Below are positions 1 to 64,000 of a DNA stretch of 64,000 nt, piece by piece; position 1 is the stretch's first letter, and each line of letters starts with the position of its first letter. Under the pieces are notes generated by a model, which was not told the origin of the DNA, ran no database searches, and was given only the letters and a program-made list of their open reading frames with translations. A program made the translations under genes and the position numbers. The stretch comes from Rhynchopus sp. YZ270_cl-10 (lineage: Eukaryota; Euglenozoa; Diplonemea; Diplonemida; Diplonemidae). The stretch lies in assembly GCA_964035575.1 (NCBI GenBank), contig OZ037839.1:806001-870000 (forward strand). Direction: 5' to 3'.

Positions 1-175
1 TCATAAAGTTATCATACCTTGTGTCTTCAGTCTCTGCCCTTCGGTTTCTAGACAGCTCAAGAATGGCCTCTTTTGTGTTTGTCAAGTGGCTGTCTGGTCA
101 CTTTTCAGTGACTGGCGGGTTGGCTGTCACGACTTTTTCCTTGACAAATTCCATTTTTTTCAATGACATTTTTTT

Positions 176-302
176 GTCAATGAAAAAATGGATTTGTCAC
201 GAAATCGAATTTTTTTTTGTCAATGAAAAAAGTCATTTGTCACTAAATTGAATTTTGTGTGTCAATGAAAAAATCGGCTTGTCACGAAATCGATTTTTTT
301 TT
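176..302. repeat. Three tandem copies of a ~42-bp unit
   Basis: Three head-to-tail units start at 176, 219 and 261. Each begins gtcaatgaaaaaa and contains ttgtcac(g/t)aaat followed by a T-run. The block lies 3' of the HECT gene stop. Nothing else recognisable is seen in 1-601; small open frames here are low-complexity. Confidence 0.8.
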
Positions 303-601
303 GTCACGAAATCGAATCTTTCAAAAAAATTCCGTGACAAAGTACCGTGACAAATCGGTGTCACGGGTATTTTCGAGGCCGAAATCGAACTTTTCTCTTA
401 TTTTTTTGATTATTTTTTCCCCAGGATTTATTTTAAAGGATTGCCTGCTTGGAAAAACAAGAATCCCTCCCCTCCCTCCTTCCTTTTTTTTTTTCACTCC
501 TCCTTCAACCTCCTTGGTACAAACAATGATTTCGGTCAAACCAACGTTCCTTTTTATAATCCCCTCCTCCTCCCTCCTCCTTCTCCCCACTCCACCATTT
601 T

Positions 602-3600
602 TTAAAGCAAATGTGTATAATCTTCGAAGTCGTCTTCATCGCCAGGATCTCCTGTACCTAAGGCAGGTGGTGCCGACTCATCAACCGAGCCACGGACACG
701 GTAGTCTGTGTCGATGTCCGTACAGTTGTTGATGGCGTAGAGCAGCTTCTGCTTTAGGATCTCCGCAGATGAGTAGTTCGGGAGGGAAATCCAGAAGAAG
801 CAGGTACTCGCAACGGGAAGGAATTCATCAGGCTTGTCAACAAGAAGAGGCATAATCTTCAGCTTCACAGGCGCACGCTCCCTCCCCGACACAAATCGCA
901 GGAACAGACAGCGCTCCCGAGTAGTAAACCCCCCGAGCACTTCCCAGAGATATTTGCAGCGGGTGTCATCGGGGGAAATGCCTTCATAACGCGACTGAGT
1001 CTTGAGTTCTTGGACATCCCAGACAGGAGACCCACAGACAAGACGTTCCAACTCGCAGGCATCGAAGAGGTGCGCAAAATGCTTTGGTAGCACACTGTGA
1101 AACCCATTGAGAAGCTCCTGCACTAGGTCGTCTGACTCCGCAAGGCGCTTTTGAATCGCTAGCTTGACGTAAAGGTCGCGATTTGCCCAGGTAATGCCCA
1201 CCCCAGCACCCCCTGGAAGGAGCTCCTCTTCCTCCCCGGTTGAGTTCTCTGTCGTAAAATTCCCGTCAAAAACGGAGCCAAACGTTTCTTCTGTTACCCC
1301 CTCTTCATCTAAGCGTAGCAAGCAAAGCAACGACGACATAACAGATTTATCTACCGATTCTAGATCCGTTGCGGACACAGTATCACCCGACAGAGCCTTC
1401 CAAATGAGAGGAGAAATGTACAACGGAAGCGGCTCGCATGTACGCATGCACGCTGCCATGAGCTTTCCCAAGAAGCGGCTGAGGGAGCGCAGCAGCTGGG
1501 TGGGTTTTGTGTTTAGCACCATCCGATCGCGGTGGCTGCCGATGTTGTTTTTCGAGTTTGGTGAGGGGCGGAATAAGGGAATAATCTCTGGGGTCATCAG
1601 CTCGCTGCATAGCTCTGCCAGACACTCGCGGTACGGCCCTCCTACATCCTCTGCACCTTCCCCTTGAAAGGACACACTCCAGAACCTCTTTGAAGAAAAA
1701 AACATCGACTGCGGCTTTCCAGACAACAACGAATGCAACTGCCCAAACAGCGTTGACTCGATTTGCCCCTGCTGCTTCAGACGCCTATTCAAAATTACCT
1801 TAGGCTGTTGAGGTTCTACAAGAGAATTTGTTAAAAAGACGTGAGCCTGAAGCAACGTCGACGTTGTAGTAGACAACAGAAGCGACTTCATGCGTAATGC
1901 AGCCTCTGCCAGCATCCCCTTAGGCCGTACTGTCTCTGTCAAATCTAAGAATGGGTAAATTGCGCGGAAAATCTGATTAAAATGCCGTAAAATAACTACT
2001 CTAGTGTACAACTGCTCAAACGCGACACCCTGCAGACCAAAAGAGCGAAGAGATGACGCATTCAAAAGCTCCTTCAAACGGAGATTAAAAATATTCTGTC
2101 TGCTAGCATCACAAAGAGAGTTTACCAACGAAACAATCGCAACGTCTTGAGTAAAAACGCTCTTATAAGGCCAGGTATCCGGTAAAGCGGACGAATCCGC
2201 GACGTTCCATCCATCAATTTGCTGTAAAATCGGCCATTTTACTCCCATCCCTTTATACCCATGGGGAAGGTAGATGAAGGGTTCTGCACCGAAATTGAAT
2301 GCAACGCTGTTGTCAGGATCCATCGAGACTGCTGGGTAGTACCATTCATTGACGGAGAGCCCGGTGAAGGCTTCGCATGATTGACTACGTGTAATTGGAC
2401 CCCCGTTGAGCGTGAATCGCATGGACATTGCATCAAGGTCGAGAAGACAACCTACTATATCCCCTTCACGCCAGGTCCGAGATCCAGCTTGGTGATGTTC
2501 TTTTCGATGACGAAGGAGGAGACGGCATCCATCATATGCCCAAGACTTTGCATCATCGCCAACCCCTTTCGCTCTGACCGGGTCCGGTTGGAATGCTTCT
2601 GTAACCCACCCAAGCTGTACTAAGCCATCTGATACCATGGTAGCCTCGTAGTACCACTTTCCTGAGCGAGATATTTTGCATGAGGCGCGTGCAGTGCATG
2701 CTGTCGCAAGGGATTTGATGTGTGTCATATTGTCGATTTTTGGCCGGCCATCCAACGCAACCATCTCCACCACGTCAACCCCTTCCCTGGTCAATCTATT
2801 CGGCATATTATCCTTCTCCATTCCATTAAAGAAGATCGGAAGCGGCTTTCCATGCAACATCGCCTCGCTGGTTGACAGAAACGCCATGAACCTTTGTACC
2901 GGCATACCCGGCAAAACATTTGCATAAGAAAACGGCAAATAATCGGGGCCCGGAAGATACGAAAACGGGGTATCCCCAAAGTTGACATCAACGGAAGAGG
3001 ACCCCACCGTGATTGTTGGGAAGAACGCAATATTGGGCAACGCGGTGAATGCTGGGCCTAGTGGTCGTCCATTGATGGCATATGAGATTTCGCGTGCATA
3101 CAGATCGATATAGCAGCCTACAACGTCACAGCCCTTCCACTTCGTTGCCTTATCGGTATCTGCGGGGTACAGCGCCCTGTCACCACCATGATAACGGTAG
3201 CCTCTATTCCCGCAAAACGCCCATGAGTTTTGACATTCACCGCACGCAGTGTCAATCTGCTCGCAGGCCCACCCGATGTACACCGGCTCCGGACTCATCA
3301 GACGAACCTCAAAATACCACTTCCCCAGGGTAACTCCACTACTGCCTTGAACCGTTCGCCAGACCCCTTCGGAAAATACTAAAGATTTTCCTCGAACGGT
3401 GGTTTCACAGACACAGTGTAATGCAGTGTTGAGTGACGGTGGGGCATTTTGTAAGGAAGGTCGAATTGAAGGTGTAAGATAACAACGTTGTTTAGCCTCT
3501 TGTAAAGTAGGGTCCGGGAGGTTGTAGGGGTTTTTGCGTTCGAATATTTGAGAGGATATTTCGCAGGAAACTGCAACCTCAGCGAGGGTTTGGATCTGAC

Positions 3601-6600
3601 GGGAAAGACCTTTTGCGCAGGATGGGGGGATTCCGGAGACATTTGATCGTTCTTGTTTGAGCTGTGCGTACGAAGTGGATTGGAGAGCGCGGAGCATCGG
3701 TTTGAGATCTGGCAGGGCAGTTGCCGCAAAGGAAGCGGCATGCTTCCCTAACAACACCGCAAGCAGCTCTAAGGGAAGCTCCCGTCTCCTGCCCACCTCT
3801 CTGTGAGCGACAGCGATAAGATGTGCTACGGTCGTTGATGTGCAAAACGCCTGCTTATCAATCACCTTATCACATCCCAACAGTGTATGCAGCATTTCGC
3901 AAGCAAGCTCTAACCTTGGTGTTTTCGCCGACACCGTAAAAAGATACCCCCAATAAGAAGGCGCAGAGCAATCTCCTGTAAACCTTATGCAAAATGCTGG
4001 GGATTTCTCAACATTGAGTGACGTCCAATTTCCTTGCGCATCCGGGAATTTTGAGATTTGGGATTTCTGCGTTCTGTCCCCATATAGGTAAAGGTAATCA
4101 AGCGTCTTGCATCGCGCATCAAAGTCTAACGTATACGAAGAAGTTCCAGGAACATTAATGGTTCTGAGAATGACGTCGGTTGGCGAATATGGGTGTGTTG
4201 GGGTTTCGTAAATGTAACGATCAGGTCCACTTTCCATGAGGCCAAGACATCCTGAGACAAATGCACTGACAGATTCTGCATCGGGTTGTGTGGCGGCCCA
4301 GGATTTAACGGTGGTTTGAATTGATGAGATTGCCCCGTCAGCGAGGCCTGTTGTTGAGAGTTTCGCGAAGGAGGCAAGCGTTGAAGGTAAGTGCAGGGCA
4401 CTTTCCGCTACATTGTCGAAGAAGTGTTTTGAATCAACGTCCCAAAGCTTTGATTGTTCGCTTCCGAGAAGAACGTCGGAGAGGGAAGAAAGAGCTTGGC
4501 GTGCGTGGAGGACACATAGTGTTGTGTCTACACTGCACACCTCCTGCGCAATTTTCCCTAAAGAGGAGGTCGCGGAAAAGGCGGCAATCCATTCTGTACG
4601 CGGAATGTCCGGTTCTGGCGCTTCCTCTGTGAGAATCACAGCGCGGAGTGCATCTTCCGTCTCCCAGACGAGCTTCGCTGCGCCAACCTCGGGCACCATT
4701 TTGGGCAGCCCAATGCACTCCCATCGGAACCCTTTTGATAGAATCGCAGTACTCTCCGAGGCATCGCAATGCAAAGTATCACCACACCCCTCTTTCATTG
4801 AAAAGCAGAACACAACGTTCTCCGTATGCATCGGTCGAGGGAACTCCGCAAACGTAACTTCATCCGATAGAGCCTGAGCGACCCCCGACGGAAGCTGCAC
4901 ATCCCACATCCGCACCAACGAAAACGCTATGCTCACGCACGGATGCATCTCCGTCACAGCCTCTGCCAACCCCGGTCCTAATGTCACCTCTTCCCCTTCT
5001 CCCATCGAACCTTCCACCCGGAACACCGGGGTTTTATCACACCACACCTCAGAGTATTCTCCGCTCACAACAACCAGATGCACCCATCCTGCCCTCACCG
5101 GAATGCTCCCTTCAAATCCATGACACGAAACGACAAGAGATGTTTCGTTTACCACGACCTCCAGGGACCCGGTGGATAAGACTCGAAGAGGGAGAATCGG
5201 GGGAGCATCGGGGTGCAGGCTGGTTCGGTTAAACAATCCTTTTCCTTCTATTTTGATGAAACATTCTAAGGTATATCCGGCCTCCGGTTTGCGTGAGAGA
5301 GGAATTGAAAGTGATCCGGTCGCAGTTGGTCCAAAAGAAATGCAGTGTTTTAAGGGCGTAGGGGTGAGCGTCTCGCAGGCAGGGAGCGAGGAAACATCCT
5401 GGGCGCGCCGTTCTTCGACCACCAAATCCATTTGCACTGCGGCGGCGATACTGTCAGTATTATCCATTAACAGGGCCGCAGCTTTGTCGCTGTCATCTCT
5501 AGTCATTTCCAGCGCTTTTGTACATAATGGAACCGAAAACCCATGCAAAATATGGCTTAAATCCTCTGCCGCCGCTTTTCTCGCCTTTTTCTCTGCAGAT
5601 TCCACAGTCGGTAATGAGACTACAGGGGGTACTGCGCGTTGCATGGTCGGTCGGTGTACCGGAACGGCTAACTCCTCCTCCGCTGCTTTATCCTTCCCGG
5701 CAAGCAATGAATGTAAATACAACGACTTCGCCTCCATCTCGTCTGCCGTCCCTGCCTCTCTTTGCGGCTCCCTGCTTAAAAAGGCAAGAATCTGGAGGAC
5801 CCTACCGTCTGAATCTCCTCTCATTTTCCCGACCAAACTCACAGCGCAAGCAGGAATAGACATATACAATGCCAAACACCGCAACACCTTCGATAAAACG
5901 TACGACGTCGTCAAACACTGACCCAAAATTTCTGGAAAAAATTGGGTCGAAGAAATGGTATCCGGCGCGAGACTGAAGAGGAGATTTGAGGCCATATCCA
6001 AAATATCAGAAAAGGTGGTTCCATCGAGGTGAGGAGCTGGGGTGGTACGGAGGGTGTTGATGCTGACCTCGGTTTCTGGGGAGGAAAGACCGAGATCTGC
6101 GCCGACGATGGTCGCGGTGGGTCCGTTTACGTCTACGACAACGACATTCGACTTTGTAGCGGGGGGCATGGGGAGGTGCTCGGCTTCTACTCCAGCACGC
6201 AATGACGTCGCAGATCCGGCCACAACATTGATTGCAAGAATAAAAATCTTCACCTTCTTATCATTCAACCCCAAAGCAAAGCTTGGTGGAGATGCCAGCA
6301 CCGACTTCACCCACGCTCCTACAAAGGCCTGCCAGGTCCGATTTTTCAAAAATAATTGTTGCAGCAGCGCCTGCGCTTCATCTCCTGCCGACATCACATG
6401 ATACCCCCCTTGTACCTCTTCATCTGCACCAGCATTCGGCGTCGTTAACGTCCCAGCCGCAATTTCAACCAACAAACGAATCACCTTTGCACCCCCTGTC
6501 GTCTCCAATGATGCCTTCCCTTTCCCCACTGGTAATGCGGTTTTGGGGAAATCTGCAGCCTCCGGTAGATCTATATCCGCAAGACCTTGGTCAGCTTGTT

Positions 6601-9600
6601 CAATGGAAAGATGTTGGAGGAGCACGCGAATGTTTGTCATCGCGTGTTTGCTGATTTTCGCGAAATGAGCGGGGAGGAAGACGCAGGCGGTTAAAAGGGG
6701 CAAATATTCTACGAGGTTAAGCCCTTCGTACACTCCGTTTGAGACTGCTTGGAGAACGCCAGCGAGAACGGTCAGGAGGTACTGTATATGGGCAACGTGG
6801 GTTTCGACTCTGGAGGTGTCCGTGGTAGGTTCGCGGAGGACTTCGATACTGTGTTTGAGGTCGTGCGAGATGCATTCTAGGGTTTGCGCTAAGAACCGCG
6901 ACGTCGCCTTCATCAGACCAGGATGCACATTGTTCTGCAACGCCATCGCCGACTGCAACGCGCACGCATTAAACAGCGAAGCCGCAACCCGCACTGTGGT
7001 TTCATTTCCATTATCCTCAATCCTTTCTTCCCCATCCTTCCCCCATTTTGACACAATATTGAATAGCAAAACCGGCAAATTGATGGACCGGAGAAACGCA
7101 AAATCCATGACATCCCATCTACAATTCAACATCCGTAACACCAAATTGCATTGAACCTGCGAGATAGAGTCAGTAGGAGGCAACGACGAGGCGAGAGGTG
7201 CCACAGCTATTTTGAGCAACGTATAGACCCCTTCTTGCACAATGCTGGAAACGGTAGGACCAGCTCCTTGGATTCCTGAGGTATAGTGAAAGGCAGCAAG
7301 CACCTTTGCAGCCACCCGAAGCGACTCCAACCGGGTTGCGCACGACCCGCTCTCCAGAGACTGCGTGAGGTACTCCAATCCCTCTGCCCGCAGGGCCCCC
7401 TGCTGCTGCCGGAGCTGCACCTCCGCCTCAATCTCCTTCTCCTGCACCCTCGCGGAAAAATACTTCAGCAGCAGGTCCAGCCCCGTATCCTCATCCTCCT
7501 TGCTGTTCAACACCAATAATCTCTGCATTTTCTTTATCGCACGCCATCCATAAAACATCGACCTCCAGCTATTCGGCGGCAATACCTTGGACTTCCTCTT
7601 CGAGGCAGACAGCAACGCTTTCAGCACTACTTTGTTCTCCAAAGGGCTGGGTGCGTGGTGGAATTTTAACACAAATTTGCACATTTCGGTGATTTGAAGC
7701 AGTGCGGTGCCGTCTTCAGCTTCGACAATGAATTCCATATCCATAATTGGCGGGGGAATGTCAAAGGTTGATGTAGCTGGCAGCTCTCTCTCATGTCTTA
7801 TGTGCATTAACCAGCCAATCAGCATTTCTACCTTTTGAAAACGCCATTTTAGGCCTTGAGGGATGGATTCGGGGCAAATAGGTTTTCCTTGCGCTTCGGG
7901 AAAATCACAGCGAGAGTCGCGGACAAGCACAGCGTAGATATGCCGCATTGTGTTTTCAATTTCATTTGCAACAGCAGGGGTGGATGGAGGGGAGGCAGTA
8001 CCTCCTTCATCCGACGTGGTGCTCGACCTCCTGAAGATCTGTCCACCCGACGCTGTCGTTGACGTGCTTTTCAGATGCGCCCATAATGCTGCACCATCTC
8101 CTGTGTTCTGTACAATCTCATCGCAAAGCCGCAACCTCGGAGATGGTGAAGCCTCCGACGGGGTCTCCCGCAGGCCGCCAGAAAAGAGAGACGACGAAAC
8201 CCATCCAGCAATCGCTTCGTCTCCAGTCGTGGTTTGCTTTTTGCCACCGCTCTTTCCCTCAAAATCGATCATTTGCCCTGCAATCCTTGCCGCAACGTAT
8301 CCCATACAGAGTTTAAAGGTAAAAAGCCAGTGTGGTTGATCTTCTGCACCCAGGCTTTCGTCAGAAGAAGGGTTTTGGTCTGGGGTAGAAGGGGACTCCC
8401 AATTTGCATCCCACGATTGTTCGACGGAAATGATCTGGTCTCGGATGCAGTCCAGCTGGCAAACACTCTCAAGCTGTTCTGTGATGTCCCTGAGCAATGA
8501 GAGGGCCCGCTTTCGAGATTCAAACCCAGAAAACAGTGGTAAAGATATAGCGGCGAAACCCAACGCTCTCGCAGGGGCTGACCACTGTAGGAGGCTGATA
8601 CCAAAGGCTTTGTCCGCACCCTTATCAGCCTCCTTCACCATCCGACAGACGTGAGTTAATAACTCTGCATGCAGTTCGATGATCTTAATGTAAAGTTCTT
8701 GAGCCTCAGGGCGTGCCTTCTGTCTGCTGATTCTCCCCAAGATGGCGGTCTGGAAACTCACAATGGCGGAGGAAATTGAAGATGGTTTTCCTGGAATTAT
8801 TCCGTTTTCTTTGACGGATTGTAGTTCTGAGAATGAAGCCTGGGTTAAAAGCTTTAAAAAGGATTCGATCCCTTTGGTATCATCGCCGAAGGAGAGGAGG
8901 ACCTCCATTGCTTGTTGAAATTCGGCAACGTGGAGGCATACGACTTCGATGATTGGGGAGCATGCCAGCGAAGCTTTTGAGAGCAGATCGCAGATGAATG
9001 TCAGCATTTCCTTCGCAGGGCGGAAGAAGAGTTGCAGCCCTTCCGCAAGCGCCTCGCTTGCCTCCCTCCCTTCACGACTCCCCTTCTCCTCCATCAACTC
9101 CAGGAGCAGCTCGTACAAACACCTACCTGTATTCGCTGTCCCATCATGCTGTAGGTTGTAAACAGTAGGGTCCACTCCGGTCTTCCTCAAAACCCTAAAA
9201 TTCGCTCTCAAAACCCTTAAACATGATAACAGAAGGGTGCTTTCATTACGCTGTTTGATGCACACCGTAATAAGCTTCTGAAGCAATGCGAAGAGCTCCG
9301 CGCAAGGGTCAATGGAGAGAATCTGAAACGAAACCGCCCATTCATAGGTCATATACTTTGACGCCCTGTCGTTCAGCGCTTGGGCAAGCTTTTCTACCGC
9401 GTATTCTGAGGTGATTGTTTGGCCCACGGCGTAGTCTTCACTTGAAGGCATAACCGGGGTTGGTACAGAGCACGGTGCAGGCGTCCAGCAAAGAACCTGA
9501 AAGGTCGTAGAAGAATACCAGACTCCGTTGTGAAGACAGTCGAAATGGCATGCACTGTCCACGGGAGGTGCGACCAGCTCCGATCGTGCTAACAACGTTC

Positions 9601-12448
9601 CGTCTTCAAGAGAAAAATACATGGCAAGACCATGTTTCTGCCCGGCCCCTGCATCCTCAATATCGGGCACCAACACCATCAACTCCCTCCCATTTGTGCA
9701 CATCGCACTCCGCTCGACGGAGGGGAGGAAGACAGACCAGGGAGACACCGTGGGGGTCTCGTCTTCATCAAATTCTGTTTGCGCGACGGGGAGGTCGTTG
9801 GCGTCTTTCCAGATGGGTTTGGGCTTGTGGGAGATCCATCCGTTGAGACGCTGTGCGTTGTGCGCCCAATCGTACACGGCGCGGCCTTCGCCTTCATCGA
9901 GAGGCCAGTACGCGAGGAGGCCGGTTTCGTTTCCTTGGAGGCTGCTGTGGAGGTCGCGTTGGATGACTGCTGCAGGGCGCGCACCACGCCAGATCCTAAG
10001 CTCAGCGATCCCTCCAGAATACGACGCAGCTGCAATCCACCGTTTCGTTGGGCGTGTCACAACCACCGGTGTATCTTCCGAGCGTGACACCCCGGCAACA
10101 CTGCCGTTAATAAGAATCGACCAAACCCCATCAAACACCAAAGCAACATGCACCCACACCTTCGCAGGAAGCGATGCCACCGCCCCGCAGGAGCGCACAC
10201 CATTGCGCACATCAACCCTCGCACCCCCTTTGATGTACCATCCATTGTCGACAGAGTGGATGTCAATGAAAATCTCTCCGCCACAGGATTTGTCTCCATG
10301 CACATAGACATTCTTAGACTCATCGGGCGCACCAGGAATGAGCCACATCTCAATGGTGATGTGCCCTGACGCAGAGCACAGCTGCTCAGCGACCGGTCCA
10401 AAATCGATGTAGGTGTCTTTGCATAAATGCAGACTCTTCCTCCGTCCAGACGACTGCGCCTTCGCCACCGCGGAAGGTCTTGGTCCGGACAAAACGATTG
10501 TCTGCAAACACCGGAAGTTTTTACTCGGATCGAATACGGTGACGTGAATAGGCTCTTCAGCGCTCCGGCATTGACCCGGGCAGGTCGGTGGATATGGCAC
10601 TCCAGACTCATCCTTAGGAATAGCATGCGGAACACCGGAGATGATGTACAAAAAGGTTCCGTCCGTAATAAGCTTTGACTCAAGGGCACGTCTCCCCTCC
10701 TGCGCTTCCTCCATAGGCAATGGGGTGTGCCGGTTGTCCTCCGTTGGAATTGACCCTTCACCATCTGCGGATATATATCCAATCACCTTCAACGTTTCTG
10801 GACTGACAACAAGAATGTCGGTGTTGGCGCGTTCTTCTTGCGCTGCGTTGTATGCAGCATGAAATGCGTGAGAAGGCCTGCAATACAAAAGGCCCCCCAG
10901 CAATGCAACAGAGACGGGCTGTCCTTTAAAATCCTCAGAATTGCGTGCCGTGACTTCATTTGGTACAGAACGTTTTCCGCAGCCCATTCTGATCAACCCA
11001 TCCGCCGTCGCGAGATACAATGAATCACCATCCGAAGCGATAGAATGAACAATCCATTTGTCCGTCTTTTCATCGGTCCCCCAGATCGATGCGGGGGTAC
11101 GCCTTGTAGTTTGACGCACCTCAATTCGTTCGGTGTCATCCCCAAAGCGAAGAATCGGTAAATTATACTCTGCAGGACTCTGAGACAAACGGGTTACAAA
11201 ACGGCCTACATTTAGCGAAGCTTGCGGGGCTTCCATCAACGCGCAAATGGTACGAAGTGCTTCGGTTGCCTCGCCACGGAGGACGGCAAGAATGACGAGA
11301 AGGCGGAGGGCTGGGGGTGTCAATGAAGTGCGCGCCGCGAGGCTGAGCTTATCCAACGATTCGAGGGGGATCAGAGGACTGCCCGGACCATCCGCAGCGA
11401 GCGAGAAGAGGGGCTGCTTCTCAAGCTGCACACTCAACATCTCAAAAACTGCATCGGACACCCCTGGGGTCCCCGACACCGCACCCAACAGTGATAGACA
11501 GAGCTCCAACCCGCATTCTATGACTCTCTCCTCTACGCTTAAACGTGTCCTTCGCTCTTTCAGATGTCTCGCATGGTACGCAGATGGTGTACGTGTCGCT
11601 GTTGTCAATGAGCCTACCCCACTGCAAACGCTTTGAACCACCTCCTCACGCAAGGAGTAGAATGACTCCCATTTGGACGTTCCAATCGCTTCGGTGGTGG
11701 ATTCGACGCCTCGACCAATGAGCTGGTCGATGCGGGTGGACAAATGATCTCTTGTCAAATGGCAGATGATATCGCAAGAATGGTGCAGACTCTTTTGAAA
11801 CCACCCGGTCTCCGTGGTTTGACGCTGCTTCAACCGTCTAGTATCGAAGTAGATGTGCTGTTGGCGGTAGTGCAGTGATGCGGCCGGGAAAACCTCTGGA
11901 GTTAGCTTTGCAATTTCGCCGACAACAAAACGGTCCCCTACGGTAACTGTCAGCCGAGCCGTTTCGGTGTCTAGCTCAAACACCACGGTGTCTCCGGTGC
12001 CAAAGACAAGAGGGGTGGAGGAACCTACCCCTTCGACCCGCTTCCATTGTCCGTAGAACTTTCCGGCGCGGCTCAGACACCATCCGCCGCCCTGAGAGAT
12101 GAAGGAGTCGTAGCGGCAGAAAGACCGAGGGGCGACACCAAGCATGAGGCCCGAGCCGTCGCTTGTCTCCCCTTGGTTTTCGATTTTGATAGACCATTCG
12201 TGGGTGCCAGAGGAGATGGGTTCCGTGGCGTGGACTGTGACCCATCCGGTTGCGGGTTTGATAGCGCGGTTTTCGTTGATCAGAACGTCGCCGTGTGGGG
12301 TGGTGGCATCAATCAAGAAGGATGCAGTGCGCTGCAAGGCGACCCGTGAAGGAAGCTTCGAGGCAATAGCGGAGACACGGAGGCGTGGGCCAAATGGGTC
12401 GACCTGCGAGGCACGCTCCAGCCACGTTACGTCGTAGTCCCCACCCAT
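602..12448 (-). CDS. Giant HECT-type E3 ubiquitin ligase with SPRY and LamG-like domains (HECTD4-like)
   Basis: A single uninterrupted 3948-residue frame starting at an ATG. HECT ligases take ubiquitin from an E2 onto a cysteine and pass it to a substrate. The C-terminal HECT domain covers about residues 3580-3915 and carries the canonical LPVASTCFFWISLPNY motif with the catalytic Cys at about 3883. Ahead of it I see an N-terminal SPRY (about 62-200), a LamG/concanavalin-like domain (about 676-866), a short UBA-like helix (about 2310-2335), a second LamG-like region (about 2366-2580), a beta-sandwich of the kind found in ZZEF1/HERC-type proteins (about 2767-2850) and two further SPRY domains (about 3041-3171 and 3266-3395). 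Length and order resemble animal HECTD4 more than HERC1, because no clear RCC1 repeats are visible. The acidic C-terminal tail after the HECT fold is unusual. Function as an E3 is confident; orthology to HECTD4 is inference. Confidence 0.93.
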   Translation of the reverse strand: MGGDYDVTWLERASQVDPFGPRLRVSAIASKLPSRVALQRTASFLIDATTPHGDVLINENRAIKPATGWVTVHATEPISSGTHEWSIKIENQGETSDGSGLMLGVAPRSFCRYDSFISQGGGWCLSRAGKFYGQWKRVEGVGSSTPLVFGTGDTVVFELDTETARLTVTVGDRFVVGEIAKLTPEVFPAASLHYRQQHIYFDTRRLKQRQTTETGWFQKSLHHSCDIICHLTRDHLSTRIDQLIGRGVESTTEAIGTSKWESFYSLREEVVQSVCSGVGSLTTATRTPSAYHARHLKERRTRLSVEERVIECGLELCLSLLGAVSGTPGVSDAVFEMLSVQLEKQPLFSLAADGPGSPLIPLESLDKLSLAARTSLTPPALRLLVILAVLRGEATEALRTICALMEAPQASLNVGRFVTRLSQSPAEYNLPILRFGDDTERIEVRQTTRRTPASIWGTDEKTDKWIVHSIASDGDSLYLATADGLIRMGCGKRSVPNEVTARNSEDFKGQPVSVALLGGLLYCRPSHAFHAAYNAAQEERANTDILVVSPETLKVIGYISADGEGSIPTEDNRHTPLPMEEAQEGRRALESKLITDGTFLYIISGVPHAIPKDESGVPYPPTCPGQCRSAEEPIHVTVFDPSKNFRCLQTIVLSGPRPSAVAKAQSSGRRKSLHLCKDTYIDFGPVAEQLCSASGHITIEMWLIPGAPDESKNVYVHGDKSCGGEIFIDIHSVDNGWYIKGGARVDVRNGVRSCGAVASLPAKVWVHVALVFDGVWSILINGSVAGVSRSEDTPVVVTRPTKRWIAAASYSGGIAELRIWRGARPAAVIQRDLHSSLQGNETGLLAYWPLDEGEGRAVYDWAHNAQRLNGWISHKPKPIWKDANDLPVAQTEFDEDETPTVSPWSVFLPSVERSAMCTNGRELMVLVPDIEDAGAGQKHGLAMYFSLEDGTLLARSELVAPPVDSACHFDCLHNGVWYSSTTFQVLCWTPAPCSVPTPVMPSSEDYAVGQTITSEYAVEKLAQALNDRASKYMTYEWAVSFQILSIDPCAELFALLQKLITVCIKQRNESTLLLSCLRVLRANFRVLRKTGVDPTVYNLQHDGTANTGRCLYELLLELMEEKGSREGREASEALAEGLQLFFRPAKEMLTFICDLLSKASLACSPIIEVVCLHVAEFQQAMEVLLSFGDDTKGIESFLKLLTQASFSELQSVKENGIIPGKPSSISSAIVSFQTAILGRISRQKARPEAQELYIKIIELHAELLTHVCRMVKEADKGADKAFGISLLQWSAPARALGFAAISLPLFSGFESRKRALSLLRDITEQLESVCQLDCIRDQIISVEQSWDANWESPSTPDQNPSSDESLGAEDQPHWLFTFKLCMGYVAARIAGQMIDFEGKSGGKKQTTTGDEAIAGWVSSSLFSGGLRETPSEASPSPRLRLCDEIVQNTGDGAALWAHLKSTSTTASGGQIFRRSSTTSDEGGTASPPSTPAVANEIENTMRHIYAVLVRDSRCDFPEAQGKPICPESIPQGLKWRFQKVEMLIGWLMHIRHERELPATSTFDIPPPIMDMEFIVEAEDGTALLQITEMCKFVLKFHHAPSPLENKVVLKALLSASKRKSKVLPPNSWRSMFYGWRAIKKMQRLLVLNSKEDEDTGLDLLLKYFSARVQEKEIEAEVQLRQQQGALRAEGLEYLTQSLESGSCATRLESLRVAAKVLAAFHYTSGIQGAGPTVSSIVQEGVYTLLKIAVAPLASSLPPTDSISQVQCNLVLRMLNCRWDVMDFAFLRSINLPVLLFNIVSKWGKDGEERIEDNGNETTVRVAASLFNACALQSAMALQNNVHPGLMKATSRFLAQTLECISHDLKHSIEVLREPTTDTSRVETHVAHIQYLLTVLAGVLQAVSNGVYEGLNLVEYLPLLTACVFLPAHFAKISKHAMTNIRVLLQHLSIEQADQGLADIDLPEAADFPKTALPVGKGKASLETTGGAKVIRLLVEIAAGTLTTPNAGADEEVQGGYHVMSAGDEAQALLQQLFLKNRTWQAFVGAWVKSVLASPPSFALGLNDKKVKIFILAINVVAGSATSLRAGVEAEHLPMPPATKSNVVVVDVNGPTATIVGADLGLSSPETEVSINTLRTTPAPHLDGTTFSDILDMASNLLFSLAPDTISSTQFFPEILGQCLTTSYVLSKVLRCLALYMSIPACAVSLVGKMRGDSDGRVLQILAFLSREPQREAGTADEMEAKSLYLHSLLAGKDKAAEEELAVPVHRPTMQRAVPPVVSLPTVESAEKKARKAAAEDLSHILHGFSVPLCTKALEMTRDDSDKAAALLMDNTDSIAAAVQMDLVVEERRAQDVSSLPACETLTPTPLKHCISFGPTATGSLSIPLSRKPEAGYTLECFIKIEGKGLFNRTSLHPDAPPILPLRVLSTGSLEVVVNETSLVVSCHGFEGSIPVRAGWVHLVVVSGEYSEVWCDKTPVFRVEGSMGEGEEVTLGPGLAEAVTEMHPCVSIAFSLVRMWDVQLPSGVAQALSDEVTFAEFPRPMHTENVVFCFSMKEGCGDTLHCDASESTAILSKGFRWECIGLPKMVPEVGAAKLVWETEDALRAVILTEEAPEPDIPRTEWIAAFSATSSLGKIAQEVCSVDTTLCVLHARQALSSLSDVLLGSEQSKLWDVDSKHFFDNVAESALHLPSTLASFAKLSTTGLADGAISSIQTTVKSWAATQPDAESVSAFVSGCLGLMESGPDRYIYETPTHPYSPTDVILRTINVPGTSSYTLDFDARCKTLDYLYLYGDRTQKSQISKFPDAQGNWTSLNVEKSPAFCIRFTGDCSAPSYWGYLFTVSAKTPRLELACEMLHTLLGCDKVIDKQAFCTSTTVAHLIAVAHREVGRRRELPLELLAVLLGKHAASFAATALPDLKPMLRALQSTSYAQLKQERSNVSGIPPSCAKGLSRQIQTLAEVAVSCEISSQIFERKNPYNLPDPTLQEAKQRCYLTPSIRPSLQNAPPSLNTALHCVCETTVRGKSLVFSEGVWRTVQGSSGVTLGKWYFEVRLMSPEPVYIGWACEQIDTACGECQNSWAFCGNRGYRYHGGDRALYPADTDKATKWKGCDVVGCYIDLYAREISYAINGRPLGPAFTALPNIAFFPTITVGSSSVDVNFGDTPFSYLPGPDYLPFSYANVLPGMPVQRFMAFLSTSEAMLHGKPLPIFFNGMEKDNMPNRLTREGVDVVEMVALDGRPKIDNMTHIKSLATACTARASCKISRSGKWYYEATMVSDGLVQLGWVTEAFQPDPVRAKGVGDDAKSWAYDGCRLLLRHRKEHHQAGSRTWREGDIVGCLLDLDAMSMRFTLNGGPITRSQSCEAFTGLSVNEWYYPAVSMDPDNSVAFNFGAEPFIYLPHGYKGMGVKWPILQQIDGWNVADSSALPDTWPYKSVFTQDVAIVSLVNSLCDASRQNIFNLRLKELLNASSLRSFGLQGVAFEQLYTRVVILRHFNQIFRAIYPFLDLTETVRPKGMLAEAALRMKSLLLSTTTSTLLQAHVFLTNSLVEPQQPKVILNRRLKQQGQIESTLFGQLHSLLSGKPQSMFFSSKRFWSVSFQGEGAEDVGGPYRECLAELCSELMTPEIIPLFRPSPNSKNNIGSHRDRMVLNTKPTQLLRSLSRFLGKLMAACMRTCEPLPLYISPLIWKALSGDTVSATDLESVDKSVMSSLLCLLRLDEEGVTEETFGSVFDGNFTTENSTGEEEELLPGGAGVGITWANRDLYVKLAIQKRLAESDDLVQELLNGFHSVLPKHFAHLFDACELERLVCGSPVWDVQELKTQSRYEGISPDDTRCKYLWEVLGGFTTRERCLFLRFVSGRERAPVKLKIMPLLVDKPDEFLPVASTCFFWISLPNYSSAEILKQKLLYAINNCTDIDTDYRVRGSVDESAPPALGTGDPGDEDDFEDYTHLL

Positions 12449-13093
12449 AGTTGGTGGGGGGGGAAGGGGATTTTTTAGAGTGTAAAAGTGGTTAAGATAT
12501 TATTTTCAATCGAAAGATGGAGTTTTATCCAGCGTCGTCTCCTCTTTTTTTTGTGTAAAAGTGAAAAAGAGAAGATGAAATTAAAATTCTGTGGTGGGAT
12601 TGTAGCAGGGAAGGAGGGGGGCGAAAGAGGGGAGGGGAAAGTTGTTAAATGTGATATGTCACATCTATAAAAAATGTTGGATTATAGTGGTCTATGAAAA
12701 ATGGTAACTCTGAAAGGGAAAAAAAAAGGGGGGGGTTTTTTTTTCGTTGGTTGCTGTAAGTAATACCCAGTTGGAGGGGGTGATTGGCGGCCGAAACAAA
12801 GCGGTTATCATCTGCAATCAAACCCCTAAGGAATACTCCATTTGATACCCGAACAAAATTATTTCGCATCCACTCGACGTTTGGATAAGGAAAACTAAAG
12901 ACGAAAGGGGGGGTGTGACTGAGTGTGTGAGATGGGGAGCACGGGAGGAGAAAACGACTCGCGGTTACTGAAAAATTTCACTACCGAAATGCACCACACG
13001 TCTTATAAAAAAAAATAAAACGGCAAGGGGCCATTGGGGGGATCCTTTTTTTCTCTCAATTCAACGTCTATTATGCAACTGTAGGGTCTGAGG

Positions 13094-13132
13094 TGGGATG
13101 GGAGGATGGGATGGGATGGGGTGGGATGGGGT
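13094..13132 (+). repeat. GGGAT-rich tract with G-quadruplex potential
   Basis: Repeated tgggat and tggggt units give more than four closely spaced runs of three or four G on the plus strand. The tract is about 650 bp upstream of the HECT gene start. Confidence 0.6.
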
Positions 13133-13300
13133 GAGCTAACGAAGCAGCAGGTGGTGATAAGAAAGCTCTAACAAATGATAATTCTGGTCAAGGATTTTAT
13201 CATCAAAAATCGCACAAAATAAACAAAAAAAAGTTGACTTGAAATACAAAGCCCTCTCGTGAACAGTGTACCTATAAAAAAGGCAGGGAAAGAAAAGGTT

Positions 13301-13338
13301 TTATAAGATGAACCTAAGCCTCTCGTGCTTAGTCACCT
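13301..13338 (-). repeat. Dispersed hairpin tail, copy 1
   Basis: Contains gatgaacctaagc, the loop ctctcgt and gcttag, forming a 6-bp stem ctaagc/gcttag. Near-identical copies lie at 20526-20568 and 38163-38200, and a variant at 59662-59698. The 20526 copy sits just past the stop of a LINE coding fragment, so I read this as a LINE 3' tail in minus orientation. Confidence 0.65.
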
Positions 13339-13850
13339 TGATCAGAAAAAAAAGAAAAGGAAAAACAAAACTGCGGGGTGCGTTCTGTACCTTCAAATTC
13401 AGCAGCAGGGATATTGTATTCCTCAAAGTTTCAAACTACATTCGTACTCCCATCATGGGGGGAAGGGGGTCACCCCTGGAGGATGAGTGATCTGTGTATA
13501 CAGGGTGATGCAGCTAGCCGTGCGAGGGACAACCCTGTCTTTTGGGGAGAAAAAAAAACCCCCCCTTCCTTCTGCCCCGGACCGATAAGAGTGTGCCTTG
13601 GGATTGAGAGGAATTTCATGTTTTTTTTTTTTCAAAGAGGTAAAATGAGGGGGGGAGAAAACGTGAACGTACCTCGCATGCACTAAAAGCTAACACCACT
13701 TCTCTCTCTTTAAAAGGCAAGTAAAAAAAAGCAAACATAAACATAACACATAAAGTGGATCTGACAACGTGCAGACACACCGCACATTTCTAAATAAAAT
13801 CTAAGTGATTGTCCCTCCCTGCCTCTTCCTCCTTCTCTTCCCTCCCCCTC

Positions 13851-16800
13851 TCAAATCTGCCTGGAGTATGTGGGGTACTGCGGCTTCTGGTAGGTCGAAT
13901 CGAATGGAGGGGAGTGGACAAGGCCTGCTGCGGGGTGGGCTTGGGGCAGGCGCATGGCAGCGTGCGACTCTGGTGGCGGTGGGACGGACTGTTGGCGGAC
14001 GAGCTGCTCTGCGTTGTAAGCGGCACGTGCCGCGTCACGTGACGCTGCTGCACGGCTTTGTGCTTGCATGTCGTTCTCTTGTTGCCGCTGTCTGTCTAGC
14101 ATATGCTGAGTCAGTTGGACCTGCTGGTCAACAAGGTAGCGCTCGAGGCGTCCAGACTGCTCCTGCTGGCGTCCTCGGGCCTCTTCGACCTCGTTAGCAC
14201 GTACACTGGTCTCTGCTTGCATTTGCAGTGCGCGCTTCGTCTCGTCCTCCAGCTGCTTCCGCTGGAAGTCCTGCAGCTTATGGAGATCGGATGCAGCCTG
14301 TCTCTCGAACGAAAGTGTCTGGTTGGCCATCTGTGCAGCGGTCTCGTCGATTCTGCTTTTCAAGTCTTTGATTTGCTGTTCCTGGAAGTTCTGTTGTGCC
14401 TGCACACGCTGCTGCTCAACGATATCGCGTTTTACATCGCTGTGAATTGAAAAAAGAAAAGTATTTTATTCACCGAAATAAAGTCAAGCCAAATTGCTCA
14501 GGAGGGACGGTGAAGTGGCAGTATTTCTCACCGTGCATCGAGTACGCAGCGTGCTAGAATAAATAAAATACGAAAATCAAATAATTGATTTGAAATACGA
14601 CAGCCCGCTCGTGGGAGTGTATGTCCTTGGTATGACCGGTGTATCAGGGGGTGGTCACCCAACGCAGTCCTACATTCCGTCATCAAAATTGTGTGATAAA
14701 ATAAAACCGGTAAAAAAGGGGGTGTTTTAACGAAGTGTCTTTGCTGTTCTGGTTGCGAAGAACATTTCATTCATGATAAAGGAAATTTTATTTTTCCTTC
14801 CTTCAAAACTTCACACACAACGCTTTTTTGGTTTTTGGGAGACACACAAGGTGCCAGGTTCTATGATAAGCACGGAACCACCCTGCACCTGTTTGTCATA
14901 TTGTTTCCCGTGCAATACATGGAGAAACGTTTCGCACTCGAAACAAGGGCAAAGCTTTTTGATAAAAATTAGCGAAATACAAAAACCAGCGCGTGTGGAA
15001 GAAAAAAGGAGAGGAAAATATTTTTTCTGATTCAAAGTGGTGTTTACGTTTTGGGTACGGGGCGGAGAATAAAATCTGTTCGATAAAAGAAACGCGAGCT
15101 TATTGTTTTATCTTGTTCAGAGAAAAAGAGAACACTATGTATACCTGACGTGCTGGCGCAGCTTGAGACACTCCTCCTGCAGATAGGACACTTCTTGGTC
15201 GGGGATGGGGTCAATCACGCTGAGGCTGTTGTTGTGGTGGTGGTGAGTGGATGCCTAGTGAGGGTAATTCTTGCGCAGAATATGGCCCTTGTGGTGGTAG
15301 TGTATTGCTACGCACAAAGACGTCTCTTTGTTGCGTCTCTCTGCTTCCCATATCTCTTTAGCGTGGGAGTCCGTTTTCGATGCATGTACCCCTTATCCGA
15401 GGTGATACAACACATCGTTTCCCATGTTAGCTTTGCAGCATACGATACAATAAAATGCAAACACAGATACGGAACGCCGAAAGGAAAGGCGGACGAGAAG
15501 AGCATCTCCTCGTCAAAGGAATCCCCAAGACGACACATCCAGACGACGTCATCACCGCCCTGAACGAGACTGGTTTTACACCAAACTGGCGACAAAGACA
15601 TGGGCGATGAAGCTACGCACCCGGCACGAGAAACCCACCACACCATACGTGATCAACGACCACACCCACCCAGGAGGCCAGCCCACAACACCGCTTCAAG
15701 AAGCGCGAACGGAAGGCAGGCAGGAAACCACTCGACGACTCCAACGACACGAAGGGGACACGACTACACGCCCCCAACTCCAACACCCGGTGCCCTGGTG
15801 CCCGGGTCCACAGCACCTATATTTACTATTTTGGCAAACAGTGAACAAAAAATGGGGGTCTTGTGTGAGCTTACAGGCAAAAGAAAAAGAACGCGTAGAG
15901 AGGAGACATACTTCATAGGGGCGATGCCCTGCTGCACGACACCCTGTCCTGGGACCGTCAGACGGTACGCAGTATCCCGCCCGCCCAGGCCGGACGTAAG
16001 CGATACACCCTGTAGATAGAGGAATTGATTTTTGAAAAAAATGCTTTTTGTGTCTCTCTTTCTTTAGATCGTTCTTGGTCTATTGATCCACACACTGTAT
16101 GCCCTTTTAGAAATATTTTGTTTTGATCTCATCATTGCAAATTGACGTATTCCATAAAACATCTTCACCCAACTTCACTCTTAATTCTAACATACCGCAG
16201 GGATGTCTGCTTGTGGAATCAACGTCACTTGGTCTGCACTACAGTGAACCGATGCTGCAGGTGTGTAGCGTCCATGCGGAATGGCAACATGCGCAATGCA
16301 TTGCTTGTTGAAGTACAATCCGACACGGTCCATATCCAGATCCAGGAAAATGCCAACAAGCGACCCGGGGGTCCATTGCGGACACTCGAGGGCCATGGGG
16401 ACCACACCACTGAGCTTATCGACACACCATGCGAGCCCCGTCTGCGACCCCATGGACTCCGAGCCCTCCTCCACGAGCCCGACGATGGCGTGCGTGCCAA
16501 GCATGTTGTCGTTGTGCAGCGAGTCGAGCCGCACCTCCCAGTAGTGCTTGCCGGCCTCGAAGGTCACTGTCGCCTTGAACAGAACGTGGCCGGACCCTGG
16601 GCTTGCGTAGGTCGCGGTGAGGTTGTTGTTGTTCAAGACAATCGGGGAGTTGCCTTGCAGCTCTCCTGTTGGGTGCGCATCGGGGGGGCCTAGTGTAGCG
16701 GTGTCCTGCCCGCCTCCGTTGAACGGTTGTGCCCATGTAAAGTTGAGACGGTCCTTGGCAGAGAACAGTGGGTGCTGCAACTCACGCATCTCGAGGTATG

Positions 16801-19573
16801 AAGCCATCGCGATCGGGGCAGGTGCCTTGACCAAGAACAGCTTGGCGTAAAGGTCGTCTGTGGTGACGTCGTTTGTGTACTTCAGGTTGGTGTAGTTGGG
16901 GATGACGATGGGGTGGTTTGCGGCATCGGCAAAAGCGTTGGCAATGGTGGAGCGTACGTTCATGATGCCCTGGGCCCAGCGTTGTGAGTCCTCTGGCGTC
17001 ATGCTGTCGGGGTTGGCGCTGACGTAGGAGTCGATCTTGTTTGCGACCTTCGACAGAGAGTGCTTGAGCTGTTTGATTCTCTCGTCCGGTGCGTTGAAGA
17101 GTTGGTGCTGTGCGGCGGCATGCCCCTGAATGCGCTTCACCATGCTGTCTCTGTCAAGGTTGGGGTTTAAAAAAAGGGCGCAAAACAAGAAGTGCGAATC
17201 AGCCCTCGAATTTGGTGTGGGGTAAAAAAAGGTGCGCAAGAAGTGTGAAACACCTTCAGCCACACCAAGGGTGGTAGTGTCACCCTTTTGTTGGGATAAG
17301 GATAGTGGCTCAGTGTGGCTTTTGGACAGTATGTTGATTTAACAGAAAAAAACGGTCGAAAAACGACGTGATTTGCAGAGAGAGGGTTTGAGGGAAACCC
17401 AATAGCAACACTGCTGAGGCAGCGAAGAGAAATAGTAACTTCTGGCACTACGTGGAATGGAGCTTGCAATGGAGGGAGGGAGGGAGGGAGGGGCATACTT
17501 GTGCCCATCGAGTTCAGCCTTGAGCTGGTCGATGGAGGACACACAGTTGTCGATCTGCTGCTGGTGGTAGTCGTCGATGTTCTGGTGCACCTCCTCCAAC
17601 GTCAGTTTCGAGTCATCAAGCTTCCCACTCACGGTTCCTGCGCGCATCTGTGTTGTGGTAGTGTGGTGTTGTGTGTGGGGTTAATGAAAACGACTTGGTT
17701 GGTTCTCTCTGTATTGCTTTGGCTTTATGCTGTTTTTTTGCCAAAAAAAAAGGAGGGCATTGCTGTTTATGTTGCAAAATGAACCCCATTTCTTTGTTTG
17801 TTGTTTGTGGTTTGTTGCATCGCATCGCATCATTCTTGCGCATGGGGGGATGATTTTTTTATGGAAAAAAGCGAAATGTGAAGTGCAGCAAGAAGACTAT
17901 GCTCAATGGAGTGTCAAATGTGGACATACCTGCCAGTCCTGCAGACCTGCACACTCCTTCCGTGCGGACTCGGCGAGAGGCATGAACGGGTGGTCCTGTG
18001 TGTGGGGAACGCATTTTGTTTTTTTTGCTTCAAAAAATTTAGAGAAAAAAATCAGAAAAATCAGATAGGTGATCGAGAAACTCCTCCCACCGCTTCCCTT
18101 TTTCTTCAGGTTCCTTTAAATAAGGACAAATAGAAGGAACACGATTTCAGAACCCTTTCTGTATTTTCTTTTTCTCGCAAAAAAAAACTACAAAAATAAC
18201 ACTACCTTATGAAACCCTGTAATATGGCAAAGCGAGCAGACCAGCGACTCGCAGTTCACGCACCAGAACTCTACGGGCCTTTCTGGATGCGCCGCGCACT
18301 TGAGAAGAGGCTCGAACCCTTCTTCGTCAAAGTTCGACTCTGATGCGGGCTGTGCGGAGGGGTTGGAGACCCACCCGGGCCCCTTCCAGTTGGGCCATCT
18401 GTGGAGCTGCGAGGGGTCGATGAGGAGAGGTTCGTTCTTGAGGTTCGTTTCTGTTTCGTAGGCTATCTGGTTTGCGTAGGGCAGCGTGGCGCCTGTGGGT
18501 GGTCCGAGGATGTCAAGCGGTGTGGCCCGGAAGTCCACTTCGCTGGGTGTTTCGTCGGTCAGCATCGGGCGAACGTCTGGTTTTGGGTCTTCTTCTACCT
18601 TTGGTGCAGCCGAGACAGCGTTGGTGCCGTACTTCGCAGTGAACTCCTGCAGCAGTCTTGCGCGCTCGAGAGGGTTGAACGCTAAATAGAGTAGCACCTT
18701 TTCGAAGGTGAGTGGCGTGCATGTGGCAACGTCCGCTTCACTCAAACCGCAGGCCGCCAGGCGCTCTGTCAGAGCAGGCCACAGCGACGCATCCACCCGC
18801 ATCCCCAGCTCCGGGTACGGAATATTCGGCTCGACAGCAGCCGGCTTCTCCTTCTCCTTCTCCTTTGGCTTCTCCTTTTCCTTTTCCTTTTCCTTAGGCG
18901 GGTCGGTCCGCTCCGACTCTGGAGAGCGCAGCTGCTGCAGTGCATTGTCGAAGTCCTTCTGCCTCTCATCAGGTACATGCGAGCGCAGCACCTTAAGCAC
19001 GTCGTCCATCTGCTGGATCTCCTTTTCCATGAGGCCCTGTGTGTCGCGCAGCACGTCGTCGTCCTGCAGGCCCGTCACCGACGTCGTAAGCTCCGCATAG
19101 GTCACAGGCTCGGGAGGAGTGGGCACCGGGTCCTCCTCCACCACCGGCTCCGGTACAGCGGGGACCGGTTCTACAGGGGCTGCTACTGCTGGCACAACTG
19201 GGGCTGCAGGCTGTGGCTGTCCTGGTTGCAACAACACCGACAGCGGGGCTCCACCGAACGGAGGCTGGGAAGCTGGCACCCCCGCCCCCGGCTGGCCCGG
19301 AGGTGGCTGCTGCACGACAGGGAGAACAGCCGAGGCTGGTGCTGCGACGGGCTGTGCGGGCTGTGTAGGTTGTGCAGGCTGTGCTGCAGCAGGCACTGCG
19401 GGCTGGGTTGCTGCGGGCGCATGAGCCTCGACATTGGGGTTCTTATGGTACTGCACCTTGCGACACGACGTGCAGAACGTGTCCGTCCCCTTCCTCGTCC
19501 GCCACGAAGGGTGGTTAAACAACTTCTTGGTATCGCATACTGAGCAGTTGAAGGTTGCCCCTGCTGCAGCCAT
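13851..19573 (-). CDS. Zinc-ribbon / B-box / SPRY / coiled-coil protein, six exons (TRIM-like without RING)
   Basis: My model joins exons 19573-18206, 17995-17930, 17647-17499, 17150-16196, 15254-15145 and 14439-13851, giving 3237 nt and 1078 residues with no internal stop. All introns are gt..ag (donors gtagtg, gtatgt, gtatgc, gtatgt, gtatac). Residues 10-37 form a CxxC-x20-CxxC ribbon. Residues 50-170 are Pro/Ala/Gln-rich, followed by a Lys/Glu block. A B-box has ligands C426, H429, C438, C441, C446, C449 and H455. Its last histidine (458) appears only after splicing to exon 2, which strongly supports that intron. A helical linker is followed by a SPRY domain (about 700-840) and a long Gln-rich coiled coil in exon 6. 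TRIM-family proteins use B-box and SPRY for assembly and target binding; no RING is seen, so ligase activity is not implied. The exon 4/5 join is the least certain. Confidence 0.82.
14786..15119. repeat. Dispersed repeat R2, copy inside intron 5
   Basis: About 334 bp that recurs at 31581-31744 (partial) and at 54901-55013 plus 56196-56414, where it is split by another insertion. It starts ttttatttttcctt and ends tcttgttca. It contains ggttctatgat..ggaacc, a possible small hairpin. No coding potential recognised. Confidence 0.85.
15255..16195 (-). other. Intron 4 of the B-box/SPRY gene, carrying LINE relics
   Basis: 941 bp with donor gtatgt and acceptor cactag. On the plus strand, 15362-15420 matches the 3' end of the full LINE at 40700-40760 (shared gtccgttttcgatgcatg). 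At about 15500-15610 a plus-strand frame reads LLVKGIPKTTHPDDVITALN, which resembles the RRM-like part of LINE ORF1 proteins. It is short, so the ORF1 reading is tentative. Confidence 0.5.
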
Positions 19574-19737
19574 GCTGTCCCCTTGTGTGTGGTGTTGGCT
19601 TTCACCTGCAGGGGTGGTGTGTGTTGAGGGAAAAGGAGGTCAATGCCATACTGTCATAGGATAGGACATTACAGAGCATAGTGAGATGTCGCAGAGAATT
19701 TCGGAGAAAATCAATACGATTCTGATAGAAATTGACA

Positions 19738-19798
19738 GTGGAGAGATTGCGCGACTGTGGCAACACCGAGGCAACTACACCACTCCAACAATTTATCA
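19738..19798 (+). repeat. 61-bp dispersed repeat with A-rich 3' end, copy 1
   Basis: Shares gcaactacac(c/t)actccaac and acaatttatca with 25579-25640. Both copies have the same strand and are followed by A-rich DNA, as expected of a short retroposed sequence. No Pol III box recognised. Confidence 0.7.
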
Positions 19799-19892
19799 GA
19801 AAAAGAAGAAGAAAAAACAAAGAGTGGAGGAGAGAGGCTGCATTAATAGGTTAGTTGACGCCACGGGTCGGTTTAGGAATTTTCTGGGAAAT

Positions 19893-20003
19893 CCTGTTCC
19901 GTACCATCCCGTACCGCCCTCGAACTCTCCCAAATCCCCCCATACCGTCCCATACCCTCCCGTACCCTCCCACACTCCGTCCCATACCGTCCCGTACCGC
20001 CCC
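19893..20003. repeat. Degenerate CCCGTACC/CCCATACC minisatellite
   Basis: Repeated pyrimidine-rich units of about 10 bp with the core cccgtacc or cccatacc, ending before an unrelated cggtgtggg stretch. It lies upstream of the B-box gene start on the minus strand. Confidence 0.7.
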
Positions 20004-20159
20004 CCTAATCGGTGTGGGAGTTGCTCTCTTTTGCGTGCGAATTGTACACGAGAACTGCAAACCGGGCCGGTCTGGGTTTGAGGTATACGGAAAGGCCATA
20101 TTTTGTGAATTTGCAGCTGGACGACGGCAAATTGACCCCACTACAGCGCGGACAGATTC

Positions 20160-20345
20160 CGGAAATGCCAATCGCGGTATGTTTTGGGGCTGAAAATTTT
20201 TCACCTGAAAATTTTTTTGAGCAGCATTTTTTGGCCGAAAATGGGCCCCAGCTATTAGTGACTGGGCTCATATTTTCAAAAATTTAAGTGGTCAAAAAAT
20301 TGTCCAATTTTCGACATCGACCCCACCACTTTCTGGACGGATTCC
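20160..20345 (-). mobile_element. Fragment of the hAT-like repeat family, reverse orientation
   Basis: The reverse complement matches the sequence around the insertion site of the foldback element at 56803-58092 and the segment at 38972-39115. It contains the repeated motif ggattccggaaatgcca. In this copy the site equivalent to the 56803 insertion is uninterrupted, so it serves as an empty-site reference. Confidence 0.7.
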
Positions 20346-20525
20346 GGAAATGCCAAAAAACTGTGTTTTGGGTCACCCGTTTTTGGGGCCCCTGAGGCGA
20401 TTTTATATAAAAAACCCACAGGATCACCCTGTTCCCACAACTTTTTTTCAAGAAAAACTTTTTTTTTTGCGCGCGCGCGCATTTTTTTTTCAGGGTCAGC
20501 GAGCGGGAAACGAAAAAAAGAAAAG

Positions 20526-20568
20526 TTTATAAGATGATCCTAAGCCTCTCGTGCTCAGTCACCTTATC
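20526..20568 (-). repeat. Dispersed hairpin tail, copy 2, at the 3' end of a LINE fragment
   Basis: The same hairpin as 13301-13338, with one substitution in the stem arm. It starts eight bases past the stop of the LINE C-terminal frame at 20576, which links the tail to that LINE family. Confidence 0.7.
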
Positions 20569-20575
20569 ATATTCG

Positions 20576-21898
20576 TTATCGCACAGCTTCAGCTGCGCTG
20601 GCTTCTACAAGTTTGTTGTCAGGGATGATGTCATTTCCCCAGCCGGAGTTCGTAATTTTGGCACGTACGATGACGTGTTCGAGCATGTGCATAGTGTAGC
20701 GCGGGTACGTAAAAACTGGGCGACGGTCGTAGCCAATAAGTCCGGGTGCGCCAATGGACCGGAGGCCCCGTGAGGAGGAGATGGCAGATGCGGGAAATGG
20801 GTTTTGAATCCCAAGGGCTTTGCACAGGCGGTGAAGCTTGTTGAGCAATGTGCGCAAGGCGGCGGCCCGTTCTCTAATGTTAGAGGTTGGCCGGAGAACG
20901 TAGATCCTGTGGAAAATTTCCAGGTCAATGGCAAGTTCCACGCATGTCACAGGCAGGTTGGCGGTGCTCCATTTCAGGGAGGAGGCCCATAGGAGCATTT
21001 GCTTCAGTTCGCGGCGCTTCTGCTTGCATCTCGGATCATCGTCCTTCCCAAAGAAAGGGGCGAGCTGCCGGTAGATGGCCTCCTGGTATGGGGGCGCATC
21101 GAACACTTCAAAGTCCATACGCCATGGGTGGCGTGCAGGCGCTGTGGTCGTCCGCGAGGACAGGTGATCATCTACTGCGGTGGTGACGTCCAGCAGGTAT
21201 CTCTGCATGTCGGTTACTACGTGCTTGGGCGTGTTCGTGGGAGCTATGCCATGCATAGCCAGGCAACTCGGGGTGTTCGGGCCGATCCTGTCGAGGAGAG
21301 GGCGGTGCGCTTCCTTCACGTTAGCAGACACAGTGTGCGGGCAAGTCCACAGCAGGTGCTTCGCCAGCCCGGAGGTTGGTGTGAGGCATAAGGGGCACTG
21401 ATTCACTTCGAGGTGTATGCCACCTCTCTTTGTTGACTCGTATAGGCACAGCACCGTAGGGTGCGCGTAGAGTATCCCATCGCAGATGATACGTCGGAGG
21501 CGGTAAGCTAGCAGGGGGTGGGACCACTGCAGTTGGTCGTGCAGGTACGTGGTGTCGGCGAGGTTGACACCGTATTGAGCGCCGTCGTAAGTCGGTCTGT
21601 CCAAGGCAAGATCTGTGAACTTCTGTCGTCGGACGATTTCGCGAATGGCGTGGTGTCGTTCACCTGGCGCGAGAAGACCTAGGGCGTGTGTCTTCTCTTC
21701 TTCCACGGGGGCACTCGAGAGCTCCGTAACGGTTGTTAGGTCGTCACACCATCTCACGCCTGTCAGTATGCTAGTGGAGGTCATGTTGCCGACCGGCCCG
21801 TGGGGGCGGAAGTCCCAGCCTCCTCCTGCGTTGTACCTCTTGTGTATCGACAGGCATCGTTCTCTCAGTGTTGCGTCAAATGCTATGTGGTCAAGCAC
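20576..21898 (-). pseudogene. 5'-truncated LINE: C-terminal domain only
   Basis: A 440-residue open frame with no endonuclease or reverse transcriptase motif. It carries NQCPLC..HLLWTC, a CCHC-type zinc motif equivalent to CPYC..HMWWEC in the full LINE at 40700-46195. It then reads WASSLKWSTANLPVTCVELA and RGLRSIGAPGLIGYDRRPVF, which align with YWLGGLRWSNEAGREVSHME and LTSFGAHGLAGIDCRPVF of that element. It lacks the duplicated Cys/His modules found at the end of the full LINE, so it belongs to a related but distinct family. Truncation from the 5' side is the usual outcome of target-primed reverse transcription. The frame is still open over 1.3 kb, suggesting a fairly recent insertion. I saw no clear target duplication. 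Confidence 0.8.
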
Positions 21899-22026
21899 TA
21901 GTTTTCTTGGTGTGGCACCTCACATGCTTGTTTGCATACCACCCTGACCAGTGGTATACAAAATTTTGGCTCCTAACTTAGAACCCAAAACTCAAAAATG
22001 TTCGAAAACGTCTCTATTTGCGTTTT

Positions 22027-22240
22027 TGGAATCCGTCCGCACTGTGGTGGGGTCAATTTGCAGAATTGGGCAAGTTCTTGGTTTTTGTTAAAATGAGTAC
22101 GGTGCCAGTGTGATGTTAGTGTAGAGAACAAGTTTTCTAAGAAACCCCCTCATAGCACCTCCGGCACGCGGCCTGGTGCGCCCTCTATGTTTTGTTCAGA
22201 AAACATCAAAATCCCCGCTCCTTGCACAATCTGGAAGAAA
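22027..22240 (+). repeat. Dispersed repeat related to the hAT-like family
   Basis: Shares about 200 bp with 58349-58570, including tcaatttgcagaattgggca, tgatgttagtgtagagaac and ccggcacgcggcctggtgcg. It begins with atccgtccgc, the motif repeated in the other hAT-like copies. Confidence 0.8.
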
Positions 22241-22289
22241 GCTTTTAAACAAGGCAGGCGGTTCACACCCGCCCGGCGAATCACGCGAT

Positions 22290-22329
22290 AGAAGTCATGT
22301 GGCAAATGGAAATTTGCCACATGACTTCT
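22290..22329. terminator. Perfect 18-bp stem hairpin just 3' of the cyclase gene
   Basis: Two perfectly complementary 18-nt arms (agaagtcatgtggcaaat and its complement) around the 4-nt loop ggaa. It lies 50 nt past the stop of the minus-strand cyclase-domain gene in an AT-rich 3' flank. It could be a 3' UTR structure or the remains of a tiny inverted-repeat element. The terminator label is a guess. Confidence 0.5.
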
Positions 22330-22379
22330 AAATCACTACTAAAAATCACTAAAAAATATTTATCCACATATTTATTTAC

Positions 22380-24134
22380 CTAAACAGAATTATCAACAAA
22401 GATTGAATCCTTCTTGCATTGTCTCCTGCAGGTCACAGGCAAGTACAGAACATCACAGCCCCCAGAAGACGCAACCACGTTCACAGGCGTGTGTGCTGGT
22501 TCCTTCCTCTCAACTGCCGCAACATCTTCTGCAGAGCACTCTCCCCTCATGAAGCTGCGCACTGCCAAGTTGTAGTCCTCCCAGTCCTTCTTCCCGCCAA
22601 CCACGTACATCCACTCCTCCACCACTGAGGCTGCCCTCCCTCCTTTCGGAACAACCAACTCAGCAACAACCTCCGCATCACAGCCGGCAGCAAGCTCGAT
22701 CTTGCAGGGGATCAGACGCAGTTGGTGTTCGCACTCACCGTCGCTGAAGCAGAGGCGGTTGCACAGCACACTGCACCCCAACACACGGCCGGCACGTGCC
22801 AGCACGTTCACGTCACGAGCAAGTGTGCCCACCATGCTGAAGCGGCGCATCACTTCACACCCCATGTCACCACACAGCACCTTCCCAGTCGCAACTCCCA
22901 TGTTCACATGTGGTGCGATGTTGTTGTCATCACCACGCAGCAGCAATGTGGCAGCGTGCAGTGCTGAGGTTGCGTGTGGTGCACACTGTTTTGATGTGTT
23001 GAACGAGCAGTGGATCCTGTCCCCAACAAAGACGTCCACCATCCCACGACGCAAGTCTGTTGCCTGCAACATCTTCAGAAGAAGAGTTGTGAACAGGTCG
23101 GAGAAGCGCGCACTGTCCTCCTCCAAGCGGTGCAACGTGTCTTTGATGTTCAGTGTCAGCAGTGTTGCCCTTGTTGAGGACAGACCCAGTGGCTGAACAC
23201 ACGTCGGCTGTAAAGCGGCCCTTGAGCTGTTCTGTGACACTGTTGTGTCGGAGTCACACTCAGAATCATCCTTCGCTTCCTCCTTGTCAAAAGGCAGACA
23301 CGTCTGCGGGAGGTATGCCTTGTACTTCCGCAGGTTCTCCTCTATACTCTGCAGTGCGTCCCTCATCCCCTCAGGCAGCGCAGCCTCGTGAACCTTCAGC
23401 ATCTCCGCAACCCCCTCCACGTCGTACCCCGCAAGCAGCGACGCGATCTCCTGCACAGTGCTGATCGTCCGCTCCATTGTTGCCTGCTCCTTCAGGATCG
23501 CCCTTGCAAACCCTCTCGTTGCGATGAAGTCAATCACGAACACCATCACCGCACCCAAGGTGATAGTGGCAGAAGGTATGGCACACGGGAGCTTATCACA
23601 GTTGGCCCTCTCCTCAAAGTAAGCCCTCCTCCCGAACTCACCACCCTGCGGCACAAGACCAGGTAGGTCGAAGATGCCAAACCTGAAGGACTCCTCCACA
23701 GTCATGACAGCCATCCACACAAGCACAACACACACCAACCCAGCAGTGTAACGTGTGGGCACCTGCATCACAAGCAACATATCCACAACGAGCACCAGTG
23801 GTGCCCAGTATGTATCACCGTTGCAGCGAGCAATCAGATCGGCACTCAATATTATCAACGCAATCACATAACAAACACCAACCACGACAGGTGTCGTCAA
23901 CTTCTTCTTGCACAAGGTGTGCAACACCGAGAGCAGTGACGTGACCACCCCTGTAATCGTGGACCAGCGACGCAGCCCGCCGTATTGGTAACCGGTTGCC
24001 GAGAAGAACATCATAAATACAAGCAATGTGCAGCTGACCGCAAAGAACAGCTCACGCTTCCTCCCCTCCTTTGCGTCAAGTGTGCCATCCAGCGTCAGTG
24101 CACTCCCAATGTAACGTGGCCACCGCAGCTTCAT
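22380..24134 (-). CDS. Multi-pass membrane protein with class III nucleotide cyclase-like domain
   Basis: From the first in-frame ATG at 24134 the protein has 584 residues. The frame stays open to 24305 and the extra residues (WTPEEREKVDQAAVAFL) look coding, so an upstream exon ending at an AG near 24230 is likely but not located. Five or six hydrophobic segments fill about residues 20-240, then a helical linker with an acidic stretch, then a cyclase-like domain at about 320-500. Recognisable parts are VFVGDRIHCSFN (second metal Asp region), GVATGKVLCGDMG and SMVGTLARDVNVLARA (nucleotide-binding Asn region). The first metal-binding Asp position reads Asn-Ile-Lys, so catalysis is doubtful. Class III cyclases make cAMP or cGMP; this one may be a regulatory relative. 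The layout resembles the cyclase-like membrane proteins expanded in free-living flagellates. Confidence 0.75.
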   Translation of the reverse strand: MKLRWPRYIGSALTLDGTLDAKEGRKRELFFAVSCTLLVFMMFFSATGYQYGGLRRWSTITGVVTSLLSVLHTLCKKKLTTPVVVGVCYVIALIILSADLIARCNGDTYWAPLVLVVDMLLVMQVPTRYTAGLVCVVLVWMAVMTVEESFRFGIFDLPGLVPQGGEFGRRAYFEERANCDKLPCAIPSATITLGAVMVFVIDFIATRGFARAILKEQATMERTISTVQEIASLLAGYDVEGVAEMLKVHEAALPEGMRDALQSIEENLRKYKAYLPQTCLPFDKEEAKDDSECDSDTTVSQNSSRAALQPTCVQPLGLSSTRATLLTLNIKDTLHRLEEDSARFSDLFTTLLLKMLQATDLRRGMVDVFVGDRIHCSFNTSKQCAPHATSALHAATLLLRGDDNNIAPHVNMGVATGKVLCGDMGCEVMRRFSMVGTLARDVNVLARAGRVLGCSVLCNRLCFSDGECEHQLRLIPCKIELAAGCDAEVVAELVVPKGGRAASVVEEWMYVVGGKKDWEDYNLAVRSFMRGECSAEDVAAVERKEPAHTPVNVVASSGGCDVLYLPVTCRRQCKKDSIFVDNSV

Positions 24135-25028
24135 TGCGACAACCCCAGCTGTCCGTGTCAAGAATGCGACAGCCGCTTGGTCGACCTTTTCCCTTTCTTC
24201 TGGTGTCCAAACTGTGTTTTTACCTGAGGGTGCATTTTGTGGTGAGGAAGATGAACATAAAGGCGGACAAATACACAACAGACGTTTTGTTGCTTTCACA
24301 ATCACATCACCGAGGTGTGGGTTGTGTCCTCAATGCAGGCCGACGCCTGCAACCACTTCACCTACTTCATGGTGATGACCAACGAAGCTGAAGACGCGGA
24401 GAAGAACCCGCAGGTGGCAGTGCTTGCACTGGTAGACAAGCTCGCCACAATAACCCTTTTTCACTCGTTTATCTCGTTCAAACCCGTAAACGAGGGGGGG
24501 GGGGAACAAAACATCGGGGGGGTGACCAAATTTTGAGATCCAAATCCTAGCGGAAGCCCTGGGGGGGAAAAAATTTAAGAGAGAAAAAAGGAAAGCCATA
24601 AACGAAGTCAGAACAGTAAAACAGATGCTCCGTTTTGGGTGAAATGGGAGGCCGAAAAACAAAGTTGCGCCAGATTTGCAACATTTTAGGAACGCCCAAT
24701 ATATTTTACTTAACACGACACTTTTGCATTCGCACAAAAGACACGATGAGAGGGTTACGCAACACACACGCTACACAGGTATGGGGGGCAGTGCGTTTGG
24801 CTGCCAAAGAACAGCTCGAGGTGGGGCTCATGACTCATGAAGGTTGCTGGATAGTATGGTTTTCTTATCTTCTATTTTTCCTGCATTTTTTATTCACTTC
24901 TTTTGTTTTGGTTGTTGTTAGATACGCTCAATCGCCTATCGAGTTCTGTGAATAGCACAGACAACTCCTTTTCATGTGTATCCATGGAAAGACAGTATCA
25001 TATGTGACCAGGCACTCCGCTAGGTACT

Positions 25029-25057
25029 AAAGTTCTGTTGATTGTCAACAGAACTTT
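25029..25057. repeat. Perfect 13-bp stem hairpin
   Basis: Arms aaagttctgttga and tcaacagaacttt around the loop ttg, followed by A-rich DNA. No function assigned. Confidence 0.6.
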
Positions 25058-25578
25058 TTGAAAATGGGGAAAAAAAGAAAAAAAAAAAAAGTTCTGCTAA
25101 GTGGTTCAGACCCGTTCTACCTGTCAAAAAAGCTCAGGAGAAGAAGATATGGAGAGGTGAGTGCTCAAACGTCCCAAAAAAGTCAAATTCGGGCGTTGGT
25201 AAAAAAAAAAGTTGCGTACCGTGCGCCTGCGGCGCAAGCATGTACCCCACCAACGTGGACCATCAACAGAATATTTTCAAAATCAGAAATCCTAGCGGAG
25301 AGCCTGTATGTGACACACAAAAAAAAAAAAATTGAAAAAAAGGTGTCGTTGAGAAAAAGCGAACAACGGACGCGCTGTGGGAACATAACGAGTGTTTCTC
25401 TGCGCATGATATTTTGTGGGGAAGAATAAAACATCGTGAAAAAAAGCTCGTTGCGTTCCCACTATCGTTTCCGCTGCGCTCTCATTAACGTTCCCACTCC
25501 ATTCGGTTTTCTCTTACTTAAGAAATAAGGGGAAATAAAAAGGGAAAAATACATTCATATACAGGGGAAAAATAAAAA

Positions 25579-25640
25579 GTGGAGATTGCACAACTGTGGC
25601 AACACAACCGAGGCAACTACACTACTCCAACAATTTATCA
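25579..25640 (+). repeat. Dispersed repeat with A-rich 3' end, copy 2
   Basis: Second copy of the sequence at 19738-19798, again on the plus strand and again followed by a poly-A-like run. Confidence 0.7.
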
Positions 25641-25766
25641 AAAAAAAATAAAAAAATCAGAACTCCTTATTCTCATTCTCACTAAGGAACAGCCCTGTAT
25701 CCATCCTCTCGCTTTTTTTGAAACTCCCAAAAGACCCTAAACCCCGAAAAGACCCTCCAACTGCCC

Positions 25767-27317
25767 TTACTTGTCATGTTCCTGCTTGTCCCCGCCCCCT
25801 AGTGCTTGCATCAAAGCTTCTCCTTCCTGTCCTGCTTTCAATGCAATACATTGTCTTGCATCTCCAGACACGTCTGCTTGTACTTCCTCAAAAGCTTCTA
25901 TCCGCACACCTCCGAACTGTTCCGTAAACCTTGCGTAAATCTCACGCACACGTACATAGAAGGTCTTCGTGAGTCCAGTGTCATGGTTCTTTTGGGCTTC
26001 ATTCGGGAGAGACATCTCGTGAATGTCGATGTTGCCTGGCAAGACGACTGTTGTGAGTGCGTTACAGTTGAGCAGGAAGTAACGCTGGATAATTGTGTCC
26101 CTGCCAAAACCTGACATGTCCAGCGTCGTCAAGGACGTGCAATCTTGCAAGAAAGATATATCAATCTGCGTAACATTGCTCATTCCTGAGAAGTCTGCTG
26201 TTGTCAACGCGGAGCACCCTTGCAACCAGCTTGGCTCAATCTCTGTGATGCTGTGCAACACTGATAAATCAACTGTTTTCAATGAAGAACAGTGACCAAG
26301 AAAGCAGTTCTTGATGTCTGTGGCACTCCCAAAAGCTGAAAGGTCGATACTTCCCAGCGAGGTGCAGATCGCAAGAAAGCTGTGCTCTACCTTTACAACT
26401 CTGTGCAGTGCTGATAAGTCAACCGTTTCCAACGAGGTGCAGCCCGCACAAAAGCAGTTCCCAATTTCCGTCACATTCGTCATCCCTGAGAAGCTGATGG
26501 TGGTCAACGACGAGCAGCCGGAGAGAAATCCGGAGCCGATCTTCGTGACACTGCCAAATGCCGACAAATCAATGATTGCCAACGAGGTGCAGTGCGACAG
26601 GAAGCTGTCCTCAATGTGCGTGATTCTGCGCCATCCTGAGATGTCAATCCTTTCCAACGACTGGCAGTTAAACAAGAAGTATGTACCAACCTCCGTCACA
26701 CTCGTCATATGGGATAAGTCAAGATTTGTGACGCCACTTTCACGGAGGAACGAGCTCCCTATCACCGTCACACCAGTGAACCCTGACACGTCAAGACTTG
26801 TCAACGATGGGCAGTCAAAGAGACAGAAACTCCCAATGTGCGTAACGTTGCACAATCCCGACAAGTCAACGGTTTCCAGCGACGCACACCCGGAGAGGAA
26901 GCCTTGCTCAATTCGTGTCACACCAGACACAGCAGAGAGATCAAGTGTCGCGAACGCTGTCTCCTGTAGGAAGCAGTTCGGAATAACAGTCGCAACCTCC
27001 GCCTGAAGAAGCAGAGAAGCCACCTCAGGATCCCTCACAGTCGCCAACCTCGCTTCGGAAATGTCTGTCTCACCCAAGGCACGAAGTGCTTCAACAGATT
27101 TGTACTTCGTCGACTTCGTCAATACGACTGTGTCTCCAGCACTCAGTTCTGTGATGTCCTCTCCTTCCTCCTTCCCTCCGAAGCCCATGCGGAAGCTGTC
27201 TTCGCACAACCCTGTTGCAGACGCCACCTTCTGCCGCATCGTCTCCGTTGTGTCGTTCTCACCCACCTCAATCACGAATTTGGTTTCATCATCGTATCCC
27301 TGCACACACAGTTCCAT
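25767..27317 (-). CDS. Ubl-LRR family protein 1
   Basis: 516 residues from the ATG at 27317; the frame stays open upstream but has no earlier ATG, and all family members begin MELCVQGYD. Residues 1-72 have a ubiquitin-like pattern (beta strand, DTTETMRQKV helix, GDTVVL final strand). A conserved linker (LGETDISEARL..DPEVASLLLQAEVATVIP) leads to about 13 repeats of 25 residues with the form SLxxIDLSxxxxVTxIGxxFLxxC. This is close to the LRR_5/BspA-like class. No signal peptide or membrane segment is seen, so it is probably intracellular. The variable residues relative to paralogs cluster around IGxxFLxxC. The C-terminus ends at GGGDKQEHDK without the FG-rich tail of members 4 and 6, so the tail may have been lost. 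Function unknown; a recognition role is inferred. Confidence 0.85.
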   Translation of the reverse strand: MELCVQGYDDETKFVIEVGENDTTETMRQKVASATGLCEDSFRMGFGGKEEGEDITELSAGDTVVLTKSTKYKSVEALRALGETDISEARLATVRDPEVASLLLQAEVATVIPNCFLQETAFATLDLSAVSGVTRIEQGFLSGCASLETVDLSGLCNVTHIGSFCLFDCPSLTSLDVSGFTGVTVIGSSFLRESGVTNLDLSHMTSVTEVGTYFLFNCQSLERIDISGWRRITHIEDSFLSHCTSLAIIDLSAFGSVTKIGSGFLSGCSSLTTISFSGMTNVTEIGNCFCAGCTSLETVDLSALHRVVKVEHSFLAICTSLGSIDLSAFGSATDIKNCFLGHCSSLKTVDLSVLHSITEIEPSWLQGCSALTTADFSGMSNVTQIDISFLQDCTSLTTLDMSGFGRDTIIQRYFLLNCNALTTVVLPGNIDIHEMSLPNEAQKNHDTGLTKTFYVRVREIYARFTEQFGGVRIEAFEEVQADVSGDARQCIALKAGQEGEALMQALGGGDKQEHDK

Positions 27318-27400
27318 TGTTTCGAGTGACGTGTTGCTCTGTTTTGGGGTAAGTGTTGAGAAGGAGGAGGAGGGAGGCAAGATACAACAAAATAGCTTTC
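27318..27400 (-). promoter_or_regulatory. Conserved leader of the Ubl-LRR genes: pyrimidine tract plus AG, then a 21-nt leader
   Basis: Read on the minus strand, a run of cctcc units and ttctcaacacttacccc precedes an acag (AG at 27339-27340). A leader of about 21 nt then ends in cgaaacaATGG. The same block precedes the ATG of all seven family members. It looks like a 3' splice site, either for a trans-spliced leader or for an intron in the 5' UTR. Confidence 0.5.
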
Positions 27401-27635
27401 TTGTTTGTTTTTCACTTAACTGTGTGGTAGAAAAGACCCTGGTCTGACACGTTGTTCACAAAAAGCGGTGGGACACTCCGGGTTGTCAGAGTTGTGCACC
27501 AAACCTGCCAAATATTCCACCCCATCTCGAAAGGGAATCCAAATATGAAGTTGATATTTTCACCGAAGTGTTCTTCACACACAAATCACCAAACCCCCCA
27601 AACCCCTCTGTTCATCCAGCTTGTCCTGCTCCTGT

Positions 27636-29129
27636 TTATGCTGCCCCCAACTCTCCAAATCCTCTTTTTGTTCCTCTTTTTTGTCCTCTTTTTTTCACTC
27701 TCTTTTGTCCTGCTTTCAATGTAATACATTGTCTTGCACTTCCAGACACGTCTGTTCGTACTGCCTCAAAAGCTTCCATCCGCACATCTTCGAACTGTTC
27801 CGTAAACCTTGCGTAAATCTCACGCACACGTACAGAGAAGGCCTCCTTGTAGGTGCTCATTCTAGGGTCTCCATTCGGGAGAGACAACATCTCGTCAATG
27901 TCGATGTTGCCTGGCAAGACGACTGTTGTGAGTGCGCTGCAGTTGATCAGGAAGCGGCGATGGATCTCTGTGCTCCTACCTATACCTGACATGTCCAGCG
28001 TCGTCAAGGATGTGCAATCTTTCAGGAAACCACCATCAATCTGTCTAACATTGCTCAGTCCTGATAAGTCTGCTGTTGTCAACGCGGAGCACCCTTCCAT
28101 CCAGCCTGGCCCAATGTGTGTGATGCTGCGCAACACTGATAAATCAACTGTTTTCAATGATGAACACTGCAAAAGAAAGTTGGTCCCGATGCCACAACCC
28201 ACCTTCACAACTTTGTGCAGTGCTGTCGAGTCAATCGTTTCCAACGAGGTGCAGGCCCAACAAAAGCTGTTCCCAATTTCCGTCACATTCGTCATCCCTG
28301 AAAAGCTGATGGTGGTCAACGACTTGCAGTTGAAGAGAAACTCGGAGCCGATCTTCGTGACACTGCAAAAAGCTGACAAATCAATGCTTGCCAACGAGGT
28401 GCAGCTCGACAGGAAGTTGTTCTGAATGTGTGTGATTCTGCGCCATCCTGAGATGTCAATCCTCTTCAACGAATTGCAGGAGGCAAGAAAGTCTGCACCA
28501 ACCTTCGTCACACTCGTCATATGGGATAAGTCAAGATTTGTGACGCCACATCCTTGGAGGAACCTGTTCCCTATCACCGTCACACCAGTGAACCCTGACA
28601 CGTCAAGGCTTCTCAACGATGTGCAGTCATAGAGACAGTAGTCCCCGATGTGCGTAACGTTGCACAATCCCGACAAATCAACGGTTTCCACCGACGCACA
28701 CTTGTAGAGGAAGTAGTCCTCAATTCGTGTCACACCAGACACAGCAGAGAGATCAAGTCTCGTAAACGATGCTTGCGACAAGAACCAGTTCGGAATAACA
28801 GTCGCAACCTCCGCCTGAAGAAGCAGAGAAGCCACCTCAGGATCCTTCACAGTCCGCAACCTCGCTTCGGAAATGTCTGTCTCACCCAAGGCACGAAGTG
28901 CTTCAAGAGATTGGTATTTCGTCGACTTCGTCAATACGACTGTGTCTCCAGCACTCAGTTCTGTGATGTCCTCTCCTTCCTCCTTCCCTCCGAAGCCCAT
29001 GCGGAAGCTGTCTTCGCACAACCCTGTTGCAGACGCCACCTTCTGCCGCATCGTCTCCGTTGTGTCCTTCTCACCCACCTCAATCACGAATTTGGTTTCA
29101 TCATCATATCCCTGCACACACAGTTCCAT
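27636..29129 (-). CDS. Ubl-LRR family protein 2
   Basis: 497 residues starting at the family MELC ATG. It has the same ubiquitin-like N-terminus, linker and 25-residue LRR units as its neighbours. The main variable windows read EDYFLYKC, GDYCLYDC, GNRFLQGC, GADFLASC and QNNFLSSC, against different residues at the same sites in its paralogs. One repeat has a short insertion (VGCGIGTNFLLQC). The end is decayed: after ITLKAGQ the frame runs into basic residues and stops at GELGAA. Just beyond, the DNA in another frame still encodes the family tail GFGGFGDLC (about 27560-27600), so the FG tail was lost by frameshift. The next member lies about 0.3 kb downstream on the same strand. Confidence 0.85.
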   Translation of the reverse strand: MELCVQGYDDETKFVIEVGEKDTTETMRQKVASATGLCEDSFRMGFGGKEEGEDITELSAGDTVVLTKSTKYQSLEALRALGETDISEARLRTVKDPEVASLLLQAEVATVIPNWFLSQASFTRLDLSAVSGVTRIEDYFLYKCASVETVDLSGLCNVTHIGDYCLYDCTSLRSLDVSGFTGVTVIGNRFLQGCGVTNLDLSHMTSVTKVGADFLASCNSLKRIDISGWRRITHIQNNFLSSCTSLASIDLSAFCSVTKIGSEFLFNCKSLTTISFSGMTNVTEIGNSFCWACTSLETIDSTALHKVVKVGCGIGTNFLLQCSSLKTVDLSVLRSITHIGPGWMEGCSALTTADLSGLSNVRQIDGGFLKDCTSLTTLDMSGIGRSTEIHRRFLINCSALTTVVLPGNIDIDEMLSLPNGDPRMSTYKEAFSVRVREIYARFTEQFEDVRMEAFEAVRTDVSGSARQCITLKAGQKRVKKRGQKRGTKRGFGELGAA

Positions 29130-29530
29130 TGTTTCGAGTGACGTGTTGCTCTGTTGTGGGGTAAAGTGTTGAGAAGGAGGAGGAGGTCAAGATACAACAA
29201 AATAGCTTTCTTGTTTGTTGTTGTCCTTCCGTAATATTCCGTACTTTTCTTTTCCCCACCCATTTGCTTTAACCTTGCTTGCATGGGGTGATCTGAGGAC
29301 TTTTTTACAATACCCCCCATTCTCTATTTTGCTGTCGTCCTCTCTTTGTTCACCGTATCCATCCTCTCTCTCTCTCTCTCTTTTTTGAAACATCCAAAAG
29401 ACCCGAAAAACCCTCAAAAACCCACGTATTGCAAGAGCTCTGTGCGAAGAAGAACTGAGAGTTGCATTACAAGGGTGGAGTGACATGAAATGAAATGAAC
29501 CGGTGACAAAAGGTGAAGGCGATCTCTGTT

Positions 29531-29618
29531 AATGGTATGCACTTCGTATGTTCTTCAAATGCCTACCGACTGAACGTGCTACACTATTCATGAAAACAAA
29601 AACAAAATCGACCTAAAA
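29531..29618 (+). repeat. Dispersed repeat with A-rich end, copy 1
   Basis: Shares tatgcacttcg, caacgtgctacac-like and attgatgaaaac-like blocks with 52808-52929, followed by an A-rich run and aatcgacc. Same strand in both places. Confidence 0.65.
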
Positions 29619-29706
29619 GGCTCAACAATTTTTGTGCAAATGAAGTTCGATATGTTCACCGTCTTCTTCACACAAGTCACCAAACCCGCCAAATGCTCCT
29701 GCTTCC

Positions 29707-31416
29707 CTACTCCTGCTTGTGTTGCTCCTGTTTGTCCCGTCCAAACCCTCCAAACCCTCCTGCTTGCAAATCTCCTGTTTGTCCCGTACCAAGCCTCCTC
29801 CTTTTCGTCCTCCCTGTTTGTCCTGCTCCAAGTCCTTCTGATAGTCCTTCTCCTGTTTGTCCTGCCCCAAACCCTCCAAATCCTCCTGCTTGTCCTCGTC
29901 CTGATGTGCTTACATCAGACCGTTCTCTCTCTTGTCCTGCTTTCAATGCAATACATTGTCTTGCACTCCCAGACACGTCTGTTCGTACTGCCTCAAAAGA
30001 TTCTATCCGCACATCTTCGAACTGTTCCGTAAACCTTGCGTAAATGTCACGTACATGTGCATGGAAGGTCTTCGTGCCGTCGCTCAAGCCCACGTTTGCA
30101 TGAATGTCGATATTGCCTGGTACGAAGAGTGTTGTGAGTGCGTTGCAGTTGAGCAGGAAGTCGCAGCTGATTGTTGTGTCACTGCCAAAACCTGATATAT
30201 CCAGCGTGGTCAAGGATGTGCAATCTTGCAGGAAATATGCATCAATCTGCGTAACATTGCTCATTCCTGAGAAGTCTGCTGTTGTCAACGCGGAGCACTC
30301 TTGCATCCAGCCGCCCTCAATATGTGTGATGCTGCGCAACACTGATAAATCAACTGTTTGCAATGATGAACACTCTTTTAGAAACGCTGACCCAACAAAC
30401 CCCCCTGACCCAATGGCTGTGACATTGCCAAAAGCTGAAAGGTCGATACTTCCCAGCGAGGTGCAGCTCTCAAGAAAGCCATACTCTACCTTCACAACCC
30501 TGTGCAGTGCTGATAAGTCAATCGTTTTCAACGAGGTGCAGTACGAACAAAATGCCATGTCAATTTCCGTGACATTGGTCATCCCAGAAAAGCTGACGGT
30601 GGGCAACGACTCGCAGCAGGTGAGAAAGTCGGAGCCGATCTTCGTGACATTGCCAAATGCTGACAAATCAATCGTTGCCAACGAAGTGCTGTGCGACAGG
30701 AAGTTGTTCTCAATGTGCGTGATTCTGTGCCATCCTGAGATGTCAATCTTTTCCAACGACTGGCAGTAGGCAAGAAAGTATGCACCAACCTCCGTCACAC
30801 TCGTCATATGGGATAAGTCAAGCTTTGTGATGCCAGTTCCTTTGAAGAACGAGTCCCCTATCACCGTCACAGCAGTGAACCCTGACACGTCAAGGCTTGT
30901 CAACGATGGGCAGTCAGAGAGAAAGAAACGCCCAATGTGCGTAACGTTGCACAATCCCGACAAATCAACGGTTTCCACCGACCTACAACTGTAGAGGAAG
31001 TGGTGCTCAATTCGTGTCACACCAGACACAGCAGAGAGATCAAGTCTCGTAAACGATGCTTGCGCCAAGAACCAGTGCGGAATAACAGTCGCAACCTCCG
31101 CCTGAAGAAGCAGAGAAGCCACCTCAGGATCCTTCACAGTCGCCAACCTCGCTTCGGAAATGTCTGTCTCACCCAAGGCACGAAGTGCTTCAACAGATTG
31201 GTACTTCGTCGACTTCGTCAACACGACTGTGTCTCCAGCACTCAGTTCTGTGATGTCCTCTCCTTCCTCCTTCCCTCCGAAGCCCATGCGGAAGCTGTCT
31301 TCGCACAACCCTGTTGCAGACGCCACCTTCTGCCGCATCGTCTCCGTTGTGTCGTTCTCACCCACCTCAATCACGTATTTGGTTTCATCATCATATCCCT
31401 GCACACACAGTTCCAT
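29707..31416 (-). CDS. Ubl-LRR family protein 3, frameshifted tail
   Basis: 569 residues from the family ATG at 31416. The ubiquitin-like domain, linker and LRR block are intact, with variable windows such as EHHFLYSC, GRFFLSDC, GDSFFKGT, GAYFLAYC and ENNFLSHS. Several windows have replaced the usual Cys by Thr or Ser. After the LRRs the frame enters a Gln/Gly-rich tail related to the FG repeats, but in a shifted frame it becomes DKQEQHKQE and stops. In the neighbouring frame the true family ending (GAFGGFGDLCEEDGEHIELH) is still readable down to about 29622, so the tail has been knocked out of frame. The start region shares about 150 bp of 5' flank with member 2. Confidence 0.85.
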   Translation of the reverse strand: MELCVQGYDDETKYVIEVGENDTTETMRQKVASATGLCEDSFRMGFGGKEEGEDITELSAGDTVVLTKSTKYQSVEALRALGETDISEARLATVKDPEVASLLLQAEVATVIPHWFLAQASFTRLDLSAVSGVTRIEHHFLYSCRSVETVDLSGLCNVTHIGRFFLSDCPSLTSLDVSGFTAVTVIGDSFFKGTGITKLDLSHMTSVTEVGAYFLAYCQSLEKIDISGWHRITHIENNFLSHSTSLATIDLSAFGNVTKIGSDFLTCCESLPTVSFSGMTNVTEIDMAFCSYCTSLKTIDLSALHRVVKVEYGFLESCTSLGSIDLSAFGNVTAIGSGGFVGSAFLKECSSLQTVDLSVLRSITHIEGGWMQECSALTTADFSGMSNVTQIDAYFLQDCTSLTTLDISGFGSDTTISCDFLLNCNALTTLFVPGNIDIHANVGLSDGTKTFHAHVRDIYARFTEQFEDVRIESFEAVRTDVSGSARQCIALKAGQERERSDVSTSGRGQAGGFGGFGAGQTGEGLSEGLGAGQTGRTKRRRLGTGQTGDLQAGGFGGFGRDKQEQHKQE

Positions 31417-31580
31417 TGTTTCGAGTGAAGTGTTGCTCTGTTGTGGGGTAAGTGTTGAGAAGGAGGAGGAGGGAGGCAAGATACAACAAAATAGCTTTCT
31501 TGTTTGTTGTTGTCCTTCCGTAATATTCCATACTTTTCTTTTCCCCACCCATTTGCTTTAACCTTGCTTGCACATCCCAC

Positions 31581-31744
31581 TCTTATTTTTCCTTCTTTCA
31601 AAACTTCACACACAACGCTTTTGATTTTTTGGGAGACACAACAAGGTGCCAGGTTCTATGATATGCACGGAACCACCCTACACCTGTTTGTCATATTGTT
31701 TTCCGTGCAATACATGGAGAAACGTTTCGCACTCGAAACTAGGG
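31581..31744. repeat. Dispersed repeat R2, partial copy upstream of Ubl-LRR gene 3
   Basis: Matches the first half of the R2 copy at 14786-15119, up to cactcgaaactaggg, then diverges. Confidence 0.8.
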
Positions 31745-31879
31745 CCTCCCGGCATCTATCAAAGAGGGAAAAGAAGATTATCGCACAGAATAGCTTTCTT
31801 TTTTGTTTTTCCTGGTGTGGACGACCCCCAAAAAAGCAGAAAATAGCCCAAAAATAGCACCCCCCTTCAGCCACACCAT

Positions 31880-32227
31880 TTCCACTTCTCCAGGTACTCT
31901 CCCCATATGAACAAGAACTAACAGGTACATGACATGTCTGTATGGAAACAAAGTGCTATTTTCGTTGAAACGCAGCCCTGCAGGTTGTCAAAAAGATCAG
32001 TGTGGCGCACACTGAGAATGAGGCAAACAGGACATAGATGCGTTATCAAATCATCTGAACGTTGTATTTTTTATCAGTTCCTAATCACACCATCGTCATG
32101 GGAAAGAAGGGGCAATAGCTATCGATGCAGGCATTCCTCTGACTGACCCACTGTACGATGCCAGCCATCCAGATGAAAGCACAAACCCCCTCTTGGTATC
32201 GCATACTGAAGCAGCTGAAAGTTGCAC
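31880..32227 (-). repeat. Repeat R1, copy a, upstream of the array
   Basis: About 350 bp shared with 46687-46991 and 49652-49994. It starts ttccacttctccaggtact. On the minus strand it encodes LCFHLDGWHRTVGQSEECL in all copies. Its far end matches the first ~40 bp of coding sequence of the B-box gene at 19527-19573 (ggtatcgcatactga). Confidence 0.8.
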
Positions 32228-32423
32228 TTTTGATGACTCGCGTTGTGGTTTTTGTCGGGTCTCTGATCTATCTGTGCGACGGATATATTTCCCCTAACAC
32301 TCCATGTTTGGCCAGGGCCTCTCCAGCGCGTCAGTTGCAAAAAAAAAAAAAACGAATAGTGTATGAGATCACCCTAAACGTATCATACGTCGGGACAAGC
32401 GAAATAACACTTTACCCAAGAGC

Positions 32424-35400
32424 TCACAGGTGTATCCAAAAATGCAGTTCAATAGGTTCACCGAAGTGTTCTTCACACAAATCACCAAACCCTCCAAATC
32501 CCCCTGCTTGTCCTGTTCCTGTTTGTCCACCCCCAAACCCTCCAAACCCTCCTTCTTGTGTTGCTCCTGCTTGTCCTACACCAAACCCTCCAAACCCTCC
32601 TGCTTGTGTTGCTCCTGCTTGTCCTGCACCAAACCCTCCAAATCCTCCCGTTTGTGTTGCTCCTGCTTGTCCTACACCAAACCCTCCAAACCCTCCTGCT
32701 TGTGTTGCTCCTGCTTGTCCTGCACCAAACCCTCCAAATCCTCCTGCTTGTGTTGCTCCTGCTTGTCCAGCCTCCTCCTCCTCCTCGTCCTCGTCGTCAG
32801 ATCCCTTGTTTGCCTGGTACTCGGCGAGCTTGACCTGGTACTCCTTCTTCAGATCAAGCGCCTTCTCGGTGTACTCAGTCTTGTCCTCGTCGTCCATCTC
32901 CCCCCAACGCCTGCCACATTCCTTGGCGATGTCACCAATCTTCCAGTCCGGGTTCTCCTCCTTCAGCTCGGCACGGATGTCGTTGACGAAGATGAAGTAG
33001 GCGCTGAGAGGACGCTTCGGTGCGTTGGGGTCCTCCTTGGCCTTGCGCTTCTTGGGACCTTCGTCCTCCTCCTCGTCCTCGTCGTCAGATCCCTTGTTTG
33101 CCTCACACTCAGCAAGCTTGACCTGGTACTCCGTCTTCAGCTCAGCACCAAACCCTCCAAACCCTCCTGCTTGTGTTGCTCCTGCTTGTCCACCCCCAAA
33201 CCCTCCAAATCCTCCTGCTTGTGTTGCTCCTGCTTGTCCTACACCAAACCCTCCGAATCCTCCCGTTTGTGTTGCTCCTGCTTGTCCTGCACCAAACCCT
33301 CCAAACCCTCCTGCTTGTGTTGCTCCTGTTTGTCCACCCCCAAACCCTCCAAATCCTCCCATTTGTGTTGCTCCTGTTTGTCCAGCCTCCTCCTCCTCCT
33401 CGTCCTCGTCGTCAGATCCCTTGTTTGCCTGGTACTCGGCGAGCTTGACCTGGTACTCCTTCTTCAGATCAAGCGCCTTCTCGGTGTACTCAGTCTTGTC
33501 CTCGTCGTCCATCTCCCCCCAACGCCTGCCACATTCCTTGGCGATGTCACCAATCTTCCAGTCCGGGTTCTCCTCCTTCAGCTCGGCACGGATGTCGTTG
33601 ACGAAGATGAAGTAGGCGCTGAGAGGACGCTTCGGTGCGCTGGGGTCCTCCTTGGCCTTGCGCTTCTTGGGACCTTCGTCCTCCTCCTCGCCCTCGTCGT
33701 CAGATCCCTTGTTTGCCTCACACTCAGCAAGCTTGACCTGGTACTCCGTCTTCAGCTCAGCACCAAACCCTCCAAACCCTCCTGCTTGTGTTGCTCCTGC
33801 TTGTCCTGCACCAAACCCTCCAAATCCTCCTGCTTGTGTTGCTCCTGTTTGTCCACCCCCAAACCCTCCAAATCCTCCTGCTTGTGTTGCTCCTGCTTGT
33901 CCTGCACCAAACCCTCCAAATCCTCCTGTTTGTGTTGCTCCTGTTTGTCCTGTACCAAAGCCTCCAAATCCTCCCATTTGTGTTGCTCCTGTTTGTCCTG
34001 CACCAAACCCTCCAAATCCTCCTGCTTGTGTTGTTCCTGTCTGTCCTACACCAAACGCTCCAAATCCTCCTGTTTGTCCTGCACCAAACCCACCAAACCC
34101 TCCAAATCCTCCTGCTTGTGTTGCTCCTGTTTGTCCTGCACCAAACCCTCCAAACCCTCCTGTTTGTGTTGCTCCTGTTTGTCCTGTACCAAAGCCTCCA
34201 AATCCTCCCATTTGTGTTGCTCCTGTTTGTCCTGCACCAAACCCTCCAAATCCTCCTGCTTGTGTTGTTCCTGTCTGTCCTACACCAAACGCTCCAAATC
34301 CTCCTGTTTGTCCTGCACCAAACCCACCAAACCCTCCAAATCCTCCTGCTTGTGTTGCTCCTGTTTGTCCTGCACCAAACCCTCCAAATCCTCCTGTTTG
34401 TGTTGCTCCTGTTTGTCCTGTACCAAAGCCTCCAAATCCTCCCATTTGTGTTGCTCCTGTTTGTCCTGCACCAAACCCTCCAAATCCTCCTGCTTGTGTT
34501 GTTCCTGTCTGTCCTACACCAAACGCTCCAAATCCTCCTGTTTGTCCTGCACCAAACCCACCAAACCCTCCAAATCCTCCTGCTTGTGTTGCTCCTGTTT
34601 GTCCTGCACCAAACCCTCCAAACCCTCCTGTTTGTGTTGCTCCTGTTTGTCCTGTACCAAACCCTCCAAACCCTCCTGTTTGTGTTGCTCCTGTTTGTCC
34701 TGTACCAAACCCTCCAAACCCTCCTGTTTGTGTTGCTCCTGTTTGTCCTGTACCAAACCCTCCAAATCCTCCTGCTTGTGTTGCTCCTGTTTGTCCTGCA
34801 CCAAACCCTCCAAATCCTCCTGTTTGTGTTGCTCCTGTTTGTCCTGCACCAAACCCTCCAAATCCTCCTGTTTGTGTTGCTCTTGCTTGTCCTGCACCAA
34901 ACCCTCCAAATGCCGCAGTGACGGGCAGGATCTCACGCACCTGCTTCGTTGCAATGTTTGTATGCTGTGCCGTCTTGCCTCTGATGAAAGAGAAGATGAG
35001 GTGCCCCCCAAAAGCGTCTATCCGCTGCACACCTCCGAACTGTTTCCTCGCGTAAATATCACACACACGTGCATGGAAGGTCTGTCGCTTCTCCTTGCTG
35101 ATGCTAAAGCCTACTTTATTCGCGGGACACTGCTGCCTGTTCTCGTTTCTCTTGTGCGCTTCTTTTGGGAGAGACATCTCGTGAATGTCGAAGTTGCCTG
35201 GCACGGAGAGTGATGTGAGTGCGTCGCAGTTGAGCAGGAATCCGTCGACCTCGACCGTTGTGTCACTGGCTATTCCTGACATGTCCAGCGTCGTCAAGGA
35301 TGTGCACTCTTTCAGGAAATTTACACCAATCTGCGTAACATTGCTCAGTCCTGATAAGTCTGCTGTTGTCAACGCAGAACACTTTTGCAACCAGCTGCCC

Positions 35401-36479
35401 TCAATATGTGTGATACTACGCAACACTGATAAATCAACTGTTTTCAATGATGAACACTCAAAAAGAAAGTGGTGTTCGATGTCTGTGGCACTCCCAAAAG
35501 CTGAAAGGTCGATACTTCCCAGCGAGGTGCAGATCGCAAGAAAGCCGTACTCTACCTTCACAACTCTGTGCAGTGCTGATAAGTCAACCGTTTTCAACGA
35601 GGTGCAGTACGAACAAAGCTGGTGCCCAATTTCCGTCACATTCGTCATCCCTGAAAAGCTGATGGTGGTCAACGACGTGCAGGAGTAGAGAAATCGGTGG
35701 CCGATCTTCGTGACACTGCAAAATGCCGACAAATCAATGCTTGCCAACGAGGTGCAGTTATGGAGGAAGCCGTCCTCAATGTGCGTGACTCTGCGCCATC
35801 CTGAGATGTCAATCCTCTCCAACGACTTGCAGTGGCGGAGAAAGTATGCACCAACCTTCGTCACACTCGTCATATGGGATAAGTCAAGATTTGTGACGCC
35901 ACATCCTTGGAGGAACCTGTTCCCTATCACCGTCACACCAGTGAACCCTGACACGTCAAGGCTTGTCAACGATGTGCAGTCAGAGAGACAGGCATTCCCA
36001 ATGTGCGTAACGTTGCACAATCCCGACAAGTCAACGGTTTCCACCGACTCACACCTGAAGAGGAAGCCTTCCTCAATTCGTGTCACACCAGACACAGCAG
36101 AGAGATCAAGTCTCGTAAACGATGCTCTGCACAAGAACTGCTTCGGAATAACAGTCGCAACCTCCGCCTGAAGAAGCAGAGAAGCCACCTCAGGATCCTT
36201 CACAGTCGCCAACCTCGCTTCGGAAATGTCTGTCTCACCCAAGGCACGAAGTGCCTCAACAGATTGGTACTTCGTCGACTTCGTCAACACGACTGTGTCT
36301 CCAGCACTCAGTTCTGTGATGTCCTCTCCTTCCTCCTTCCCTCCGAAGCCCATGCGGAAGCTGTCTTCGCACAACTCTGTTGCAGACGCCACCTTCTGCC
36401 GCATCGTCTCCGTTGTGTCGTTCTCACCCACCTCAATCACGTATTTGGTTTCATCATATCCCTGCACACACAGTTCCAT
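32424..36479 (-). CDS. Ubl-LRR family protein 4 with FG-rich tail and two embedded HMG boxes
   Basis: 1351 residues from the family ATG at 36479. Order: ubiquitin-like domain (1-71), linker, LRR block (about 100-440), then from about residue 520 a long array of 16-residue units of the type GGFGGFGAGQTGATQA. Embedded in that array are two near-identical HMG boxes (about 942-1016 and 1149-1223), each reading DP(S/N)APKRPLSAYFIFVNDI..WKIGDIAKECGRRWGEM and flanked by a KKRK basic patch and an Asp/Glu tail, as in HMGB proteins. HMG boxes bend DNA; FG repeats recall the cohesive domains of nucleoporins. The protein ends FGDLCEEHFGEPIELHFWIH, shared with member 6. The whole frame is open, so the chimera appears expressed-capable, but an assembly collapse or expansion of the repeats cannot be excluded. 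Function unknown. Confidence 0.85.
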   Translation of the reverse strand: MELCVQGYDETKYVIEVGENDTTETMRQKVASATELCEDSFRMGFGGKEEGEDITELSAGDTVVLTKSTKYQSVEALRALGETDISEARLATVKDPEVASLLLQAEVATVIPKQFLCRASFTRLDLSAVSGVTRIEEGFLFRCESVETVDLSGLCNVTHIGNACLSDCTSLTSLDVSGFTGVTVIGNRFLQGCGVTNLDLSHMTSVTKVGAYFLRHCKSLERIDISGWRRVTHIEDGFLHNCTSLASIDLSAFCSVTKIGHRFLYSCTSLTTISFSGMTNVTEIGHQLCSYCTSLKTVDLSALHRVVKVEYGFLAICTSLGSIDLSAFGSATDIEHHFLFECSSLKTVDLSVLRSITHIEGSWLQKCSALTTADLSGLSNVTQIGVNFLKECTSLTTLDMSGIASDTTVEVDGFLLNCDALTSLSVPGNFDIHEMSLPKEAHKRNENRQQCPANKVGFSISKEKRQTFHARVCDIYARKQFGGVQRIDAFGGHLIFSFIRGKTAQHTNIATKQVREILPVTAAFGGFGAGQARATQTGGFGGFGAGQTGATQTGGFGGFGAGQTGATQAGGFGGFGTGQTGATQTGGFGGFGTGQTGATQTGGFGGFGTGQTGATQTGGFGGFGAGQTGATQAGGFGGFGGFGAGQTGGFGAFGVGQTGTTQAGGFGGFGAGQTGATQMGGFGGFGTGQTGATQTGGFGGFGAGQTGATQAGGFGGFGGFGAGQTGGFGAFGVGQTGTTQAGGFGGFGAGQTGATQMGGFGGFGTGQTGATQTGGFGGFGAGQTGATQAGGFGGFGGFGAGQTGGFGAFGVGQTGTTQAGGFGGFGAGQTGATQMGGFGGFGTGQTGATQTGGFGGFGAGQAGATQAGGFGGFGGGQTGATQAGGFGGFGAGQAGATQAGGFGGFGAELKTEYQVKLAECEANKGSDDEGEEEDEGPKKRKAKEDPSAPKRPLSAYFIFVNDIRAELKEENPDWKIGDIAKECGRRWGEMDDEDKTEYTEKALDLKKEYQVKLAEYQANKGSDDEDEEEEEAGQTGATQMGGFGGFGGGQTGATQAGGFGGFGAGQAGATQTGGFGGFGVGQAGATQAGGFGGFGGGQAGATQAGGFGGFGAELKTEYQVKLAECEANKGSDDEDEEEDEGPKKRKAKEDPNAPKRPLSAYFIFVNDIRAELKEENPDWKIGDIAKECGRRWGEMDDEDKTEYTEKALDLKKEYQVKLAEYQANKGSDDEDEEEEEAGQAGATQAGGFGGFGAGQAGATQAGGFGGFGVGQAGATQTGGFGGFGAGQAGATQAGGFGGFGVGQAGATQEGGFGGFGGGQTGTGQAGGFGGFGDLCEEHFGEPIELHFWIHL
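32766..33147 (-). repeat. HMG-encoding block, copy a
   Basis: About 380 bp nearly identical to 33388-33765. It encodes the acidic tail, HMG box and basic patch. The two copies differ by only a few bases (for example Asn versus Ser before APKRP), so the duplication is recent. Confidence 0.85.
33388..33765 (-). repeat. HMG-encoding block, copy b
   Basis: Second copy of the block at 32766-33147, in the same orientation and separated from it by five FG units. Confidence 0.85.
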
Positions 36480-37058
36480 TGTTTCGAGTGAAGTGTTGCT
36501 CTGTTGTGGGGTAAGTGTTGAGAAGGAGGAGGAGGGAGGCAAGATATAACAAAATAGCTTTCCTATTTAACTTGCCGGTTGTGAGAAGAGAGAAATGGAA
36601 AATATTTTAAAGATCAACCTAGGCATGCTTGAAAGGGGGCAAACGTTGGCTTATGCATTGCAGATGTGATCTGGAAGACGGGGTGTGGAAAGTGTAAGCG
36701 CCTCACCGTGGGGGTGGGGGGCAGGCGCTCAGTTCGAGCATCGTGTTCGTTTGGCTTTCAATAGACAGTGACATTGCAGTTGTGTCAACACGTTTGTCCT
36801 TGCGCAAAAGAAGGCTAGAATTGATAAAAGGACGAACTCATGTCGGCAGACCACAACTATCTTCGCAAAGAAGAAGAGATGAACAGAGAATTTGAAACGT
36901 CGTGCACACACATCATTACCACCATCGTTATCGCGCTTGGAGCACGTTGTGTTTGAAGATAGGCTGTGTCTTCATCACAAACGTGCTTTTCATGGAATCA
37001 GTGTAAAAAATCATCCGAGAACCGGATTGTGTACTTACATCAGTCTCACGCAAACCTG
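36480..37058. other. Intergenic stretch
   Basis: Holds the conserved leader of Ubl-LRR gene 4 (to about 36560) and then about 500 bp with no recognised feature. A degenerate match to the hairpin tail (agatcaacctaggc) lies near 36610. Confidence 0.5.
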
Positions 37059-38135
37059 CTAAGACTGCTCCAGCTTTTTGTGGTATATTCTTATGGATCG
37101 GATCACCTGCGCCTGCTTTGCCCCAACCTTCGTGCAGCAGTAGCAGTGTTCGTGGTGACCGAGGCGCTGTCTCCTCGGCATATTATGCTTCTGCACACCC
37201 TTCTCCTTTCTTTTCGCCTTCTCCATCACTGTGTCGTCATACTCATCAGCAAGAAACGCAGGGATTGTGTGCCCCGATGCAATCAGAAGCGCGACGGCGT
37301 CACGCCTGACTGAAGGGTGGATCCGATCTGTTGCGGGGCGGGGAAGAAGCTTGAGGACGATGCCGGGTGCTGGGAGGACCACGTCTCGCACGAAGGCCTC
37401 ATCGTCAAAGAGCTGCGGTGGGAAGAAACGAACGATGCGTCTCCTCCGTTGGGCAAGCTTCTGCAGCAACACCTTGTCCTCACGCAACGCTGGGCTGAGA
37501 CAGCGGTACACCTCACGTGGCGACACATCCTTGCAGTCTGCGATCCGCACCGCCAACTCCTGAGTCCCCACCCTCCCCTTCAGGATGCGGTGCAGGTAGT
37601 TTACCTCTGGCCTCGAATCCTCCCCAGGAAGCTTCGCCGCCACCAGCCCCATCACCTCCTGCGTCAGAATCGCGTCCAGATCCTCGCCACCAAGGTAGCG
37701 CGGTGTGGCTGCGGTCAGGCCCTCGTAGCTGAGCAGCCAGACCAAGGGGTGTGGTGCGTGCCGTACCTCGGGTGGTGCGTTTCTGAGTGCTTCTGCACGG
37801 AGGTGGCGTGGGTGGGTGTCGTTCTCGAGATAGGCGAGCCAGACGGAGGGGTCGTGACGCCAGCGTGGGGGTACAGTGTCTCCTGCACGGCAGCGGTTGC
37901 GTGCGTACGTCGCGCTGTAGTCAACGTGGACAGTGTCGCCGTGCTGCAAGGAGGAGGAGCTCACGGCCGTCCCCCTCTCCACCGCCGTCTCGTCCGGCAG
38001 TGTCACCTCGACCTCCTCAGCCAGGCACGACAGCAGCTCCGCCCCAGCATCGAACACCACACCCCACACAGCAGTCTCCCCCACCTCCACCGTGCAGGAG
38101 GCGAGCAGGTCTGAGGTCTCTACTGTGACGTCCAT
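37059..38135 (-). CDS. Ubl-like protein with DUF4116-like helical repeats
   Basis: 358 residues from the ATG at 38135; the frame extends a few codons upstream through a TTTTG run without an ATG. Residues 1-80 follow the same beta-grasp pattern as the Ubl-LRR proteins, ending in LQHGDTVHVDYS against LSAGDTVVLTKS. The middle is helical and contains units such as CLSPALREDKVLLQKLAQRR and PPQLFDDEAFVRDVVLPAPG, which resemble DUF4116 repeats common in protists and giant viruses. The C-terminus is basic with HNMPRRQRLGHHEHCYCCTK, a possible metal site. It sits inside the Ubl-LRR array on the same strand, so it may be a relative that swapped the LRR part for another repeat. Biochemical role unknown. 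Confidence 0.75.
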   Translation of the reverse strand: MDVTVETSDLLASCTVEVGETAVWGVVFDAGAELLSCLAEEVEVTLPDETAVERGTAVSSSSLQHGDTVHVDYSATYARNRCRAGDTVPPRWRHDPSVWLAYLENDTHPRHLRAEALRNAPPEVRHAPHPLVWLLSYEGLTAATPRYLGGEDLDAILTQEVMGLVAAKLPGEDSRPEVNYLHRILKGRVGTQELAVRIADCKDVSPREVYRCLSPALREDKVLLQKLAQRRRRIVRFFPPQLFDDEAFVRDVVLPAPGIVLKLLPRPATDRIHPSVRRDAVALLIASGHTIPAFLADEYDDTVMEKAKRKEKGVQKHNMPRRQRLGHHEHCYCCTKVGAKQAQVIRSIRIYHKKLEQS

Positions 38136-38162
38136 CGCAAACAAAACAAAACAAAACAAAAG

Positions 38163-38200
38163 CTTATGGGATGAACCTAAGCCTCTCGTGCTTAGTCACC
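38163..38200 (-). repeat. Dispersed hairpin tail, copy 3
   Basis: Same sequence as 13301-13338 apart from its outer ends. On the minus strand it is followed by a TTTTG run and, 28 nt on, by the ATG of the Ubl-DUF4116 gene. Confidence 0.65.
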
Positions 38201-38587
38201 TAAAATATGGTAGTGTGTAAGGTCCTGAAGGGGAAGCAGGTGTATAAAATGGAGCTTTTCGTGTGTATGGTGGAAAACGATGTGAGACAGATGTGTGTGG
38301 TCGTGTAGGTGTCCTTGAGTCGAAGAGGAAGTGAGCTGACTGCACATGAGTGTGCAGTTGTCGTGTGCTCTCCCATCGGGTGGCAGAGTGGGTGGTAGAA
38401 CGCAATGATTCGAAGGAACAAACAAGTAATTGCTATCGGAAAAAAAACGGGGTGTGATGTGGAACTCCACCCTATAGAAATAATCTACAACACGCCCAGC
38501 ATTCTGCTCTTCTGCAGGTATGCTAACGCTCTTCGTAAGCTGCCAGACCCACTGGGACGCCAGCATCTGAAACGTTCAAGAAGGGGG

Positions 38588-38695
38588 GCTGTCCTCTTCG
38601 TCCAGCACCATCTGCTCGATAGCGTTGTTGGACGTCGGATCGGCAGGCTCGGCGTGTTCCAGCTCGTTTTTGTCCACAGGCTCCCCACATTGTCG
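38588..38695 (-). CDS. Possible 3'-terminal exon fragment, acidic
   Basis: The minus strand reads PVDKNELEHAEPADPTSNNA then IEQMVLDEEDSPPS and a stop. Composition looks like a real acidic C-terminus and an AG lies just before it, but no upstream exon was found. It may be a leftover of a lost gene. Confidence 0.25.
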
Positions 38696-38971
38696 TCGTC
38701 GTTGGAGCAGTGCGGAAGGAACACAGAATGCACAGACTACAACACATCGATCACACCAGGCACATCAGCACCTCCAGCAAATCGCCAGGATGCTACGGTG
38801 GTTTCGAAAATCGCGCGGAGTTTTCCACACCACACCCGTTTTTCCTTAGCAACTACTTGTCCTTGTTGTTACTGTTGTTTTCAACCACCTTCCTTCAACC
38901 CTTGTAGGGATCAGTTGTTATTTTTTTCGCGAAAACATGAAATTATACATTTCAAGAGAACAAATTAAAAA

Positions 38972-39115
38972 GGGTCCTTATTTGCATTTTTGGGCTCCGC
39001 CCGTGCAGTGGTGGGGTCAATCTCGAAAATTGGACAATTTTTTGACCACTTAAATTTTGAGAAATATGAGCCCGGTTGCTTATACGTGGGGCCCATTTTC
39101 AGCTAAAATTTTCCT
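38972..39115 (+). mobile_element. Fragment of the hAT-like repeat family
   Basis: Matches 56688-56802 closely, with shared cttatttgcatttttggg, cgaaaattggaca and ccacttaaattttgag-like blocks. It continues into gtggggcccattttc, as at 20240-20265 in reverse. Confidence 0.75.
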
Positions 39116-39265
39116 CAGGAGGGTGTTCAAATTTCCCGTTTTTCCCTTTTCTCCCGTTTTTCCCTTTGTCTTTGCCATTTTTTTTTTCAAAAAAAAAAAA
39201 TTTTTTTTTTTGACAAGGCAATTTTCAGGTGAAAAAAAATTTTTTTTTTCGAAAAAATTTTGGCC

Positions 39266-39769
39266 CCCTGGGGTGGGTCTTGGGGCACCGAAAAATGCCA
39301 AAAAACGCAAAAATCGGCTGTTTTGACCATCTGTGGTTACACCATATACACGTCTCTGAACAAGCCTATACTATACCCAAAAGTGGCTAGGCAAGGCCGT
39401 GTTTGACCAAAAAAAAAAATTTTTTTTTTCACGAAAACCGAGTTTTCGTCACCTGTGGGTGGTCGTAGGATCGAAATTTGTGAAAAATTTTCACTTTTTT
39501 TTTTTGACCCAAAAAAATTTTTTTCGACAAGGCAACGGGAAAAATGACTAAGGGGAAAAGGGAAAAAAGGGAAAAACGGGAATTTTGAGGATCCTCTATT
39601 TTGAGGATCATTTTCACAGTCGCATTTTACCTTAGCAAAATCTGAAAAAAAAATTTTTTTTTTCGAAAAATTTTTAGACCCCTGGGGTGGGTCTGGAGGC
39701 ACCGAAAAATGCAAAAAAACGTAAAAATCGGGTGTTTTGAGCATCTGTGGTTACACCATATACACGTCT
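39266..39769. repeat. Two copies of a 90-bp block 413 bp apart
   Basis: Blocks at 39266-39355 and 39679-39769 share cccctggggtgggtct, ggcaccgaaaaatgc and tctgtggttacaccatatac. Between them lie repeated A-runs and T-runs with gggaaaa units, so the whole looks like a degenerate tandem duplication. Confidence 0.8.
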
Positions 39770-40133
39770 GTAACCCCACATAGGCCCATTACCATGGTTT
39801 CGTTAGCCCTTGTGACATGCCCTCCTGCAGTTTCCTGCTCATCGGCGGCCTCTAGTCCGTGTGGACTTGGGCCACTACCAGCTTCCGGAGGAGCGACGCT
39901 CACGTGCGACCGTCGGACCGGTCACTGCTCTGGGTGCCATGTGCTCTAGCCAATTCTTGACGAGGATGGGGGTGCAGACCGCCAAGTCCGGACGGTCGGA
40001 GGGAACCTTCCCCACCGCACGTCAGTTCTCCTTAGCTCTTTGTGACTTGACTCGTGCCGGTGCTGGTGTCTACAAGCTTCAACCTCTTCTTGTGACCCAC
40101 CGAGCACGCAGCCAACAGTGCGTCAAACCCTCA

Positions 40134-40699
40134 GGATCCACAAATCAATGGTTGCCAACGAAGTGCAATAATAGAGGAAGTTGTCCTCAATGTGCGTGAT
40201 TCTGCGCCATCCTGAGATGTCAAGACTTTTCAACGAGTTGCAGTAGGCAAGAAAGTGTGCACCAACCTTCGTCACACTCGTCATCTCGGATAAGTCAAGA
40301 TTTGTGACGCCACTTGCTTGTAGGAATAACTTCCCTAACACCGTCACACCAGTGAACCCTGACACGTCAAGGCTTGTCAACGATGTGCAGTCATAGAGAC
40401 AGTAGTCCCCGATGTGCGTAACGTTGCACAATCCCGACAAGTCAACGGTTTCCACCGACGTACACCTGTAGAGGAAGCCTTCCTCAATTCGCGTCACACC
40501 AGACACAGCAGAGAGATCAAGTCTCGTAAACGATGCTTCGCTCAAGAACCAGTTCGGAATAACAGTCGCAACCTCCGCCTGAAGAAGCAGAGAAGCCACC
40601 TCAGGATCCTTCACAGTCCGCAACCTCGCTTCGGAAATGTCTGTCTCACCCAAGGCACGAAGTGCTTCAACAGATTGGTACTTCGTCGACTTCGTCAAC
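40134..40699 (-). pseudogene. Ubl-LRR family member 5, C-terminal part, cut by a LINE
   Basis: Encodes the linker and the first five to six LRR units of the family (variable windows EEGFLYRC, GDYCLYDC, GKLFLQAS, GAHFLAYC, EDNFLYYC). The ubiquitin-like half lies across the LINE at 46196-46407. The 3' side stops abruptly at about 40134, where the DNA changes to unrelated sequence after cctcaggatcc. The copy is therefore broken at both ends. The LRR windows differ from every neighbour. Confidence 0.85.
40682..40699. repeat. Target-site duplication, left copy (18 bp)
   Basis: The sequence ttcgtcgacttcgtcaac is repeated exactly at 46196-46213. The two copies bound the LINE. Confidence 0.9.
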
Positions 40700-40769
40700 T
40701 GTAGGGGTCCGTTTTCGATGCATGCACCCCTATCCGAGATAGGTGATACAATACATCGTGGAGGTGATG

Positions 40770-43700
40770 TTACATAAGTCCATCACCGCCCCTGCTGTGT
40801 CCATCCTTCTGCTTCTTCTTGCTGAAGAGGCCTCCCAACGTCGTCTGTCGCCCCCCCGCAGTGTCGTGGTGGCGGCGGCAGCAGTGGTCCAGGGTTGTCT
40901 TGTCCCGCACGCAATTTCCGCATCTCGAGAGTCTGTGTCGTGTGCACGCCTCGTGTCGAATGGCCAGCCCATCGCCGTCGGAGTGGTGCGCATAGCAGCA
41001 GTGCCTCAGGTCTGCCATCTGGTCCTTCGCACAGGCGTCACATCGGGCCTTCCGGTGCTGCACACAGATCGCAAATGGCCCAATCGAGATCGCTCCTGCA
41101 GGTGCCTTCACAGGCGCGTCTCCTGGTTTCACGTGCTCATCGTGCCTGTAACGTATGGGCACGTTCTCCTCTTCTGCCTGCTCGAAAAAGCGCAGCGCCC
41201 TCCTTCCCCTCTCGTCTGCGGGGGGGTATGCCGTCTCAGCAGCGTACTCCCCCATCCACGTACCCCTCGCTCTACCGTTGCCCCTAATCTCCCCCTCCGT
41301 CATGCCTTCCGTCTTGCGCTGCTGTCGGTACGCCGTGCCAGCGTCGAAAAGTGCACGTAGAACACGTATGGTCTCTTCACCGCCGGCAAAAACAGGACGG
41401 CAGTCGATACCGGCGAGACCGTGTGCCCCGAACGACGTCAGTGTCATAGCTATCTTCGGCTTACCCGGATGCAGTGGCGTTGCAGCATGGGTTCGGAGAG
41501 TAGACAGCATGTGACCAAAAGTGGTCGCTTTCGCCATTTCGTTGTGGGGAAGAGCTTCTGGCATCACGTCGTCGCCGTCGCCGTCGTCGCTGCCACCCTC
41601 CCCACCCCCGTCATCCATTTCCCCGTCGCCACCCCCACCACCATTGACCACGCCCCCAGCCCCGTTCCCCGGTTGCTTCACTTTTGGCGGCTTTTTTCCA
41701 GTCTTATCTCCGGGGCGGATGTCCATCCCCGTGGAGACCTCGAAGTCAATGAGGAGTTCCATGTGCGAGACTTCGCGTCCAGCCTCGTTGCTCCACCGTA
41801 GGCCTCCCAGCCAGTAGGCAATCGCCAGCAGCAACGCACGTCCATACGGCCATTTCTTCACTGGGAGGGTGCAGCTTCCTAACACATTCGGATACTGCGT
41901 CGTCGTGTCCGCATCCGGTTCCCATGTCCACGGATAACGCTCTTGCTCCAGTTGCGGCTTCATCTCTTGTGTCCTGTTTTGCCGGTATCGCTCGATGAGG
42001 ATCCTCACCATCATCATCTGCAGGTCTGCAACACGGGCGGTGGCCAAAGGTGTTTCCGGTGTGCACATTCCGCAGATAGACAGACAGTTCGGCCAGTTCG
42101 TTCTGTCAATGTTCAGGAGTAAGGGGTAGTCCGTGCGGATGCTTTCCCATGCGACACACTCCCACCACATATGCTTGGGATCCTCATCCACCCCTGCAGC
42201 ACAATACGGGCAGGTGGCCGTTTCTCGTAACTTTGCCCTCGCAAGTCGCACCCCCGTGAGAGTACCGTCAGCCACGATGTGTCGTAACGTCCCCGCCTCG
42301 TAGTCCGACAAAACTTTGCTCTTGGTAAGCGCCAGTGTCTTCTCCTTGTCCACCCCTGCTCGGATCCCCCGCAGGTTAGCTCTGCCTCCGCCTTTTGCAT
42401 TCACGTCTGTCTTCGTACTGGAGAGCCGTACGAAGAACATGCGCTCCCGCACAAGATGGCCGAGTTCCCCTAGCTCAATGGTCTTCACATCGATGAGGTT
42501 CCCGTCGTGCGTCGTCACTGTCGTGGCGCTCTCCCATTTCCAGTTGAGGCGGAGTAGAGCGCGTGCAACCAACCCGATGGGCCCCCCAGACTTCGCTTGC
42601 TTCCGTTTCGCTCGTACCCTGCAGTTCTCAAGCAGTGCACAGATCTCCTCCGACTTGCGCGTCATCTTAGCCCACGTCATGATCCGTCTGTAGTCGAAGG
42701 CCACCCCGGGGTCGAGTAGGTGGCCTTTCTCGAAGAGATTCAACATGACCCTGGTACTCCGTCGGCTCACCCGATTAGCGCCGTGTATTCCTCTCTCCAT
42801 CGCATTACCCAGGGTGGTCTCACAACAAACGTTAGGGTCCTGCACTGTGATCCCGTACACCGACTTGGACATCACTGCGGCCTGCATGATGCCCGCTTTT
42901 TCCCCTTGCGTCAACGGAAGGCGGCCTACCTTATCTGATAGTGGACCACATTCCCTGATCGTCTCTTCCAGTTTCGTCGGGAGCGTGGGCGCACCAGCTT
43001 GACGGGCCTGCACCGTCGCCCCCAGGCAGACCGACTTCTCGACGCGAGTGAGATCGGAGCCGTTCATCTGCACAGTTTCTTCTTCGTCAGGGCGATTGCT
43101 CTGCCACGTGCTCTTCCCCACGTGGATGCGCTGTCCCGTCAAGTCTGCGAAGTGTCCGGTGAAGGTGACTCCCGTTCGTAGCTGACTGAGTGTTTTCGTC
43201 AGGAGATTGGTGTCGTCTGCGTATGCCAATCCCTGCGTGCCCGTTTCCCTCTCTACCCCGTTCATCCACACCGCCACCAACGCATTCAGGAAGATGACAC
43301 TCAGCGGGCATCCTTGGAGGATACCGTTCGTCGCAAACCACTCTTGTCCAAGACCAGCCGGGAGTTTAAAACGCCTCCCCAGCTTCTTGTACATCCCACG
43401 GATGGGTCGCATCATATTCTGCGGCAGGCCTAGCTGTTCGACCAGGCGGAACATAATCTCCTGTGGCACTCTGTCAAAACACTTTTGGTAGTCGAAGGAG
43501 GCTAGATAGATAGGTGTGTTGTCTATCAGAGCCTCCTCCATCTTCGCACAAAGATACCACAGTAGGTCTTCGGTTCCATGCTTGTTGCGGAAGCCGTGCT
43601 GGCGTTGGTGTATCCACGACTCTTGCCACGCTGCTACTTTGCGGAGACGAGTCGCCGCCCATAACCTGTACATCACACTGGTGATGGTAATGGGACGCTG

Positions 43701-45770
43701 CTTCAGCGGTTCCTCGCCTTCTCCTTTGGGGATGAGCACCACCATAGCCCTCGCAATTGCCCTGGGCCAGTTTCCTGTCTCCTCAATCACGTTCAGGCAG
43801 CACGCTAGCTCTTCCAGCATTAACGGAGGTAGTTCCTTCAGCTCCTCCACTCTCCATCCATCGAGGCCTGCCGCCTTCTTCCGCTTCATCTTGCCGATGG
43901 TCTTGCTGAGGTCCTCGCCGGTCAAAGGTCCGCAGTCACAGGGTGCCCCCTCGGGAATGTGCTCCTTGAACCTCTCGAAGAAGGTCGCCCATGCAGGTTC
44001 CTCGGATTCGCCGTACATCCGGAACACCCCTCCCCACGCCTGGTCACCCATAAGAAGCTCGTCCATCTCCTTGAGGTTGGCAGTCACAGTGCCGTCCTCT
44101 CGTTTCAGGAAAGTCGTGTGCGAAGACGTGGCTTTTCTTAACGTCTGGAAGACCTTCTCGGGGCTTGACGTCATGTGTTCCTTCATGGAGCGACGCCATT
44201 CTCGGATGCGTTTCTGTCGTCGGCGCTCGAGTAAGGCCAGCCCTTGCTTCTTTAGGCACCCAAGGAGACCACACAACGCTTCTACGTCGGGGTGTTCGAG
44301 ACCCCAAGTGTCGTTCTGCAGAAGATGTCGTTTCGCACGCGCTTTCGCCCACAGGTGTCTCTCATCCACCGATTCCGCAGAAGGTTGGCCGATGCGCTTC
44401 CTCCGTCCACCAATGAGTTGTTCCAGTTGTCGACACGTCTTCTGCAACTGAGCCGTCTCCAGGTTCACAGCATCAGGCATGTCGGGGTCCGTGCGAGCCG
44501 ACCGATGTCGCAATACATCAGGTTTCACCTCACCTCTCCCCCTGTGGCGGTGCTGTTTTGCCTCAATCTCACCCCTCCGCAGGAAGTAGTCCTCTGCAGT
44601 TTTGCAAAAGCGAGCCCAACGCTCCTCAACAGATAGCTTCTCGAGTTCGGCGTCGGTGAGTGCGTTCTCTTGCAGCACCTCTCTCGCAAGCACCTTCTCC
44701 TTGGCAGCCGGCCATTTGGACCAATCCTCGCCAATCAGGGGTAGGGGAGGACGTGCTTGGGGAGCCTTCTGCTCGTAACACTCGAGGTCCAGTGTCAGCA
44801 CCACCGGCCTGTGGGTGGAGATGCAGCTGTCAGTCCAGACCTCCACTTTGGAGATTGCAGGAGCAGCCACGTGGTTCGCCAATACCAGGTCGATGCGGCT
44901 GCCAGAAGATGTGGAGGTGTAGCACGTTTTCTCCACTTCCGTACCCGACTGCTGCGCGTACGAGTCTGCTGCATCAACCCATTTTCCGGAGGAGATTGCC
45001 GCTCGGATGACAGCGCTCTCCTGTGCCTCGACGTTGAAGTCTCCGGCAATGAACACCGGTATGTCCCCAAGGCTGGCAGCTTCCTCCAGGATGTCTGTCA
45101 GGAGTAGTTCCGTGCGGGCCTTGTCGTCACACACACCATAAAACGAGAAGACAGAGATGTTGCGTCCTCCGTTCCCATAAGCCACCTGCGCATGTGACAG
45201 ACGACATTCCTCCCATGCTTTCTGGGCACCCTGCGGCGGTACCGCTCTGGTTGGTATGTCTGCGCGCGACATGATCGCAACCCCACCGTTTTGTGTCCGT
45301 GTGCGCAGGTCGGATCCTCGGCTTCGTCTGCAGGGGGCACCAAAGAGGATCTGTTTGGCGCCAAACTCCTTAACGGCAAGCGCAGCACCCTTCATCTCAT
45401 CCGCTGTGAGGCGCACTTCCTGCAGCGCGCAGATGTCCAGATCCCATTCCCCCACCGCGAAGTGTGCCGACAAGGATGTCACATTCGCAGTGCCAAGCAT
45501 CATGGACGGACCCGGATTCTCCTCCACGTCTCCACATGTCAGCAGTGACCCCCTGCCCAAAAACGCCCCCCGTCGCCTCCCTCGACGCACTCTTTGTCGA
45601 GCCCCTCGACCCACCCCTCTACGTGTTCTACCCTTACCCCTAGTCCCCGACAGCATACAGCCCGCAGAGCGCAAACGATGCTGACCCCTTGTTGGGGAGA
45701 CAGTTTTCACAAAAACGTCTCGTTCTCCAACTACGCACGAAGAAGCCAATCCTGTGCCGTACCCTTCCAC
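40770..45770 (-). CDS. LINE polyprotein: 2A peptide, AP endonuclease, reverse transcriptase, Cys/His modules
   Basis: 1666 codons open from 45770; that first codon is GTG, and the first ATG is codon 39 (45656). An Arg-rich leader ends in GRGSLLTCGDVEENPGP (residues 72-88; 45507-45557), the 2A sequence at which ribosomes skip a peptide bond before the final Pro. Then comes an AP endonuclease (TANVTSL, LQEVRLT, GDFNVEA near 246, SRIDLVLAN near 295, STHRPV near 319) and a reverse transcriptase (ASFDYQKCFDRV near 762, GILQGCPLS near 819, YADD near 850). A CPYC..HMWWEC zinc motif lies near 1189. The end holds two modules C-x2-H-x4-C-x2-C-x8-9-HCC-x2-HH (1569-1596 and 1609-1635) and the motif QTTLGGLF (1642-1649), like a PCNA-binding box. 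No RNase H seen. Activity is plausible but untested. Confidence 0.92.
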   Translation of the reverse strand: MEGYGTGLASSCVVGERDVFVKTVSPTRGQHRLRSAGCMLSGTRGKGRTRRGVGRGARQRVRRGRRRGAFLGRGSLLTCGDVEENPGPSMMLGTANVTSLSAHFAVGEWDLDICALQEVRLTADEMKGAALAVKEFGAKQILFGAPCRRSRGSDLRTRTQNGGVAIMSRADIPTRAVPPQGAQKAWEECRLSHAQVAYGNGGRNISVFSFYGVCDDKARTELLLTDILEEAASLGDIPVFIAGDFNVEAQESAVIRAAISSGKWVDAADSYAQQSGTEVEKTCYTSTSSGSRIDLVLANHVAAPAISKVEVWTDSCISTHRPVVLTLDLECYEQKAPQARPPLPLIGEDWSKWPAAKEKVLAREVLQENALTDAELEKLSVEERWARFCKTAEDYFLRRGEIEAKQHRHRGRGEVKPDVLRHRSARTDPDMPDAVNLETAQLQKTCRQLEQLIGGRRKRIGQPSAESVDERHLWAKARAKRHLLQNDTWGLEHPDVEALCGLLGCLKKQGLALLERRRQKRIREWRRSMKEHMTSSPEKVFQTLRKATSSHTTFLKREDGTVTANLKEMDELLMGDQAWGGVFRMYGESEEPAWATFFERFKEHIPEGAPCDCGPLTGEDLSKTIGKMKRKKAAGLDGWRVEELKELPPLMLEELACCLNVIEETGNWPRAIARAMVVLIPKGEGEEPLKQRPITITSVMYRLWAATRLRKVAAWQESWIHQRQHGFRNKHGTEDLLWYLCAKMEEALIDNTPIYLASFDYQKCFDRVPQEIMFRLVEQLGLPQNMMRPIRGMYKKLGRRFKLPAGLGQEWFATNGILQGCPLSVIFLNALVAVWMNGVERETGTQGLAYADDTNLLTKTLSQLRTGVTFTGHFADLTGQRIHVGKSTWQSNRPDEEETVQMNGSDLTRVEKSVCLGATVQARQAGAPTLPTKLEETIRECGPLSDKVGRLPLTQGEKAGIMQAAVMSKSVYGITVQDPNVCCETTLGNAMERGIHGANRVSRRSTRVMLNLFEKGHLLDPGVAFDYRRIMTWAKMTRKSEEICALLENCRVRAKRKQAKSGGPIGLVARALLRLNWKWESATTVTTHDGNLIDVKTIELGELGHLVRERMFFVRLSSTKTDVNAKGGGRANLRGIRAGVDKEKTLALTKSKVLSDYEAGTLRHIVADGTLTGVRLARAKLRETATCPYCAAGVDEDPKHMWWECVAWESIRTDYPLLLNIDRTNWPNCLSICGMCTPETPLATARVADLQMMMVRILIERYRQNRTQEMKPQLEQERYPWTWEPDADTTTQYPNVLGSCTLPVKKWPYGRALLLAIAYWLGGLRWSNEAGREVSHMELLIDFEVSTGMDIRPGDKTGKKPPKVKQPGNGAGGVVNGGGGGDGEMDDGGGEGGSDDGDGDDVMPEALPHNEMAKATTFGHMLSTLRTHAATPLHPGKPKIAMTLTSFGAHGLAGIDCRPVFAGGEETIRVLRALFDAGTAYRQQRKTEGMTEGEIRGNGRARGTWMGEYAAETAYPPADERGRRALRFFEQAEEENVPIRYRHDEHVKPGDAPVKAPAGAISIGPFAICVQHRKARCDACAKDQMADLRHCCYAHHSDGDGLAIRHEACTRHRLSRCGNCVRDKTTLDHCCRRHHDTAGGRQTTLGGLFSKKKQKDGHSRGGDGLM

Positions 45771-45782
45771 CGCACCACACCG

Positions 45783-46187
45783 TCACCGCACCACATCGCG
45801 CAGGGTGTTGCGGCCTACTATCCTGTTGTCCAGTCCCTGGACGGGACGAAACGCGATCTCGATGACGCCCCCCGCCACCTTCACGACAGTCACCGGGATG
45901 GCTGCGCCGTTGCCTCCCTCCTCGCAGTACTCCATGGAGTCGCCAGCCTCCAGCACTGCGTTCCCGTACGACTCCTCGTTCTTCTCGTTCCCCTCCGCCT
46001 GCTCTTTTGCGGGGACTTCCGTCCGTATCCTGCGCGGCGGACTCAGCAGCGCCACCGTCTCACCGGACTCACTGCGGTCTTCCCGCTTGCCCGCCAGGGT
46101 CACAGCAGGTGGCGCCACCGGCACTCTGGGAGCTGGCGAGGTCTCCGCGTCCTCCTCGACAGCCGCACATTCTGGCGAAGTCTGCAC
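45783..46187 (-). CDS. LINE upstream frame, in phase with the polyprotein
   Basis: 134 codons, open from near the 5' end of the element to a TGA at 45783-45785. The frame is the same as that of the polyprotein, with only four codons between the TGA and the first codon listed for it. It has no ATG near its start (the first is within DSMEYCEEGG), so either the element is slightly 5'-truncated or translation starts unusually. Composition is acidic then hydrophobic (VTVVKVAGGVIEIAFRPVQG). The stop context is TGA CGG, a known leaky context in some viruses, so read-through is possible. No family recognised. Confidence 0.5.
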   Translation of the reverse strand: MQTSPECAAVEEDAETSPAPRVPVAPPAVTLAGKREDRSESGETVALLSPPRRIRTEVPAKEQAEGNEKNEESYGNAVLEAGDSMEYCEEGGNGAAIPVTVVKVAGGVIEIAFRPVQGLDNRIVGRNTLRDVVR

Positions 46188-46195
46188 CGGCAGTG

Positions 46196-46213
46196 TTCGT
46201 CGACTTCGTCAAC
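46196..46213. repeat. Target-site duplication, right copy (18 bp)
   Basis: Exact match to 40682-40699. Confidence 0.9.
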
Positions 46214-46407
46214 ACGACTGTGTCTCCAGCACTCAGTTCTGTGATGTCCTCTCCTTCCTCCTTCCCCCCAAAGCCCACATGAAAGCTGTCTTCGCACAAC
46301 CCTGTTGCAGACGCCACCTTCTGCCGCATCGTCTCCGTTGTGTCGTTCTCACCCACCTCAATCACGTATTTGTTTTCATCATCATATCCCTGCACACACA
46401 GTTCCAT
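46196..46407 (-). pseudogene. Ubl-LRR family member 5, N-terminal part, cut by a LINE
   Basis: Begins at the family ATG (46407) and encodes the ubiquitin-like domain up to TVVLTKST. There the LINE target duplication (46196-46213) begins and the frame runs into LINE sequence. The conserved leader with pyrimidine tract and AG is present upstream. Small differences from its neighbours (DENKYV, DSFHVGFGG) show that it is a separate copy. Confidence 0.88.
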
Positions 46408-46686
46408 TGTTTCGAGTGAAGTGTTGCTCTGTTGTGGGGTAAGTGTTGAGAAGGAGGAGGAGGGAGGCAAGATACAACAAAATAGCTTTCCTTTTTTGTT
46501 TTTGAGTATACGAGAATCGTCATATAAAAAATAAAACTCTGTTTTTAGATCTTGCGCCGAATTACTCCCCATACTCATTCACTCAGGACAGTAATTCGAG
46601 CGATCAACGAAAAAACCTATCCTCTTTTTTTCCACGATTTCGTTTGTTTTGACTGAATATCTATCTAAAAAAGGAAGAGTTTTGTT

Positions 46687-46991
46687 TTCCACTTCTCCAG
46701 GTACTCTCCCCATATGAACAAGAACTGACAGGTACATGACATGTCTGTATGGAAACAAAGTACTATTTTCGTTGAAACGCAGCCCTGCAGGTTGTCAAAA
46801 TGATCAGTGTGGCGCACACTGAGAATGAGGCAAACAGGAAATAGATGCGTTATCAAATAACCTGAACGTTGTATTTCTTATCTGTTCCTAATCACACCAT
46901 CGTCGTGGGAAAGAAGGGGGAATAGCTCTCGATACAGGCATTCCTCCGACTGACCCACTGTACGATGCCAGCCATCCAGATGAAGGCGCAA
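46687..46991 (-). repeat. Repeat R1, copy b
   Basis: About 305 bp matching 31880-32190 and 49652-49930. Together with the adjoining 46490-46686 it forms a longer duplicated 5' flank shared with Ubl-LRR gene 6. Confidence 0.8.
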
Positions 46992-47250
46992 TACAATAAG
47001 CAGCTATCGCGAACAATGAAAGAGTTTTTTCAGGCAAGGTATGTGGTAAGAGGAAGAATAAAACATTACGAACAAACCTCCACCCTCATTCGCAAGCTTC
47101 ACTTCCGCTTTGGTTTTCTCCTCACATGAAACAATTAAATTACTGGGGTAGAATAATTTCGTTCCTTTGTGAATGCAAAAATCCACACCAAAGATTTTAT
47201 CCTCCACGTATCATACGTGGGACAAGGGAAATAATACTTTACCCAAGAGC

Positions 47251-49386
47251 TCACAGGTGTATCCAAAAATGCAGTTCAATAGGTTCACCGAAGTGTTCTT
47301 CACACAAATCACCAAACCCTCCTGCTTGTGCTGTTCCTGCTTGTCCTGCCCCAAACCCTCCAAACCCTCCTGCTTGTCCTGCTCCTGTTTGTCCTGCTCC
47401 AAACCCTCCAAATCCTCCTGCTTGTGTTGCTCCTTCTTGTCCTGCACCAAACCCTCCAAATCCTCCTGCTTGTGTTGCTCCTTCTTGTCCTGCACCAAAC
47501 CCTCCAAACCCTCCTGCTTGTGTTGCTCCTTCTTGTCCTGCCCCAAACCCTCCAAATCCTCCTGCTTGTCCTGCTCCTGTTTGTCCTGCTCCAAACCCTC
47601 CAAATCCTCCTGCTTGTGTTGCTCCTTCTTGTCCTGCACCAAACCCTCCAAATCCTCCTGCTTGTCCTGCTCCTGTTTGTCCTGCACCACACCCTCCAAA
47701 TCCTCCTGCTTGTGTTGCTCCTGTTTGTCCTGCCCCAAACCCTCCAAACCCTCCTGCTTGTCCTGCTCCTGTTTGTCCTGCACCAAACCCTCCAAATCCT
47801 CCTGCTTGTGTTGCTCCTGCTTGTCCTGCCCCAAACCCTCCAAATCCTCCTGCTTGTCCTGCTCCTGTTTGTCCTGCCCCAAACCCTCCAAATCCTCCTG
47901 CTTGTGTTGCTCCTGCTTGTCCTGCCCCAAACCCTCCAAATCCTCCTGCTTGTGTTGCTGCTGTTTGTCCTGCTTTCAATGCAATACATTGTCTTGCATC
48001 TCCAGACGCGTCTTGTCCTGCTGCCTTAAAGCGTACTACCCGCACACCTCTGGACTGTTTAGCAAACATTGCGTACATTACACGCGCCCGCACATGAAAC
48101 GGTACCGACCTGCACCGCAGCATGCTACGCTCCTCATTTGATAACTTCTCGTCAATGTCGATGTTGCCTGGAAAGACGACTGTTATGAGTGCGTTGCAGT
48201 TGCGCGGGAATTGGCTTCCGACCTGCGCGTCGATCATCGTGTCCCTACCTATTCCTGACATGTCCAGCGTCGTCAAGGATGTGCACCCTTGCAGGAAATA
48301 TTCTTGAATCCGTTTAACATGGCTCATTACAGAGAAGTCTGCTGTTGTCAACGCGGAGCAGTTAACAAGAAAGTAGTGCCCGATGTCTGCGACACTGCCC
48401 AAAGCTGAAAGGTCGATACTTCCCAGCGAGGTGCAGCCCTTCAGAAAGCCTTGCCCTACCTTCATAACTTTGTGCAGTGCTGATAAGTCAATCGTTTCCA
48501 ACGAGATGCAGTCCCTACAAAAGCTGTCCCCAAGTTCCGTCACGTTGGTCATCCCTGAAAAGTTGATGGTGGTCAACGACTTGCAGTGGCCGAGAAAGTC
48601 GGAGCCGATCTTCGTGACACTGCAAAAAGCTGACAAATCAATGGTTGTCAACGAGAAGCAGCTCTGGAGGAAGTTGCCCTCAATGTGCGTGATTTTGCGC
48701 AATACTGAGATGTCAATCTTTTCCAACGATTTGCAGCTGAGAACAAAGCCTGCACCAACCTTCGTCACACTCGTCATCGCGGATAAGTCAAGATTTGTGA
48801 CGCCACTTCCTGCGAGGAACCTGTTCCCTATCACCGTCACACCAGTGAACCCTGACACGTCAAGGCTTGTCAACGATGGGCAGTAAGAGAGACAGGCATT
48901 CCCAATGTGCGTAACGTTGCACAATCCCGACAAGTCAACGGTTTCCACCGACGCACACCCGTAGAGGAAGTAGTCCTCAATTCGTGTCACCCCAGACACA
49001 GCAGAGAGATCAAGTCTCGTAAACGATGCTCTGCACAAGAACTGCTTCGGAATAACAGTCGCAACCTCCGCCTGAAGAAGCAGAGAAGCCACCTCAGGAT
49101 CCTTCACAGTCGCCAACCTCGCTTCGGAAATGTCTGTCTCACCCAAGGCACGAAGTGCTTCAACAGATTGGTACTTCGTCGACTTCGTCAACACGACTGT
49201 GTCTCCAGCACTCAGTTCTGTGATGTCCTCTCCTTCCTCCTTCCCTCCGAAGCCCATGCGGAAGCTGTCTTCGCACAACCCTGTTGCAGACGCCACCTTC
49301 TGCCGCATCGTCTCCGTTGTGTCGTTCTCACCCACCTCAATCACGTATTTGGTTTCATCATCATATCCCTGCACACACAGTTCCAT
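47251..49386 (-). CDS. Ubl-LRR family protein 6 with FG-rich tail
   Basis: 711 residues from the family ATG at 49386. The ubiquitin-like domain, linker and LRR block match the other members, with variable windows EDYFLYGC, GNACLSYC, GNRFLAGS, GAGFVLSC and EGNFLQSC. From about residue 470 to 692 a tail of 16-residue GGFGGFGAGQ(T/E/A)GATQA units follows, alternating with GAGQA variants. The protein closes with FGDLCEEHFGEPIELHFWIH, the same ending as member 4. No HMG box is present here. The FG tail has no charged linkers and few hydrophobic residues other than Phe, the pattern of phase-separating FG domains; that behaviour is inference. The gene lies immediately upstream (on the minus strand) of the LINE-split member 5. 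Confidence 0.87.
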   Translation of the reverse strand: MELCVQGYDDETKYVIEVGENDTTETMRQKVASATGLCEDSFRMGFGGKEEGEDITELSAGDTVVLTKSTKYQSVEALRALGETDISEARLATVKDPEVASLLLQAEVATVIPKQFLCRASFTRLDLSAVSGVTRIEDYFLYGCASVETVDLSGLCNVTHIGNACLSYCPSLTSLDVSGFTGVTVIGNRFLAGSGVTNLDLSAMTSVTKVGAGFVLSCKSLEKIDISVLRKITHIEGNFLQSCFSLTTIDLSAFCSVTKIGSDFLGHCKSLTTINFSGMTNVTELGDSFCRDCISLETIDLSALHKVMKVGQGFLKGCTSLGSIDLSALGSVADIGHYFLVNCSALTTADFSVMSHVKRIQEYFLQGCTSLTTLDMSGIGRDTMIDAQVGSQFPRNCNALITVVFPGNIDIDEKLSNEERSMLRCRSVPFHVRARVMYAMFAKQSRGVRVVRFKAAGQDASGDARQCIALKAGQTAATQAGGFGGFGAGQAGATQAGGFGGFGAGQTGAGQAGGFGGFGAGQAGATQAGGFGGFGAGQTGAGQAGGFGGFGAGQTGATQAGGFGGCGAGQTGAGQAGGFGGFGAGQEGATQAGGFGGFGAGQTGAGQAGGFGGFGAGQEGATQAGGFGGFGAGQEGATQAGGFGGFGAGQEGATQAGGFGGFGAGQTGAGQAGGFGGFGAGQAGTAQAGGFGDLCEEHFGEPIELHFWIHL
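47310..47975 (-). repeat. 48-bp tandem repeat array encoding GGFGGFG units
   Basis: About 14 units of 48 bp, of the same family as 32480-34917. Opposite-strand and shifted frames are open across it by virtue of the unit length. Confidence 0.88.
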
Positions 49387-49651
49387 TGTTTCGAGTGAAG
49401 TGTTGCTCTGTTGTGGGGTGGTGTTGAGAAGGAGGAGGAGGGAGGCAAGATACAACAAAATAGCTTTCCTTTTTTGTCTTTGAATATACGAGAATCGTCA
49501 TATAAAAAATAAAACTCTGTTTTTAGCTCTTGCATTGCCGAATTACCCATACTCATTCACTCAGAGACATTAATTCAAAACTTAGCCTCTTTTTTTCCAC
49601 GATTTCGTTTCTTTTGACTGAATATCTATCTAAAAAAGGAAGAGTTTTGTT

Positions 49652-49994
49652 TTCCACTTCTCCAGGTACTCTCCCCATATGAACAAGAACTGACAGGTAC
49701 ATGTCGTACTATTTTCATTGAAACGCAGCCCTGCAGGTTGTTAAAATGATCAGTGTGGCGCACACTGAGAATGAGGCAAACAGGACATAGATGCGTTATC
49801 AAATAACCTGAACGTTGTATTTTTTATCTGTTCCTAATCACACCATCGTCGTGGGAAAGAAGGGGGAATAGCTCTCGATACAGGCATTCCTCTGACTGAC
49901 CCACTGTACGATGCCAGCCATCCAGATGAAAGCACAAACCCCCTCTTGGTATCGTATACTGAAGCAGCTGAAAGTTGCACCCCCTGCAGCCATG
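49652..49994 (-). repeat. Repeat R1, copy c, ending in a B-box-gene start fragment
   Basis: Closest copy to the B-box gene: its right end reads, on the minus strand, an ATG (49994) followed by gctgca and caactttcagctgc, matching MAAAGATFNC of that gene with a one-base insertion. The remainder matches R1 copies a and b. Confidence 0.8.
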
Positions 49995-50092
49995 CATCCA
50001 TGGGAGATGAGGAGAGGCTTCTATCTGACTAAACGCTCTTTTGAAAGACCTGCATATGTAGGAAGCTGGACACATGCACACACAGCACCTCT

Positions 50093-50980
50093 TCAGCAAC
50101 ACCCACAGTCCCCTGAGGACTCCTTGGACCTTCTTTTCTTTGTGGGCTGTGCTGCAGGCGGCTCGCCACAAAGCTCTTCCCGTGTCAGGACGGTGCCGTC
50201 ATGCATGGTTGTGGACTCACCTATGGATAGCAGATTCGCTAACGCACGCCTAGCTTCTTGCCTTCTTGGGTATAGAGCGAGCGCATGCTTGATGAGATCC
50301 ATCTTGGAGAGCGTGGTGCCGTCCTCGAGAGTTGTCTTGCGTGTTGGAGGGAGCTTCAGAGCAAAGTGGTAGTAGCAGTAGGAGTTCTTGGGTTGCAACG
50401 CAATGCCACGAAGAAACAGTGCCTCTTGCCTCATATGTGTCCCATCCGCAAGCGTCGTACCCGTTTCCAGTGATCCCAGCAACCACGCCAGCTGTGTGTA
50501 CGCGGCGGCGTATCCCGCATTCAGGTGAATTGCATGCTTCAACAGCGCAGCCTTTGTCATGACACGACCGTCCAGCAACGTTACCTCATGCCCCTCCATA
50601 CCACCTGCCAACGATGCGTACGCTACACAATGCGCTGGTACCGCAGCAATAACCCGTTTGCATCGTTCGGTTAAGGACATCTCCGGGTGTGCCTTCTTCA
50701 GGTCATATACCTTTTGTATCGAACGCACTCCGTCGAGCTCAGGAGCCAGGCGCACTGCAAGCGCAATAAAGTCCATCTGCGAGCCCTCTGTCCCATCGGG
50801 AAGCATGCTCCGCGAGGTGTGGTTGAAGGTCATCAGCTCGCAGGTCTCCAGAAGAGCTTCTGCACGCTCTGTGTCCGTCTGTGGTTGGGGTCCGCCTGCA
50901 GGGCTGCGTGGAGCGGCATCAGCACCGTCAACTCCATGAGTTGGCTCGTGACCGCCTGGAGACACACCTTTTGCGTCCAT
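50093..50980 (-). CDS. TPR-like repeat protein with cysteine-rich C-terminus
   Basis: 295 residues from an ATG. Repeats of about 36-40 residues have the form LxDGTxxTKxxLLKHAIxLxPxxxxAYxxLAxxL (for example LLDGRVMTKAALLKHAIHLN and LEDGTTLSKMDLIKHALALY). This is a TPR-like helical pair joined by a conserved DGT turn; I count about five units, some degenerate. TPRs bind other proteins. The first 50 residues are Gly/Pro-rich and probably disordered. The C-terminus is basic then ends DCGCC, which could be lipidated (palmitoylation or Rab-type prenylation on a terminal CC); this is inference from the last residues only. It is followed about 100 bp downstream by repeat R1 and the Ubl-LRR array. Confidence 0.8.
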   Translation of the reverse strand: MDAKGVSPGGHEPTHGVDGADAAPRSPAGGPQPQTDTERAEALLETCELMTFNHTSRSMLPDGTEGSQMDFIALAVRLAPELDGVRSIQKVYDLKKAHPEMSLTERCKRVIAAVPAHCVAYASLAGGMEGHEVTLLDGRVMTKAALLKHAIHLNAGYAAAYTQLAWLLGSLETGTTLADGTHMRQEALFLRGIALQPKNSYCYYHFALKLPPTRKTTLEDGTTLSKMDLIKHALALYPRRQEARRALANLLSIGESTTMHDGTVLTREELCGEPPAAQPTKKRRSKESSGDCGCC

Positions 50981-51513
50981 TTAAAAAAGAAAAATGAATG
51001 TCACTAAGGATCTAAGCGTGGAGATGATAAGGTTGGGCAGAAGATCTCTTGAGGAGGGGGGGAAACTTACTGTGGTGTGGCTGCATGGAGGGGTGCAAAA
51101 AGTGCGAATCAGCCCCCTTCTCACTCAGGCTTCAGGCCCATCATATGTGGTGCGATTTTCTCAAAAATTCGGTGTAAAAAAATATCCTTCTCGGGTCCTT
51201 TCTGGGGTGTCCCAAGTCACATTACGTATAAGATGATCATCTCTCTGAAAAGTGCTTCTCATGAACACGTCTAAAAAAAGAGTAGTTGAAACGTGCTAAA
51301 ACGCAATCTCAATCGATCGAAATCGATAAATGCAAGGGTGATTAGATAAAGCCTGAGAGAGTCTCGTGTGTTTCGTCAAGCTTGATCGCAATCGTTATTG
51401 CACAGCATTCACGCTTGTATGGAATTGCACAAAAAGAGTAGTGGAAACGTGTTAAAACGCAGCTCAGTTGAGTTCATGCCAACTCTATGGTGCCGTAGGT
51501 GCTCAACACATCG
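50981..51513. other. Intergenic stretch with a 40-bp direct repeat
   Basis: Copies at 51275-51314 and 51431-51470 share aaaaagagtagt, gaaacgtg and aaaacgca. No gene seen. The segment agtgcgaatcagccc near 51100 also occurs in intron 3 of the B-box gene. Confidence 0.6.
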
Positions 51514-52440
51514 CTACTGCACAGGGTGGCTGAAGTATATCTCCAGTGCACGCTGTGGTGCTGCGCTGAGACCACAGCCCTTTACCGCGTATGGCGGACG
51601 CAGTGTGTCGAGGGCGAACACTGCTGGGGTGACCGCGCCTGGGCTGCTGCCGTGCACTGCGACACCTGCGACGGTGGCACCAACACAGGCACCTGCTTCG
51701 CTTCCCTCACCCTCTCCACCCTCTGCCTCTGTCTCTGCATCTGCACAGAGGTGCCGTCCATCCACCCAGCACGCCGCATCCACCTCCTCATGCGAGAACG
51801 TCGTGTCACGCAAAAACGCGTCCCGTCCAAACCCATCCATCCGCAGCACATAGAACACAACAAGCGTAAGCGACGTTGGCACCCCATCCCCACCCGCGCT
51901 CGACTCCCACAGGCACAGCGGTGTCAGCGTCGCCCCCGCCACGTCCAGCCCCACCTCTTCGTGCAACTCGCGCAGCGCTGCATCTGCAAGCGTCGCGTCA
52001 CCCACGTCGACCATCCCACCAGGCGGCACCCATGCACAGGGGAAGGAGCGCATCGTAGCTGGGCGGCGTGTCAGCAGAACGTGCGAGTCGCAGACAACAA
52101 GCACAGAACACGCCACACGTGCCGCACGTTGCGCAGCGCACAGTGCAGCCACGTCCGCTGCGAGCTGCGGTGCACGACATGCAGCAAGCATGGGACACCC
52201 GCCATCGGCAACACGGTGGCACAGTGGCAGCGGCAGTGGCAGGGTGTGTGGGGTGTGCAGGGCAGCAGAGGCAGAGGAGGTGAGCACAAGGCAGTGGTCG
52301 CGGTACTCCATGTACACCGGGATGCTGGCAAGCACGTCAGTGGTGGTGTCCTCAGTCTTGCCGTGCATCTTGTGCACCAGACATTCACCCGCAAAGACCT
52401 GTTCCCCGTCCACCCACACAGCCGGCCGTTCTTGTGTCAT
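51514..52440 (-). CDS. Nudix hydrolase (NUDT17-like)
   Basis: 308 residues from the ATG at 52440; the frame runs 14 codons further upstream without another ATG. Residues 1-100 form an N-terminal domain with no clear match. The Nudix box lies at about residues 128-152 and reads GGMVDVGDATLADAALRELH followed by EEVGL, with the REL..EE..G core intact but the upstream Glu of the consensus replaced. Nudix enzymes cleave nucleoside diphosphates linked to another group, using Mg2+ held by the RExxEE helix. Spacing and the long N-terminal part are reminiscent of NUDT17-type proteins, but the substrate cannot be told. An Asp/Glu/Gly-rich insertion (about 220-235) follows the fold. Neighbours on the same strand are the TPR gene downstream and Ubl-LRR gene 7 upstream. 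Confidence 0.85.
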   Translation of the reverse strand: MTQERPAVWVDGEQVFAGECLVHKMHGKTEDTTTDVLASIPVYMEYRDHCLVLTSSASAALHTPHTLPLPLPLCHRVADGGCPMLAACRAPQLAADVAALCAAQRAARVACSVLVVCDSHVLLTRRPATMRSFPCAWVPPGGMVDVGDATLADAALRELHEEVGLDVAGATLTPLCLWESSAGGDGVPTSLTLVVFYVLRMDGFGRDAFLRDTTFSHEEVDAACWVDGRHLCADAETEAEGGEGEGSEAGACVGATVAGVAVHGSSPGAVTPAVFALDTLRPPYAVKGCGLSAAPQRALEIYFSHPVQ

Positions 52441-53580
52441 TGTGAGTGTTGCTGTGGGTGTCTGGTGAGTGGCATTAGACAAGCCTCATTGTGGGCGAAA
52501 TACAGGCGCCACTTCTAGAGAAGGCTTTGATGTACAATGGGGTGATTGGGGGGCTTTCTTTTTCAGGAAAATTCACTTGAGGTTCGCATAAATCCACAAA
52601 GCCTTCACAAAATATTCACTATCGATATCGAGTAATTTCTTTTTCTGTACCTACCCTCCCCCGTGCATAAGTCCGACCCCCATTACCCGTGCATAAGTCC
52701 GGGCAGATTTGGGCTCAGGATCGGACTTATGCACAGGCCGACTTATGCACCGGTTTTGTGTACTGGTACTGAACCACCAATATCCCGGACCACATCGTTG
52801 ATTCTTCAATGCTATGCACTTCGCATTGTTCAAATGTACACCACAACCTACTCAACGTGCTACACCATTGATGAAAACAAAAAAAAAAAAAAAAAAAACA
52901 AACAAAAAAACAAAAAAATCGACCAAAAAGAAGAAGAAGAAAAAGGAACACAATGACGCAAAGATAAATCGTGGCCATTGATGCAGACATTCCTCTGATC
53001 GACCCCCTATACTCAGCCATCCGGATGAAAACACCATAGAGAAATTGAAAGCGCGAATGCTTGGATATCAGGCAGTCATCGGGCGTTGGTTATACCATGA
53101 GATATGGAGCACAGCACACCCAGAGCACTGTGAGTATTGTATACACAATACCGACAAAACAAAAACCATATTTGGCACGTTAAATGGACACAGGAGAAAG
53201 CCTAGGGTTCGATGCCAGTCATGACCAGTGTACTACACATTGGTCATCCCCGCAGTAAAATAAAAAAACAACCAAAAAAAATATTATTGAGATGAACCTA
53301 CCGGGAGTGAAAAATACGGAAGTAACAAAGTGGAATGGCATGAAGAATGCCGGCGGAATGTGAAGTGGTGTGAAGTGAAGGAAAGAGAGTTGAAGTGAAG
53401 GACACGCAGAGAGCACAAGAGGAACTGTGCCCTTGATCCGACCCCAAAGAAGTGTCCAATGAAGGTGGGTGGTACAGTGGGGATGATTTCTTGCTCACTC
53501 AACAAAACACTACTCGACCCGCCCAAACACACAGAATAATCCTAACACCCCAATTCCCACTCCCGCTTTCTTTACTGCCC
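52441..53580. other. Repeat-rich intergenic stretch
   Basis: No gene seen. Contains direct repeats of cccgtgcataagtccg (52660-52700), a dispersed A-rich repeat (52808-52929), a short R1 fragment (52975-53035), a B-box-like ggttcgatgcc at 53208 and a hairpin-tail-like gatgaacctac at 53290. Confidence 0.55.
52808..52929 (+). repeat. Dispersed repeat with A-rich end, copy 2
   Basis: Partner of 29531-29618. The A-rich run is longer here, and the closing aatcgaccaaaaag is retained. Confidence 0.65.
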
Positions 53581-54663
53581 CTAAAAACCAACGTCACCTA
53601 GTCTGCTGCGTACAACGTTGCTACACTTGTCCAGTCCGTCGACTTTCGACAACGTTCTGCAGTTGGAAAGAAACCTGTAACCAATCGTGGTGACTGCTTG
53701 CAGGCCGGTGAAGTCCACTTCCGACAACGATGTGCAGTTGGAGAGAAAATAATCACCAATCGTGGTGACTGCTTGCAGGCCGGTGAAGTCCACTTTCGAC
53801 AACGATGTGCAGTAGGAGAGAAAACTGTAACCAATCGTGGTGACTGCTTGCAGGCCGGTGAAGTCCACTTCCGACAACGATGTGCAGTTGTAGAGAAACC
53901 CGCCACCAATCGTGGTGACTGATTGCATGCCGGTGAAGTCCACTTTCGACAACGTTGTGCAGTTGGAGAGAAACCTATCACCAATCGTGGTGACTGCTTG
54001 CAGGCCGGTGAAGTCCACTTCCGACAACGATGTGCAGTCGGAGAGAAAATCGTCACCAATCGTGGTGACTGATTGCATGCCGGTGAAGTCCACTTTCGAC
54101 AACGTTTCGCAGTTGGAGAGAAACCTATCACCAATCGTGGTGACTGCTTGCAGGCCGGTGAAGTCCACTTCCGACAACATTTTGCAGTTGCAGAGAAACC
54201 CGTAACCAATCGTGGTGACGCAGGGTAATGCAGGCAGGTGCAGTGTGATGCCACAGTTGTCATCCACATTGGGTACGCAACTGAAACCAATGCGCGTTAC
54301 GTCACTACCTGAGAAGAACTCTTCTGGAATCTCAGTCGCAACTTCTGCCTGAAGAAGCAAGCTGGCCACCTTCGGATCCTCCACCTGCTGCAACCTTTCT
54401 GCTGTGATGTTTGTTTCACCCAATGCATGAAGAGCTGATATGGCTTCGTATTTCGTCGTTTTCGTCAACACGACTGTGTCTCCAGCACTCAGTTCTGTGA
54501 TGTCCTCTCCTTCCTCCTTCCCTCCGAAGCCCATGCGGAAGCTGTCTTCGCACAACCCTGTTGCAGACGCCACCTTCTGCCGCATCGTCTCCGTTGTGTC
54601 GTTCTCACCCACCTCAATCACGTATTTGGTTTCATCATCATATCCCTGCACACACAGTTCCAT
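53581..54663 (-). CDS. Ubl-LRR family protein 7, divergent LRR block
   Basis: 360 residues from the family ATG at 54663. The ubiquitin-like half is nearly identical to the others, but after TVVLTKTTKY the sequence diverges: the linker reads AISALHALGETNITAERLQQ and the LRRs are a homogeneous run of eight 25-residue units of the form LSEVDFTGLQAVTTIGDRFLSNCTS, encoded by 75-bp DNA repeats. Again the changes between units fall at IGxxFLxxC, while the rest is almost identical. It ends RSRLGDVGF with no FG tail. The DNA repeats alternate two versions (GLQAV and GMQSV), showing unit duplication in pairs. Probably intracellular, function unknown. It is the array member furthest upstream on the minus strand. 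Confidence 0.85.
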   Translation of the reverse strand: MELCVQGYDDETKYVIEVGENDTTETMRQKVASATGLCEDSFRMGFGGKEEGEDITELSAGDTVVLTKTTKYEAISALHALGETNITAERLQQVEDPKVASLLLQAEVATEIPEEFFSGSDVTRIGFSCVPNVDDNCGITLHLPALPCVTTIGYGFLCNCKMLSEVDFTGLQAVTTIGDRFLSNCETLSKVDFTGMQSVTTIGDDFLSDCTSLSEVDFTGLQAVTTIGDRFLSNCTTLSKVDFTGMQSVTTIGGGFLYNCTSLSEVDFTGLQAVTTIGYSFLSYCTSLSKVDFTGLQAVTTIGDYFLSNCTSLSEVDFTGLQAVTTIGYRFLSNCRTLSKVDGLDKCSNVVRSRLGDVGF

Positions 54664-55045
54664 TGTTTCGAGTGACGTGTTGCTCTGTTTTGGGGTAAGT
54701 GTTGAGAAGGAGGAGGAGGGCAAGATACAACAAAACAGCATTCTTTTTGGTTTCCATTTCTCTAGGCATACTTGTCCCCTCATAGGGGAGACCCCATGTA
54801 TGGGGGAAATATGGGGGGCCCAAAATATCGGCCCCCATATGGGGTTTTTTCATCAAATATGGGGGATTTCCTACAGGAATATGGGGGAAATATGGGGGTA
54901 TTTTATTTTTCCTTCCTTCAAAACTTCACACACAACGCTTTTGGTTTTTGGAAGACACACAAGGTGCCAGGTTCTATGATATGCACGGAACCACCCTGCA
55001 CCTGTTTGTCATATATCAGTGGCTGTCACGAAATGTGGTAATTCA

Positions 55046-55177
55046 TGTGGCCCGCCTTTAACTAATTAAAATTTTGGACTTTTTGCTCGATTTTTTTTTT
55101 CATTTTATTGCGCGGACCTCGGAAATGCAGTTAAGCGCATTTTCGACTTCCGGAAAAATTCCAATATTTCCTGGGAT
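55046..55177. repeat. 132-bp direct repeat inside element B, left copy
   Basis: Starts tgtggcccgcctttaacta and ends ttcctgggat. A second copy in the same orientation lies at 55866-55996. They lie 16 bp inside the left end and about 200 bp inside the right end of element B. Confidence 0.85.
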
Positions 55178-55865
55178 AAGGGGATGAAGACCGAAAAAGT
55201 GACCTGGAGAAGACGTGTCCTGGACAATAGCTTTTCCTCCAAAAAACGCCGAAAAATATTTCGTTGGATTCAGCGGACCGAAAACGTGCAATTCCGTACC
55301 CCCTTTTTTTGTTTTGACACCCCAGGACTCCACCCCCAAACCTCCCCAAGCACCCTCAAACCCACTTTTCAGTCACATTTTGGTAGGGAATTTCACTTAA
55401 ATTTCGCCTAAAAATGACCCAAAAGGACCGGTGTGCCATGATGTCTGCCCGTTTCTTGTGCGCAAAATTGTCAATCTCCCCACCTACGTGGCAAAGAGTC
55501 TGTTCGTGTCACATAGCAACACTGAACCAAAGACCTGGATATGCCTAAACCCTCACTGCCAAAGGGGTTTTTGTGCCTCCTAATATGGCAAACGGGTAAC
55601 GGTTACACAGGCTTGTTCAGGGCAAATCCTTAAGAAATCGTGCTTTTTTAACCGCACCGATAACCTGGTACAGATCATTCACAGAGGTTCAACTAGGATT
55701 TTTTTATCATTTATTTATTTTCAAAGATTGTGAAAAGATCTTTCAAAAGGCACCATTTTTGAGTTGAAATACCAATTACTCCCGGGTAGAGTGTGGCCGC
55801 AAAGCCAAAACAATTGTCCGGTCCTTAAGGGGTTAATAAACATACAGGGAAACAGTGAAATACTG

Positions 55866-55996
55866 TGTGGCCCGCCTTTAACTAATTAAAATTTTGGACT
55901 TTTTGCTCGATTTTTTTTTCATTTTTTTGCGCGGACCTCGGAAACGCAGTTAAGCACATTTTCGACTTCCGGAAAAATACCAGTATTTCCTGGGAT
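55866..55996. repeat. 132-bp direct repeat inside element B, right copy
   Basis: Differs from 55046-55177 by only a few substitutions and a one-base length change. After it the sequence diverges from the left copy. Confidence 0.85.
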
Positions 55997-56802
55997 GGCT
56001 GCGAGAATATCCGAAAAAACGATGATTTTTGAACTGAGCAAATAAATTTCTGAAAAAAAAAAATCGAGAATCGTTTCGTTGCAATCAGCGCATTCCGCGC
56101 AATGCAAATAAAAAAAAAATCGGTGAAAAAGTCGAAAATTTAGTCATTTTACTCAAAAATGTTGAAATTACCACATTTCGTGACAGCCACTGATATATTG
56201 TTTCCCGTGCAATACATGAGGAAACGTTTCGCGTCGAAACTAGGGAAAGCTTTTTGATAAAAATTAGCGAGATACAAAAACCAGCGCGTGTGGAAGAAAA
56301 AAGGAGAGGAAGATATTTTTTCTGATTCAAAGTGGTGTTTACGTTTTGGGTACGGGGCGGAGAATAAAATCTGTTCGATAAAAGAAACGCGAGCTTATTG
56401 TTTTATCTTGTTCATTTGTATTGTATTTCACTGTAGTAACTTTGTAAGTCGAGGGTAGGGGAGTCCTATAGGCTATTCCACCCATATTGGGATTATGGGA
56501 AATAATCCCCCATATTTTCCCCATATTTTAGGGCTCCCTATTTGGGGGGACAAGTATGTCTAGGTACTCTACCCATATGAACAAGATGCGACACAGGGAA
56601 CACACGCAGGGCTATTTCTAAATATGGGGTCTGGGGGGTCCAAAATCCAATCTGGCAAATTTTTTGGCAGATTTATTTTGTGCCAAAAACGTCCTTATTT
56701 GCATTTTTGGGATTCACCCGCGCAGTGGTGGGGTCAATCTCGAAAATTGGACAACTTTTTGACCACTTAAATTTTTTGAAAATATGAGCCCGGTTACTAA
56801 TA

Positions 56803-58092
56803 TGGGTCAGTCCATAAACCCCCCCACCTGAAAGGTAACCTCAGCAACTATTTGGATATTATCAAATATGTACTAGGACGTTCTGTTCGATTTTTGTTTT
56901 AATGGATTCAGAGTAAAGTTTCTGAATTCATTAAAACAAAAATCGAGCAAAAAGACCGAGTACATATTTGATGGATCACCCCCGAGAGGTAAATAAGTTA
57001 CGGTAACCCGAATTACCGGTAATTCCTTAAGGATTCCTTAAGAAACACGGAAAAAAGCAAAAAAACATCAAAAGAGGGGGGACTTTAATTTATCATTTGG
57101 AAACCCTTCCCACTTTACGCGTTGTTCATTTTTGTCTTTTTTATTCTCAAAAAAATCGGTTCATCCAATCGTGCCGGTTGCCGAGAGGCAGACCAGGGTC
57201 CTCCTCTTCTGCAATCTCAGGTGCCTTTTTCGTTTTCATAGTTGTGTGGGCTGATGTCGGGAGGCACTTCCAGTCCAAAGAACTTTTGCATTTTCTCCTT
57301 TTCAAGTTTTGTACAAAACCCGTTACTGTTAACTATTTTTGTGAAAAACATGGGAAAGACGGGCGGGACTTCTATTTTGGAGTCGTGTCCAGACATTTGG
57401 AGGATATCAGTCGTTACGGAGCTTGTTACAGTAGATGATGTTGCCTTGCACCTGTCCAACATTGCTCATACAACTGGCATTGCGTTGAAGTTGAAGGACT
57501 CAACAAAATACACTATAACCCGTGTAGAGTGCAACTTCTTCACTGCTCTTTTTTGTTGGCAAAGGAATACAGAAAAAACTGTGCTTGCTTCCATGCTCTC
57601 CCATCCGCAAGAATTTGTGGAGGTGGCTTACACGATTTCTTCTGAAAAGACCACAAGGAAAACGAAAAAGGCACCTGAGATTGCAGAAGAGGAGGACCCT
57701 GGTCTGCCTCTCGGCAACCGGCACGATTGGATGAACCGATTTTTTTGAGAATAAAAAAGACAAAAATGAACAACGCGTAAAGTGGGAAGGGTTTCCAAAT
57801 GATAAATTAAAGCCCCCCCTCTTTTGATGTTTTTTTGCTTTTTTCCGTGTTTCTTAAGGAATCCTTAAGGAATTACCGGTAATTCGGGTTACCGTAACTT
57901 ATTTACCTCTCGGGGGTGATCCATCAAATATGTACTCGGTCTTTTTGCTCGATTTTTGTTTTAATGAATTCAGAAACTTTACTCTGAATCCATTAAAACA
58001 AAAATCGAACAGAACGTCCTAGTACATATTTGATAATATCCAAATAGTTGCTGAGGTTACCTTTCAGGTGGGGGGGTTTATGGACTGAGCCA
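56803..58092. mobile_element. TA-targeted foldback element C with ~435-bp inverted arms
   Basis: Arms 56803-57237 and 57655-58092 are almost exact reverse complements beginning tgg(g/c)tcagtccataaac. TA flanks at 56801-56802 and 58093-58094. The reverse-strand relative at 20240-20270 shows the site uninterrupted (actaatag). The inner part of each arm carries the same short coding end (GLPLGNRHDWMNRFF). Confidence 0.88.
57242..57748 (+). CDS. Open frame within foldback C, unrecognised
   Basis: 168 codons on the plus strand; the listed first ATG is early, and a later one (MGKTGG) may be the start. Its last 80 residues look protein-like (EFVEVAYTISSEKTTRKTKK then APEIAEEEDPGLPLGNRHDW). The final 30 residues lie in the right arm and are therefore also encoded in the left arm on the opposite strand. 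It may be a piece of a host gene captured by the element, or what is left of an element gene. No family recognised. Confidence 0.35.
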   Translation: MCGLMSGGTSSPKNFCIFSFSSFVQNPLLLTIFVKNMGKTGGTSILESCPDIWRISVVTELVTVDDVALHLSNIAHTTGIALKLKDSTKYTITRVECNFFTALFCWQRNTEKTVLASMLSHPQEFVEVAYTISSEKTTRKTKKAPEIAEEEDPGLPLGNRHDWMNRFF

Positions 58093-58348
58093 TATACATT
58101 TTCGGCCAAAAAATGCTGCTCAAAAAAAATTTTACACTGAAAATTTTTCAGCCCCAAAACATACCGCGATTGGCATTTCCGGAATCTGTCCGCGATGTGG
58201 TGGGGTCAATTTGCCGAAATGGCCAAGTTCTTGGTTTTGGTCAAAATGAGTGTAAGGTAAAGGAGCCAAGGTAAATCCCACAACCCAGATTTTCTCCCCC
58301 AGATGCTGAAACATGAAAATGCGCGAATACACTGGCATTTGCATTTCC

Positions 58349-58570
58349 AGAATCCGTCCGTTCTGTGGTGGAGTCAATTTGCAGAATTGGGCAAGTTCTC
58401 GGTTTTTGTTAAAATGAGTACGGTGTCAGTGTGATGTTAGTGTAGAGAACAAGTTTTCTAAGAAACCCCCTCATAGCGCCTCCGGCACGCGGCCTGGTGC
58501 GCCCTCTAGGATTTTTCAGAATACACCAAAACCCCCGTTATTTGCACAACCTGGAAGAAAACTTTCCAAC
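58349..58570 (+). repeat. Internal part of element E shared with 22027-22240
   Basis: About 200 bp at high identity with the copy next to the cyclase gene, including cacgcggcctggtgcgccct. It shows that the 22027 repeat is a fragment of the same family. Confidence 0.8.
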
Positions 58571-59545
58571 AAAAAAAAAAAAATCGGCAACTTTCTTCAA
58601 GCAGAAAGCCCATCCCCCTCTCTTGGTAAGTACTGAAGTACGTGCAATTTTTTTGGCAGCCCTGTATATAAGCCCCGTGCAAATTTTTTGGCAACTTTCA
58701 TTTTCCAAAAATCAGGGACAGGGACAGGTTTTTAGAAATAGCCCTGAACACACACGCGGGCAAAAAAAAAAAAAATTGAAAAAAAAATTGAAAAAAAAAT
58801 GCCCACACACCGTTCATCGGGGCACTAAAAAAAGAAAATACGTTGGGAGCGGTGTTGGTCGGATACACGACCAGTATCTGATCTGGAACATACGAAAGCA
58901 AGACTTGCAGGCTATGCTATGCCTCACCATGCACACACGTCTTCCTGCTGTGCCTTAGACGTCTGTACTCTCAAAGGTTCTCATGCAGAGCAGACACGAC
59001 TGCTGTGCCCGCAATGGACAGATGCCAGCGCATACACACGAAACGGAGCGGGGAGAGAGGGAGAGAGACAGGGGAGGGGAGGGAGGATCGCTTCGGTTGC
59101 TTGTTCTTGCTTTTCTTATCGAAAAGAAAATCCGTAAAAAAATAAATAAATAAATCGAGACAAGCCTTGTTTTGCTGAGTAGGGGGGTAGCGAAGCACAG
59201 AGAACTGTGCGTGTGGGGGTGACGCATAAAAACTAAAAAAAAAAAAACAAAAACAAAAAATTTTAAAAGCGTATTTCTACGTCAGTAGGGTACTGCACTA
59301 ACATACGAATAGCGAGTATTTGAGCAGTACTCAAAAGTGTAAGAGTGAAAGATCACAAAAGAGGGCTGCGAAGAGTACCCGTTGCGTAGACCAAAACAAG
59401 AAGCCGCAGTACGCGGCAGCACCAGGGAAAGGCATTGCAGGCACACAAAACGTTCAACCCGCCTACTCGCAAGGTAAATCGTACAAAAAAAAAATACTGT
59501 GGAAATCAATTAGACGATGGGCATCGTTTTCATTGGGGAATAGCA

Positions 59546-59639
59546 CACCTGATTTTACCTGAAATTTGGTGGAGTTTTTGGTTTAAGAATCAGTTTAATA
59601 CCATTAACCTCCACCAAGTTGGTGGAGTTTAGTCAGGTG
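59546..59639. repeat. Short inverted-repeat element with CACCTGA ends
   Basis: 94 bp bounded by cacctga and tcaggtg with inner inverted blocks tttggtggag / ctccaccaa. Its ends match those of the 126-bp element at 62030-62155. Confidence 0.5.
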
Positions 59640-59661
59640 GTAAGTAAAAAAACAAAAAGGT

Positions 59662-59698
59662 TGCAAGATGAACCTAAGCCCAGCTTCGTAGGCTTAGG
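59662..59698 (-). repeat. Hairpin tail variant with perfect 8-bp stem
   Basis: Keeps aagatgaacctaag but has the stem cctaagcc/ggcttagg and a new loop cagcttcgta. The stem is preserved while the loop differs, which points to selection on structure. Confidence 0.6.
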
Positions 59699-60026
59699 CT
59701 TAGCCCCAAAAGAAGACGCCATCAGGACAAGAGGGGGGGGTCTAAATACAGTCACACAAAAAAGAAAGTAAAAGGAAACGTTGGTATAGTCTGAAATAAT
59801 ACCTCACGTAGTGGAGTCCAAAAAATGGAGCATCTGGAAAAATACACACGCGATGGGTGCTGTAAAGTGCAGGGGTCCTGATTCCGAGTTGCGCCAATGA
59901 GAAACAACAAGACAACGAGCGCAGCGTGTTGTCATAAAAGATGCAACTCGGTATCAGTACCTCGTTGAGTTGCTGCGTAATTGGCATTAAGGAAAATGCC
60001 AATTACCTACGCATTTGTGGGCATGA

Positions 60027-61670
60027 TTAACTCTTCGGCTCTGCTCTGCAGCTGACACACATGTGCATCCCTCTTGATGACTGGAGCACAGGAACGGCTT
60101 TGGGAAGAGGGACAAATCCCTCAGGTGTGTCCAGGCGGAACTCAGCCATGACAGCCGCCATCAAGGTCTTGGCCTCCATAGCTGCCATCTTGCGCCCAAG
60201 GCACGTTCTCGGACCAGCATTGAACGCAGGGTACGCAAACCCACGCTCGTCGTACCTCTTGCACTCGCCGCCCTCGTCAATCCACCTGCGTGGGTCGAAC
60301 GTAAGCGGGTTCTCGTAGTTCGCAGGGTCACGTCCATGCAGGATCGGTGCGTACACAAGCCCCTCCCCCTTGTGTACAGGTGTCCCGCAAGGCAGCACGT
60401 CGTCCTCCACACAGAACTTGATGTCAATCGGGACAGATGGCCACTTCCGCAGCGTCTCCTGGAACACAGCCTGTGCAAAGTGCATGTCCTTCACGTCGTC
60501 TGTTGACGCAACCTCAGCCTCAAGTGCGGCACGGTGTTTGCTGTTCTCTGCCTGCGACAACTCAAAGAACGCCCACGTCATTGCCGACGCAGTTGTGTCG
60601 CGGCCGGCAATTGTGAAGTTTGTGATGAAGTCGATGATCTCCTCGTCGTTGTACACTTTCCCCTCGCCGGCACGGTTCGCTTCGTTCTGTGCCTCAAGAA
60701 GCGAAATCAGGTCTGCCGAGTCGCAGTAGCTCTGCCCCGCACCTTCCTGCCGGCGCTCCGCAAGCACGTCACGCACGTAGTTGCGGATGGTTGCGATAGC
60801 GTGATTGGTCTCCTGCTGGTTGATGTTGAGTGTCTTCATGAGCTTCCATCCAGGGAAGAGGAGGCGCTCCACCACCTTCGCCCCCACACAGTCGAAGGCC
60901 TTCTGGAAGTCGACGTCCTTCTGCTCGCCACCCAACGAGTTCACCGCCTTCCCAAACGCAATCTCGTAGATGCAGTCAAACGTATAGCACAACAGCATCT
61001 GCTGGATGTCCACCACAGCACCCTTCTTCTCCCGCAGCACCTCGTTGAACTGCACTGCATGGCGCTGGAAGACCTCGCTCATGCGGTTCTCAAGCTGCCA
61101 CGAGGTGAAGAGGTGTGCCGATGCACGCCGCTGCGCCTTCCAGCTGGCACCGTCGCTGTTGAAGATCCCATCGCCAAGCGCGTCGAAGAAGACATCGTGG
61201 AGGAGAGGACCTTTTACATACGCCGCAAAGTTTGTGTCCAACACGTGTCTGATGTTCTCTGTGGAGGAGACGACCACGGCGCTGAAGGCGGAGAGGGGGA
61301 AGTGGAAGGTTTTGTAGCCCATTGCGCGGTGCATTGATGTGACGTGTGTGAGAAGCACTTCGGGGCCAAAGATAAACGCATCGTACCACATGCGGAGACG
61401 GCAGTACCCTGCATAACCATCTGCTGACAACAGCGGCGCCAACGACGCCCGAACTCTATACCTCTGCCTCATGGTATGCACGAACAACACGCCAAACGCC
61501 CCCATCAGCACGTACCCCACCACCACCGCACCCAACATGAGGCACACACACCCCACCACAGGAAGCCAAAACATCAACAAAAACACACACACACACGAAC
61601 GCACCTTCTTCCACATCGGCACCCCACTGTAGTCAAGAGAAAAGATCCGCTCATCAGGAATATTACCCAT
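60027..61670 (-). CDS. Cytochrome P450 monooxygenase (CYP86/CYP704-like)
   Basis: 547 residues from an ATG. P450s insert one oxygen atom into a substrate using heme and electrons from a reductase. Two hydrophobic segments at about 27-65 would anchor it in the ER membrane. Family landmarks are present: the I-helix AGRDTTASAMTW (about 360), the K-helix ETLRKWP (about 410), the PERF-like region FDPRRW (about 465) and the heme-binding loop FNAGPRTCLGRKMA with its Cys at about 498. The C-helix WKAQRR is also seen. The I-helix and heme loop resemble plant and protist fatty-acid omega-hydroxylases, so a fatty acid is a possible substrate; this is inference. One exon, no sign of damage. It is the gene furthest upstream on the minus strand in this window. 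Confidence 0.93.
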   Translation of the reverse strand: MGNIPDERIFSLDYSGVPMWKKVRSCVCVFLLMFWLPVVGCVCLMLGAVVVGYVLMGAFGVLFVHTMRQRYRVRASLAPLLSADGYAGYCRLRMWYDAFIFGPEVLLTHVTSMHRAMGYKTFHFPLSAFSAVVVSSTENIRHVLDTNFAAYVKGPLLHDVFFDALGDGIFNSDGASWKAQRRASAHLFTSWQLENRMSEVFQRHAVQFNEVLREKKGAVVDIQQMLLCYTFDCIYEIAFGKAVNSLGGEQKDVDFQKAFDCVGAKVVERLLFPGWKLMKTLNINQQETNHAIATIRNYVRDVLAERRQEGAGQSYCDSADLISLLEAQNEANRAGEGKVYNDEEIIDFITNFTIAGRDTTASAMTWAFFELSQAENSKHRAALEAEVASTDDVKDMHFAQAVFQETLRKWPSVPIDIKFCVEDDVLPCGTPVHKGEGLVYAPILHGRDPANYENPLTFDPRRWIDEGGECKRYDERGFAYPAFNAGPRTCLGRKMAAMEAKTLMAAVMAEFRLDTPEGFVPLPKAVPVLQSSRGMHMCVSCRAEPKS

Positions 61671-62029
61671 TTTGAAATGTGTCCAGTTTTTCTCCTTAAA
61701 ATATGCCTGGAATGTGCTGGATGTATTGAGTTATGACCAAAGCTCAGCTTTGTAAGGTGCGGTTTTGTTATGATGGAATATGGTCTTGGCTGGCCTGGCT
61801 AGAAGAAAAAGGGAGGGGAAAACCCCTCCCTCAAAAACGTTGCGGATCGCTTAAAATTGTTGGGGGGGAGCAAAGGAGGAAGGGTGCCTTTTGCGCTTTT
61901 TTATTTTTTGAAAGCTTTGGTTTTTTTTTTAGGTTGGTTGTGACCTTGTAGAAGAGAACTCTTCACTGAGGCGCTTAGAGGAATACACGACACAGAAACA
62001 CTGAAGAAAACATTGAATCCGCGCACCTA

Positions 62030-62155
62030 CCACCTGATTTTTAACCCGCGTATAGGCGCGTAAAGGCCCGTATAGGACCGTATAGGCCAAACCCCACCTA
62101 TTTTTCCCAGCCTTTACGCGCCTTTATGCCTTTACGCGGGGTAAAAATCAGGTGG
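62030..62155. mobile_element. 126-bp miniature inverted-repeat element
   Basis: Ends ccacctgatttttaacccgc and its near complement. The interior repeats gcgtaaaggc and cgtatagg. Target duplication unclear. It lies about 360 bp upstream of the P450 start. Confidence 0.65.
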
Positions 62156-62467
62156 AACTAGCAGTAAACCAAAGTGTATGTGTAAGCAAAGGTGGGAGTG
62201 GGTTAACGTTGCGTCGAAGGGGGGGAGTCTCGGATCGGGGGGATGAACTGCATTGGCCAGCCTGCAGTGCACACCTCCCGCCCCCCCCTCTTTACTGTGG
62301 TACATCGATAGATCGATATATGGTAAAAACAAAAGAAAAGGCAGAGCAGATGAATGAGTCTCTCACGACACACATATCTTCTGAGGGAACGAAAGAAAGG
62401 TTATTTTTTTTTTGTAACAGGGGAGGTTTTTTTTTTTTTTTTTTGAAAACTTGGTTGTTTTAGTGTA

Positions 62468-63320
62468 CACGGTGGAGTCTACCCGGGGGGGAGTTACTCT
62501 TTTGGGGTGTCGGATTAGGGGGACTCCATAGTCCCCCTAGGCATACACTCGATGCGAGTCGCATTATCGCATTATCGCACAACTCTGGTCTGGCGAAAAA
62601 TTATCGCACAATTATCGCACATTATCGCACTATTATCGCACGTTCTCGCACGGTTCTCCGTGGTCAAGTACGTGGAAAATACACTTCCCTCAACGCTTTT
62701 TTTATGTTTTCGGGTCATTTTTAACTGTAAGGGAGACTCCCGAGAAGAAAACCTGTAATTTTCAACAAAACACGACGCCCATATACCCACAGCAACACAG
62801 TACACAGTACACAGTACACAGTACACAGTACACAGTACACAGTACACAGTACACAGTACACAGTACACAGTACACAGTACACAGTACACAGTACACAGTA
62901 CACAGTACACAGTACACAGTACACAGTACACAGTACACAGTACACAGTACACAGTACACAGTACACAGTACACAGTACACAGTACACAGTACACAGTACA
63001 CAGTACACAGCGGTTAGAGGGGTTGGGGTGTTGGGGGATACGGGAAAATGGGGTTACTTCATCTATTTTGCGACAGAAACTTCCCCTGGACACTACATGT
63101 CCCCAAAAACGAAACACAGGCCAGGCCTTCCCTTGTACCAAAATCCTCTACGTGTGCGATAATGATTATCGCATGCGATAATGGTGCGATAATGGTGTGC
63201 GATAATGCGATAATGATTATCGCATGCGACTCGCATCGAGTGTATGCCTAGGGGGACTCTTTGAGTCCCCCTTTAAGTCCCCCCCAAAGAGTAACTCCCC
63301 CCCGGGTAGACTCCACCGTG
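62468..63320. mobile_element. TA-targeted inverted-repeat element with internal satellite
   Basis: 853 bp. Both ends begin cacggtggagtctacccggg and stay similar for about 130 bp, including ctaggcatacactcgatgcg; TA flanks at 62466-62467 and 63321-63322. Inside the arms are repeated attatcgca units, and the centre is a perfect 7-bp satellite. Tc1/mariner-like by its ends and target; no transposase. Confidence 0.85.
62796..63010. repeat. Perfect 7-bp satellite (ACAGTAC)n
   Basis: 215 bp, about 30 uninterrupted copies of acagtac. No variant unit was seen, which implies recent expansion or active homogenisation. It is inside the element at 62468-63320. Confidence 0.95.
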
Positions 63321-63687
63321 TAGACACCCGAAGATGGACTCCACTATTTATTTTTGAAAAGACCTGAAGAGGACAAAAAAAACAGTCAAAAGATGAGGAT
63401 GTCTCGCACACACATCTAGACAAAAAAATAAGAACAAGAGAAGAGGGAAGAGGGAGGGGGAAGAACGCCACACAGGGTTTTCTATGTGTGTTTGAAAATA
63501 GGTGTGGGTTACACAAACAAAACAGAACCCCATTGAGTTGGGGCGTGTTCTTTTGCATATCGGGTTCTGTACAAAAACACTGTGTAAAAAAAGGGGGAGG
63601 GGGGCTTTAAAGAGGAACCGACTGTAATAATCCAAATGGAAATGAATTTGAATCGAGGTTGGCATCAGACTTTGTAGTCCCCCTGAA

Positions 63688-63927
63688 TCCGCCAAAAAAA
63701 ATTCCACCAAGACCCAAGACGGACTTGAGGTGGACTTTTGACTGAGTCCGCCCAGACTCGGAATTTTGACCGGGTCCGCCATAGTCCGTCTCAATTCCGC
63801 CAAAACTCGGGAGGACTTGAGGCCGACTTGAGATGGACTATGGCGGAAGAGGAAGACTCAGTCAAAATTCCGCCTCAAGTCCGTCTCGGGTCTTTGTGGG
63901 ATTTTTTTTTTTTTTTTTTTTGGCGGA
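63688..63927. repeat. Imperfect inverted repeat with tccgcc ends
   Basis: Arms of about 80-100 bp share tccgccaaaaaaa, gacggacttgagg and gactgagtc in inverted orientation. The interior repeats variants of ggacttgagg and gtccgcc. Probably another foldback element; no target duplication identified. Confidence 0.6.
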
Positions 63928-64000
63928 CTCCGAGCAGGGCTCTCGCCAATCACCCCTTTTGGCCAAAATGGGGGGTGATTTGGGGTCCCCGAGCTTTCCC

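Follow-up and report, generated by a model that had tools for sequence, protein, structure and literature searches.

The Ubl-LRR genes of the 64-kb stretch

Seven Ubl-LRR genes were found in the 64-kb stretch, and all features of the stretch listed in this section lie on the minus strand. Gene A (25767..27317) encodes a protein of 516 aa with a ubiquitin-like (Ubl) head and ~12 BspA-type LRR units; its open reading frame (ORF) matched the Pfam profiles LRR_5 (E 1.5e-30) and ubiquitin (E 3.8e-4, below the Pfam cut-off). The Ubl-LRR genes B (27636..29129, 497 aa) and C (29707..31416, 569 aa) were identified by ORF, Pfam and alignment, and genes D (32424..36479, 1351 aa) and F (47251..49386, 711 aa) by ORF and Pfam. 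Gene F has a GGFGGFG-type tail and gene D a C-terminal repeat array of the same type together with two HMG boxes. One copy had been described as split and, indeed, gene E is interrupted by a non-LTR retroelement. Its 5' piece (46069..46407, ORF) encodes the Ubl head in a frame that runs on into the inserted element, and its 3' piece (40123..40698, alignment) encodes the linker and the first LRR units and then a stop, leaving a broken copy. The retrotransposon ORF (40770..45770) encodes an endonuclease and a reverse transcriptase (RT) according to Pfam and has a 2A-like start recognised by eye; an 18-base target duplication flanks the element at about 46196-46213 and 40682-40699. Gene G (53581..54663, ORF and Pfam) has the Ubl head of genes A-F, followed by class II LRR units (DFTGLQAVTTIGxxFLxxC) in which the hypervariable register is kept.

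The first-pass annotation had treated the seven genes as alike. This applies to six of them, which share almost identical scaffold DNA, but in gene G the pattern recurs in a different repeat class and, therefore, the unit-by-unit comparison was limited to the six. "Hypervariable windows" are defined here as the x positions of IGxxFLxxC in the LRR units and "scaffold" as the framework codons around them. The first window of gene A, IEQGFLSGC, lies at 26886..26912 (alignment columns 136-144) and that of the HIE unit, IEDSFLSHC, at 26589..26615 (columns 235-243). The first-unit windows read EQGFLSGC (A), EDYFLYKC (B), EHHFLYSC (C), EEGFLFRC (D), EEGFLYRC (E) and EDYFLYGC (F), those of the HIE unit EDSFLSHC (A), QNNFLSSC (B), ENNFLSHS (C), EDGFLHNC (D), EDNFLYYC (E) and EGNFLQSC (F); all twelve strings had been quoted before and each was found in the right gene.

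A hypervariable register in the LRR unit

All six Ubl-LRR proteins examined from the stretch matched LRR_5 with 95-109 bits, above the curated cut-off of 27.7, as did all 108 relatives scanned match this profile, and the register is of the [LIV]xxxAFxxC type with FL replacing AF, which assigns the repeats to the BspA-type/TpLRR class. Diversity was determined in a class I sample of 27 genes with ten units of 25 residues each (for one unit, which is 1 residue short, the numbering was moved by one from position 9 onwards). Mean residue diversity amounted to 0.73, 0.80, 0.70 and 0.74 at unit positions 2, 3, 6 and 7, was intermediate at positions 9 (0.44), 24 (0.37) and 1 (0.34) and ranged from 0.04 to 0.24 at the remaining 18 of the 25 positions. 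Substitution is, as had been claimed, not uniform along the repeats but peaks at positions 2, 3, 6 and 7. The residues of the LxxLxL strand vary little, and the hypervariable positions fall outside it. Between the two most similar genes, which are neighbours, 20 base differences were counted over 237 scaffold codons and 54 over 48 window codons. Sequence comparison revealed near-identical repeats inside genes of classes II and III with the same hypervariable register as in class I: codon positions 1 and 2 differed by 0.519 in windows vs 0.063 in scaffold in class II (24 units, 4 frames) and by 0.594 vs 0.134 in class III (35 units, 4 genes).

Diversifying selection on the windows

In class I, dN and dS (Nei-Gojobori) were 0.73 and 0.28 in the windows and 0.058 and 0.127 in the scaffold. 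The flanking codons had been described as unchanged even at silent sites; silent identity is high, but with a scaffold dS of 0.127 it is incomplete. Maximum likelihood estimation with 25 of the 27 genes gave an omega of 3.91 for windows and 0.50 for scaffold. On the scaffold tree, an omega set to 1, with kappa fixed at 1.84, made the window fit worse by 45.5 log units; on the window tree omega was 3.44, and omega = 1 cost 36.7 log units. Recombination is able to inflate an omega estimated on a single tree. These findings show that the class I windows are under strong diversifying selection; their dN/dS of 3.4-3.9, rather than a value below 1, agrees with the diversifying repertoire proposed in the first-pass annotation.

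The Ubl head and the proposed function

A 32-base stretch of the Ubl core was found in 240 copies in the genome of 152 Mb with a search pattern that admitted 65,536 spellings; the reversed pattern gave 0 copies. Among the matches listed, 90 of 100 Ubl-core sites were identical (contigs C2, C3, C4, C5 and C7). The silent sites of the core are nearly uniform even across gene classes: compared with four genes located on C3, C4 and C5, gene A showed silent differences of 0.08-0.11 in the Ubl core and of 0.55-0.66 in the LRRs. The ubiquitin profile matched six proteins of the stretch at E 3e-4 to 5e-3, below the Pfam cut-off, and 60 of the 108 relatives at E ≤ 0.01 (best 6e-8). The profile of the Ubl family matches polyubiquitin chains, with single-domain scores of about 8-13 bits. 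ORF translations of the Ubl-LRR genes in the stretch contain no Gly-Gly after the Ubl, and in the alignment a Gly takes the place of Ile44 of ubiquitin. A conjugated ubiquitin-like modifier was rejected, since the Gly-Gly end and the Ile44 patch are both missing, and because of these two features and the weak likeness to ubiquitin a standard proteasome dock is doubtful as well.

Only one of the 108 relatives, P0043, combines Ubl and LRR with B-box matches (E 0.0014 and 0.0088 with two profiles, both below cut-off). For the 108 relatives, 25 of 28 Pfam families were listed, and RING, F-box, NACHT and NB-ARC were not among these 25; NACHT and NB-ARC were not found by Pfam in the six proteins of the stretch either, nor was an F-box at E ≤ 1 in four relatives. 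Within the families listed, a TRIM-type E3 (no RING, B-box only in P0043), an F-box/cullin adaptor (no F-box) and membership of the HNWD/NLR proteins (no NACHT or NB-ARC) were rejected on these grounds. The sole link to F-box proteins among the families listed was an LRR profile derived from one.

The frames start at the Ubl, from which we infer that the proteins are probably intracellular. Hundreds of gene copies with a scaffold near unchanged and the same few repeat positions driven apart would be expected of a recognition repertoire, and an intracellular, germline-encoded repertoire with a constant Ubl head is the explanation that we regard as best and as probably correct. Each protein would consist of the constant head and a BspA/TpLRR-type solenoid built by the framework residues, and the four x of I-G-x-x-F-L-x-x-C are predicted to stack unit by unit into a variable surface of about 50 residues, in which point mutations would be fixed by strong diversifying selection. 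This surface may bind foreign or fast-evolving proteins, be they viral, from bacterial prey or parasites or from non-self cells. The head, which in one relative is preceded by weak B-box matches, might in turn deliver what is bound to an output of the ubiquitin or TRIM type. The same evolution could also serve another use, with the proteins acting as adaptors that mark endogenous fast-evolving proteins, such as those of mobile elements, for degradation, or being delivered outward against prey or hosts. The Ubl head, the relative with B-box matches and mobile-element insertions in family genes would fit such a use, but neither RING nor F-box is among the families listed for the relatives, and we consider it rather unlikely.

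Recombination and gene conversion

Gene conversion tracts had been named for checking in the first-pass annotation, and a signal of recombination among the copies was detected in class I (PHI-type test on all sites, p 0.002). Furthermore, windows change block-wise (variance 1.16 vs 0.77 permuted), indicating that conversion of windows contributes, and whole windows are shared by some genes, for example by B and E (DYCLYDC) and by D and F (NACLS). All three observations would fit a model in which windows are mainly swapped among paralogues as short cassettes, by gene conversion from many donors, and selection only retains the result. We judge this improbable, since the 254 class I windows comprise 219 distinct words (220 distinct position-and-word combinations), just one of which recurs at more than one unit position, and since 223 of the 355 windows in the 30 closest pairs are partly different (110, 115, 74, 34 and 22 windows with 0, 1, 2, 3 and 4 identical residues, respectively); donors may be missed because 27 of ~73 class I genes were sampled. 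In a recognition repertoire, recombination and gene conversion would homogenise the scaffold, the Ubl core above all, and reshuffle some windows.

Silent change and base composition

A mutator, either somatic or germline, that acts locally or on particular codon positions could in principle hit the windows without positive selection. The extreme contrast at codon positions 1 and 2 in the 30 closest class I pairs (0.447 in windows vs 0.034 in scaffold) is in line with this, and so are the fourfold third bases of class I, which are somewhat more different in windows (0.123 vs 0.092 with positions 1 and 2 agreeing, 0.216 vs 0.147 with these disagreeing; 0.113 of 292 vs 0.067 of 3512 in the 30 closest pairs). 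In class II, silent change in windows was ~2x that of the scaffold (22/238, 0.092, vs 0.043) and third-only changes, 22 synonymous vs 16 nonsynonymous, do not favour codon-level selection. However, the same-residue silent difference in class I was 0.089 in windows, close to the scaffold value of 0.079, so that a local mutator is unnecessary there, and in class III it was even lower in windows (0.174 vs 0.346). Third-base-only changes in the CA, AA, GA and AG boxes of class I, given as pairwise counts and not as independent events, were mostly replacements in windows (599 nonsynonymous, 124 synonymous) but not in scaffold (514 and 663), which is what selection at the codon level would leave, rather than a mutator acting on positions 1 and 2, since a process blind to meaning would not produce it. 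We consider a mutator very unlikely.

Relaxed constraint, with the x residues as free loop positions that drift while the rest is conserved, would agree with the free positions that the TpLRR pattern has there in the available text of PMC2843621. Drift gives dN = dS at most, which the window dN far exceeds relative to the dS of scaffold and windows, and omega = 1 was worse by 37-46 log units (single-tree estimates, recombination possible); we consider this explanation highly improbable.

Sufficient change at codon positions 1 and 2 was present in 49 window or post-window columns, in which the commonest third base was C (30), G (10), A (6) or T (3). The fixed third base of many variable codons, reported earlier as a pyrimidine, is therefore not always one. 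Where two codons of a column encode different residues, their third bases were the same in 0.654 of 12,081 comparisons, and in 0.368 after codons were shuffled among columns within amino acid. Third-base pi was 0.303 in A-majority columns vs 0.294 and 0.264 in C and G columns, and first and second positions with an A majority varied least (0.392 vs 0.444-0.517). The suggestion of adenine-directed diversification is not supported by these tallies: third bases are column-specific, be it A, C, G or T, variability is not concentrated at A sites, and the changes at template adenines that define a diversity-generating retroelement are not seen. In its simple form, such a system, whose RT would make errors at A while copying a template, is hardly credible. 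In its favour, 30 of the 49 columns end in C, an RT is present in the stretch and D, N, Y, H, S and G are frequent in the windows. Against it, third-base A columns equal C and G columns in the conservation of that base, first and second positions with an A majority are the least variable, third bases change where the residue is altered, the RT belongs to the non-LTR element with target duplication in gene E, and 15 percent of the residues in windows are E, Q or K, which are unreachable from AAC/AAT by changing A alone.

Comparison with known systems

Animals, plants and filamentous fungi are known to possess recognition repertoires in which the frame is fixed and the contact residues are diversified. 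Plant NLRs and lamprey VLRs use an LRR scaffold with exposed residues diversified for recognition on the concave LxxLxL face; in the Ubl-LRR proteins, the strand is little varied and the neighbouring segment is variable, and the NB-ARC of plant NLRs was not found among the Pfam families listed for the relatives. LRR and Ubl occur in one eukaryotic protein in TBCE and TBCEL, which are single, conserved cofactors of tubulin and carry the Ubl at the opposite end; to our knowledge, no such diversification is known for them.

The repeat type is shared with the BspA-like (TpLRR) family of Trichomonas vaginalis, described in the available text of PMC2843621 with hundreds of genes and the pattern [LIV]xxxAFxx[CNST], to which IGxxFLxxC fits with FL for AF. 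Some of these proteins carry signal peptides or transmembrane segments, and in the same text the words "ubiquitin" and "hypervariable" are absent and "positive selection" occurs once (PMC2843621). The 90-bp-exon LRR genes of Tetrahymena are another very large, young and fast-changing protist family, with ectopic recombination and transposons nearby, but they diversify as 90-bp exons are shuffled and the number of repeats changes, whereas fixed codons in continuous open frames vary in the Ubl-LRR genes; the available text of that paper contains neither "positive selection" nor "hypervariable", and Ka/Ks appears in a legend (PMC6564038). The closest known logic is that of the fungal HNWD repeats. 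In the het-d, het-e and het-r NLRs of Podospora, according to the available parts of two papers, WD40 repeats are kept near-identical by concerted evolution, strong diversifying selection acts on four codons in each (two pairs) at the surface predicted to bind, and repeats are exchanged within and between loci (PMC2873952, PMC12222747). The Ubl-LRR family shares this high internal conservation, with selection between genes in class I and the same register within genes in classes II and III, but HNWD proteins are NOD-like (STAND) proteins with a WD40 beta-propeller, whereas the euglenozoan proteins have a TpLRR solenoid, a Ubl head in 240 copies and no NOD domain found.

It is quite conceivable, if short of probable, that constancy of the head and variability of the repeats form one large intracellular repertoire in the germline of a euglenozoan, in which ~240 copies of a silently uniform "constant" Ubl head accompany a variable LRR surface beside the LxxLxL strand with an omega near 4, and which would serve as an immune or self/non-self system whose constant-and-variable layout is kept by gene conversion. 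A search of open-licence papers revealed no description of such a system for any protist and, among the matches listed, no report of a comparable Ubl-LRR family. With a family so large and so strongly selected in Euglenozoa, the logic of recognition would reach single-celled flagellates, and there would be a testable entry to how protists recognise viruses, prey, parasites or each other. The Ubl core, uniform across several chromosomes, would moreover show how in nature a constant region stays uniform next to a variable region that selection keeps apart.

Paraflagellar-rod genes mark the genome as euglenozoan. Most of the matches behind the count of ~73 class I genes fall in open frames of the assembly, and among at least 120 public relatives listed the seven that could be matched to this genome were all identical.

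The Ubl-LRR array

The window (G000:C7:806001-870000, on contig C7 of a 152.4 Mb genome assembled into 126 contigs) carries seven Ubl-LRR genes (genes A-G), which are open frames on the minus strand with starts at 27317, 29129, 31416, 36479, 46407, 49386 and 54663. In each, an N-terminal ubiquitin-like domain (MELCVQGYDDETK...DTTETMRQKVASATGL...) precedes the leucine-rich repeats, which are of the BspA type. Pfam LRR_5 was found in the six proteins examined with E-values of 5e-27 to 2e-31 and Pfam ubiquitin with 3e-4 to 5e-3, which is under the Pfam cut-off. Gene E (46407) is interrupted by a non-LTR retrotransposon ORF (40770-45770) with endonuclease and reverse transcriptase domains according to Pfam and, by eye, a 2A-like start; an 18-base target duplication is present on either flank. 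Gene G (54663) has the head of the other six genes but a different repeat class.

Genes D (about 32424-35000) and F (47251-48000) encode long C-terminal GGFGGFGAGQTGATQ-type arrays, a nucleoporin-like tail on a recognition-type protein; gene D has two HMG boxes besides (Pfam HMG_box, E 2.7e-43). Adjoining the array, a B-box fragment and a weakly matching SPRY fragment (under cut-off) in adjacent frames at 16187-19573 are jointly TRIM-like. A 3948-residue open frame at 602-12448 with HECT, two SPRY stretches and a Laminin_G-type domain is likely a ubiquitin ligase, and a frame at 60027-61670 resembles cytochrome P450 by eye (FNAGPRTCLG).

One register varies in all repeats

The first-pass annotation had placed the variability of the repeats in one recurring stretch around I-G-x-x-F-L-x-x-C, and every string it had quoted was found again in a codon alignment of the six comparable genes. 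Twenty 10 kb stretches of the same genome (L-numbers) yielded 21 more genes with the repeat type of genes A-F (class I), so that 27 genes passed a scaffold motif filter; at least L006:1155-2357, L009:4039-5406, L020:3812-5455 and the partial L008:9230-10000 and L014:1-1059 failed it. Over ten aligned units of the 27 genes, residue diversity amounted to 0.73, 0.80, 0.70 and 0.74 at positions 2, 3, 6 and 7 of the motif (the hypervariable windows), compared with 0.44 for the residue that follows C, 0.37 for position 24, 0.34 for G and 0.04-0.24 for the other 18 positions. This per-position profile demonstrates that variation is concentrated in one register common to all repeats, as had been claimed. 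S, N, G, D, Q, R, Y and H are frequent among the residues found there. The mask separating the hypervariable windows from the remaining repeat (scaffold) comprised the IGxxFLxxC motif in ten units and 16 hand-added columns (12 of them window columns) for irregular units; the latter were chosen after the column table had been inspected, and in the short unit a 'post' column is displaced by one.

Diversifying selection on the hypervariable windows

Nei-Gojobori counting gave a dN of 0.73 and a dS of 0.28 in the hypervariable windows, and 0.058 and 0.127 in the scaffold. A codon model for class I alone (GY+F3X4, 25 of the 27 genes, two being omitted from the tree; partitions run separately on a fixed tree of scaffold sites) gave a dN/dS (omega) of 3.91 in the windows and 0.50 in the scaffold, and fixing omega at 1 in the windows (kappa 1.84) lowered the log-likelihood from -3454.73 to -3500.24. 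With a window-derived tree omega was 3.44, and the log-likelihood decreased from -3354.87 to -3391.59 when omega was fixed at 1. The diversification suggested before is therefore borne out by a dN/dS above 1 on either tree (3.44-3.91). Register-confined diversifying selection in this large family is real, and the case for it is strong.

The alternative of a locally raised mutation rate is separated from selection by three tests. Counted over pairs of copies, and hence over non-independent events, silent differences at same-residue codons of class I were 0.089 in windows and 0.079 in the scaffold, and third-base-only differences in CA, AA, GA and AG codons were 124 synonymous and 599 nonsynonymous in windows, compared with 663 and 514 in the scaffold. 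Furthermore, copies with unlike residues agreed in the third base in 0.654 of 12,081 pairwise, likewise non-independent comparisons, but in only 0.368 after codons had been exchanged between columns within each amino acid (maximum of 200 shuffles, 0.386); this column-wise agreement indicates that the third base is largely inherited per column while the first two bases change. Counter-evidence comes from 4-fold third bases of class I, again as non-independent pairwise counts, which differed somewhat more often in windows than in the scaffold, both where positions 1 and 2 were alike (0.123 versus 0.092) and where they were unlike (0.216 versus 0.147). In the 30 closest pairs, the values for windows and scaffold were 0.447 and 0.034 at first and second positions, and 0.113 (n 292) and 0.067 (n 3512) at 4-fold third bases. 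The closest pair, two neighbours in stretch L008, had 20 base differences in 237 scaffold codons and 54 in 48 window codons.

The pattern is also seen at first and second positions of the repeats of gene G type (class II; 0.519 in windows and 0.063 in the scaffold, 24 units in 4 frames) and of a third type on contigs C3, C4 and C5 (class III; 0.594 and 0.134, 35 units in 4 genes). In class II, two results speak against selection: third-base-only differences were 22 synonymous and 16 nonsynonymous, and same-residue silent change was 0.092 in windows (22/238) versus 0.043 in the scaffold. In class III silent change was lower in windows (0.174 versus 0.346). Two small extra sets, on C21 (5 units) and C29 (6 units), are too few for a judgement.

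The conserved third base had been taken as reminiscent of adenine-directed diversification, but this idea fails: A-type columns keep their third base like C and G columns (pi of 0.303 for A, 0.294 for C, 0.264 for G and 0.417 for T, with only three T columns), and among first and second positions, those where A is the commonest base vary least (0.392, compared with 0.444 for C, 0.464 for T and 0.517 for G). The adenine pattern of a DGR was accordingly not found in the windows. The commonest third base over 49 variable columns was C in 30, G in 10, A in 6 and T in 3. Codon-usage bias as source of the fixed third base was rejected because columns have different third bases (A, C, G or T), and the agreement is far higher than codon use within amino acids predicts. 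Relaxed constraint at the windows is unsupported in view of the Nei-Gojobori contrast and the codon-model omega.

Origin of new variants

A home-made PHI-type test for recombination gave p 0.002 for all sites, the minimum possible with 500 permutations, and p 0.046 for scaffold sites. The windows partly change blockwise (variance of identical residues per window 1.16 versus 0.77 permuted, 30 closest pairs), yet 219 distinct four-residue words were found in 254 windows, only a single word occurring at more than one unit position. Therefore, we read new variants as products of point mutation plus some exchange.

The constant Ubl head

A degenerate 32-base pattern for DTTETMRxKVA (65,536 spellings) has 240 matches across the genome (131 on one strand and 109 on the other, counted as matches to the pattern), and the reversed pattern has 0 genome-wide. 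The spelling was identical in 90 of the 100 matches listed (contigs C2, C3, C4, C5 and C7). When gene A was compared with four genes of C3, C4 and C5 at codons for the same residue, the silent difference per codon rose from 0.08-0.11 in the Ubl core through 0.23-0.31 in the linker to 0.55-0.66 in the LRRs. Among 44 fetched heads, the C7-type class differed silently from the C3/C4/C5/C21 class by 0.061; two more distant heads differed from the C7 type by 0.22-0.23 (ungapped alignment, residue identity 0.42-0.51). The uniformity of the core must be kept either by conversion across chromosomes or by constraint on the nucleotides themselves. Antisense coding as its cause does not seem to fit, since antisense open frames cover the first ~480 bases in several genes and thus extend beyond the core.

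Family size and relatives

Of 1838 candidates from a protein-level search of the genome, 86 were scored, and these gave 166 matches. Among the matches listed, most were on C7 at 0.5-1.93 Mb and the rest spread over 16 further contigs; four had an internal stop, and 73 were class I genes (one row per gene, at least 73 percent identity), of which 58 were matched over the head as well. With 8000 candidates scored, a public protein set contained 791 relatives at E ≤ 0.001. At least 7 of the 120 listed are the organism's own proteins: six match open frames of the fetched stretches exactly except for the annotated start residue, and one (P0091) is identical over 230 comparable residues. A Pfam scan of 108 relatives revealed LRR_5 in all 108, ubiquitin in 60 and, in P0043 alone, two weak B-box matches ahead of Ubl and LRR. 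Viral contigs contained 27 pattern-matching stretches, 0 of which encode a relative.

A frame at L013:3945-5786 has a stretch preceding the Ubl-LRR part, by eye like the layout of P0043. The gene at reverse-strand offset 6886 of L006 is split near codon 90 by an inserted element of ~620 bases, with the target repeated on both sides; in this gene and in that at offset 1311 of L021, two head classes run, at almost identical points, into one common element (reading ...PDGGPPPIAHFCGARAYGISIF). Headless LRR halves in L004, L007 and L009 may stem from the same kind of insertion.

Proposed function and related systems

Four features of the family are established: the solenoid scaffold is held by purifying selection, a fixed register diversifies under strong selection, the copies recombine, and the head is uniform. 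In the proposed mechanism, the variable residues, four in each unit, would make up a single exposed face for binding a range of partners, and the head may couple this binding to a ubiquitin-related output. In LRR proteins the segment beyond the LxxLxL strand lies on the convex or edge side, and because the hypervariable windows sit after this strand, the variable surface is probably on that side. The repeats belong to the TpLRR family, and in its pattern, as given in an excerpt of the published description (PMC2843621), the windows fall in the segment following the LxxLxL strand. An immune or self/non-self role is our best guess. The nearest described logic, judged from excerpts, is that of the Podospora HNWD proteins, in which near-identical WD40 repeats undergo concerted evolution and two codon pairs per repeat, on the predicted binding surface, are under diversifying selection (PMC2873952, PMC12222747). 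The Ubl-LRR family appears to work alike but is not an HNWD member, because neither NACHT nor NB-ARC was found in the six window proteins or among 25 of the 28 Pfam families listed for the 108 relatives; unlike a DGR, it fails the adenine test. According to an excerpt, the bodonin proteins of Bodo saltans are transmembrane and belong to another family, and an early paper on this organism, in the part available, lists single LRR genes. In the available text of the genome paper on Diplonema papillatum, neither 'leucine-rich' nor 'LRR' appears (0 occurrences each).

Other features of the genome

The organism is in all likelihood a euglenozoan. Paraflagellar rod proteins (PF05149), which we take to be restricted to Euglenozoa, gave 30 matches in this genome and 0 in 14 control genomes. 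A spliced-leader-like sequence lies at two isolated places (C45:541744-541778 and C14:1213001-1213019; 0 matches reversed), at neither of which GT follows; the two are perhaps copied-back mRNAs, and true spliced-leader genes were not found in the genome with the patterns used. Start codons have a pyrimidine tract and an AG ahead of them. The SSU rRNA gene (2052 bases) lies in a tandem array on C111. Its end-pattern also occurs at C1:942283 and ten other dispersed places, the C1 copy being a diverged piece with no Rfam match. A further tandem array is present at C7:131864-161176, where a short search pattern occurs seven times with five of six intervals exactly 4870 bases long.
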